From an uncultured Bacteroidia bacterium (GTDB taxonomy: Bacteria > Bacteroidota > Bacteroidia > Bacteroidales > UBA932), in NCBI GenBank assembly GCA_902798975.1, contig CADBYT010000024.1, positions 1-36,938 of the forward strand: DNA of 36,938 nt, given 5' to 3'. The number at the start of each line of letters is the position of its first letter. Positions within the stretch are counted from its first letter, which is position 1. A model generated the notes under the pieces. The model had not been told where the DNA came from, did not search any database, and was given only the letters and a program-made list of their open reading frames with translations. Below are positions 1-36,938 of this stretch, in pieces. A program made the translations under genes and the position numbers.

Positions 1-118
1 CATCAGCCTGGGTGTCCCTGCCAGCAAGCTCGAGACCACTGCCAACGGTGGTGTTGATCCGATCTTCTTCAACAACGATGTGCTGAGCCGCACCGTGATC
101 ATCAAGCCTGCGAAGTAA
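1..118 (+). CDS. C-terminal end of an unrecognised protein (partial)
   Basis: An open frame runs from the window edge (first full codon at position 2) to a TAA stop at 116-118 and gives 38 residues ending in RTVIIKPAK. The rest of the gene lies outside the window. I do not recognise the family: the tail looks like alternating beta-strand sequence, but this is too short to assign. A strong terminator follows about 30 bases downstream, so this gene ends its transcription unit. Confidence 0.6.
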   Translation, partial: ISLGVPASKLETTANGGVDPIFFNNDVLSRTVIIKPAK

Positions 119-149
119 TTCCTTTCTTTAGAATAAATATTACTCTCCC

Positions 150-185
150 GAGAATCCCCGGCTTCGGCCGGGGATTCTCTTTTTC
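150..185 (+). terminator. Rho-independent terminator
   Basis: A perfect 13-bp stem (150-162 with 167-179) is closed by a TTCG tetraloop and followed by a T run (180-184). It ends the upstream partial gene and separates it from the coiled-coil/zapA unit. Confidence 0.93.
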
Positions 186-215
186 TGTGGTATTGATGTT
201 TTGGTATTAATTTGT

Positions 216-223
216 TATATTTG
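216..223 (+). promoter_or_regulatory. Bacteroidota -7 promoter box (TATATTTG)
   Basis: TATATTTG matches the TAnnTTTG consensus of the Bacteroidota primary sigma factor. It lies 27 bases before the ATG of the coiled-coil gene and just after the terminator, so it most likely drives the coiled-coil/zapA transcript. No clear -33 TTTG at canonical spacing is seen. Confidence 0.6.
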
Positions 224-250
224 CGTATTGTATTTTAGGTATCATCTGCG

Positions 251-520
251 ATGCTCGAAGATATCAAGTCAAATATCGCCAAGTTGGTAGCGCAATACGA
301 GGCTGAAAAGCAGCGGGCGGATACACTTGCCGGGAAGTTGGCGACGAGCGAGGAGAAGTGCCTCCAATACAAGGAGCAGATTGCTGATTTGAACCAACAG
401 ATAGACAATCTCGAGTTACTGCGCGCATTCCAGGCGTCGGGAGATCCTGAAGAGGCGAAGGAGAGGATTGCGCGGCTGATCCGGGAGATTGACAAATGCA
501 TAAAGCTGCTGGAGAACTGA
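251..520 (+). CDS. Small coiled-coil protein upstream of ZapA
   Basis: Encodes 89 residues, nearly all predicted helix with heptad-like spacing (about residues 5-60) and a charged helical tail. There is no signal peptide or membrane segment, so it should be cytoplasmic. It ends one base before zapA starts (stop at 518-520, ATG at 522), which points to translational coupling. By position and shape it could be a partner of the divisome, analogous to ZapB, which is also a short coiled coil acting with ZapA. That is inference: no ZapB signature can be claimed by eye. Confidence 0.8.
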   Translation: MLEDIKSNIAKLVAQYEAEKQRADTLAGKLATSEEKCLQYKEQIADLNQQIDNLELLRAFQASGDPEEAKERIARLIREIDKCIKLLEN

Positions 521-521
521 T

Positions 522-812
522 ATGGCCCAGGACATTACATTGAAGGTTGCGGGCAAGCCGTACCGCCTGAGTGCTGCTACCCCCGAGATGGAGCAGCTGA
601 TGCGGCTCGCCGCCGCGGACGTGTCCGCGATGGTAACCAAGTTCGATGCCCGGTTCCCCGACAGCAGTCCGGAGGACAAGCTGGTCTTCGTGGCTATCCA
701 GGAAGCCGCCGGCAAGCTCTCCGCCCAGAAAAAGATGTCCCGCCTCGTGGAAGAGGTGGAGGCGCTCCAGGGGGATGTTGCTGCCTATCTGGAAGGTATG
801 ACGAAAAAGTAA
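522..812 (+). CDS. zapA: Cell division protein ZapA
   Basis: Encodes 96 residues, the usual ZapA length. The N-terminus (ITLKVAGKPYRLSA) is the beta-hairpin start of ZapA and is followed by a helical half ending in a coiled coil. ZapA bundles FtsZ protofilaments at mid-cell. It is coupled to the coiled-coil gene just upstream and followed by a structured RNA and RNase Y. The order zapA then structured RNA resembles the zapA-ssrS arrangement known in Proteobacteria. Confidence 0.9.
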   Translation: MAQDITLKVAGKPYRLSAATPEMEQLMRLAAADVSAMVTKFDARFPDSSPEDKLVFVAIQEAAGKLSAQKKMSRLVEEVEALQGDVAAYLEGMTKK

Positions 813-813
813 T

Positions 814-966
814 AGCCGTCAGGCCCATCTTCTGAAAACAACAAGTTCTTCGGAACCGGGTCACCTCGCGCTGAGGAAGGCAAGCCCGCCGGACGGGAAG
901 CCCGGAACAGAGCGGAGCCCAAAACATAATCAGAGGCTTTCTGAAAGCTCGGCTGACGGCTTTTTC
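814..966 (+). ncRNA. ssrS: Structured RNA, candidate 6S RNA (ssrS)
   Basis: The spacer after zapA begins with AGCCGTCAG (814-822) and ends with its exact complement CTGACGGCT (953-961), followed by a T run (961-965). A single ~150-nt RNA closed by a 9-bp terminal stem and ending at its own terminator fits this. Inside are short GC hairpins (CCTC/GAGG near 864-876 and CCCG/CGGG near 885-897). Size, long-range closing stem and location directly after zapA match 6S RNA, which inhibits housekeeping RNA polymerase by mimicking open promoter DNA. The identity is inferred from size and synteny; the hairpin and closing stem are seen directly. Confidence 0.6.
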
Positions 967-970
967 TTAT

Positions 971-1008
971 AACAGTATCTGCTTCGATAGATGTAAGTGG
1001 ATACTGTT
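971..1008 (+). promoter_or_regulatory. Inverted repeat in the rny leader
   Basis: AACAGTATC (971-979) and GATACTGTT (1000-1008) form a perfect 9-bp inverted repeat with a 20-base loop, followed by an AT-rich run and then the rny ATG at 1024. It could be an operator or a leader hairpin controlling RNase Y. RNase Y/E genes are often autoregulated through their leaders in other bacteria, so this is a plausible but unproven role. Confidence 0.4.
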
Positions 1009-1023
1009 AATTTTATATATATT

Positions 1024-2562
1024 ATGTTTTTGTACTATATCCTAGCAGCAGTTGCCGGAGCCGCACTGGCCCTTGCAATTTATATACTCGTGAGCCGCTC
1101 GGCATCCAAGGGACGCGCGGATGCCATCATCGAGAAGGCGAACCTGGAAGCCGAAAGCATCAAGCAGCAGAAGATCCTGCAGGCCAAGGAGAAATTCCTC
1201 CAGATGAAAGGTGAGCACGAGAGTTTCGTGAGCAAGAAGAACAACGAGCTCCACGAGCGCGAAAACAATATCAAGTCCCGCGAGGGGCAGCTCAAGCAGC
1301 AGCAGGCCGATCTGGATCGCCGCCAGCATGACCTGGATTCCCAGAAGGGCCAGGTGAACGCCCTGAAGAACAAGCTGGACGCCAAGATGGAGGAGTGCGA
1401 GCGCGTGACCGCCCAGGTCAACAAGGAGCTGGAGAACATTGCCGGCATGTCCGCCGAGGACGCCCGCAAGATGCTGGTCGAGAACATGAAGGCCGAGGCG
1501 CGCAGCGAGGCGCAGGCCTATATCAACGATACGATGGACGAGGCGAGGCTCAACGCCGCCAAGGAGGCGAAGCGCATCGTCATCAATACCATTCAGCGTA
1601 CCGCTACGGAAACGGCCATCGAGAACGCCGTGACCACCTTCCCAATCGAGAACGACGAGGTCAAGGGCCGTATCATCGGCCGTGAGGGCCGCAATATCCG
1701 GGCTCTGGAAGCCGCCACGGGCGTGGAAATCGTCGTGGACGACACCCCGGACGCCATCCTGCTTTCCGCTTTCGATCCGGTCCGCCGCGAGGTGGCGCGC
1801 CTGGCGCTGCATCAGCTGGTGATCGACGGCCGTATCCACCCGGCCCGCATTGAGGAAGTCGTGACCAAGGTGAGCAAGCAGCTCGAGGATGAGATTCTGG
1901 AGACGGGCAAGCGTACCTGCATCGACATGGGTGTCCACGGACTCAATCTGGAGCTGGTCAAGCTGATCGGCCGCATGAAATACCGTTCTTCCTATGGCCA
2001 GAACCTGCTGCAGCACTCGCGCGAAGTGGCAAACATCTGCGCCATCATGGCTTCCGAACTGGGCATGAATCCCAAGGTGGCCCGTCGTGCCGGCTTGCTG
2101 CATGATATCGGCAAGGTCAGCGATCAGGATCCGGAACTGCCGCACGCCCTGCTGGGCGCCAAGCTCGCCGAGCAGTACAAGGAGCGTCCCGAAATCTGCA
2201 ATGCCGTGGGTGCGCACCACGAGGAGATGGAGATGACCTCCATCTACGCGCCGCTGGTGCTCGTCGCCGATGCCATTTCCGGCGCCCGTCCGGGTGCCCG
2301 CCGCGAGGTGATCGAGTCCTACATCAAGCGCCTGAAGGGCATGGAGGATCTGGCCGCGTCTTATCCGGGCGTGACGAAGTCCTACGCCATCCAGGCCGGT
2401 CGCGAGCTGCGTGTGATCGTGGGTGCCGAGGAGGTGTCCGACGAGCAGGCTGCCCGCTTGTCCACCGATATCGCGCAGCGTATCCAGGACGAGATGACCT
2501 ATCCCGGCCAGGTGAAGATCACCGTGATCCGCGAGACGCGTTCCGTCGCCATTGCGAAGTAA
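1024..2562 (+). CDS. rny: Ribonuclease Y
   Basis: Membrane-anchored endoribonuclease that starts decay of mRNAs. The 512-residue product (start at ATG 1024) has an N-terminal membrane helix (about 3-22), a long charged coiled coil (about 30-190), a KH RNA-binding domain with the [15 protein letters not shown] motif near residue 215, and an HD phosphohydrolase domain with HDIGKV near residue 360. The frame is open to a GTG at 997, but that codon lies in an inverted repeat, and ATG 1024 places the membrane helix at the very N-terminus as is normal for the family. The gene follows zapA and the candidate 6S RNA and ends 12 bases before dsbD. Confidence 0.96.
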
Positions 2563-2574
2563 TTCCGCCCTGCC

Positions 2575-4428
2575 ATGTCCCGTCTGGTCCTTTTGCTCAC
2601 CCTGCTGCTGCAGCTCACGCCGCAGATTCACTGGAATTCCGAGGTTCGCAAGACTACGGAGGGCAATCAGATTGTCCTGACGGGTGATCTCGATGAGGGG
2701 ATCGACCACGTGACCGGCACGGTCACGTATATGCCCTGCAAGGGCGATGCATGCTACATGCCCGTCGATTGGGACTTCGAGGAATTCTTGCAGGCTGCTG
2801 ACGCTGCCGGCGGAGGGCTGCTCGACCCTGGAAACGCCTCACTGCGTGAGGCCCCTCCCACCGCCGTTGGCGGCGGGCCCCTCCCTCTTACGGAGCCGAG
2901 GGTGGCTACGGTTTCCCGGGCCGACAGCCCATCCGCCCGTAATGCAGCGAATCAGCAGCCCGCTGCGTCCACTCTCTGGGCGCTGATTCTGGAGGCGATT
3001 TTGTGGGGATTTGCGATGCTGCTGACGCCGTGCGTGTTCCCTATGGTGCCGATGACGGTGTCCTTCTTTATGAAGGGCAGCGAAAACCCCCGCCAGGGCC
3101 GCCTGAAAGCCAGCCTCTACGGCCTCTTCATCGTCCTGCTCTACACCATCCCGATCTGCGTCATCATTGGCGTGACCTGGCTCGTAGGCGGCAGCGGCGT
3201 CACGGCCGACATCTTCAACTGGCTCTCGACCCACTGGCTGCCGAATATTATCTTCTTCCTGGTATTCATGATCTTCGCGGCCAGCTTCTTCGGCGCCTTC
3301 GAGATCACGCTGCCGTCCAAATGGACCAACAGCGCAGACAAGAACAGTGACCGGAAAGGCCTCGGCGGCATCTTCTTCCTGGCGCTCACCCTGGTGCTCG
3401 TGAGTTTCAGCTGCACCGGCCCGATCGTTGGCACAGTGCTGATCAAGAGCACGCAAGGGGAGTTCTGGACCCCGATGATCACGATGCTGGCCTTCAGCGT
3501 GGCGTTTGCCCTGCCGTTCACGGTGCTGGCGCTCTTCCCGTCGCTGCTGAAGAAACTCCCCAAGAGCGGCGGCTGGCTGAACTCCGTCAAGGTGGTTCTC
3601 GGCTTCATCGAGATCGCCCTGGGCTTGAAATTCCTCAGCACGGCCGACCAGACTTATCACTGGCACCTGCTGGACCGCGAGGTCTACCTCGCAATCTGGA
3701 TTGCCGTGTTCACGCTGCTGGGACTGTATTTGATCGGCAAGATCCGCTTCAAGCATGATACTCCGCTGGAGTACCTCGGCGTGCCGCGCCTGACGCTGGC
3801 CATCGCCGTGTTCGCCTTCGTGGTGTATCTGCTGCCCGGCATGTGGGGTGCGCCGCTCAAAGCGCTCTCCGGCTACCTGCCGCCGATGGAGACGCAGGAT
3901 TTCGTGCTGGGAGGAGATTCGCCGGTCAGGCCGGCGAATGACGATGCGGTAATGGCGAATGGTTCGTCATTCACCGGCTTGACCGGTGAATCTCAGCCAC
4001 CGCTGCGCATCGCCCACGGGCTGCAGGCGTACGACAATCTTGAAGACGGGCTGGCGGCGGCGAAGGCTGCCGGGAAGCCGGTTTTCCTGGATTTCACGGG
4101 CTATGGCTGCGTGAACTGCCGGGAGATGGAGGCGCGCGTGTGGTCGGATCCGGAAGTGTTGCGACGCCTGCGCGAGGACTTCGTCATCGTGGCGCTGCAT
4201 GTCGACGACAAGACGCGGCTGCCGGAGGACCGTTGGGTCACGAACGACCGCGGCCAGCAGCTCAAAGACGTGGGGCGCGTCAATTCCTACATCGCTCTCC
4301 AGCAGTTCGGCGTCAATGCCCAGCCGAATTACTTTCTCTTAGACGGAGACGGCAACCGCCTTGCCGGTCCCCGTCCCTATAACCTTGACATTCCCGCCTT
4401 CATCGCTTTTCTGGATACTGCTCTATAA
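2575..4428 (+). CDS. dsbD: DsbD-type thiol:disulfide interchange protein with repeat-derived linkers
   Basis: Carries reducing electrons from cytoplasmic thioredoxin across the inner membrane to periplasmic thiols. After a signal segment there is a short remnant of the N-terminal DsbD alpha domain (to about residue 80, with YMPCKGDACYMP), then the multi-helix CcdA-like core with its two key cysteines (C153 in TPCVFP, C280 in SCTGP), then a thioredoxin-like domain with a CVNC active site (C512, C515). The alpha domain lacks the middle expected in the family, as if internally deleted. Two linkers are made of palindromic repeats: residues about 82-128 (DNA 2816-2956) and about 447-474 (DNA 3914-3995). 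All three catalytic cysteine pairs are present, so the protein may work. Confidence 0.93.
   Translation: MSRLVLLLTLLLQLTPQIHWNSEVRKTTEGNQIVLTGDLDEGIDHVTGTVTYMPCKGDACYMPVDWDFEEFLQAADAAGGGLLDPGNASLREAPPTAVGGGPLPLTEPRVATVSRADSPSARNAANQQPAASTLWALILEAILWGFAMLLTPCVFPMVPMTVSFFMKGSENPRQGRLKASLYGLFIVLLYTIPICVIIGVTWLVGGSGVTADIFNWLSTHWLPNIIFFLVFMIFAASFFGAFEITLPSKWTNSADKNSDRKGLGGIFFLALTLVLVSFSCTGPIVGTVLIKSTQGEFWTPMITMLAFSVAFALPFTVLALFPSLLKKLPKSGGWLNSVKVVLGFIEIALGLKFLSTADQTYHWHLLDREVYLAIWIAVFTLLGLYLIGKIRFKHDTPLEYLGVPRLTLAIAVFAFVVYLLPGMWGAPLKALSGYLPPMETQDFVLGGDSPVRPANDDAVMANGSSFTGLTGESQPPLRIAHGLQAYDNLEDGLAAAKAAGKPVFLDFTGYGCVNCREMEARVWSDPEVLRRLREDFVIVALHVDDKTRLPEDRWVTNDRGQQLKDVGRVNSYIALQQFGVNAQPNYFLLDGDGNRLAGPRPYNLDIPAFIAFLDTAL
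2816..2956. repeat. Cluster of short palindromes inside dsbD
   Basis: Three consecutive small hairpins lie in the dsbD reading frame: GCCTCAC/GTGAGGC (2836-2852), CCGCCG/CGGCGG (2861-2876) and CCCTC/GAGGG (2883-2902). They encode a low-complexity Pro/Ala/Ser linker between the alpha-domain remnant and the first membrane helix. The arrangement resembles the intergenic palindrome cluster after dsbD (4481-4516), but the two are not identical, so common origin is an inference. Confidence 0.6.
3914..3995. repeat. Family A palindromic repeat, inverted pair inside dsbD
   Basis: Two family A units in opposite orientation: 3916-3944 (arms ATTCGCCGG and CCGGCGAAT) and 3965-3994 (arms ATTCACCGG and CCGGTGAAT read on the minus strand). 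The whole pair is in frame, free of stops, and encodes the linker between the last membrane helix and the thioredoxin domain. The G:C pair of one copy is an A:T pair in the other, a compensatory change. Confidence 0.85.
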
Positions 4429-4432
4429 ACGA

Positions 4433-4516
4433 GATTCGCCGGTCAAGCCGGCGAATGACGTGTAGCCGGTCTTGGGCGATGCCCCCTTCATAGGGGGCTC
4501 CGCGAAGCGGTGGGGG
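4433..4516. repeat. Intergenic palindromic repeats after dsbD
   Basis: A family A unit (4433-4460, arms ATTCGCCGG and CCGGCGAAT) lies 4 bases after the dsbD stop and is followed by a second palindrome cluster (GCCCCC/GGGGGC at 4481-4498, CCGC/GCGG at 4500-4510). No gene is visible between dsbD and punA; the spacer is made of these repeats. Confidence 0.85.
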
Positions 4517-4526
4517 TTTGAAAGCT

Positions 4527-4552
4527 GATTGCAGCGCTACAGCGCTGCAATC
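4527..4552 (-). terminator. Hairpin at the punA stop codon, possible terminator
   Basis: GATTGCAGCGCT (4527-4538) and AGCGCTGCAATC (4541-4552) are perfect complements. The hairpin covers the last codons and stop of punA. It could end punA transcription, but the T run after it on the minus strand is weak. Confidence 0.45.
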
Positions 4553-5364
4553 ATATTGGAGAAGAGGGTCGTCATCCGCTCGGCGGCAGCGTCTGCCTGC
4601 TTGACGACGTCATCGCCGTCGTTCAGGTTCTTCGGCACATTGTCGAAATTGGCGCAGTTCGTCACCACGCTCATGCCGAAAACGCGCATCCCGCAGTGGC
4701 GGGCGACGATGACCTCCGGAATGGTCGACATGCCGAGCAGGTCGGCGCCGACGGTGCGGTAGAAACGCACCTCGGCCGGCGTCTCATAGGTCGGCCCCGT
4801 GCTGCCGAAATACACGCCCTTGCGGAGTTGAATGTCCATTTCGGCGGCGCATTTCAACGCCAGTTCCTGCAGTTCCAGGTCGTAGGCGCAGGTCATGTCC
4901 GGGAAGCGCGGACCCATCTCGTCGAGGTTCGGTCCGATCAGCGGATTCGGGAACATATTGATATGGTCGCGGATAATCACCAGGTCGCCTACGCGGTAGT
5001 CCGGATTCGCAGCGCCGGCGGCATTGGACACGAAGAGGAACTTCACGCCGAGCACGGCCATGGTGCGCACACCGATGGTCACGAGATCCATCGGGTAACC
5101 CTCATAATAGTGGAAACGGCCCTGCATGGCGATGACGGTCTTCCCGCCCAGGCGGCCGATGATGAAATTGCCCTTGTGGCCTACCGCAGTCGATATCGGG
5201 AAGCCCGGAATGTCGCGGTAGGGGATGACGACAGGCTGTTCGATCCTGTCGGCGAGGCGGCCCAGGCCGCTGCCGAGCACGATGCCCACGACCGGGGCAT
5301 AACCGCCGGTCTGCTGACGGATATAGTCTGCTGCAACTTGATAGGTGCGGATTCTACTGTCCAT
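4537..5364 (-). CDS. punA: Purine nucleoside phosphorylase (PNP family I)
   Basis: Cleaves purine nucleosides with phosphate to the free base and ribose-1-phosphate. The 275-residue protein is full length for the trimeric PNP family and shows its motifs: GSGLG (31-35), GRFHYYEG (82-89), SNAAG (113-117), GPTYETPAE (190-198) with the base-binding Glu, and VVTNCAN (234-240) with the Asn that favours 6-oxopurines such as inosine or guanosine. It lies 21 bases after the deaminase gene in the same operon, which would supply 6-oxopurine nucleosides, so inosine-type or methylthioinosine substrates are both possible. Confidence 0.93.
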   Translation of the reverse strand: MDSRIRTYQVAADYIRQQTGGYAPVVGIVLGSGLGRLADRIEQPVVIPYRDIPGFPISTAVGHKGNFIIGRLGGKTVIAMQGRFHYYEGYPMDLVTIGVRTMAVLGVKFLFVSNAAGAANPDYRVGDLVIIRDHINMFPNPLIGPNLDEMGPRFPDMTCAYDLELQELALKCAAEMDIQLRKGVYFGSTGPTYETPAEVRFYRTVGADLLGMSTIPEVIVARHCGMRVFGMSVVTNCANFDNVPKNLNDGDDVVKQADAAAERMTTLFSNMIAAL

Positions 5365-5385
5365 ACTATTCTCTGTTTTAGTGTA

Positions 5386-6660
5386 TTACGAAATCTTGGC
5401 GAGAACCTTGCGGGCCTCGGTGATAATTTCCCGTTCGCCCGGAATCTCACGGTGGCGCATCAGGAAGCGGCCGTCGCAGATGACGGAGTCGATGCAGTCC
5501 GAATGCGCAGAATAGATGAAATTCGCGAGGAAAGGGCCGGGGGAGAGGAAGAAGGTGTTGTCCGTGTCCACGAGCACGATGTCGGCTACGACGCCTTCCT
5601 CGATGCGCCCGGCGTCGAGCCGCAGCGCTTTCGCTCCGTTGCGCGTGGTCATGTCCAGCAGCTCCGGCAGCGGCAGGGCCGACGGATCTTCACGCCAGGC
5701 CTTCTGGAAAAGGGCCGCGTTCTTCATGGCTTCGAGCATGTCGAGATTGTTGGACGAGGCGCAGCCGTCCGTGCCGAGGCAGAGGTTGATGCCGGCGTCG
5801 CGCATCTCGTTGTAAAGGAAGCGGTAACCGGAAGAGAGTTTGGTGTTGGAGTTGATGTTATGGATGCAATGCACGCCGCGGGCGGCGAGCAATTCGATGT
5901 CGTGCGGGGAGAGCCAGAGGGTGTGGGCGGCCAGCAGGCGCGGCGACAGAACGCCCAGGCGGTCGAGGTATTCGACGGGCGTGAGCCCGCCGTGCTGTAC
6001 CTTGCAGTCTTCGACTTCCTTGCGCGTCTCGCTGAGGTGGATGTGCAGGGGGACGTCGTAGCGGGCGGAGAGCTCGTTGGTCCACACGATCATCTCCTCG
6101 CTGACGGAGTAGATGGCGTGGAAGGCGAGTTCGTAGATGTGCCCCGGGTCGCCCGCGTGCAGGAAAGCCTCGCTCTTGGCCAGGCACTGGTCCTTCTGGC
6201 GTGCGGCCTCTTCGCGGCTGTCCTTGTCCATCACATCGTAGCCCGTGGCGATGCGCATGCCCATCTCGCGGGCGGCCTTGACGGAGGAGTCGAAAAACCA
6301 GTACTGGTCGTTGAAAGTGGTGGTGCCGGTGCGTATCATCTCCAGGCAGGCAACCTTGGTGCCCCAGTACACGAAATCATGGTCCAGGTGCTCCTCGACC
6401 TTCCAGATCTTGGCCAGCCACTCGTGGAAGAGCATGTCCTCGCCGATGCCGCGCATCAGGGACATGGGGGAGTGGGTGTGCATGTTGATGAGGCCGGGAA
6501 TGGCCACCATGCCGGAGCAATCCATCATGTCGAGATCGCCGGCCATGTCCCATTCGGCACATGAACCGACGGGACCGATTTTGCGGATCCGGCCCTGCCC
6601 GATCAGGATGTCCTTGCGTTCATCCCCGAGGGTGACGTCCCTGAGGAGGATGGATGTCAT
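5386..6660 (-). CDS. mtaD: Amidohydrolase: MTA/SAH/adenosine deaminase
   Basis: 424-residue metal-dependent amidohydrolase of the TRZ/ATZ type. The metal ligands are visible: HTH at residues 61-63, HLSE near 205, a His in the AAHTLWL segment, and the Asp of LGTDG near 296. The family deaminates 5'-methylthioadenosine, S-adenosylhomocysteine or adenosine to the inosine form; relatives act on guanine or other ring amines, so the substrate is inferred. Its start overlaps the stop of the DUF3276 gene by one base (TGATG), and PNP follows 21 bases later. Deaminase plus PNP makes a sensible salvage pathway: amino-purine nucleoside to 6-oxo form to free base. Confidence 0.9.
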   Translation of the reverse strand: MTSILLRDVTLGDERKDILIGQGRIRKIGPVGSCAEWDMAGDLDMMDCSGMVAIPGLINMHTHSPMSLMRGIGEDMLFHEWLAKIWKVEEHLDHDFVYWGTKVACLEMIRTGTTTFNDQYWFFDSSVKAAREMGMRIATGYDVMDKDSREEAARQKDQCLAKSEAFLHAGDPGHIYELAFHAIYSVSEEMIVWTNELSARYDVPLHIHLSETRKEVEDCKVQHGGLTPVEYLDRLGVLSPRLLAAHTLWLSPHDIELLAARGVHCIHNINSNTKLSSGYRFLYNEMRDAGINLCLGTDGCASSNNLDMLEAMKNAALFQKAWREDPSALPLPELLDMTTRNGAKALRLDAGRIEEGVVADIVLVDTDNTFFLSPGPFLANFIYSAHSDCIDSVICDGRFLMRHREIPGEREIITEARKVLAKIS

Positions 6661-7001
6661 CAGAGATTCTCGAAATCCGCCTCTCCGAAGCCTTCTGCCG
6701 TGCGCTGGGGGATCTCTCCGTGGAAGCAGTTGTCCCGGATGTAGGCAATCACCTCGTCCAGGCCTTCTGCAAACTTCTCGAAGTCTTCCTTATAGAGGAA
6801 AATCTTGTGCTTGTCGTAGTTGAACGTGCCGTCCGGATTGGTGCGGCGCTTGCTCTCCGTGATCGTAAGATAGAAGTCCTTGCGGCCCTTGGTGGCCTTG
6901 ACATCGAAGAAATAAGTCCGCTTCCCGGCCCTGACGGGCTTGGAGTACACATCTTCTGCATCCCGGCTGTCGTAGCGCGAATCGTAATCGTCTCTGTACA
7001 T
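6660..7001 (-). CDS. DUF3276 family protein (PUR-alpha-like nucleic acid binding)
   Basis: 113 residues. After a short Asp/Arg/Tyr-rich tail (about 1-18), the body (about 20-85; YFFDVKATKGRKDFYLTITE then a DKHKIFLYKEDFEKF segment) has the beta-beta-beta-beta-alpha pattern of the bacterial PUR repeat, a fold that binds single-stranded nucleic acid. The family is almost confined to Bacteroidota and its role is not known in detail. It is the first gene of the deaminase/PNP operon and is divergently transcribed from nusB. Confidence 0.88.
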   Translation of the reverse strand: MYRDDYDSRYDSRDAEDVYSKPVRAGKRTYFFDVKATKGRKDFYLTITESKRRTNPDGTFNYDKHKIFLYKEDFEKFAEGLDEVIAYIRDNCFHGEIPQRTAEGFGEADFENL

Positions 7002-7028
7002 AGCGTTATTTTGGTTGATATCTTATTA

Positions 7029-7036
7029 CAAAAATA
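7029..7036 (-). promoter_or_regulatory. -7 promoter box for the DUF3276/mtaD/punA operon
   Basis: On the minus strand this reads TATTTTTG, a match to TAnnTTTG, 28 bases before the ATG of the DUF3276 gene. It faces away from the nusB promoter in the same short spacer. Confidence 0.55.
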
Positions 7037-7058
7037 GGTTTTTTTATGGATTACTTGT

Positions 7059-7066
7059 TATCTTTG
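7059..7066 (+). promoter_or_regulatory. -7 promoter box for nusB (TATCTTTG)
   Basis: TATCTTTG is a clean TAnnTTTG box, with a T tract at 7039-7045 in the -33 area. Because it lies inside the longest possible nusB frame, it shows that nusB starts downstream, at ATG 7088. Confidence 0.7.
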
Positions 7067-7087
7067 CAGACAAATTTGTTTGAAAGT

Positions 7088-8008
7088 ATGCTCAACCGAA
7101 GAATTCTCCGTATCAAGGCCTTCAAGACCATTTACTGCTACGCGGAAAACCACGGTATGACGCTCAAGGAGGCGGAAGCCCTGTTGGAGTTGTCGTGCGA
7201 GTCCACGCGGGACTTGTATCTGTTCCTGCTTGCCCTCACGGGTCCGCTCACGGAGGAGGCCCGCGCACGCATCGAAGCCGCCCGTGCCAAGTTCAATCCG
7301 ACGGAGGAGGAACTTCATCCCAATCTCAAGTTCGTGAATAACCGGATCGCGCCCCTGCTGGCGCAGGATCCCGATTTCAACAAGCTCGTGTCCCGGAAGA
7401 AATTCGCCTGGGACCAGTACGACGTGCTGCTGCGCCACCTCTACGAGCGCATCCGTGGCCGCAAATATTTCCAGGATTACCTGGAGAGCGGCGAGGATTC
7501 GCTGGAGGAGGACGCGAAGCTCTGGTGCAAGATCTACGAGCGCGAACTCGAGGACAGCGACGAGCTGGCGGATATCCTGGAGGATATGTCGATCCACTGG
7601 AACGACGACCTGGGCTATGCGCTGGGCTGGTGTATCCGCACCATGCGGGAACTCGGCCAGGGCACGACCTGGCAGCTGCCGCCGCTCTACCAGAGCGAGC
7701 TCCCCGGCGGCGAGGGCCTCGAGAGCGACAAGAAGTTCGTGGTGAACCTGTTGCGTACGGCTTATAATAACTATGACGCGTTCTGCGCGCAGGTGGCGGA
7801 ACTCACACCCGGATGGACCCGCGACCGGCTCTGCACCACGGACCTCTGCCTGATCGCCTGCGGCATGGCCGAGGCGAAGATGGCGCCGGCGGTTTCGCCG
7901 CGCATCATCATCAACGAGTACATCGAGATATCGAAGTATTACAGCACGCCGGAGAGTAGCGGTTTCGTGAACGGGCTGCTGGACAAACTGATTAACCAAC
8001 ACGAATAA
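7088..8008 (+). CDS. nusB: Transcription antitermination protein NusB, Bacteroidota long form
   Basis: 306 residues starting MLNRRILRIKAFKTIY. The C-terminal ~110 residues carry the NusB helical fold (TTDLCLIACGMAE, then a PRIIINEYIEISKYYSTPESSGFVNGLLDKL ending), which binds boxA RNA with ribosomal protein S10 during rRNA antitermination. The N-terminal half is an extension typical of Bacteroidota NusB. The frame is open to 7046, but that stretch contains the promoter, so 7088 is preferred. First gene of nusB-yajC-ybbR-coaE-DUF5606-rimO. Confidence 0.93.
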   Translation: MLNRRILRIKAFKTIYCYAENHGMTLKEAEALLELSCESTRDLYLFLLALTGPLTEEARARIEAARAKFNPTEEELHPNLKFVNNRIAPLLAQDPDFNKLVSRKKFAWDQYDVLLRHLYERIRGRKYFQDYLESGEDSLEEDAKLWCKIYERELEDSDELADILEDMSIHWNDDLGYALGWCIRTMRELGQGTTWQLPPLYQSELPGGEGLESDKKFVVNLLRTAYNNYDAFCAQVAELTPGWTRDRLCTTDLCLIACGMAEAKMAPAVSPRIIINEYIEISKYYSTPESSGFVNGLLDKLINQHE

Positions 8009-8012
8009 GAAT

Positions 8013-8345
8013 ATGAATTTCATGATTTTACAGGCAGCTCCCGCTGCCGGACAAGGTGGCGGAAGCTGGAGCTTCCTCCTGATGCTCGGCCTGATGTTCC
8101 TGGTGATGTGGCTCTTTATGATCCGTCCCCAGCGCCAGCAGCAGAAGAAACTCGAGGAGATGCGCAACGCCCTCAAGAAGGGTGACAAGGTCATCACCGC
8201 GGGTGGCATTTACGGCACCGTCGCCGATGTCGACGAGCGCACCGTGCTCGTGAAGGTGGACGGCGAGGTGAAGATCCGCGTGGACAAGAGCTCCATCAAC
8301 AAGGATATGTCCGCGGAAGCTCCCGCACAGCCCGAGAAGAAATAA
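8013..8345 (+). CDS. yajC: Preprotein translocase accessory subunit YajC
   Basis: 110 residues with one membrane helix (about 19-38) followed by IRPQRQQQKK, the diagnostic YajC basic segment, and a small cytoplasmic beta domain (KGDKVITAGGIYGTVADV). YajC works with SecDF in protein export. It starts 4 bases after nusB ends and is followed after 3 bases by ybbR. Confidence 0.96.
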   Translation: MNFMILQAAPAAGQGGGSWSFLLMLGLMFLVMWLFMIRPQRQQQKKLEEMRNALKKGDKVITAGGIYGTVADVDERTVLVKVDGEVKIRVDKSSINKDMSAEAPAQPEKK

Positions 8346-8348
8346 GAC

Positions 8349-9278
8349 GTGAAGGTCTGGGTACAGTTCCTGCTCTGCGTGCTGTTCTCGGCCAGTATCT
8401 GGCTCGTCCTCAATCTGTCGCAGAATTATGTCGCGATTGTGAGCGTTCCGGTGGTGGCCAGGAGCAACATCGAGGGCCGTGCCGCCCTGTCCCAGTCGGA
8501 AGCGACCGTAACCGCACAGGTCTCGGCCTCCGGCTACCGGCACGTGGTGCTGGCCCGCAAGCATAAGCGCCCCGCGCAGGTGGCTTTCGCTTCGGCGGAT
8601 TTCCACCACGAGGGCGAGAACCGTTACTCCATTCCCAATACGGCCCTTTACCGCTATGCGTCCCAGATTTTCGGGGACGGTGTGACGGTTGAGAGCTTCA
8701 TCTTCGATGAGCTGGAATTCGCTTTCCCGGAGGAATCCTACAAGAAAGTACCGGTGCAGCCGGTGCTGTCGGTGAGTTTCGCCCCGCAGTACATGGCGCT
8801 GAAGCCGTTATCGATCCAGCCGGACTCGGTGCTCGTGTACGGTGAACCGTCGCGGTTGGAGAATGTGACGTCCGTGTCCACGAAACCGTTGGACCTGGAC
8901 GACCTGCGCAACAGCACGCATGGCAAGGTGAAGCTGGAGGCTCCCTCCGGCGTGCGCCTCTCAGACGAGGAGGCCGTCTATTCGCTCGATGTCACGCGCT
9001 ATGTGGAGATCCGCTCCGAGGTCCGGATCGAAACCCGCAATGTTCCTGCGCGGGTGGACCTGGCCGTCCTGCCGTCCACGGCGACGGCCGTCTTCCGCTG
9101 CATTTTCCCGACCACCGCGGACCCGGCTGCGCAGACGACGTTCTACATCGATTACCGGGATTTCGCGGGCTCGCTCAGCGGCCGCTGCGTGGCGCATTGC
9201 GAAGGACTTCCGTCCAACGTGATCGACTACACGCTCTCGCCGGAAGTGTTTGACTGTCTGGTCAGGACGTCTGAGTAG
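8349..9278 (+). CDS. YbbR-domain protein (CdaR-like)
   Basis: 309 residues with one N-terminal membrane helix (about 5-25) and a large extracytoplasmic part containing at least two YbbR-like beta repeats (the PVQPVLSVSFAPQYM...VYGEPSRLENV region, about 135-185, is the clearest). YbbR/CdaR proteins regulate the c-di-AMP synthase CdaA in Firmicutes; the role in Bacteroidota is not established. The start is GTG at 8349, 3 bases after yajC. The end is 4 bases before coaE. Confidence 0.85.
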   Translation: MKVWVQFLLCVLFSASIWLVLNLSQNYVAIVSVPVVARSNIEGRAALSQSEATVTAQVSASGYRHVVLARKHKRPAQVAFASADFHHEGENRYSIPNTALYRYASQIFGDGVTVESFIFDELEFAFPEESYKKVPVQPVLSVSFAPQYMALKPLSIQPDSVLVYGEPSRLENVTSVSTKPLDLDDLRNSTHGKVKLEAPSGVRLSDEEAVYSLDVTRYVEIRSEVRIETRNVPARVDLAVLPSTATAVFRCIFPTTADPAAQTTFYIDYRDFAGSLSGRCVAHCEGLPSNVIDYTLSPEVFDCLVRTSE

Positions 9279-9282
9279 CGCC

Positions 9283-9804
9283 ATGCGTACGATACTGGTC
9301 ACAGGTCCCATTGGGAGCGGAAAGAGCGCCGTCTGCAAGTACCTTGCGTCGCTGGATTTTCCTGTCTATGAATGCGATGCGCGCACGAAGATGCTCTATT
9401 CGCTCGTGCCCGGGCTGAAGTGCAGCATCGAGGAGCGTCTCGGCCTCCCGTGGTCGCAGATCGGCACGGTCTTTTCCGACCCGGACAAGCTTTGCACCCT
9501 CGAGGAGATGGTCTATCCGCACGTGGTGGAGGACCTGAAGGCCTGGAAAGCCGCCCAGAAGGCGCCGCTGCTCTTCATCGAGTCTGCCATCGCCCTGGAC
9601 AAACCGCAGTTCGACGGCTTCTACGACCGGGTCCTGCTGGTCACGGCTCCCTACGAACTCCGCGTGCAGCGCAACCCCAAGGCGGCGGAGCGCGACGCCC
9701 TCCAGTCCTATGATCCCACCCGCATCGATTACCGTCTGGACAACGACGGCACCAAAGAAGAAATGTACATAAAAATTAGACAACTGATATGCAAACTGAT
9801 TTAG
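9283..9804 (+). CDS. coaE: Dephospho-CoA kinase
   Basis: Phosphorylates dephospho-CoA, the last step of coenzyme A synthesis. The 173-residue protein begins MRTILVTGPIGSGKS with the P-loop at residues 8-15 and has the CoaE order of segments (YECDARTK near 29, a lid helix, LLFIESAIALD near 100). It is shorter than the usual ~200 residues. The frame is open from 9250 inside ybbR, but ATG 9283 puts the P-loop at its normal position. The end overlaps the next gene by 16 bases. Confidence 0.88.
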   Translation: MRTILVTGPIGSGKSAVCKYLASLDFPVYECDARTKMLYSLVPGLKCSIEERLGLPWSQIGTVFSDPDKLCTLEEMVYPHVVEDLKAWKAAQKAPLLFIESAIALDKPQFDGFYDRVLLVTAPYELRVQRNPKAAERDALQSYDPTRIDYRLDNDGTKEEMYIKIRQLICKLI

Positions 9805-10214
9805 CACGGATTCTCTCCGTGGCAGGCCTCCACGGCCTTTTCCAATATGTGGCCCAGTCCCGCAGCGGCGTGATCGCCGAGAGCCTCGAGTCCAAGCAGC
9901 GCAAGGCGTTCTCCGCCACCAGCCGCATCTCCACCCTGGCCGACATCGCCATCTACACCAGCGAGGGCGAAATAAAGCTGGACCAGGTGTTCCTGGCCCT
10001 CAAGGATGCGCTCGGCGACGCCGAGGCCCCGTCTCCCAAGGCTCCCGAGAAGGAACTCGTAGCCCTCTTCAAGAAGGCCATCCCCAACTACGACGCCGAC
10101 CGCTTCTACGTGTCCCACATGCGCAAGGTGATCGACTGGTATGACCAGATCGTCAAGTACGCTTCGCTGGATTTCGTGAAGGAAGAGGAGCAGGCCGATG
10201 GCCAGGACGCTTAA
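9789..10214 (+). CDS. DUF5606 family protein
   Basis: 141 residues. The N-terminal part (LARILSVAGLHGLFQYVAQ, then a GVIAESLE strand near 28-35 and RISTLADIAIYT) is the Bacteroidota-specific DUF5606 domain, and the C-terminal half (about 85-130) is a conserved helical region. No signal peptide; function unknown. It overlaps coaE by 16 bases and rimO by 17 bases, so the three are likely translated in a coupled way. Confidence 0.88.
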   Translation: MQTDLARILSVAGLHGLFQYVAQSRSGVIAESLESKQRKAFSATSRISTLADIAIYTSEGEIKLDQVFLALKDALGDAEAPSPKAPEKELVALFKKAIPNYDADRFYVSHMRKVIDWYDQIVKYASLDFVKEEEQADGQDA

Positions 10215-11610
10215 AGTCGTCACCCTCGGCTGTTCGAAGAACACCGTCGATACCGAGCATCTGCTGGCGGCCCTGCCGGCGGATGCTTTCTCCATTGTGG
10301 ACGGCGAGCAGCCGTCCGATATCCTGCTGCTGAATACCTGCGGCTTCATCGGTGATGCCAAGGAGGAGTCTGTGAACGCTATCCTGGCGGCCGTGGAAGC
10401 GAAGAAGCGGGGCGAGGCAGGGGAGGTGGTCGTGTTCGGCTGCCTGTCGCAGCGCTATCCTGACGAGCTGCGGGCGGAGATTCCGGAGGTGGATGCCTGG
10501 TTTGGTGCGCGCGATCTCGCGCCGGTGCTGCGGTACCTCGGCGTGAAGCCCGGTCCGCTGACGGGGCGCTACATGCCGCATCCGCAGGGCTACGCCTACC
10601 TGAAGATTTCCGAGGGCTGCGACCGTCGCTGCTCCTATTGCGCCATTCCCTTCATCCGTGGGGCGCACCGCTCCGTGCCGATGGAGGAACTCATGGCGGA
10701 GGCGACTGAGCTGGCCGCGCGCGGCGTCAAGGAGCTGATTCTGATCGCGCAGGACACGACCTACTATGGCCTGGACCTGTATCACCGGCGCGCGCTGGGC
10801 GAGTTGCTGGAGAAGTTGTCTGCGATTCCCGGGATCGTGTGGATACGCATCCATTATTCCTATCCGGCTGATTTTCCGGAGGATGTGCTGCAGGCCATGG
10901 CGGACAATCCCAAGGTCTGCCGCTACCTGGACATTCCGCTGCAGCACATTGCAGACGGGATGCTGGAGCGGATGCACCGCCACGTGGACGGTGCCTGGAC
11001 GCGCCGGCTCATTGCCCGCCTGCGTGCAGAGGTGCCGGGCGTGGCGCTCCGTACCACGATGATCGTGGGGCATCCGGGCGAGACGGAAGCGGAGTTCGAA
11101 GAGCTGCTGGATTTCGTGCGCGAGGCACGTTTCGAGCGCCTGGGCGCTTTTACCTATTCGGAAGAGGATGGGACCTGGGGTGCGGAGCATCTCAAGGACG
11201 ATGTTCCCGAGGAGGTGAAGCGGGCGCGACTGGACCGCCTGATGGAGCTGCAGCGGGAGATCTCCCTGGCCTGCAATCAGGCTCGCGTCGGCTCTGAATG
11301 TCTCGTAATCGTTGACGATTTCCTCCCCGGCGCCGAAGTCTTCCAGACGGGGTCCCCGGAAATCTCTGATTTCTGGGGTGCAGAGACGGGCGGCCCTGAA
11401 TTATTTTCCGGACAAGTTTGCCGGAAAACCAATTCCGGCTCCGCTTTTTCGGCGCCGGGGATGGCAGTTTGCCGGAGCGAGTTCGAGAGTCCGGAGGTGG
11501 ACGGGGAGATTCTGCTGCGCAATCCTTCGCCGGACCTGCGGGTCGGCGACATGGTCCGCGTGCGCATCGTCGCCGCGGAGGATTACGATCTGATCGCGGA
11601 GGCTATGTAG
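10198..11610 (+). CDS. rimO: Ribosomal protein S12 methylthiotransferase RimO with a repeat insertion
   Basis: Radical SAM enzyme that adds a methylthio group to a conserved Asp of ribosomal protein S12. 470 residues: N-terminal methylthiotransferase domain with three cluster cysteines (C12, C48, C82), radical SAM core with CxxxCxxC at C141, C145, C148, and a C-terminal TRAM domain ending VRIVAAEDYDLIAEAM. Between the TRAM strand VGSECLVIVDD and SEFESPEVDGE lies an extra segment of about 45 residues (about 377-421) that matches nothing in the family and is encoded by a palindromic element (11325-11460). The frame stays open and all catalytic residues are present, so the enzyme may still function. 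Confidence 0.95.
   Translation: MARTLKVVTLGCSKNTVDTEHLLAALPADAFSIVDGEQPSDILLLNTCGFIGDAKEESVNAILAAVEAKKRGEAGEVVVFGCLSQRYPDELRAEIPEVDAWFGARDLAPVLRYLGVKPGPLTGRYMPHPQGYAYLKISEGCDRRCSYCAIPFIRGAHRSVPMEELMAEATELAARGVKELILIAQDTTYYGLDLYHRRALGELLEKLSAIPGIVWIRIHYSYPADFPEDVLQAMADNPKVCRYLDIPLQHIADGMLERMHRHVDGAWTRRLIARLRAEVPGVALRTTMIVGHPGETEAEFEELLDFVREARFERLGAFTYSEEDGTWGAEHLKDDVPEEVKRARLDRLMELQREISLACNQARVGSECLVIVDDFLPGAEVFQTGSPEISDFWGAETGGPELFSGQVCRKTNSGSAFSAPGMAVCRSEFESPEVDGEILLRNPSPDLRVGDMVRVRIVAAEDYDLIAEAM
11325..11460. repeat. Family C nested palindromic element inside rimO
   Basis: A 136-bp segment bounded by perfect 13-bp inverted repeats (CCCCGGCGCCGAA at 11325-11337, complement at 11448-11460). 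Inside are an 11-bp hairpin (11354-11378, one G:T pair) and the family C core hairpin (arms AATTATTTTCCGG and CCGGAAAACCAATT around loop ACAAGTTTG, 11399-11434). The same core occurs at 28282-28391 and 29588-29700. Confidence 0.88.
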
Positions 11611-11623
11611 ACGCCCCTCCGCA

Positions 11624-11654
11624 CGTCATTCGCCGGCTCCGACCGGCGAATCTC
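11624..11654. repeat. Family A palindromic repeat after rimO
   Basis: A family A unit in reverse orientation with arms ATTCGCCGG and CCGGCGAAT, 14 bases after the rimO stop. It could act as a 3' hairpin for the rimO operon, but it has no T run. Confidence 0.85.
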
Positions 11655-11665
11655 GACAAACCAGC

Positions 11666-11757
11666 AGGACCGGCCAGAAAAACATGGTGTTTTCTGGCCG
11701 GTCCCCTGTTTTTTGGGGGTACCTGGCAGGTTTTGCCGGGTTTTCCTGCCCGGTCTT
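11666..11757. repeat. Family D repeat, solo copy upstream of rnpB
   Basis: About 92 bp containing a perfect 15-bp hairpin (GGACCGGCCAGAAAA paired with TTTTCTGGCCGGTCC, 11667-11703), a CCCC/GGGG hairpin around a T6 loop, and a third imperfect hairpin (ACCTGGCAGG paired with CCTGCCCGGT). The reverse complement of 18199-18292, which abuts the RAYT gene, matches it with fewer than about ten differences. Confidence 0.88.
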
Positions 11758-11776
11758 TCCATTTGCAGAAAATTAC

Positions 11777-11784
11777 TATCTTTG
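11777..11784 (+). promoter_or_regulatory. -7 promoter box for rnpB (TATCTTTG)
   Basis: TATCTTTG matches TAnnTTTG and predicts transcription starting near 11791, where the RNase P RNA begins. It lies just downstream of the family D repeat. Confidence 0.7.
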
Positions 11785-11793
11785 CGGCATTGA

Positions 11794-12143
11794 AATAAAG
11801 GTGGGGCGATCTGCCGCCCGTAAGGGAGGAAAGTCCGGACAGGACAGGGCATCCCGCTGCGGAAAGCGCAGGTGGGGGTAACCTCACGCCAGTCGTAACA
11901 GAAAACAACCGCCAGCTGGTGCTAGATTCCCGGTCATGCCGGGAATGACGACCGGGGGGTAAGGGTGAAAACGCGGGGCAAGAGCCCACGACGCACGTCA
12001 GCGATGCCGTGCGGGTACGACACCGGGACCTGCAAGACCAAATATACTGGCAGACGAGGACGGCCCGTCCGATGCCAGGGGGTAGGTTGCGAAGATAAAT
12101 GGCAGAAAATCCGTGAACAGAAACCGGCTTACGGCTCCACCTT
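11794..12143 (+). ncRNA. rnpB: RNase P RNA, class A, with a palindromic insertion
   Basis: Catalytic RNA of RNase P, which trims tRNA 5' ends. Diagnostic segments are present in order: GAGGAAAGTCCGG (11826-11838), the AGAAAACAACCGCC region (11900-11913), GGTAAGGGTGAAA (11957-11969), and the 3' segment with GGGTAGGTTGC (12079-12090) and ACAGAAACCGGCTTA (12117-12131). AAAGGTGG (11797-11804) pairs with CCACCTTT (12137-12144) as helix P1, which fixes the ends. A family A palindrome (11925-11950) sits where the variable P12 helix is expected. The 3' end and following T run overlap the end of the convergent acyltransferase gene. Confidence 0.95.
11925..11950. repeat. Family A palindromic repeat inside rnpB
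   Basis: Arms ATTCCCGG and CCGGGAAT around a TCATG loop, followed by the family A tail GACG. Relative to the dsbD and intergenic copies, the changed stem pair is C:G instead of G:C, so pairing is kept. It falls in the P12 region of RNase P RNA, a peripheral helix that tolerates length change. Confidence 0.85.
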
Positions 12144-13259
12144 TTCTTTTTTGTTCTTCCGCTGCACCTTGCTGCGAAGCCGCTGCTCCGCCTCGCGCAT
12201 CTGTTCCTTCTGTCGATTCAGGAAGGCATTGAAGCGCTTCATCCGTTCGCGGGTGCTTTTGCGGGAGAGGGACTCCTCGATCTCGGGAAGTTCCCTGCGC
12301 GAACCGCGCTTCCAGATCTTCTGGGCCAGGTGCTTGAAATACGGATCCTTGTGGCGGTCGCGCTTGTCGGCATACATCTCGTCAAAGCCGATCAGGATAC
12401 CGGTCTCGAACGCGTCGAAGAACTCGTCGTTGATGCTGCACCCGAACATCTTCATCGTCGGGGAGGCATTCATGTAGGAATTGACCAGTGGCGGAATGCC
12501 GGTGCCGAGCCGCCGGACCGCATCCTTGAGGTTACGGTAGTCCTGCTTGAAATCGTCTTCCCGGAGGATCAGGTCCAGCAGGCGTCCGTCCGTGACGATG
12601 GGATAGGAATTCCACGGGCGTACCAGTTCATCCGGATCCGGGAAATGCTTCCAGAGGAAGTGCTCGATCAGGTCCAGCGCCGCCTTGTCGTAGTCCGGGT
12701 AGATGGTCATCTTGCCGAAATAGTACATCATGTCATGATGCTGGAGCATGATGGCCGCGAGGCCGTCCCAGAGGTTGTCCAGCGCGAAGATGGCCTTGGC
12801 TCCGGCCTTGGAGCTCTGGTACTCCGGCGCCACGAAGGAACGGCCGAGTTCGATCGTGTGCGGGAGGTAATCCCGGATGAACGTCTCCGAGAAGTGGAAC
12901 AGGTGCGAGGAGGCCAGGATGGGCTGCCCCTTCTCGTCCAGGTTCACGTCCGTTCCCAGGATGTAGCGGTAGCCGCCCAGGATGGCGGATGCCTCGGGAT
13001 CCCATATGATGAGCTGCCGGTAGAGCCGGTCGGGCAGGAAATCGAAATCGTCCAGGTCCACGGAATTGCCCGTCCCGCCCCCGCTGTCGCGGAATGCGAT
13101 CTCACGAAGCCGCCCGATCTCCTGCAGGACATTGGGTGCGTTATGGCAGTCGACCACGTAGATCTCGTTGTCGGACTTGTTGGTATCGCAGAGTTTTTTG
13201 TCAGGGGTGAGCTCTGCTTTGAGCAGGTCCACGCTCACCGGATCGATAATCTTTTCCAT
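12129..13259 (-). CDS. glsB: GlsB-like N-acyltransferase (glycine lipid synthesis)
   Basis: 376 residues. The core (about 45-200) is the GNAT/OlsB-type acyltransferase fold (REIAFRDSGGGTG, then an IILGGYRYILG-type strand, ELGRSFVAPEYQ acyl-donor loop). The family N-acylates an amino acid with a 3-hydroxyacyl group; in Bacteroides the homologue GlsB acts on glycine to start glycine and serine-glycine lipids. The Lys/Arg-rich C-terminal ~80 residues form a basic helical tail. It follows the PlsC-type gene by 3 bases, the known GlsA/GlsB pairing. The stop lies inside rnpB on the other strand. Confidence 0.88.
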   Translation of the reverse strand: MEKIIDPVSVDLLKAELTPDKKLCDTNKSDNEIYVVDCHNAPNVLQEIGRLREIAFRDSGGGTGNSVDLDDFDFLPDRLYRQLIIWDPEASAILGGYRYILGTDVNLDEKGQPILASSHLFHFSETFIRDYLPHTIELGRSFVAPEYQSSKAGAKAIFALDNLWDGLAAIMLQHHDMMYYFGKMTIYPDYDKAALDLIEHFLWKHFPDPDELVRPWNSYPIVTDGRLLDLILREDDFKQDYRNLKDAVRRLGTGIPPLVNSYMNASPTMKMFGCSINDEFFDAFETGILIGFDEMYADKRDRHKDPYFKHLAQKIWKRGSRRELPEIEESLSRKSTRERMKRFNAFLNRQKEQMREAEQRLRSKVQRKNKKEKVEP

Positions 13260-13262
13260 GGA

Positions 13263-14081
13263 CTATAGCTGATATACCTTCTCCCGGACCCGGGCAGCCC
13301 ATTCCAGGGGCTTACGGGTTTTGTCGAAGGTGGCAGCCGGAATCGGCTTGTCGAGGATGATCTTGAAGGTTTTGTGCTGGGAGTGGTACAAGGCGTCCGG
13401 CAGGAACAGCATCGGAATGTTGAACTTGGTCTTCAGGACCTTGCGGAACAGCCAGTCCATCCGGTAGAAGCGACCGGGGTTGCGGCCCACGAAGTGCACC
13501 GGCACCACGGGGCGGTCCGTCTCCACACTCTTGGTAACGAAGGTCTTGGTCCAGGGGAAATCCTGAACCGTGCCCTTGATCCGGCGGGAGCATACCCCGG
13601 CCGGGAAGATCATGATCTGTTCGGCCGAGCGGAATGCCTCGTCGAGCAGCTGCGGCAGGTTGCGCGCCTGTTCACCCGTCTTGTTGACGGGCATGCAGAG
13701 CGGCGCCAGCGGCTTGAGGAACATCAGGAAATCATTCACCGGCATGCGTACCGAGCCGAAATTGCGCGAGATGAGCGCGCAGAGGGCCAGACCGTCTGCG
13801 GCGCCCAGGGGATGATTGGAAGCGAAGGTGTAGCGGCTGCCGTCCTTCGGGACGTTTTCGAGCCCTTCCACTTCGATCTTGATGTCCATGTATTGCAGCG
13901 CGTCCTCGCAGAATTCCACGCCGTCATAGCCGCGCGCCAGAATCTCATTCAGCCAGTCCTGATGAATGAGCCGTTTGAAGAAATTGACGACAAAACGGGG
14001 GACCTTTTTCCTCCCCTTGAACTTGCTGGCAATTACGCCGTCCAAGTCGATCAGACGGTCTTTCCCCGGGTCTGCGGACAT
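13263..14081 (-). CDS. glsA: GlsA-like O-acyltransferase (PlsC family)
   Basis: 272 residues of the glycerol-phosphate acyltransferase superfamily: the H(x)4-5D catalytic motif is seen as SNHPLGAADG near residue 95, and the acceptor motif as IFPAGVCSRR near 165. In Bacteroides GlsA adds the second acyl chain to N-acyl glycine made by GlsB; the adjacent GlsB-like gene supports that role over phosphatidate synthesis. It starts 5 bases after the lipoprotein gene and ends 3 bases before glsB, so all four minus-strand genes from the radical SAM gene on look like one transcript. Confidence 0.87.
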   Translation of the reverse strand: MSADPGKDRLIDLDGVIASKFKGRKKVPRFVVNFFKRLIHQDWLNEILARGYDGVEFCEDALQYMDIKIEVEGLENVPKDGSRYTFASNHPLGAADGLALCALISRNFGSVRMPVNDFLMFLKPLAPLCMPVNKTGEQARNLPQLLDEAFRSAEQIMIFPAGVCSRRIKGTVQDFPWTKTFVTKSVETDRPVVPVHFVGRNPGRFYRMDWLFRKVLKTKFNIPMLFLPDALYHSQHKTFKIILDKPIPAATFDKTRKPLEWAARVREKVYQL

Positions 14082-14086
14082 GGAGA

Positions 14087-14395
14087 CTATTTCTTTTCGA
14101 TATCGCGGTACGGGACGTTGGGCACGGCATAAAGGAGCTTGACGCGCTCCGGCTCAGTCCGGCCTTCCACCACCGTGGCGGATCCTCCCTGGTCGGCCTT
14201 CTGCTTCTCGGGATTCTTGGCATCATCCTCGAGCATCTTCTGGAGGGTCTCCTCCACCAGGGCTTTCTGTTGGGCTTCGAACGCTTCCCGTTCGCGCTGT
14301 GCACGCGCCTCGCGCGCTTCGCGGAGCGATGCGCAGGAGGTAAATCCGAGCAGGGTCAGGACACCTGCGAGAATGTATCTGATACCTTTCTTCAT
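14087..14395 (-). CDS. Small lipoprotein paired with a radical SAM enzyme
   Basis: 102 residues with a signal peptide and lipobox (LLGFTSC, Cys at 21), then a highly charged helix or coiled coil (about 24-70) and a short C-terminal segment LLYAVPNVPYRDIEKK. It starts 10 bases after the radical SAM gene ends. Bacteroidota have a described rSAM/lipoprotein pairing in which the lipoprotein carries an MYGTP-like tyrosine/proline segment; LYAVPNVPY is reminiscent of that, but membership is inferred from position and this short stretch only. It could be a modification substrate or an unrelated envelope protein. Confidence 0.75.
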   Translation of the reverse strand: MKKGIRYILAGVLTLLGFTSCASLREAREARAQREREAFEAQQKALVEETLQKMLEDDAKNPEKQKADQGGSATVVEGRTEPERVKLLYAVPNVPYRDIEKK

Positions 14396-14405
14396 AGAGA
14401 CAAAG

Positions 14406-15506
14406 TTATATAATTCTTTTCAAATGGCAAAAAAGCAGCCGGCCGTCCTGATCGCGCAGGTGCATGCCGCCGCCCTGGCAGAACTTGAAGTAGCGGCAGC
14501 CGGCGCATTCCCCGCTGCGCATCCATTCGCGGTCGCGGTACGGGAGGAATCCCCGCTCCCAGACGTCCATCAGCTCGTCCCCGCGGTAGATGTTGCCCTG
14601 GTGGTAGTCCGCCCGGATGCTCGCGCAGGCGGAAATGGAGCCGTCCGACAGGATGGAAGCGGCCGTGATGCCCGCTTCGCAGCTGTAGAAATGGTCGCGC
14701 ACTTCGCCCTCGTAGTTGCCGAGGAAGCCCTCGCAGCCGTACGAGGCATGGATGCGCCCTTCGCGGCGCGTGGCCTTGATGAAATCCATCAGGCCGCGGA
14801 ATTCGGCATTGTCGAGCTGCAGTTCCGGGTCGCCCGCGGCGCGGCCCATCGGGAACACGGTGAACAGACGCCATCCCTTCACGCCCCAACCGATGAGCGC
14901 TTCCTTGATGCGGGGCAGTTCGGCATAATTCCGCCGGTTGACGCAGGTCACCACGTCAAAGACGACGTCCCCGCGTGCAGCAAGCATGCGGATGGCGGCC
15001 GAGGCACGCTCGAAGCTGTGGGCGCGTCCGCGCATCCAGTCATGGTTTTCCTGGAGCCCGTCCAGACTCACGGTGGCGCTGCCCATGCCGCTGGCCACCA
15101 GGCCCGCCAGGCGTTCTTCCGTGAGGGCGTAACCGTTTGTAACCATCCCCCAGGCGAAACCCTTGTCGTGGATGGCGCGCCCGCACGCTTCGAGATCCGG
15201 GCGCATGAGCGGCTCGCCGCCCGTTACGATCACGAACACGGAATGTGGTTCGCAATGCGCGTTGACGTTGTCCAGCACGCGCAGGAAGTCCCCGACCGGC
15301 ATGTCGGGGTGGCTGGCTTCCACCTTGCAGTCGCTGCCGCAATGCCGGCAGGCCAGGTTACATCGCAGGGTACATTCCCAGAAAAGCTGCTCCAGCGGAT
15401 GGTTGCGCCGGACGTCCCGCTGGAGGGCATGATTGACCTCCAGGGCGATACGGTGGCGCAAGTCCAGTTTCGGGAACGGTTGTTTCATGTGGATAAAGAT
15501 ACGCAT
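14406..15506 (-). CDS. Radical SAM/SPASM enzyme of the rSAM/lipoprotein type
   Basis: 366 residues. CNLACRHC (C49, C53, C56) is the radical SAM cluster motif, TGGEPLMRPD (about 94-103) the SAM-binding GGEP motif, and C-terminal cysteines including GECAGCRYFKFC (about 338-350) form a SPASM auxiliary-cluster domain, which usually means peptide or protein modification. The sequence (WECTLRCNLACRHCGSDC, WRLFTVFPMGRAA, ASYGCEGFLGNYEGEVRD) fits the Bacteroidota family found with small lipoproteins. A lipoprotein gene follows after 10 bases. An alternative start is ATG 15488, but upstream promoter-like sequence favours 15506. Confidence 0.88.
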   Translation of the reverse strand: MRIFIHMKQPFPKLDLRHRIALEVNHALQRDVRRNHPLEQLFWECTLRCNLACRHCGSDCKVEASHPDMPVGDFLRVLDNVNAHCEPHSVFVIVTGGEPLMRPDLEACGRAIHDKGFAWGMVTNGYALTEERLAGLVASGMGSATVSLDGLQENHDWMRGRAHSFERASAAIRMLAARGDVVFDVVTCVNRRNYAELPRIKEALIGWGVKGWRLFTVFPMGRAAGDPELQLDNAEFRGLMDFIKATRREGRIHASYGCEGFLGNYEGEVRDHFYSCEAGITAASILSDGSISACASIRADYHQGNIYRGDELMDVWERGFLPYRDREWMRSGECAGCRYFKFCQGGGMHLRDQDGRLLFCHLKRII

Positions 15507-15547
15507 TTTTATATCTTTTTGGTCTATCCGTGCAAGAAAAGCTGCCA

Positions 15548-15564
15548 GGCAAAAGGTAACTTTG
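15548..15564 (+). promoter_or_regulatory. Overlapping divergent -7 boxes, carboxylesterase and rSAM operon
   Basis: TAACTTTG (15557-15564, plus) fits TAnnTTTG and points to the carboxylesterase. On the minus strand the overlapping sequence reads TACCTTTTG, a near match pointing to the radical SAM operon. The two would compete for the same site. Confidence 0.5.
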
Positions 15565-15607
15565 TGATGCTTGTACGAAAACTTTCAACCAATTCTAATT
15601 TAGGTAT

Positions 15608-17130
15608 ATGAAAAAAGCACTTCTTCTGTTGTCCGTGCTCGCCCTCTTCGGGTGCAGCAAGACTGTCAACACCCCGGTCCTCACCATCGAGGGAGGCCAG
15701 GTGCAAGGTGTCACCACGGAAATCCCCGGCGTTCTCGTCTATCGGGGCATCCCGTACGCCGCTCCGCCTATCGGCGAGAATCGTTGGAAAGAGCCGCAGC
15801 CGGTCGTTCCCTGGCAGGGCGTGAAGCTCTGCGACAAATTCGGCCACCCCAGCTATCAGGCCATCCAGTATCCCGGCGGTTACTTCACCGAGTGGGGTTA
15901 CGGCGACGAGGCTCCCTACAGCGAGGACTGCCTCTACCTGAACGTCTGGACCAAGGCTTCCGGCCAGCCCGAGAAGAAACTCCCCGTGGCTCTCTGGATC
16001 CCGAGAAGAAACTCCCCGTGGCTCTCTGGATCCATGGTGGCGGTTATCGTGAAGGCTGGGGCTCCGAGCCCGAGTTCGATGCCAAGGCCTGGGGCGCCAA
16101 GGACGTGGTCCTCGTGTCCATCAACTACCGCCTCGGTGTGTTCGGCTTCCTGACCCATCCTGAGCTCTCCGCCGAGAGCCCGCACGGTGTGTCCGGCAAC
16201 TATGGTATCCTCGACCAGATCGAGGCCCTGAAGTGGATCAAGAAGAATATCGCCCAGTTCGGCGGCGATCCTGACAACGTCATGATCTTCGGCCAGAGCG
16301 CTGGCGCCGGCAGCGTGAAGACCATCTGCGAGTCCCCGCTGGCCCGCGGTCTCTTCCACAAGGCCGTCATCATGTCCGGCGGCGGCATCACTGTTCCGCA
16401 GCCGGCTCCCGCTCCTTCAGCCGCTCCCGCCGGCCGTCCCGCCGGTATGCCCGCCATGCCTGCCGGCATGATGCGCATGTTCCGTCCGACCAACATCAAG
16501 GAGGCCGAGCAGGCCTGCAAGGAGATCCTCGACTGGGCCGGCCTGACCGACCTCAAGAAGATGCGCGCCGCCTCCACCGAGACGCTCTACGCCCTCAGCA
16601 CCATCTACAACGGCGCCAGCGGCAAATTCGGTTCCCTCACCGGCATGCCGATGGTGGACGGTTATGTGAGCAAGGAGAGCTTTGACGATGCAGCCAAGGA
16701 CGGCTCGCTCGCCGATGTCCCGTACATGATCGGCTACACCCTCAACGATATGGGCAACATGTCCGGCGGTATCGCCGCTTTCTGCCTCAACCGTGAGGAG
16801 AAGGGCGCCAAGGCCTGGGCTTACGAGTTCGCCCGTCCGCTGCCTGACGACGGTTCTCATCCGGAAGTGACCGCCCGCCTGAAGGGTGCGTTCCACTCCT
16901 CCGACCTGTGGTTCGTCTTCAAGTCCCTCGAACACTGCTGGCGTCCCTGGACCCAGGGCGACTGGGATCTCTCCGAGAAGATGCTGACCGCCTGGACGAA
17001 CTTCGCCAAGAACAGCGATCCGGGCCTCGGCTGGGAGCCTTACACCCAGGCGAACAACAAGTTCATGCTCTTCAAGCTGGACGCCTCCGACAAGGAGAAC
17101 TCCGAGGTCGGCGACCCCATCGTTCCGTAA
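15608..17130 (+). CDS. Type-B carboxylesterase lipoprotein, frame broken by a 32-bp tandem duplication
   Basis: Alpha/beta hydrolase of the carboxylesterase/para-nitrobenzyl esterase family, hydrolysing carboxylic esters, here probably in the periplasm. The start MKKALLLLSVLALFGCSK gives a lipobox. Seen are YRGIPYAAPP, EDCLYLNVW, the oxyanion segment IHGGGYREGW, and the nucleophile motif FGQSAGAGS (DNA near 16290-16316). A 32-bp unit is repeated exactly in tandem (15969-16000 and 16001-16032), shifting the frame: the first part ends at 16153 in its frame, the rest continues to 17130 in another. Removing one copy restores 496 residues. Either a real mutation or an assembly error. Confidence 0.88.
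15969..16032 (+). repeat. Exact 32-bp tandem duplication in the carboxylesterase
   Basis: Positions 15969-16000 and 16001-16032 are identical. The unit encodes EKKLPVALWI just before the oxyanion-hole motif. As 32 is not a multiple of 3, it breaks the frame. Confidence 0.97.
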
Positions 17131-17158
17131 TTGGTTAGTTAACCTCCATATTGCAACA

Positions 17159-17200
17159 AGAACCCCGGCTGCTCCACTGCAACCGGGGTTCTGATTTATT
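17159..17200 (+). terminator. Likely terminator after the carboxylesterase
   Basis: AGAACCCCGG (17159-17168) pairs with CCGGGGTTCT (17183-17192), followed by a T-rich GATTTATT. A 10-bp stem with a 14-base loop, 28 bases after the stop. Confidence 0.75.
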
Positions 17201-17309
17201 AGCCGAAGCGACGTAAAATATTACTTTCTATGAAAAAAATCACAATTTGTGACGAGCGGGACGAATAACCTTGCTATTCCCGCAAGCCGAAAGTACCTTG
17301 CTTAAAAAA

Positions 17310-18200
17310 ATGAAAACCTCGGTTTCCCCTCATTATTACCATTGCGCGACCAAAGGCTTTGACCATTGTGTCCTTTTTGCTGATACCAGGGAGTTCATTG
17401 CCGGAATGAACCGCATCGCGCTCTGCACAGCAAAACTAAAAGAGAGCTTTCCTGTGATAGTTGTTGCTTTCTGTCTGATGGATAATCATCTACATGTAAT
17501 TCTATATGGCAGCCGCGAGGCCTGCCTGAAATGGATGGCCCTCTACCATAAACTAACCATGATGTGGCAGCGCAGCCATCGGGAGACGGCTCCGATTGAT
17601 GAGCCGTGGGAATACGACGCCTGGCAGGTGTATGATGAAGAAGATTTGAAACAGAAAATAGCCTATGTTTTCCGGAATCCGACGGTTGCAAGAATGGGGT
17701 TTACGCCTCAGGGATATCGCTGGAGTTCAGCCAGGTTGGTGTTTTCGGACTACGGTGTGCTTCCGGAGGGTGCACGGAGAATCGGGTCGCTGTCTTCTTA
17801 TGAGTTCCGCAACACTTTCGAGTCCAAGATTGTACTCCCCGAGGAATGGCATCTTTTGCCGGATGGGCTGATCTGGCCGGGGAGCTATACGGACTTCAAA
17901 CGTGTCGAGAGGTTGTTCGGACATCCAAGGAACTATTTGTTCTATCTGAACCAAAATGTCGAGCCCGAGATTAATCAGCAGATGTACGGGGAAACCATTT
18001 CCCTTCCGGATCAAGATGTTGCCCGGATTACCCGGGAGATTGCCCAAAGACAGTTTGGTGTTAATGATATAGCCAGGTTGGGTTTACCTGACCGTATTCA
18101 GCTCTGCCGTCTTGTCAAAAAGGAGACGAAGGCATCTTTGAAGCAACTGGCCCGGGTGCTCCACCTTCCCTTGGCCGACCTGAAGAAGATTTTTGAGTAA
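17310..18200 (+). CDS. REP-associated tyrosine transposase (RAYT, Y1/HUH family)
   Basis: 296-residue single-strand DNA transposase of the IS200-like Y1 superfamily. The HUH metal motif is DNHLHVIL (H60, H62), and the catalytic tyrosine is Y119 in AYVFRNPTVARMGF, the RAYT form of the Y..NP motif, followed by GYRWSSA. The long C-terminal part (about 150-296) ends in a helical domain like those of RAYTs that bind repeat DNA. RAYTs mobilise short hairpin repeats rather than themselves. A family D hairpin repeat abuts its stop codon and a near copy lies at 11666-11757. The frame is open from 17271; ATG 17310 is preferred because it gives a standard RAYT N-terminus. Base composition is lower in GC than its neighbours, consistent with transfer. 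Confidence 0.9.
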   Translation: MKTSVSPHYYHCATKGFDHCVLFADTREFIAGMNRIALCTAKLKESFPVIVVAFCLMDNHLHVILYGSREACLKWMALYHKLTMMWQRSHRETAPIDEPWEYDAWQVYDEEDLKQKIAYVFRNPTVARMGFTPQGYRWSSARLVFSDYGVLPEGARRIGSLSSYEFRNTFESKIVLPEEWHLLPDGLIWPGSYTDFKRVERLFGHPRNYLFYLNQNVEPEINQQMYGETISLPDQDVARITREIAQRQFGVNDIARLGLPDRIQLCRLVKKETKASLKQLARVLHLPLADLKKIFE

Positions 18201-18292
18201 AACCGGGCAGAAAAACCCAGCGAAACCTGCCAGGTACCCCCAAAAAACAGGGGGCCGGCCAGAAAACACCGTGGTTTTCTGGCCGGTCCTAC
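18199..18292. repeat. Family D repeat abutting the RAYT gene
   Basis: Begins at the RAYT stop codon and, read on the minus strand, is nearly identical to 11666-11757. On that strand the first hairpin (GACCGGCCAGAAAA arm) is preceded by GTAG (plus-strand CTAC at 18289-18292), the kind of tetranucleotide that RAYTs recognise beside REP hairpins. It also fills the space between the convergent RAYT and GH3 genes. Confidence 0.88.
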
Positions 18293-18303
18293 CTATTTTG
18301 ATG

Positions 18304-20919
18304 CTACAGCACCTGGAAGTCCAGGGCCTTGAGGTCCTCGTCGCGGGAAGAGGAACCGTAGAGGATGCGGTACTTGCCCGGGCGGACGGAAAGGCCGTCC
18401 ACGGAAGCGTCGTAGTACATGAAGGCCTCGTCGTCGAGGGTGATGGCCACCTTGGCCGTGGCACCCGGAGCGAGCTGCACCTTGTCGAAGCCCTTGAGGG
18501 CCTTGATCGGAGCCTCAGGATTGTCGAGGGCCTGCACGTAGACCTGCACGATCTCGGCACCGGCCACGGCGCCCGTGTTCGTCACCGGAACGGTCAGCGT
18601 GACCTTGCCGCCCTTCTTCATGGAGGACTTGTTGAGCTTGCCCTCGCCATAACCGAAGGTCGTGTAGCTCAGACCGTAGCCGAACGCATACTGCGGCGTG
18701 CCGCGGAAGTAGCGGTAGGTGCGGTTGTCCATGCTGTAGTCCAGGAAATCCGGGAGGTCGGCGGTGGAAGCGTAGAAGGTGACGGGGAGCTTGGCGGACG
18801 GGTTGAAATCGCCGAAGAGCACATCGGCGAGGGCCTTGGCGCCACCCTGGCCGGGATACCAGGCCTGGAGGAGGGCGTCATACTCGCCTGCGACGCTCGC
18901 GAACGCGATGGCGGAACCGGAGCAGTTCACGAACACGACCGGCTTGCCCGTCGCGTGCATCGCACGCACGAGGCGCTGCTGGACGGCGGGAAGCTCGATG
19001 TCGGCCTTGTCGCCGCCTTCGCCTTCCATCTGGGCGGAGATGCCGCCGATGATGACGATGACGTCAGCGTCCTTGGCCATTTCCTTCTCCTCGGCGAAGT
19101 CCGCAAACTTGCGCTCGCAGAAGTCGGCGCGCAGCATGGCGAAAGGACCCGCACCGCGGCGGTACTCGATCTCGATGTCGACAGGCTTGCCGGCCTTGAC
19201 GTCGAAGGTCTTGTACGAAGCGCCGCCACGACGGCCGAAGCCGAAGCCCATGCCGCCGGCAGCCGGCTTGGCATTCTCCACCACGCGGCCGTTCACCTTG
19301 AGGATATAGCCGTTGTCGGAAGAGACGGTATAGCTCATCGGGCCGGTGAAGTCGGGCACGAAGTGGCCCTTCATGCGCACGGAAATCTTGTCCGTAGGCA
19401 CGCCCTCAGCGAAGCCATAAGCGCCGAAGGTGCTGAAATTGAGCTCCTTGTAGTAGCCGCTGACAGTCGGCTGACCCTTCATGTCGTTGTTGCTCCAGAA
19501 CTCCACGAACATGCCCTGGCCCTCGTTGAACTCCGGCAGGTGGTAGATTGTGTTGTAGTCGTCGGCGAGGGTGCAGCCCTTGCTGTAGAGGACCTTGGCG
19601 CCGGGAACGGCGTTGCGGATGCCCTCCAGCAGGGAGTGCTTGTGGTTGTCGGTCGGGGTGCCGCCGTAGTTGCCGTTGAGCAGGGCCACGTCGTCGGCGT
19701 TCGGGCCGACCACGAGGATGGTGCCGAGGCTCTTGGAGAGCGGCAGGACGCCGTGGTTCTCGAGGAGGACCATGGACTCGCGTGCCGCCTGGGTGGCCAG
19801 GGCGTCATGCTCCTCGCTGCTGATCACGTCTTCGCCGAGATTGGACCAGGGCACCATGTCGGCCGGGTCGAACATACCCAGCTCGAAGCGGCCGCGAAGG
19901 GTGCGGCGCAGGTGCTCGTCGAGGTCGGCCTCGGAGATCATACCCTTCTCGAGGGCTTCGGTCAGGGCCATCATGGTCTTGCCGCACTCGAGGTCGGTGC
20001 CGTGAAGGACGGCGTCCACGGTGGCGTGGAGGGCGTCGGGCTGGGTCTCGTGCTGGCCGCGGGTGAAGTAGTTGTTGATGGCGTCGCAGTCCGTGAGGAT
20101 GATGGCTTCATAGCCCCACTTGTTGCGGAGAATGTCCGTCAGGAGGCGGTCATTGGAGCAGCAGGGCACGTCCTCGTAGCGGTTGTAGGCGCACATGACC
20201 TCGCGCACGTCACCGTCCACGACGAGTTTCTCGAACGCGGGGAGGTAGGTCTCGAAGAGGTCGCGCTGCGACACGTGGGCGTTGTAGGTGTGGCGCAGGG
20301 GCTCCGGTCCGCTATGCACGGCGTAGTGCTTCGCGCAGGCGTGGGTCTTATAGTATTTGGAATCGTTGCCCTGCATGCCGAGCACGGTCTGCAGGCCCAG
20401 GACGCCGGTGAGGTAAGGGTCCTCGCCGCAGGTCTCCTGGCCGCGGCCCCAGCGGGGATCGCGGAAAATGTTGACGTTCGGGCACCAGAAGGTGAGCTCC
20501 GGGTTGCCGGGATAGTAGGTTACGCCCATCGGCACGTTGAAGATGTCGTGGTCGGAGCGGTTCCAGTTGGCGCGGGCCTCGTCGGACACCTGCGAGAAGA
20601 CGTCGTACATCTGCTGCGGGTTGAAGGCGGCTGCCATGCCGATCGGCTGGGGATAGACGGTGTAGCCGTCCTGGCGAACGCCGTGGCAGGCCTCGCTCCA
20701 CCAGTTGTAGGAGGGGATGCCGAGCCGGTCCACGGACACGGCCTTGTTCATCATCAGGCCCACCTTCTCTTCAGGGGTGAGCAGGGAGATGAGGTTCTCC
20801 ACGCGGTCCTCGATCTTGAGGCGCGGGTTCTGGAAGGGGTACTCGTACGTCTGCTTGGGGCCACAGGAGCCCAGCAGGAGCAATACAAGCGGGAGGGTTA
20901 AAAGGGATTTTTTCATCAT
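18304..20919 (-). CDS. GH3 glycoside hydrolase with PA14 domain (beta-xylosidase/glucosidase)
   Basis: 871-residue lipoprotein (lipobox LLLLGSC) that removes beta-linked sugars from chain ends, likely in the periplasm or outer membrane. Order: GH3 N-terminal barrel with WWSEACHGV near 70, KHYAVHSGPEP near 210 and the nucleophile Asp in ILTDCDAINNYF near 278; the GH3 C-terminal domain split by a PA14 module (about 455-600); then IIGGISAQMEGEG, and a fibronectin-like C-terminal domain (about 780-871). The WWSEACHGV form and PA14 insert resemble the xylan-acting beta-xylosidases of Prevotella, so xylo-oligosaccharides are the favoured substrate. Its start overlaps the DUF1573 gene by 4 bases (ATGA). 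Confidence 0.93.
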   Translation of the reverse strand: MMKKSLLTLPLVLLLLGSCGPKQTYEYPFQNPRLKIEDRVENLISLLTPEEKVGLMMNKAVSVDRLGIPSYNWWSEACHGVRQDGYTVYPQPIGMAAAFNPQQMYDVFSQVSDEARANWNRSDHDIFNVPMGVTYYPGNPELTFWCPNVNIFRDPRWGRGQETCGEDPYLTGVLGLQTVLGMQGNDSKYYKTHACAKHYAVHSGPEPLRHTYNAHVSQRDLFETYLPAFEKLVVDGDVREVMCAYNRYEDVPCCSNDRLLTDILRNKWGYEAIILTDCDAINNYFTRGQHETQPDALHATVDAVLHGTDLECGKTMMALTEALEKGMISEADLDEHLRRTLRGRFELGMFDPADMVPWSNLGEDVISSEEHDALATQAARESMVLLENHGVLPLSKSLGTILVVGPNADDVALLNGNYGGTPTDNHKHSLLEGIRNAVPGAKVLYSKGCTLADDYNTIYHLPEFNEGQGMFVEFWSNNDMKGQPTVSGYYKELNFSTFGAYGFAEGVPTDKISVRMKGHFVPDFTGPMSYTVSSDNGYILKVNGRVVENAKPAAGGMGFGFGRRGGASYKTFDVKAGKPVDIEIEYRRGAGPFAMLRADFCERKFADFAEEKEMAKDADVIVIIGGISAQMEGEGGDKADIELPAVQQRLVRAMHATGKPVVFVNCSGSAIAFASVAGEYDALLQAWYPGQGGAKALADVLFGDFNPSAKLPVTFYASTADLPDFLDYSMDNRTYRYFRGTPQYAFGYGLSYTTFGYGEGKLNKSSMKKGGKVTLTVPVTNTGAVAGAEIVQVYVQALDNPEAPIKALKGFDKVQLAPGATAKVAITLDDEAFMYYDASVDGLSVRPGKYRILYGSSSRDEDLKALDFQVL

Positions 20920-22061
20920 AATGTATTGATTGGTATTTCTTTGGCAGGGCGGAGGGGATCGTTGCTGAAGACCGTCAGGCGCAGGTCAGTCGGGGCGGTG
21001 CCGGAAGGCTTCGACCGTCCGGGCATAATAGAATCCCCGCTTCGCGAAAATGCCCGTCCGGCCGAACCTTCCGGCGCCGCTGAGAGTTTCAGGGTCAGCG
21101 TCTGTCCAGGGGGGATGCGGAGAGATTCGCCGGTCGGAGCCGGCGAATGACGGTTGGTCGGAGCCGGCGAATGACGATATCCTTCAGGCAATTCGATGGC
21201 GTAGATGATCAGGTCGGAGCGGCCGTCGTTGGAGATCTCCAGGGTGCCGCGCGGAGTGCGCGACAGCAGGGACCGGCGGAGCTGCACGGCGGCGTTGCGC
21301 AGCCGCGGGGCGTCCGGGGATTCCGGCGCCTGGGTCAGGCAGAGGCCGCTCACGGGCATTTCCCGCAGGGCGGGAACACCGTCCGGAGTGAGGCGCAGCG
21401 AAGCGCGCAGCGTGGCGAAGCAGTTCGGGTCGGCCGGCGTGTCGCACCAGACTTCCACGCGGGACTCTTCTCCCGGCGCGAGCGTGTCGGGACAGCGTAC
21501 GCGGAAATGCGACCCCGCCAGGCCCTCGACGCGCAGGCGCATGGGCCGCTCAGAGGCATTGGCAATGAAGAAGACCTTGCCGCTCTCCCGTCCGCGCTCG
21601 AGGTAGCCGAAACGGACGTCCGCGCGGCTGGCATAGAGCCCTTCGGCGAGCACCACAGGGTAGCGCTCCTGGATGCTGCGGTCGGCCGGGAATACGTCCG
21701 CGCTGACGCTCAGCACGCCCAGGCTGTGGTTGCCCGAGGCCTGGATCTCGATGGTGCGGATCACGGGACCGGACGCGCCGGCAGGCGTGAAACGGACCTC
21801 CACCGTGGCGGACTGCCCGGGGGCGATGTCCGTGCGGGGGAGCGTGGCGCTGATGCAGGAGCAGCCGGGAATGGCGCGCGTGAGGCGCAACGGGCGGTCT
21901 CCGCCGTTGAAGACGGTAAAGGCGTGGCTGACTGCGCCGTCGGCTTCGCGAATGGAGCCGAAGTCCCATTCGCGGCAGTCAAAGACCGCCGGTCCCTCTT
22001 GTGCAAGAAGGATCGGGGCGGTCAGCAGGAAGCCGAAGAGCAGCAGCGTGCCTCTTCCCAT
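20916..22061 (-). CDS. DUF1573 protein with two palindrome-derived insertions
   Basis: 381 residues with a signal peptide and a DUF1573 domain (about 25-110: WDFGSIREADGAVSHAFTVFN, then the IPGCSCISA cysteines), an Ig-like fold common in exported Bacteroidota proteins, role unknown. A second similar beta domain follows. The C-terminal part is invaded: residues about 295-312 (HSPAPT repeated twice) come from a tandem family A repeat (21124-21176), and residues about 327-355 come from a 31-bp-arm palindrome (20995-21080). The frame resumes in TDLRLTVFSNDPLRP. It lies one base after the CE1 gene and overlaps GH3 by 4 bases. Confidence 0.85.
   Translation of the reverse strand: MGRGTLLLFGFLLTAPILLAQEGPAVFDCREWDFGSIREADGAVSHAFTVFNGGDRPLRLTRAIPGCSCISATLPRTDIAPGQSATVEVRFTPAGASGPVIRTIEIQASGNHSLGVLSVSADVFPADRSIQERYPVVLAEGLYASRADVRFGYLERGRESGKVFFIANASERPMRLRVEGLAGSHFRVRCPDTLAPGEESRVEVWCDTPADPNCFATLRASLRLTPDGVPALREMPVSGLCLTQAPESPDAPRLRNAAVQLRRSLLSRTPRGTLEISNDGRSDLIIYAIELPEGYRHSPAPTNRHSPAPTGESLRIPPGQTLTLKLSAAPEGSAGRAFSRSGDSIMPGRSKPSGTAPTDLRLTVFSNDPLRPAKEIPINTL
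20995..21080. repeat. Long palindrome inside the DUF1573 gene
   Basis: Left arm 20995-21026 and right arm 21050-21080 are imperfect inverted repeats of about 31 bp (shared blocks GCCGGAAGG, GGGCAT) around a 23-base spacer. It is in frame and without stops on the coding strand. No second copy was found in the window. Confidence 0.8.
21124..21176. repeat. Family A repeat with partial tandem copy inside the DUF1573 gene
   Basis: A full family A unit (21124-21152, arms ATTCGCCGG and CCGGCGAAT) is followed by a second copy of its 3' half (21156-21176), a 24-base, in-frame step that repeats HSPAPT in the protein. Confidence 0.87.
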
Positions 22062-22062
22062 C

Positions 22063-23238
22063 TTATTTGAACAGCAGCTGGGCGATGTGCGCGAGGTAGT
22101 CGCGGCAGTTCATCCAGGTGTGGCCGCCGTCCGGCGTGTAGAAGGTGTGCTTGACACCGTTCTCCGTCAGGAAGGCGTCGAGGCCGCGGGACGGTTCGAT
22201 CAGGAAGTCCGAAGTGCCGGTGCCGAGCCAGATGAGCTTGAAATTCTTGTTCAGCGTGTTCACGGGCACGTAGGTGCCGTTGGTGAAGTTGGTCTTGTAC
22301 TCTTCGCCGAAAATGGCGGGAGCCATCGCGCAGACCCATGCGAATTCCTTCGGATGGCCCAGACCGGTGGCGAGCGCCTGGCGTCCGCCGAGCGAGAAGC
22401 CGGCCACGGCGCGGTCGCGCGCGGAGGTCTTGACGGCGTAGTTGGCCTCGATGAAAGGCTTGACGTCGTTGATGATCTCAGCGGCCACGCGGTCGGTGTC
22501 CATGGAGTCGTAGCGGTCGGCAAGGCCCTGGCGCATCATCTCGATGTACGGGTTGGCGTACGGCATCACGACGATCATGCGCTTGGCGAGGCCCTGGGCG
22601 ATGAGGTTGTCGAGGATGTTGTTGACGTGGCCCACCTTGAACCAGGTCTCGTAGGTGTCGGTCATGCCGTGGATGAGGTACAGCACGGGGAGCTTCTCCT
22701 TGCCGGCGGGGTTGTAGCCGGCCGGGGTGTACACCGTCAGCGGGCGGTCGATGCCGCAGGTCTTGGAGTGGTAGAAGCGGTAGCTGACCTTGCCGTGCGG
22801 CACGTCCTGGATGTCCTGGATGGACGGTTCCGGACCGCGCACGTCGGCGAGCGAGTACTTGAATCCTTCGTTCGGGAAGATGAACATGTTGTTGGGGTCG
22901 GCGATCTTGGTGCCGTCGATCACGAAGGCGTAAGGATAGATGTCCGGCTTGCCCGGGGTCACGGTGATGCTCCAGACGCCCTTGTCATCCTTGGTCATCG
23001 GCAGGGCCTGGGGGAACATCTGGCAGTCAAGCTCGACAGCCTTGGCGTTCGCCGCCTGGCAGCGGAAGGTCACCGAGCCGTCGGCATGGTATTCCGGCGA
23101 CACGACGCCGGCAGGGAACAGGCGGGCCATGACCTGCGGAGTGAGGCGCTGGCCTTCGCCGGCCTGCGGCGGCTGGGCCTGGGTGAGCAGCGGAAGCAGG
23201 ATCAGTGTCGCTGCGAAGAGAATTCTATATGCTTTCAT
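22063..23238 (-). CDS. CE1-type esterase with N-terminal CBM48-like module
   Basis: 391 residues: signal peptide (about 1-22), an Ig-like E-set module (about 45-125, with PDIYPYAFVIDGTKIADP), then an alpha/beta hydrolase domain with PVLYLIHG, nucleophile GFSLGG near 280, an Asp region GTGTSDF and the catalytic His in DGGHTWMNCRDY near 375. Such enzymes remove feruloyl or acetyl groups from arabinoxylan. The domain plan repeats the C-terminal half of the GH43 fusion upstream in the operon. It starts 12 bases after that gene's true stop and ends one base before the DUF1573 gene. Confidence 0.92.
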   Translation of the reverse strand: MKAYRILFAATLILLPLLTQAQPPQAGEGQRLTPQVMARLFPAGVVSPEYHADGSVTFRCQAANAKAVELDCQMFPQALPMTKDDKGVWSITVTPGKPDIYPYAFVIDGTKIADPNNMFIFPNEGFKYSLADVRGPEPSIQDIQDVPHGKVSYRFYHSKTCGIDRPLTVYTPAGYNPAGKEKLPVLYLIHGMTDTYETWFKVGHVNNILDNLIAQGLAKRMIVVMPYANPYIEMMRQGLADRYDSMDTDRVAAEIINDVKPFIEANYAVKTSARDRAVAGFSLGGRQALATGLGHPKEFAWVCAMAPAIFGEEYKTNFTNGTYVPVNTLNKNFKLIWLGTGTSDFLIEPSRGLDAFLTENGVKHTFYTPDGGHTWMNCRDYLAHIAQLLFK

Positions 23239-23250
23239 CGTATCGTGTCT

Positions 23251-26200
23251 TTATTCTTGGAACAGGAGAGGGAGGGATTCGTCGAGCCAGTACTTGGCGT
23301 TCATCCAGGTGTGGCCGAACTTGTCGTCGGTGAACACCTTTACGTTGTTGATGCCCTTGCTGTCGAGGAAATCCATGTATTCCTTGGCGTTGCCGTAGAG
23401 GAAGTCGTCCGTGCCCACGCCGAGCCAGAAGAGGTGGAGCTGCTTGTTGAGCGCCTCGGCGTCGTCGTACACGTTCGGCAGGTCCATGCTCGTGAAGGAG
23501 CTGTAGGAGCACAGCAGAGGGCCTGGTTGCCGCCGCGGGAGAAGCCGCCGATGGCGCGGTGGTCGCGGTCGTTGATGGTGCGGTAGTTCTTCTCCACGAA
23601 GGGCAGCAGGTCGTGCATGACGTCGCGGGTGAAGCTGTGGCCGTTGAGGTTGCCCTCGCCCGGCTTGAAGTACTTGGACGGGTTGCCGTAGGGGAGGACG
23701 ATGATCATCTCCTTGGCCTTGCCCTCGGCGATGAGGTTGTCGAGGATGAGGTTCATGCGGCCGACCTTGAAGTACACTTCCTCGGTGTCGGTGGTGCCGC
23801 TGATCAGGTAGAAGACAGGATATTTCTTATTCTTGTTCTTGTCGTACATCGGCGGGGTGTAGACGATGGCGTTGGCCCAGGTGTTCAGGGTGCCGGACCA
23901 GTAGTTGACATAGTCCACGCTGCCGTGCGGCACATCCTTGAGGGCATGGAGCAGGGGCTCGCCCGTGCCGCGGACGTCCACGAGGCTGTTCTTGAAGGTC
24001 TCGTTCGGGAACCATTCGGGGTTCTGCGGGTCCATGACCTGGATGCCGTCCACGTCGAAGCTGTACGGGTACATGTCCGGAGCCACGGGGCCGAGGGTGA
24101 CGGTCCAGACGCCGTTCGGACCCTTGGTCATCTCCTGTGTGCCGGCGAACTGGGTGTTCACCTTGACGGACTTGGCGTTGCGGTCGGCATAGTTGAAGGT
24201 GATGGTGTTGTCCGGGTTGACAATCGGGGAAGAAACGCCGCCGCCCATCTGGGGGGCGCCCATCGCGCCGCCCATCATACCGGGCCAGCCGCCGCGACGG
24301 GGCTGGCGACGGATTTCCAGAATGACGCAGCCGGTCTCGGGGCCGCGCTCAACCTTCATCCACATTTCGGCCGTAACCTGCGTGCCGGTACCCATCTCGG
24401 TAAGTTTGGCTTCGATGCCCGGTTCGCCCTCGCCGACGAGGTCGTCCTTCGTGAGCTCACCGGCCCAAAGGACGGGACCATAGCTGTGGTTGATGACCCA
24501 GTAGCCCGGATCGATGCCCTCGAAGACGTAGCGGTCCACGCCTTCCTTGATCATCACGCGCTTGGTCTGGGCGTCTCCGCCGTAACCGCCGCCACGCTGG
24601 CCGGGCGTGCGCTTGTTGATCTCGACCTCGCCGCCGGTGCCGTTGATTTCCTCGGTCTTCGTGCGGAAGAAGTCCAGGCCGGAATCGAAGGACTCGACCT
24701 CGAAGCAGTACTCGGACTCGGTGTTGAGGCTGTGCAGCTTGAAGGAATTCTGATCGTAGACGATGTAGCTGTTGTAGAGCTTGTTCGGCTCGATGCCGTA
24801 GCGGATAATGTAGCCGTCGGCGCCCGGGACGGGATCCCAGAGGAGCTCGGCTTCGCGGCGGTCTTCCGGATTGCGGACAACCTTGACACCGGCGAGCTTG
24901 ACGGAACCGGCGGACGCCGGGTTGCCGAAGACGCGCAGGTCCTTGATGCTGAACTTGGCGCCGTCATGGCACTGGCGGGTGTTGGTGACCTTCACGAAGC
25001 GGGCCTGGGCGGGCTTGGAGAGCTGCGTGTAGTCGTGGTGCAGGTCCAGCTTGTTGGCGGGCTTGTCGATGACCGTGGTCCAGTTGTTTCCGTCCACGGA
25101 CACTTCCACCTTGAAGCACTGGTAGAATTCGGGGTTGGCGGGCGCGGGACCGCCGAAGCCGCCGAATCCGCCGCGTGCGGGCTGCTCGGCGCCGATGTGG
25201 TCCCAGTTGCACTGGATGGCGTAGATGTCGGCCACCTTGCCGAGGTCGACCTGATACCATTCGCCCGGATCACCGGTCTCGGCGGCCCAGTTGGTCAGGA
25301 AGTTCTCGTCCACGGCGTTCTCCGGGACGAAGTTCTCGAAGGTGGAGGAGACAGTGACTTTCTTCTTGAGGGAGAGGAGCTTCCAGCCGGTCCAGTTGTG
25401 GTCGACCGCGTCGGTGCGGGTGCCCGGCCAGAACTGCGGGTAGTCGCCGAATTCTTCGTTGGAGTGCATCACGCCCTCCTCGTCGACGGCCGTCGGGAAG
25501 ATGGCGAGCTCGGAGCCGCGGCCTGCGCCGCCGTAGCTGGACGGGATCATGCAGATGGTCCAGAGCTGGCCGTTCTTGTCATGGAAGGTGCTGCCGTGGC
25601 CGGCGCCCACCGCGAAGCCCGTGGTCTTGAATGTCAGCGGGTTGTGCTGCGAGTAGGTGAAGGGGCCCATGGGGCTGTCGGACACGTAGACACCGTGCGA
25701 GTAGGAGAGGAGCTCCAGACCGATGGCGGCATACTGGAGATAGTATTTGCCGTTGTGCTTGGTCATCCAGGGACCTTCGATCCAGGGATATTCCTCTTCG
25801 AAGTAATCGCGGCGCCCGTTGAAGATGGAGTAGATCACGTCGTCATGGGTGCGCTTCTCGAAGCCGTGCTTCTTGTAGTCGCTGAAGAAGAGGACCTCGG
25901 GTCCGGCGATCTCCTTGAAGGTTTTCTTGTCCAGCTCCACGACCTTGAAAGGCATGAGCTGGGACCAGCCGTAGTAGAGATAGAGCCGGCCGTCGTCATC
26001 GACGAACATGTTGGCGTCGCCGTAGCGGTCGCTGTCGAAGGTGCCGACCTGCTCCCAGGTACCCGCCTTGGGGTCGATGGCTTTGTAAACATTCTTGTTG
26101 TTCATGGAGCATCCGTACAGGCTGCCGTCCATCTCCACGACGGAGACCACGCCGCCCGGATAGTTCGGGGCGTCCACGTAGGTCCAGTTCTTGAAGTCGG

Positions 26201-26408
26201 GAGAGTACCAGTAACCCTTGCGGTGCGAGACGAAGAGGAAGTAGTCGTTCTGGTACACCAGCACGACGGGCTCTCCGCCCCGGTAGGAACGCTCGCCGGG
26301 AACGACCAGGTCGAGCGGGTTGCAGAAGGTGTCCTGTCCGTGCAGGGCAAGGGACAGGAACAGGGTGACGGCCGTGATTACGACGCGTCTGAGCGTTTTG
26401 GTGTGCAT
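23251..26408 (-). CDS. GH43-discoidin-FN3-CE1 fusion enzyme, frameshifted near the CE1 active site
   Basis: About 1050 residues from ATG 26408 (MHTKTLRR, signal peptide). Order: GH43 five-blade propeller (about 25-365) with acid Glu in WIEGPW and Asp in GDANMFVDDDG; F5/8 discoidin domain (about 370-520); FN3-like module (about 530-620); a beta module (about 650-730); a CBM48-like module (about 750-830); a CE1 esterase domain with nucleophile GGFSRGG near 957. At about 23505-23515 the frame shifts by one base: the sequence needed for the catalytic His (FGHTWMN) continues to the stop at 23251 in the next frame. Where GH43 usually has an Asp-Pro base, this protein has GGEPVV. It combines debranching or xylosidase and ester removal. 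Confidence 0.9.
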
Positions 26409-26437
26409 ATGCGGAATGAATTTGGTTTTCCTAGTTT

Positions 26438-26445
26438 CAAAGATA
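26438..26445 (-). promoter_or_regulatory. -7 promoter box for the GH43/CE1/DUF1573/GH3 operon
   Basis: Minus strand TATCTTTG, 29 bases before the GH43 fusion ATG, matches TAnnTTTG; a TTTG lies 14 bases upstream of it. Close spacing of the next three genes suggests this serves the whole operon. Confidence 0.65.
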
Positions 26446-26511
26446 CGCACACCCGCGCGCAAAAGCAATAGCCCTCGGCGCAAAAACTTTCGTTTTCCGT
26501 TCAGCGGATAA

Positions 26512-28218
26512 CTAGTTCAGGGCGTCGGGGTCGGTGTAGCGGATGGTGACGCCGTAGTCGCGGATGTAGCGGTTGAGGCCGTTGGCACTCTCCTCCACGC
26601 CCTTGCGCTTGCCGGCGAGGAGTTCCTGCGACATCTTCTTCTCATCCAGCACACGCTGCAGCGTCTCCACGTTCGGGCCGCCATAGTGGCCCGGGAAGAG
26701 CTTCTCGATGCCGTTCTTCTGCATGTAGTCCGCCGTGCGGGTGCAGGTCTCGATCAGGCCGCTGAAGGACGGGACGAAAAGCAGCAGGTTCGTGGAGCCG
26801 AAGGCGTCGCCGCTGAAGCCGTAGTGATTCGCCTTGTCGAAGAAGGTGATGGAGCCGGAGGTATGGCCCGGGGTGTGGAGCACCTCGATCTGGCGGCCGC
26901 CGAGGTCGATGACATCGCCGTCATTCAACTCGTGGATGGTGCCCTGATAGCCTTCGCCGTCGCGCGCGATCATCGGAATGTCCGCCGGGTGGATCCAGAC
27001 TTCCGGGAAGCAGACGATGCCGCCGACATGGTCGCCGTGGCCGTGCGTGAGGGCCACCATGACCGGCTTGTCGGTCAGCGCTGCCACGGCCTTGTCAAGG
27101 TGCGGCATGTAGGCGCCGGCGTCAATGACCAGGGCCTTGTCATTCCCCTCGACGACATAGACGGACTCGTTGTAGACCATATATCCGTTGCCCTCCCAGG
27201 TGTGTTCGTCGATCTGACGGAAGACAATGTAGGGATCGCGGTAGACGAACTTCTCGCTGTAGCGCTGGCGGAATTGCTCCGCCTGCTCCGCGCTCCAGGT
27301 GATGATGGCGTTGCCATGGCGGAAATAGGTGTCCAGGCCCGGGCGGCCGAGGTTGGACGGCTCCGTGGCGGCGGTGCCGGACTCAATCTCGTCGCAAAGC
27401 TGCTTCATCTCGCGCAGGTATTCCATGCCGAGCTCGCGGCCTTCGGGGAGCTTGAGCCAGTCTTTCTGCCAGTAGTGGCCGCCGTAGATTTGCAGGCGGT
27501 CCTGATCTACGCCGTGTTCCTCCAGGACTTCGATCAGGTACGGCACGGCGGAGACATAGCTGTTGAATGCATCCGCGTTGAAGAGCCACACGCCGTGGCC
27601 GGAGCCGACGGCATCGCCCGTGAAGAGCAGACTCTGGTCCTTGAGCAGGAAAACCATCGAGCCGGCGGTGTGGCCGGGCACTTCAATGGCTTCCACCTGC
27701 ATGCCGCCGAGGTCGAAGATTTCACCCTCGTTGAAGAAGCGCTGCCGGTCCGCGGGGAAGCGGTCCGCCATCCGGTAGAAATCCCGCTCGGGCAGGGCGA
27801 ATTCCACGCTCGGATCTTCCGAGAAAGCGGGAATCATGCCCGTATGGTCGCCGTGGTTGTGGGTGAAGGTGATGGTGAGCGGCTTGCCGCCCGCCCGCTC
27901 CCAGACGATGGCGCGCAGCGACTCTGCCGCGTCGTCCGCCCAGGTAATGGGGTTGGAAAGGTCAATGAGCAGGGCCTTCTCCTTGCCGACGAGGAGGTAG
28001 ATGTCGGAGCAGTTGTTGAAGTGGGTCAGCTTGCCGTCGGCGTCGAATGTTTCGCCGGCGGGGTTGGTGCTATTGTAGTCCTGGATGTGCCAGACGTTCT
28101 TGCCGATGACGGATACGGTGTAGGGACCGAGTTCAACGTCCTGGACGGGGCCGGCGCAGGCGGCCAGCAGGGTGGCGGCTGCGGCAAGGGCGGCGCGGAG
28201 AAGGATTCTGATTTGCAT
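26512..28218 (-). CDS. Lipoprotein with two metallo-beta-lactamase-fold domains
   Basis: 568 residues; signal peptide with lipobox LLAAC (Cys 21). Two complete MBL domains lie in tandem. The first has THNHGDH (119-125), PGHTAGS, FTGDAV and YGGHYW; the second has THGHGDH near 392, PGHTSGS, FSGDAF and PGHYGG. Both keep the HxHxDH metal-binding set. Substrate unknown: the superfamily includes glyoxalase II, phosphodiesterases and lactonases, and nothing here decides between them. The two halves suggest an old internal duplication. It has its own promoter and lies between the xylan operon and the acyltransferase operon. Confidence 0.88.
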   Translation of the reverse strand: MQIRILLRAALAAAATLLAACAGPVQDVELGPYTVSVIGKNVWHIQDYNSTNPAGETFDADGKLTHFNNCSDIYLLVGKEKALLIDLSNPITWADDAAESLRAIVWERAGGKPLTITFTHNHGDHTGMIPAFSEDPSVEFALPERDFYRMADRFPADRQRFFNEGEIFDLGGMQVEAIEVPGHTAGSMVFLLKDQSLLFTGDAVGSGHGVWLFNADAFNSYVSAVPYLIEVLEEHGVDQDRLQIYGGHYWQKDWLKLPEGRELGMEYLREMKQLCDEIESGTAATEPSNLGRPGLDTYFRHGNAIITWSAEQAEQFRQRYSEKFVYRDPYIVFRQIDEHTWEGNGYMVYNESVYVVEGNDKALVIDAGAYMPHLDKAVAALTDKPVMVALTHGHGDHVGGIVCFPEVWIHPADIPMIARDGEGYQGTIHELNDGDVIDLGGRQIEVLHTPGHTSGSITFFDKANHYGFSGDAFGSTNLLLFVPSFSGLIETCTRTADYMQKNGIEKLFPGHYGGPNVETLQRVLDEKKMSQELLAGKRKGVEESANGLNRYIRDYGVTIRYTDPDALN

Positions 28219-28242
28219 ACGGAATAATGGTTATTGTTGAAT

Positions 28243-28250
28243 CAAAGATA
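28243..28250 (-). promoter_or_regulatory. -7 promoter box for the double MBL lipoprotein
   Basis: Minus strand TATCTTTG, 24 bases before the ATG, a match to TAnnTTTG. Confidence 0.65.
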
Positions 28251-28281
28251 CTAACAGCATTTCGAAAATGCAAATCCCCGG

Positions 28282-28391
28282 GCCGGCAGGTGCTCTGCGT
28301 CGGCGTTGTGGAGGGCGGAGCGGCAATTGGTTTTTCGGCAAACTTGTCCGAAAAATAATTGCCGGCCGCCCGCGAAGGAGCACCTGCCGGC
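28282..28391. repeat. Family C nested palindromic element, intergenic
   Basis: 110 bp bounded by perfect 14-bp inverted repeats (GCCGGCAGGTGCTC at 28282-28295 and its complement at 28378-28391). Inside, read on the minus strand, is the family C core: AATTATTTTTCGG, loop ACAAGTTTG, then CCGAAAAACCAATT, followed by CCGCTCCGCCCTCCAC. It fills the gap between the MBOAT stop and the MBL promoter and could end MBOAT transcription. Confidence 0.88.
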
Positions 28392-28396
28392 AAATA

Positions 28397-30022
28397 CTAG
28401 AACTGATAGTAGATGAAGGGCTGGATATCCCCGCTGCGGAGCTGGATGACCAGCTGGACCGCGATAAGGAAGACCAGGAAGATGACGATCCAGGGTAGCC
28501 GGGTGAAGCGGGCCTGCAGGCGGTTGTACGCCCGCGGCGGGATGAGCAGGCCGGCGGCCGCCACGGCCAGCACCCCGCACCAGAGCTTGCGGGCTGCCCA
28601 GAAGGGGGCTGCGTAGGCGAAATCGAATTCGGTGAAAATGCGGCGGAAGATCTCGCCCACATCCTGCAGGCTCCCGGCGCGGAAGAACACCCAGCATGCC
28701 ATCACGAAGACCATCGTCAGCAGCCAGCTGAGTGCCTTGACCGGCCAGCTGTCGGGAATCTTCTTGAGCCAGCCGCGGCAGAGCTTGTGCACCGCGAGGC
28801 CGGCGCCGTGCAGCGCGCCCCAGATGACGAACATCCAGGTGGAACCGTGCCAGAGTCCCGCTACGACCATGGTCAGGAAATTGTTGAGCAGGGTGCGTGC
28901 CTGCCCCTTGCGATTGCCGCCCAGGGGGATGTAGACATAGTCCCGGAACCAGGTGGAGAGCGAGATGTGCCAGCGCCGCCAGAATTCCGTCAGGTTCAGC
29001 GAACGGTACGGATAGAGGAAGTTGTCGTCGAGGCGGAATCCCATCAGCGAAGCGATACCGATGGAGAGGTCGCTGTAGCCGGAGAAATCGAGGTAAATCT
29101 GCATCGTGTAGCCGAGCACCGCCATCAGCAGCTCGTAGCCGGAATAGGAAACCGGACTGTCGAATGCGAGGTTGTTGTAGACGGCCAGGTAGTCGGCCAG
29201 CACGCCCTTCTTCAGGAGGCCGCAGATGATGAGCCAGAGGCCCAGGCGCAGCTCGTGGCGCGTAGCAGGCTCCGCCCGGCGGATCTGCGGCAGGAAGCGT
29301 CCGGCGCGGGTAATCGGGCCGGCGAGCAGCAGCGGGAAGAACGAAAGATAGAAGCAGAATTCCAGGAAATCCGGCCGCCCGTCATACTTCCCGCGATACA
29401 CGTCCACGGAATAGCTGATGGCCTGGAAGGTATAGAACGAAATGCCGATTGGCAGCACGATCTGCCCGACCTCCCAATTGCTCCCCGTCAGCGCGTTCCA
29501 GATCCCCGCAAAAAATCCGCTGTACTTGAAATACACCAGCGCCGCCAGATCCAGCAACACGATTACCGCCAAAATCCATTTGCTGCCAGCCCTGCGGGCG
29601 CTCCCCAGCGGTCGGCCGGAAATTATTTTTCGGCTTCCTGAGCCGAAAAACCAATTTCCGCTCCGCCCTCCACAACGCTCCCGCTCAGCGTCCGCGGGCT
29701 TGCCGTGCGAGGGCGTTGTAGAAGGCGGGCGGCTGTTCGTCGTGGACGGGCCATTTTGTAGGCCCGGACAGGACGAAGTTGCCGACGCCGTGTCGGAGGA
29801 GGCAGGCCCCTTGGACTGGCGAAGAAGTTCTGTAAAGAAATAGTTGACGGCGGCCGTGGCAGGCAACAGCAACATCAGCCAGCCGTTGGCCTGCCAGAAG
29901 AAAAAGAGGTCGAAGGCGAGCACCCAGAGGAGCATCGCCGTACGCGACCACTTTTTGACAAAGATATAGATCAGGAAAAAGGCGCAGAAAGCCGCCCAGA
30001 ACCCCATGCTGATGAAATTCAT
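28397..30022 (-). CDS. MBOAT O-acyltransferase (AlgI/DltB-like) with a 75-residue repeat insertion
   Basis: 541-residue polytopic membrane protein that passes acyl groups, usually acetyl, across the membrane for polysaccharide O-acetylation. Family features: LAALVYFKYSGFF, FFPLLLAGPITRA, FRDYVYIPLGGNRKG and the catalytic His in LWHGSTWMFVIWGALHG near 405. Residues about 72-146 (DNA 29585-29809) are an extra polar, Ser/Pro/Gly-rich segment made of palindromic repeats, placed in the loop between helices where relatives run straight through. Without it the length is the usual ~465. It follows the SGNH gene by 6 bases, a common pairing. Confidence 0.92.
   Translation of the reverse strand: MNFISMGFWAAFCAFFLIYIFVKKWSRTAMLLWVLAFDLFFFWQANGWLMLLLPATAAVNYFFTELLRQSKGPASSDTASATSSCPGLQNGPSTTNSRPPSTTPSHGKPADAERERCGGRSGNWFFGSGSRKIISGRPLGSARRAGSKWILAVIVLLDLAALVYFKYSGFFAGIWNALTGSNWEVGQIVLPIGISFYTFQAISYSVDVYRGKYDGRPDFLEFCFYLSFFPLLLAGPITRAGRFLPQIRRAEPATRHELRLGLWLIICGLLKKGVLADYLAVYNNLAFDSPVSYSGYELLMAVLGYTMQIYLDFSGYSDLSIGIASLMGFRLDDNFLYPYRSLNLTEFWRRWHISLSTWFRDYVYIPLGGNRKGQARTLLNNFLTMVVAGLWHGSTWMFVIWGALHGAGLAVHKLCRGWLKKIPDSWPVKALSWLLTMVFVMACWVFFRAGSLQDVGEIFRRIFTEFDFAYAAPFWAARKLWCGVLAVAAAGLLIPPRAYNRLQARFTRLPWIVIFLVFLIAVQLVIQLRSGDIQPFIYYQF
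29588..29700. repeat. Family C nested palindromic element inside the MBOAT gene
   Basis: 113 bp with imperfect outer inverted repeats (29588-29611 and 29681-29700) around the family C core (AATTATTTTTCGG, loop CTTCCTGAG, CCGAAAAACCAATT), followed by the same CCGCTCCGCCCTCCAC seen at the intergenic copy. The gene reads it in the opposite orientation from rimO, yet the frame is open in both. Confidence 0.88.
29727..29785. repeat. Second palindrome in the MBOAT insertion
   Basis: An imperfect hairpin (GGACGGGCC region paired with GGCCCGG region, extended by CGGCTGTTCGTC paired with GACGAAGTTGCCG) lies just beyond the family C element and completes the 75-codon insertion. Confidence 0.6.
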
Positions 30023-30028
30023 ACGGCG

Positions 30029-30802
30029 TCAGTCTTTGGGCGGCGAGAGCAGCGTCACGCCGTGCGTTTTCGGGGTGTCCTTCTCCGGAATGTCCCAGCG
30101 GATGGGATGGGCAGACGAATCCCGCAGCCAGGTGGACACGGAATCCGCCCACATATTATAGGATTTCAGCACTGGATGCGCCCCGTCTTTCGCACGCTCA
30201 TACTTCAGCCGCAGGCTGGGGTAGTAGCGCTTCTTGCCGCAATGTTCGAGCAGGATGTCGTTGATGCCCGTGTCGGGCTTCCAGTTGGGCGGGCCGATCC
30301 AGATGAAAGGCAGGTCGCCGATCTCGCGGATGATCTCGCCGACGGCCGCGTCGCGCTCCTCCAGGTTCCTGACAAACAGCTCGTTGGCACCCATGCAGAG
30401 AAAGATGTAGGTCGGGTCGAATTTCTTGATGAAATGCGTCAGCGTATCGGATTTGGCCCAGTACTTCGAAGAGGAACTGTACCAGATCACGCATTGCATC
30501 GTATGGCCGTTGGCGGTGGCGTATTGCGAGAGGCGGTAGCGCAGGCCCTCCACCATCGAATCCCCCACGAAGAGGATGCGGTGGGCGCTGGTGTCCGGCC
30601 CTTCGGGCTCGGGCTCGGGAATGGGCTCGGGCGGCGGAATGGGCGGGATGGCGAGGGTGTCCGTCCGCGGGAAGGCCCAGGCGCCGAGCTCGATGCGGCG
30701 CAGCCCCTTTTCCGGATTCTGCGGCGGGCAGAAGCGGGCGAAAGCGGCGATGCAGAGCAGGGCGGCGGCGAGGACGCAGAAGGCGGACAGGGAATGTCTC
30801 AT
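30029..30802 (-). CDS. SGNH-like protein, partner of MBOAT
   Basis: 257 residues with an N-terminal signal anchor (about 5-25), a Pro/Glu-rich linker (about 52-70) and an SGNH hydrolase-like domain: block I FVGDSMVEGL with Ser, a GANEL block and a C-terminal DTPKTHG where the Asp/His pair is expected. Proteins of this kind receive acyl groups from an MBOAT and transfer them to cell-surface polysaccharide. It lies 6 bases before MBOAT and 3 bases after the CE2-like gene. Confidence 0.85.
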   Translation of the reverse strand: MRHSLSAFCVLAAALLCIAAFARFCPPQNPEKGLRRIELGAWAFPRTDTLAIPPIPPPEPIPEPEPEGPDTSAHRILFVGDSMVEGLRYRLSQYATANGHTMQCVIWYSSSSKYWAKSDTLTHFIKKFDPTYIFLCMGANELFVRNLEERDAAVGEIIREIGDLPFIWIGPPNWKPDTGINDILLEHCGKKRYYPSLRLKYERAKDGAHPVLKSYNMWADSVSTWLRDSSAHPIRWDIPEKDTPKTHGVTLLSPPKD

Positions 30803-30805
30803 GCT

Positions 30806-31909
30806 CTACTGCAGCGTTTTAGCCTCGATGGGCCAGCCGGTAATCGTGGAAATGTAGGGGAGAATGGCGTAGGCCTTCTTGATCTGCCCCTGGTAATTGG
30901 GATGGTAGCTGGCGCCGAGCTCGTCCGCGCTGTTGTGGACCTTGCTTGTCAGTACCATATAAGTCACGTTCCTCATCTTGCACTGGAGCATGGCGGCCTT
31001 GATGTAATCGAACATCAGGTCGCGTCCCTTGGGCACGATGCACAGCACGGGATGGTCTGCGCCGTAGTTGTCCTTGGTGCGCTGGATGAGCGTGAGATAA
31101 TTCTTCACGAAGGCCTCCCGCGTGGGCTGCTTCTGCCCGGACACGTCGTTGGTGGCGAGATAGATGACCGACAGGGCCGGCTTGACGCCGTATCTCGCCG
31201 CCGACCAGGAGGGCTGCTTCTTCTCGTCGAAGGTCTGCAGGTAGCGGTCCGGCATGAACCAGCCGGGGAACTTGTCGGCGTAGTTGCGCGCCACGCCCAT
31301 GCCGGAGTGCGCGATGAGCCAGTAGTCGGCGCCGAAGTAGCGCGCCAGGATGGCGGCGTAGGTCTTGCCGCAGTCCTCGGTCTCCGGGGTGAAGGGGTCG
31401 GTGGCGCTGTGGCTCAGCGTCCCGTAGCCGCAGGTATAGGAATCTCCGATGAATTCAATCACGCGCTCGCGCACGGGGCGGGACTGCTCCAGGCCCTCTG
31501 CATAGAAGGCGTGGAAGGTGACGCAACCCTGCTCGCCCTCGGTGCGCTTCTGGATGACGGCCCGGTGATGGACCGGATGGTTGACGTGGGGCGCCTGGAT
31601 GACGGTCACGAGCGTGTCGCGGCTGCTCAGGCAGAAACTGCGGTCCGGTTCGCCGAGCATGGCGTCGTTGTCGAGCCAGACACTGAAATAATCTTTTCCG
31701 CTGTCGGAAGCGCGCAACTTCAGCTCGTTTCCGTAGAAATCCACAATGGCATAGACACCGCTCCAGTCGAAAGATACGTCGCCACCCTGGACGGCGGTGC
31801 GGCCGATCCAGGTGATGCGGGCATCCGCGGCAGGGAACTCTTCAGCCGCGGCGCGGCAGGCGGGGGCGGCCAGCAGGAGGAGGCAGGCGAGAAGGTGTTT
31901 TCCGGTCAT
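30806..31909 (-). CDS. CE2-like SGNH esterase
   Basis: 367 residues with a signal peptide, an N-terminal jelly-roll-like beta domain (about 30-145) and a C-terminal SGNH domain (nucleophile in EFIGDSYTCGYG near 158, ATND near 245, catalytic His in ASYHPNYQG near 338). This two-domain plan is that of family CE2, which removes acetyl groups from plant polysaccharides. In the same operon as an MBOAT and SGNH protein, it might instead act on the cell's own acetylated glycan. Confidence 0.87.
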   Translation of the reverse strand: MTGKHLLACLLLLAAPACRAAAEEFPAADARITWIGRTAVQGGDVSFDWSGVYAIVDFYGNELKLRASDSGKDYFSVWLDNDAMLGEPDRSFCLSSRDTLVTVIQAPHVNHPVHHRAVIQKRTEGEQGCVTFHAFYAEGLEQSRPVRERVIEFIGDSYTCGYGTLSHSATDPFTPETEDCGKTYAAILARYFGADYWLIAHSGMGVARNYADKFPGWFMPDRYLQTFDEKKQPSWSAARYGVKPALSVIYLATNDVSGQKQPTREAFVKNYLTLIQRTKDNYGADHPVLCIVPKGRDLMFDYIKAAMLQCKMRNVTYMVLTSKVHNSADELGASYHPNYQGQIKKAYAILPYISTITGWPIEAKTLQ

Positions 31910-31938
31910 AATTGCTTGCGAAGATACGAAAAAGTCGG

Positions 31939-31946
31939 TATATTTG
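31939..31946 (+). promoter_or_regulatory. -7 promoter box for glutamate formimidoyltransferase
   Basis: TATATTTG matches TAnnTTTG, 22 bases before ATG 31969. A weaker box (TATCTTCG, minus strand, 31918-31925) points the other way to the CE2-like gene. Confidence 0.65.
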
Positions 31947-31968
31947 AAGATAAATCCGACAGCTTCTT

Positions 31969-32964
31969 ATGTCTAGACTCATCGAGTGTGTCCCCAATTA
32001 CAGTGAAGGGCGTGACCGGGCTGTGATTGATGCCATCGTGGCGTCCATCGCTTCCGTCGGGGGCGTCCGGGTGTTGAACGTCGACCCCGGCATGGCCGCG
32101 AACCGCACGGTCGTGACCTTCGTCGGGCCGCCGGAAGCGGTCGTGGAGGCGGCATTCCGCGGCAGCGCGACGGCGCAGGAGCGGATTGACATGCGCCGCC
32201 ACCAGGGCACGCACCCGCGCATCGGGGCTACCGACGTGCTGCCGCTCGTTCCCCTGGAGGAGGTGACGCTGGCGGAGTGTGCGGAGCTCGCCCGCTCGCT
32301 CGCGCAGCGGATGTACGAGGAACTGGGGATCCCGTGCTATTGCTACGAAGCCGCAGCCTTCAAGCCGGCCCGCCGGAACCTGGCGGTCTGCCGGGCGGGG
32401 GAGTACGAGGGCCTGCGGGAGAAGATGGCGGATCCGGAGCGCCGGCCCGATTTCGGCGGAGCCTGGAACGAGACCGTCGCCCGCAGCGGCGCGTCCGTCG
32501 TGGGCGCGCGCAACTTCCTGATAGCCGTGAATTTCAATCTGGATACGAAAGATGCCGCCGCAGCCACAGAGGTGGCGATGGACGTGCGGGAGAAGGGCCG
32601 GAAACTGCCCGACGGCAGCTGGGCCCGCGGTCCGCTGAAGGGCTGCAAGGCCATTGGCTGGTACATCGAAGAATACGGCATCGCGCAGGTGTCGATGAAC
32701 GTCACCGACATTGCCGCCACGCCGCTGCACGTCGCGTACGAGACGGTCTGCCGCGCCGCCGAGGCCCGCGGACTGCATGTCACGGGCACGGAAATCATCG
32801 GCCTGGTGCCCCGGCAGGTGCTGCTGGATGCGGGGCGCTATTTCCTGGAGAAGGAGGGACGCCCGGCGGATGCCGGCGAAGAGCAACTCCTGCAGACAGC
32901 CGTCCGCGCGATGGCGCTGGACGATCTCTGTCCGTTTGACTTGAAATCCCGGATAATTCATTAA
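31969..32964 (+). CDS. ftcD: Glutamate formimidoyltransferase
   Basis: 331 residues, the formiminotransferase part of FtcD without the cyclodeaminase domain. It transfers the formimino group of formiminoglutamate, the histidine-degradation intermediate, to tetrahydrofolate. Family motifs: LIECVPNYSEGRD (4-16), RRHQGTHPRIGATDVLP (about 75-92, with the catalytic His), NFLIAVNFNL near 183 and EIIGLVPRQVL near 270. No other histidine-utilisation gene lies in the window. It shares its stop codon with the dgkA promoter. Confidence 0.95.
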   Translation: MSRLIECVPNYSEGRDRAVIDAIVASIASVGGVRVLNVDPGMAANRTVVTFVGPPEAVVEAAFRGSATAQERIDMRRHQGTHPRIGATDVLPLVPLEEVTLAECAELARSLAQRMYEELGIPCYCYEAAAFKPARRNLAVCRAGEYEGLREKMADPERRPDFGGAWNETVARSGASVVGARNFLIAVNFNLDTKDAAAATEVAMDVREKGRKLPDGSWARGPLKGCKAIGWYIEEYGIAQVSMNVTDIAATPLHVAYETVCRAAEARGLHVTGTEIIGLVPRQVLLDAGRYFLEKEGRPADAGEEQLLQTAVRAMALDDLCPFDLKSRIIH

Positions 32965-32969
32965 CTTTG
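32962..32969 (+). promoter_or_regulatory. -7 promoter box for dgkA, overlapping the ftcD stop
   Basis: TAACTTTG matches TAnnTTTG; its TAA is the ftcD stop codon. ATG of dgkA is 5 bases after the box, so transcription would start at or next to the start codon. Confidence 0.5.
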
Positions 32970-32974
32970 CGCCG

Positions 32975-33349
32975 ATGAAAAAACGATTCACCCTCAAAGC
33001 CCGTCTGAACAGTTTCGCCAATGCCTTCCGCGGCATCGGCATCATGCTGCGCGAAGAACACAATGCGTGGATTCACTGTGCCGCCGCGGTACTCGTGACC
33101 GTGGCCGGACTCCTGACCGGGCTTTCCCGGACGGAGTGGATCGCCATCGTGTTCGCGATCGGCATGGTCCTGGGCGCAGAGGCGTTGAATACTTCCGTCG
33201 AGCGGCTTTCGGATGTGGTGCAGCCCGAGCGGGACGAACGGATCCGCCGGGCGAAGGACCTCAGCGCAGGCGCCGTGTTGTTCTGCGCCATCGCTGCCGC
33301 CATCGTGGGCCTGATCATCTTCCTGCCCAAGTGGTTCCCGGCAATATAG
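32975..33349 (+). CDS. dgkA: Diacylglycerol/undecaprenol kinase
   Basis: 124-residue membrane protein with three hydrophobic helices (about 32-48, 53-70, 98-117), the size of prokaryotic DagK. The active-site segment EALNTSVERLSDVV, then the PERDERIRRAKDLSAGAVL block, is diagnostic. It phosphorylates diacylglycerol or undecaprenol at the inner membrane. It follows ftcD by 10 bases but may have its own promoter. Confidence 0.94.
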   Translation: MKKRFTLKARLNSFANAFRGIGIMLREEHNAWIHCAAAVLVTVAGLLTGLSRTEWIAIVFAIGMVLGAEALNTSVERLSDVVQPERDERIRRAKDLSAGAVLFCAIAAAIVGLIIFLPKWFPAI

Positions 33350-33353
33350 ACAA

Positions 33354-33384
33354 CCGCCCGTAAAGAGGCTGTCTTTACAGGCGG
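33354..33384. terminator. Hairpin between convergent dgkA and the kinase-like gene
   Basis: CCGCC-GTAAAG (33354-33365) pairs with CTTTAC-GGCGG (33373-33384), with one mismatch. It lies between two converging genes and could stop both, though no strong T run is present. Confidence 0.55.
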
Positions 33385-33408
33385 CTGGATGTCGTAAACG
33401 GGAAAGGT

Positions 33409-34053
33409 CTATCGGCCGATGAAGCTGAGGATCTTTTCCACGGCCTCGTCATCGGTCAGATAGTCCATGTCCAGGATGAGGTCGTAGTTGCGCATGTCGT
33501 AGCGGCTGAGACCGGTGAAGCGCTGTACATAATTGTCCCGGCCTTTGTCTACCTTTTCCACGAGGTCGGCGGCCTCTTCGCGGGTCATGTTCTGCTTGGC
33601 CATGACGTGCTCTATGCGAAGGTCCTTGGAGGCCGTGATAAAGATATCCACCTTGTTGGGACGGTCTTTCAGGACAAAGAAAGCGGAGCGGCCGGTGATG
33701 ACGCAGGATCCCTCGTCGGCAATGGCGTTGAGGATTTCCTTCTCGGCTTTATAGATGTCCTGTACGTTCACATTTTCCTGGTATTCACGGGAGAATGTAT
33801 AATCTCCGACCTTTATCTTGGTTTTGGGTACCGGCGCGACATGCTCGAACAAATCTGCGAACCAGTTCTTCTTGGTGCCCTTCAGATGCTCGATGCCGCT
33901 GCTGGTCAGGTTAAATTTCTCTTCCAGACCCTGGATGAGCTGCTTGTTGCTGTACGGGACATTGAGTTTCTCTGCCAACTTCTGTCCCACGGAACCGCCA
34001 CCCGTACCAATTTCACGGCTGATAGTAATAACAAAAGGATCGTTGAGTTTCAT
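33409..34053 (-). CDS. Cytidylate kinase-like family protein
   Basis: 214 residues starting MKLNDPFVITISREIGTGGG, with the P-loop-like segment of the cytidylate-kinase-2 family (SREIGTGGGSVGQ, about 12-24), a middle ITGRSAFFVLKDRPNK segment and DIFITASKDLRIEHVM. The family resembles nucleotide kinases but the substrate is not settled. The frame is open to 34101; ATG 34053 is preferred because the core fold starts right there. Confidence 0.9.
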   Translation of the reverse strand: MKLNDPFVITISREIGTGGGSVGQKLAEKLNVPYSNKQLIQGLEEKFNLTSSGIEHLKGTKKNWFADLFEHVAPVPKTKIKVGDYTFSREYQENVNVQDIYKAEKEILNAIADEGSCVITGRSAFFVLKDRPNKVDIFITASKDLRIEHVMAKQNMTREEAADLVEKVDKGRDNYVQRFTGLSRYDMRNYDLILDMDYLTDDEAVEKILSFIGR

Positions 34054-34141
34054 AATGCTCCAATTTTTTGTAAAAATAAAAAACAATCGGTAAACAAGCA
34101 AGGGACGTCCGAAAATTGAACCGCCGATTCCAATTTTTTTC

Positions 34142-34149
34142 TATATTTG
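34142..34149 (+). promoter_or_regulatory. -7 promoter box for the small ORFs and CE1 esterase
   Basis: TATATTTG matches TAnnTTTG, 22 bases before the ATG at 34172. Confidence 0.6.
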
Positions 34150-34171
34150 TGACACACATAATAATTCTTTG

Positions 34172-34305
34172 ATGAACACGAAAACGAACCGGAAGGAGAA
34201 ATATGTCGCGCCTGAATCTTACTTGTGGCAGTTGTTTACGAATCGATCATCTGCTCGAGTAATGTGACGAAGCCCTACGGAGATCCCCAATACAAAGAAT
34301 GGTAA
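34172..34305 (+). CDS. Very small protein, apparently split by a one-base frameshift
   Basis: ATG 34172 opens 31 codons (MNTKTNRKEKYVAPESYLWQ, stopping at 34267). From about 34237 a different frame reads YESIICSSNVTKPYGDPQY and ends at a stop at 34303-34305. Joined at the TTT near 34235-34237, they give about 44 residues resembling the short proteins (KKYVAP...start, acidic C-terminus) often found in Bacteroidales before exported genes. One missing T in that run would explain it; -1 frameshifting is another option. Too short to assign a function. Confidence 0.5.
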
Positions 34306-34321
34306 AAGCAGAGGAGAGATC

Positions 34322-34429
34322 ATGAAGAAAGTATTCCCTTTGATAGCAGTCTGTGTCCTGCTTTTCTCCTGCGTGAAGGAGAAGTTGCCTCCCCGGCCGT
34401 TTACCTGCCCGTACCACAAGCACGATTGA
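34322..34429 (+). CDS. Tiny predicted lipoprotein
   Basis: 35 residues: MKKVFPLIAVCVLLFSC gives a basic start, hydrophobic core and lipobox with Cys 17, then a short mature part (VKEKLPPRPFTCPYHKHD) with a second Cys and two His. It sits between the split small ORF and the CE1 esterase (next start 25 bases after its stop). The textbook lipoprotein signal makes it likely real despite its length. Confidence 0.65.
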   Translation: MKKVFPLIAVCVLLFSCVKEKLPPRPFTCPYHKHD

Positions 34430-34454
34430 GAAATTGATCACCAGCGTATAAACC

Positions 34455-35636
34455 ATGATTATGTACAAACAAACAATTACTGTCGCGATTGCGCTCTTGG
34501 TCGCTTTGGCGGCATCTGCCCAGCAGTCGAACGTCAACCTCAGCTACAACCCCCAGAAAGACACCGAGGGGCTGATCCCTTTCAGCGCGAACCTGAATTC
34601 GCCGCAGGTGAATGACGACCATACTGTCACCTTCCGGCTCAGGGCCCCGAAAGCGGAGTCCGTCGCCCTGTCGGGCGCCATGACCACTGTCATGGGAGTC
34701 CGGGGCAACATTCCTTTCACCAAGGGAGAAGACGGCATCTGGACGCTCACCATCGGCCCGCTCCCGGTCGATATGTACCAGTACAACCTCGTGGTCGACG
34801 GGGTCAGTATGGCCGACCCCAATAACACTTATGCCGCCTTTACGGCGATGCCTCCGTACAGCGAACTCATCGTCCACGGCGACGGACCGTCCTGGTGGGA
34901 CGCGAAGGATGTCCCTCACGGCGCCGTCACCCGCCATATCTACAACAGCCCCGTCACCCAGGGGGAGCGTGAGATCTATGTGTATACCCCTCCTCAGTAT
35001 GACCCCCAGAAGGAGTATCCCGTCCTCTACCTGATGGGCGGCAGCGGCGAACTCCCGTCCAACTGGATGTATGACGGGCGCGTGAATTTCATCATGGACA
35101 ATCTGCTCGCAGAAGGGAAAGCGGAACCCATGCTGATCGCGATTGTGAACAACCAGGTCATTCACCGCAATCATCCCCGGCACGCCGAGCTCACTTTCGA
35201 TATCATGGAGCGTGAGTACCGGGAAGCCGTCATCCCCTTCATCGACAGCCACTACAAGACCATCGCCAACCCGCATGGCCGCGCCATTTCCGGGCTCTCG
35301 ATGGGAGGTCGCCATACAATGTTCGTAGGTCTGAAGTCACTGGATCTCTTTGCCAACTTCGGCGTCCTCAGCGCCGGTGACAACACGCCGGAGCAGACCC
35401 TGGGCGAGTTCCTCAATGACCCGAAAGCCAATGACAAGGTGGATTACCTGTTCATCGGCCAGGGGGGTGCCGAAGAGAAGGGCATGTTCAACGTGCGCGT
35501 GAAGGGCTTCCGGGATGCGCTTGACAAGCACGGAATCGAATATGAATATTTCTGTATCGGTGAGACCGGTCACGACTGGTCGACCTGGAGGCATCTCCTC
35601 TACTACGGATTCCTCCCGAAGCTTTGGAAGAAATAG
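34455..35636 (+). CDS. CE1-type esterase with N-terminal CBM48-like module
   Basis: 393 residues: signal peptide (ATG 34455 or 34461), E-set module (about 45-125, PVDMYQYNLVVDGVSMADP), then an alpha/beta hydrolase domain with PVLYLMGG, nucleophile GLSMGG (Ser 282) and His in GETGHDWSTWRH near 378. It shares its plan with the CE1 enzymes at 22063-23238 and the end of the GH43 fusion. The GH95-like gene follows after 36 bases, suggesting deacylation plus glycosidase action on one polysaccharide. Confidence 0.92.
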   Translation: MIMYKQTITVAIALLVALAASAQQSNVNLSYNPQKDTEGLIPFSANLNSPQVNDDHTVTFRLRAPKAESVALSGAMTTVMGVRGNIPFTKGEDGIWTLTIGPLPVDMYQYNLVVDGVSMADPNNTYAAFTAMPPYSELIVHGDGPSWWDAKDVPHGAVTRHIYNSPVTQGEREIYVYTPPQYDPQKEYPVLYLMGGSGELPSNWMYDGRVNFIMDNLLAEGKAEPMLIAIVNNQVIHRNHPRHAELTFDIMEREYREAVIPFIDSHYKTIANPHGRAISGLSMGGRHTMFVGLKSLDLFANFGVLSAGDNTPEQTLGEFLNDPKANDKVDYLFIGQGGAEEKGMFNVRVKGFRDALDKHGIEYEYFCIGETGHDWSTWRHLLYYGFLPKLWKK

Positions 35637-35672
35637 GAACTGATGGAAAAAAACATGATTAATATACCAGCC

Positions 35673-36938
35673 ATGAAAAGATTAATAGTATTTATCGCAT
35701 TTCTGTGCCTTGCGGTGGGAACCACCGGCGCTAAGATAGACACCAAAAAGCTCGAGTACTCCATCCCGTATATTCCGGTGGAGCAGCGCTCCACCATCCT
35801 GCCGAAGCACAATATCTGCTCCATCGCCCCTGCGAATGAGCCTTCGGACAATTTCATCACCGGCAGCGGCTCCCTGCGCCTCCAGGCTTCCGGCCAGCCC
35901 TATAACGAGGTGATGACCTATACCCAGGAGATGCTCTATGAGCCGAAATGGGCGGAGACGCCCCTGCCTCCCGATCTGCGCCCCTACCTGCCCCGCATCC
36001 GCCAGCTGCTGCTGGAGGGCAAGCCGGATGAGGCGAACGCCCTGGTGGACGAGGCCCAGAAAAAGGCCGGCTTCGAAAAGTATATGAATTTCGACAACCG
36101 GATCCTGTACCCCGTCGGCGGGCCGTCCAGGCACACTGCCTTCACGCTCACCTTCCGCCGTCCGGAGCAGCCCGATACCCGGGACTATCTGCGCTTCCTG
36201 GACATGCAGAACGGCATGATCACTTCCATGTGGACGGACGCGCGCGGTTCTTTCCGGAACGAAAGCTTCTGTGCCTATGACGGGGATGTCACCGTGAACC
36301 GCTTCACTGCGCCGAAGGGACAGCTGGACCTGGACGTGGAGATAGGGCTGCCCAGACTGTCCGGCAGCACCCATGAGCTGAAGATCGAGGACGGCGTGAT
36401 CACGCTGGCCACAGCGTACAATCCGGAGTTCGGCAAAAAAGGCTACGCCGTGGTCATCCGCTTCCTGCCCAAAGGCGGCACCATGAAGAAGACCGAAAAA
36501 GGCATGCGCCTTTCCGGCGCGGACGGCCTGACGGTAGTCGCCAAGATCGAGCGGTTCGAAGACGATTTCACCTTTGCATGTGTCAAGCCCGTCCGGGACG
36601 GACTGATGGCCATGAAGGTCGATTTCGACAAAATGCTCAAAGGTAACGAAAAGTACATCGGCGAGCGGATGGACCGGTCCCGGATCCATCTGAGCTCCGA
36701 CGAAGACCTGCTGCTTTCCGGCGAGGAACTGCTCCGTCGCGCCCACAGCAGGAACGAGCTGGATCCTACCCTGCTCGAGAAGCTCTATGACATGGGCCGC
36801 TTCTTCCAGATCTACGAGACGGGCAAGAATATTCCTCCTTTTACGGGCCAGCACAACATCAACACGAACCTGCAGGTCTGCGCGGGCAACAACACGGGCC
36901 TCTTCGACGAGATGGACGTGTATTTCAAGTATTACGAG
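35673..36938 (+). CDS. Divergent GH95-like glycoside hydrolase (partial)
   Basis: Open to the window edge. Best start ATG 35673 (MKRLIVFIAFLCLAVG signal peptide); in-frame ATGs also at 35643 and 35655. The sequence follows the GH95 plan loosely: TGSGSLRLQASGQPYNEVM resembles the GNG-x-LG start, then RIRQLLLEGKPDEANALV, a long beta-sandwich, and the barrel start with FTGQHNINTNLQVCAG near residues 390-405, comparable to the Asn-x-Asn catalytic region of alpha-L-fucosidases. Other GH95 hallmarks are weak, so substrate is not assigned. The end and remaining catalytic residues lie outside. Confidence 0.75.
   Translation, partial: MKRLIVFIAFLCLAVGTTGAKIDTKKLEYSIPYIPVEQRSTILPKHNICSIAPANEPSDNFITGSGSLRLQASGQPYNEVMTYTQEMLYEPKWAETPLPPDLRPYLPRIRQLLLEGKPDEANALVDEAQKKAGFEKYMNFDNRILYPVGGPSRHTAFTLTFRRPEQPDTRDYLRFLDMQNGMITSMWTDARGSFRNESFCAYDGDVTVNRFTAPKGQLDLDVEIGLPRLSGSTHELKIEDGVITLATAYNPEFGKKGYAVVIRFLPKGGTMKKTEKGMRLSGADGLTVVAKIERFEDDFTFACVKPVRDGLMAMKVDFDKMLKGNEKYIGERMDRSRIHLSSDEDLLLSGEELLRRAHSRNELDPTLLEKLYDMGRFFQIYETGKNIPPFTGQHNINTNLQVCAGNNTGLFDEMDVYFKYYE

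Follow-up and report, generated by a model that had tools for sequence, protein, structure and literature searches.

Family C is very probably a non-autonomous, REP/RPE-like mobile hairpin that is tolerated in proteins when it lies in frame in a flexible loop. The hairpin occupies 54 distinct places in the source genome (G000, a 2.09-Mb Bacteroidales MAG) at covariance-model E values of up to 0.004, a figure counted by hand from 90 model matches after removal of opposite-strand echoes. A BLAST search with the copy in the MBOAT gene gave 49 matches in the same genome, some of which represent fragments of a single copy or its echo on the opposite strand; the 49 matches and the 54 places together put the family beyond chance. 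Among 149 relatives searched (MAGs or assemblies), 13 match family C, all of the same genus (10 strong and 3 marginal). The original prediction of a mobile structured repeat is supported by this copy number, by covariation above a tree-based null and by empty sites in relatives.

Neither spread by phages or plasmids nor membership of a known class of structured RNA was retained. Two exact patterns had no match in the viral contig collection (viral_contigs), and a distant blastn search with the MBOAT copy as query returned no match in plasmid or phage collections. RNase P was the sole Rfam match in the window (the whole 36,938-nucleotide stretch of DNA analysed here), with none on family C at the gathering score. 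Six further loci, searched at E values of up to 1, gave two matches far below the gathering score, neither of them on family C, and the Rfam search of locus L294 gave one tRNA and nothing else.

The three copies in the window

The same core hairpin is present at all three places noted from the sequence: within rimO, between genes and within an MBOAT-family gene. The rimO copy (11324–11461, plus strand; covariance-model E value of 2.0 × 10−15) is sense to its gene (10198–11610, plus strand; 470 residues; NCBIfam TIGR01125), with outer arms at 11324–11337 and 11448–11461 and a core (11399–11434) whose stem pairs 11399–11411 with 11421–11434. It belongs to the TCTTCC subtype and lacks the canonical 3′ tail; the variable stretch of rimO exceeds that of the closest relative, G080, by approximately 111 nt. 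The intergenic copy (28282–28391, minus strand; core 28325–28360; E value of 7.1 × 10−23) has perfect 14-bp outer arms (28282–28295 and 28378–28391) and the 3′ tail, and adjoins the MBOAT gene on its downstream side. The third copy (29588–29700, plus strand; E value of 1.5 × 10−19) is antisense to the MBOAT-family gene (28397–30022, minus strand; 541 residues), which matches NCBIfam TIGR04091 with an E value of 3 × 10−51, below the cut-off of that model. Its core spans 29621–29656 and its core stem pairs 29621–29633 with 29643–29656. A partial C-like fragment beside it (29696–29732, minus strand), read by eye against the consensus, comprises only the 3′ tail and an arm, in inverted orientation. 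The MBOAT linker measures approximately 85–90 residues in G000, 8 residues in the relatives L153–L155 and 60 residues in G080 (L151).

The paired changes described between the arms were confirmed on rechecking the letters: next to AATT, rimO has G:C, the intergenic copy C:G and the MBOAT copy A:T, and at a deeper position of the arm rimO has C:G where the others have T:A. Both genic reading frames are open through the element in opposite orientations, as had been stated. The nesting of each copy within a second inverted repeat stands for the rimO and intergenic copies, each with perfect 14-mers, but not for the MBOAT copy, in which the best perfect in-register stem is 4 bp, which does not confirm the proposed repeat of about 20 bp. 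The window also contains two copies of a second palindrome, family B, which is of the CGTC-REP type as defined in PMC3733652; the copy at 21122–21152 (minus strand) is inverted relative to that at 11624–11654 (plus strand), with 100% complementarity.

Fold, covariation and candidate mover

Copies of family C are approximately 75–110 nt in length, with a long form of approximately 120 nt, and comprise a core stem, a varying basal stem and, often, a copy-specific outer stem; an asymmetric 3′ tail, CNNCRACGCNNNCGCRC, is usual. RNAalifold assigns 20 pairs, 7 of them with double changes. The covariation score was reached in none of 500 column shuffles and the count of further pair types in 12 of 500. 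The covariation also exceeds the phylogenetic null: summed mutual information is 2.53 versus 0.31 for the tree-based null, a value reached by none of 500 simulations, and the pairs 14–55, 16–53 and 26–42, with four to seven changes per side, each gave 0/300 under this null. The cross-species alignment (A3) is inconsistent in the basal stem and was therefore not used for pair counts. An A opposite a CC bulge is nearly invariant, with the A present in 35/35 and 27/28 aligned copies and the CC in 34/35 and 28/28, although conservation of the CC is partly circular because the copies were found with models built on it. As a refinement of the earlier statement that the fold, rather than the sequence, persists, the AT-rich apical stem shows conservation of both sequence and fold.

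Covariation of this kind might instead arise from template-switch correction of imperfect palindromes at replication, with no selection on the fold, an explanation that we consider possible but doubtful. One-step templated repair predicts outer arms that are perfect but mutually unrelated, and such arms are found; however, blind repair should erase the nearly invariant A/CC mismatch, and the apical stem keeps its sequence across species. Such repair acting on palindromes could, without any selection, account for part of the covariation.

As a mobile hairpin, family C would spread within one Bacteroidales genus, probably as a folded single strand, and may be moved by a REP-associated tyrosine (Y1/HUH) transposase that reads the bulge and the tail. 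In E. coli, a bulge in the stem of the REP is described as a requirement of TnpA_REP (PMC8266576). Both Y1 matches of G000 adjoin long copies of family C (at approximately 0.2 kb in C13 and 0.1 kb in C5), and one of the two Y1 genes of G080 lies approximately 0.25 kb from a copy. The assignment of the G000 transposase as the mover is nevertheless tentative. The G000 genes score 23.3–23.5 bits with Pfam, barely over the cut-off of 23, and 38–40 bits with a RAYT model whose cut-off is 80; other palindromes also adjoin them, and the C13 gene has a different palindrome on both flanks. Among the family C matches listed, no copy is near the Y1 genes of G065 (two), G028 (six), G015 (three) or G040 (five), and one of the two in G058 has a copy at a distance of 2 kb; by the same matches, family C is close to 3 of the 22 Y1 genes that the seven checked C-positive genomes contain.

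Outer arms, insertion sites and flanking genes

In-register outer arms of at least 6 bp are present in 20 of 33 short copies (18% in the control) and arms of at least 8 bp in 11 of 33 (4% in the control), in a test that covered the short copies other than those of the TCTTCC subtype (the rimO copy, L037 and L038) and one match to the tail alone. When register is ignored, arms of at least 8 bp occur in 10 of 34 copies from G000, a weaker signal against a control of 5.5%, and in 11 of 42 copies from relatives against 3.7%. The arm sequences vary from copy to copy, and some are perfect yet unrelated between copies.

Insertion into pre-existing palindromes, with the outer arms representing the target, is an unlikely source of these arms, albeit one with several observations in its favour. 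Family B sequence forms the outer arms of several copies of family C, and G000 holds 60 perfect-stem copies of family B without family C; REPs inside palindromes are reported from elsewhere (PMC3733652), and L161 has another hairpin within a family B loop. At C25 site 1, the one clean site, approximately 144 nt in G000 correspond to 9 bp in G080 and 13–14 bp in G065, G058 and G008. None of these four empty alleles contains either arm or a palindrome; the arms at this site arrived with the element and not from the target, which does not support either an inverted duplication of the target or a pre-existing palindrome as the general origin. No direct target-site duplication was seen by eye at this site, the one clean empty site compared. 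In addition, no solo GCTTGCC hairpin was found in approximately 299 kb of (redundant) G000 DNA, and the arm of the intergenic window copy is found again, with hardly any change, next to an atpG copy. Either origin may, however, apply to the copies with family B arms.

Insertions of the mobile hairpin would mostly settle downstream of genes, with some inside genes. The left flank is coding in 30 of the 39 copies outside supported genes, with the gene running into the canonical strand in 25 of these and not in the other 5 (P = 3 × 10−4); coding right flanks divide 13 versus 5 (P = 0.10). The left-flank bias would also be expected if copies were kept mainly as RNA elements that stop or stabilise transcripts at gene 3′ ends, a role that we regard as quite improbable. 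The patchy distribution of family C in the genus, the occurrence of genic copies in both orientations and the two unrelated palindromes that G080 has at C25 site 2, where G000 has family C, fit a selfish element better. An RNA role may, even so, have been acquired after insertion.

Copies inside genes and comparison with known repeats

Twelve copies lie in frame and without a stop within nine homology-supported G000 genes, encoding AtpG (two copies), MetH (three copies), TrpC, PrmC, a HemW-like protein, RimO, MBOAT, a radical SAM/SPASM protein and a glycosyltransferase. Genic copies were chosen by an open spanning frame of at least 200 residues, which favours in-frame cases. Homology was used in place of coding potential because 240-nt flanks are noisy beside repeats and gene ends; the strict coding-potential test classed only 11 of the 54 copies as genic. 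The two places with same-frame coding flanks and an intervening stop (L101 and L102) fall between different genes, and the flanks of two other places (L036 and L039) match no Pfam family. Seven of the 12 genic copies use the favoured frame, which gives GNYFSDKFAEKPISAPPSTTP, two use another sense frame and three are antisense. In the predicted model of AtpG (35 sequences), 201 of 332 residues have a pLDDT of 90 or more, and the ten-residue blocks that cover the inserts (61–110 and 221–260) have mean values of 43–72 and are mostly coil, placing these inserts in flexible loops.

Sites that are empty or differently filled were found at prmC, trpC, metH, atpG, rimO, MBOAT and two intergenic sites. 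In the six genes compared, the loops of relatives are empty, differently filled, occupied in the opposite orientation (PrmC) or scarred (TrpC and AtpG). The prmC site is empty in G080, G008 and G015, filled in G000 and G058, and filled in inverted orientation in G065; scar-like alleles that keep the frame are present in trpC of G058 and in atpG of L159 and L168. Because the genic copies are in frame, without a stop and, as far as tested, in flexible loops, the enzymes would gain translated inserts of approximately 30–50 residues, mostly in the single frame given above, and later deletion of the hairpin would leave in-frame scars. Removal of the inserts from the message, or their skipping by the ribosome in the manner of introns or bypassing hairpins, would yield normal proteins and spare the conserved domains of PrmC, TrpC and the HemW-like protein, where the hairpins look disruptive, but it is highly improbable given a frame and absence of stops in 12 copies that removal would make needless (although selection was by open frames), a biased frame use and in-frame scar-like alleles of trpC and atpG.

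Rickettsia palindromic elements (RPEs) are described as palindromic repeats of approximately 150 bp, many of them in frame in unrelated genes and coding an extra segment (PMC10969869; PMC3733652), and family C is likewise a palindromic repeat in frame in unrelated genes (12 copies in nine supported genes). It differs in its host, which belongs to another phylum, in its copy-specific outer stem, in a bulge that hardly varies and a 3′ tail that most copies have, and in that its protein loops also hold other palindrome families, the distinction being drawn from descriptions of RPEs. The CGTC reported at one end of the R. conorii RPE (PMC3733652) is absent from the family C consensus, and of 35 aligned copies only 4 contain CGTC at any position. 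CGTC-REPs (Di Nocera 2013) are defined by an 8–9-bp stem and a 4–5-nt loop, and their superfamily is recorded from Bacteroidetes and inside genes (PMC3733652). Family B has the tag and an 8–9-bp stem starting with AT (CGTC-ATTCGCCGG...CCGGCGAAT), with loops of 5 nt (CTTGA) and 6 nt (CTCCGA) and a CTC tail, compared with 4–5 nt and a CCA-like tail in the definition, whereas family C exceeds CGTC-REPs in length, has two stems and lacks a conserved tag. Family C resembles GTAG REPs and REPINs with their RAYTs in having a bulge conserved in its stem and a conserved unpaired motif on one side, and RAYT-like genes are present in G000, linked to family C by adjacency only; GTAG was not found at the stem base, and of the 12 of 35 copies that contain it, 11 have it in the apical loop. 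MITEs and enterobacterial repeat units (such as ERIC) are described as short, non-autonomous and at times fused in frame with genes (PMC2759123), features shared by family C, but MITE terminal repeats are common to copies whereas the outermost repeats of family C are copy-specific.

Tentatively, several unrelated hairpin families, family C included, may repeatedly settle and resettle the same essential-protein loops across the genus, with peptide-level selection on a preferred translatable frame and selection on a fold (bulge and tail) that RAYT-type enzymes would move. If true, this would be a natural, ongoing machine making new protein segments in gut Bacteroidales. For the annotation of MAGs, the finding is a warning that protein loops may derive from repeats. 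A 2024 review presents insertion-driven protein evolution as striking in Rickettsia and conceivable in other prokaryotes (PMC10969869), and Bacteroidales now show an RPE-like family inside atpG, metH, prmC, trpC and rimO. Since empty, filled, inverted and scar-like alleles occur within one genus, how protein segments are inserted, tolerated and lost can be studied there directly.

Architecture, copy number and range of family C

Family C is a real, mobile and structured repeat. Its core stem has the form AATT-A-TTTTTCG(G) / CCGAAAAA-CC-AATT, and the hairpin is present at all three places in the window where the original prediction had located it (in rimO, between genes and in an MBOAT gene), with the paired arm changes among the copies as described. 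A second, outer inverted repeat had been proposed around each copy; it holds for the rimO and intergenic copies, which have perfect 14-bp arms, and the MBOAT copy has a weak outer stem only.

RNAalifold yields 20 pairs, seven of them with double changes, and across 23 named pairs 96.5% of 802 cells pair. The covariation score was matched by none of 500 shuffles, and the number of further pair types by 12 of 500. The covariation expected from the three copies was borne out against a tree-based null, in which an equal number of changes is scattered at random over a FastTree tree: mutual information sums to 2.53, as compared with 0.31 (sd 0.14) under the null, and none of 500 simulations reached the observed value. 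Under the same null, pairs 14-55, 16-53 and 26-42 are each matched in 0 of 300 simulations, and pairs 8-62, 11-59, 15-54, 19-50 and 29-39 are weak individually (5–20 of 300). The bulge is retained on both sides, with CC in 34/35 copies of alignment A2 and 28/28 of the cross-species alignment A3, and the facing A in 35/35 and 27/28, respectively. Between species the basal stem varies and the AT-rich stem sequence is constant.

Many copies, G028 included, share a 3′ tail, CNNCRACGCNNNCGCRC, which is missing from a TCTTCC subtype (rimO, PrmC and loci L037 and L038). A long form with approximately 42 extra internal nucleotides accounts for eight of 44 copies examined, a count that leaves out a 45th, tail-only match; among the eight, L036 differs in its interior. 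Outer arms of 6 bp or more stand in register in 20 of 33 short copies (control 18%), and of 8 bp or more in 11 of 33 (control 4%), the right arm beginning 8 nt past the tail motif in 14 of the 20. In the relative G080, GGCTTGCCATCCCCA-like units form a short tandem array (L290:1380-1485) that ends in a C copy and looks as if an outer arm and spacer had been amplified.

BLAST with the MBOAT copy returned 49 matches in the source genome (G000), some being pieces or echoes of one copy. A covariance model trained on 35 short copies produced 90 matches before filtering (E up to 1) and, counted by hand after opposite-strand echoes were dropped, 54 distinct places at E up to 0.004 in this 71% complete MAG, so that the further copies anticipated do exist. 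Three of these places (L100, L105 and L106) hold a divergent form that has the tail in common with family C. Matches occur in 14 of 150 genomes searched, the source included, all within one genus of 60. Among the 13 others, ten give strong matches, with a best E no higher than 1.4e-8; those in G010, G054 and G085 are marginal (E 0.001–0.005 per genome) and may be chance. Copy numbers in relatives are lower bounds, because only 30 candidates per genome were scored. Most of the 80 AtpG relatives listed come from Bacteroidales MAGs, many of ruminant-gut origin; three bear the name Candidatus Cryptobacteroides, the closest being 54% identical.

Genic copies, reading frame and flanks

Homology supports 12 copies in nine genes of the source genome: three in MetH, two in AtpG and one each in TrpC, PrmC, a HemW-like protein (slightly below its own NCBIfam cut-off), a radical SAM/SPASM protein, a family 2 glycosyltransferase, rimO and the MBOAT gene. 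The opposite, stop-free orientations noted for the last two were confirmed, the frames of rimO (470 aa, C in sense) and MBOAT (541 aa, C antisense) both being open through the element. The divergent form lies in frames with DapF, family 4 glycosyltransferase and dihydroorotate dehydrogenase electron-transfer domains. Frames that span a copy and reach at least 200 aa fill 66 rows, repeats included; a Pfam scan covering 40 found no family in 28, and in L021 and L038, which have one, the element occupies the stretch preceding the domain. In the AlphaFold model of AtpG the core is confident and both inserts are low-confidence coil.

One frame is used by 13 of 16 sense genic copies from the source and its relatives (L172 left out). 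Several of the 13 may be inherited, and we estimate about 8 of 11 independent events. This frame is open in just 23 of 36 short copies, the other two sense frames in 31 and 28; over all six, 147/216 are open, versus 0.363 in mononucleotide shuffles.

Non-genic copies, among which those lacking homology support were tallied, tend to sit downstream of genes. Of 51 copies examined, 39 lie outside supported genes, and the left flank is coding in 30 of these; the coding sequence runs into the canonical strand in 25 cases and away from it in five (p 3e-4; right flank 13 versus 5, p 0.10).

Empty, filled and scar-like sites

Relatives carry the empty-site alleles that the original prediction had called for. 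At site 1 of C25 in the source genome, approximately 144 nt (C, its arms and a family B copy) separate a stop codon from the next conserved stretch; the interval measures 9 bp in G080 and 13–14 bp in G058, G065 and G008, with neither palindrome nor arm. Site 2 in G080 holds a pair of CGTC-type palindromes in place of C.

Genic sites were compared with those of relatives in prmC, trpC, metH, atpG, rimO and the MBOAT gene. In prmC, C is in sense in G000 and G058, in differing frames, inverted in G065 and absent from G080, G008 and G015; these alleles mean several insertions, or a single insertion followed by inversion and indels. The trpC site, filled in G000, is empty in G008, scar-like in G058 (GLTRRADG-TPSTTPAHA) and occupied by a different palindrome in G080 (ILRSAQDD). 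The first of the three metH copies is shared with G058; at the second and third sites, none of ten aligned relatives, G058 among them, has C. MetH of G058 and G080 (L237, L238) has a CHPERSEGS segment in another loop, which may derive from a dispersed palindrome.

Two loops of atpG are hot spots. C is found in G000 and L157 (both loops), L158, L178 and L169; the L159 and L168 alleles resemble scars left by deletion; and other alleles have unrelated palindromes there (for example IPDQVGDD, VIPGLTRNL, ILRQAQDD and FAGLTGESP). L172 has an additional C copy 3′ of the atpG stop codon. In the second loop of L161, from another species, a family B palindrome has a different hairpin nested within its own loop, in frame.

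Neighbouring repeats and a possible mover

Family B, a CGTC-REP type palindrome, occurs in the window at 3914-3943, 3965-3994, 4431-4460, 11624-11654 and 21122-21152. Its exact pattern was found 60 times in G000, 27 in G080, five in G008, two in G058 and once in G015, and in none of five other genomes searched. Family A, a palindrome of approximately 92 nt (GGACCGGCCAGAAAA...), forms an inverted pair (11666-11757 and 18199-18290; 92% complementary), the first copy directly after a family B copy. The class A RNase P RNA (11798-12147) lies downstream of rimO and of these family B and A palindromes. A 32-nt unit is perfectly duplicated in tandem at 15968-16031.

A Y1 (RAYT-like) protein possibly moves family C. 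The source genome has two Y1_Tnp matches, scoring barely above cut-off; by eye, each protein shows an HUH motif, and both hit the NCBIfam model for REP-associated tyrosine transposases (E 1e-9 to 1e-10, half its cut-off). Each of their genes has a long C copy next to it, one on C13 and the other on C5. In G080 a C copy is near one of two Y1 genes, and across seven C-positive genomes 3 of 22 Y1 genes are close to C. The gene on C13 is bracketed by another palindrome, and the tie to family C is therefore a possible one. L288 holds a RAYT-like gene with a large palindrome (GATGCGACCCCC..GGGGGTCGCATC; 1376-1460 and 2463-2545) on each side, making it a candidate REPtron that carries a repeat of its own; a similar palindrome follows the long C copy of L030. 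E. coli TnpA_REP requires a stem bulge in its REP (PMC8266576), a parallel to the A/CC bulge though not proof.

Family C is named in no paper found in the open-licence literature, judged by titles and the starts of abstracts. Earlier reports place intragenic palindromes in R. conorii, O. terrae, Thauera and others (PMC3733652, PMC10969869, PMC2759123) and CGTC repeats in Bacteroidetes (PMC3733652). Family C works as Rickettsia palindromic elements and REPs do, yet without the sequence tags of either.
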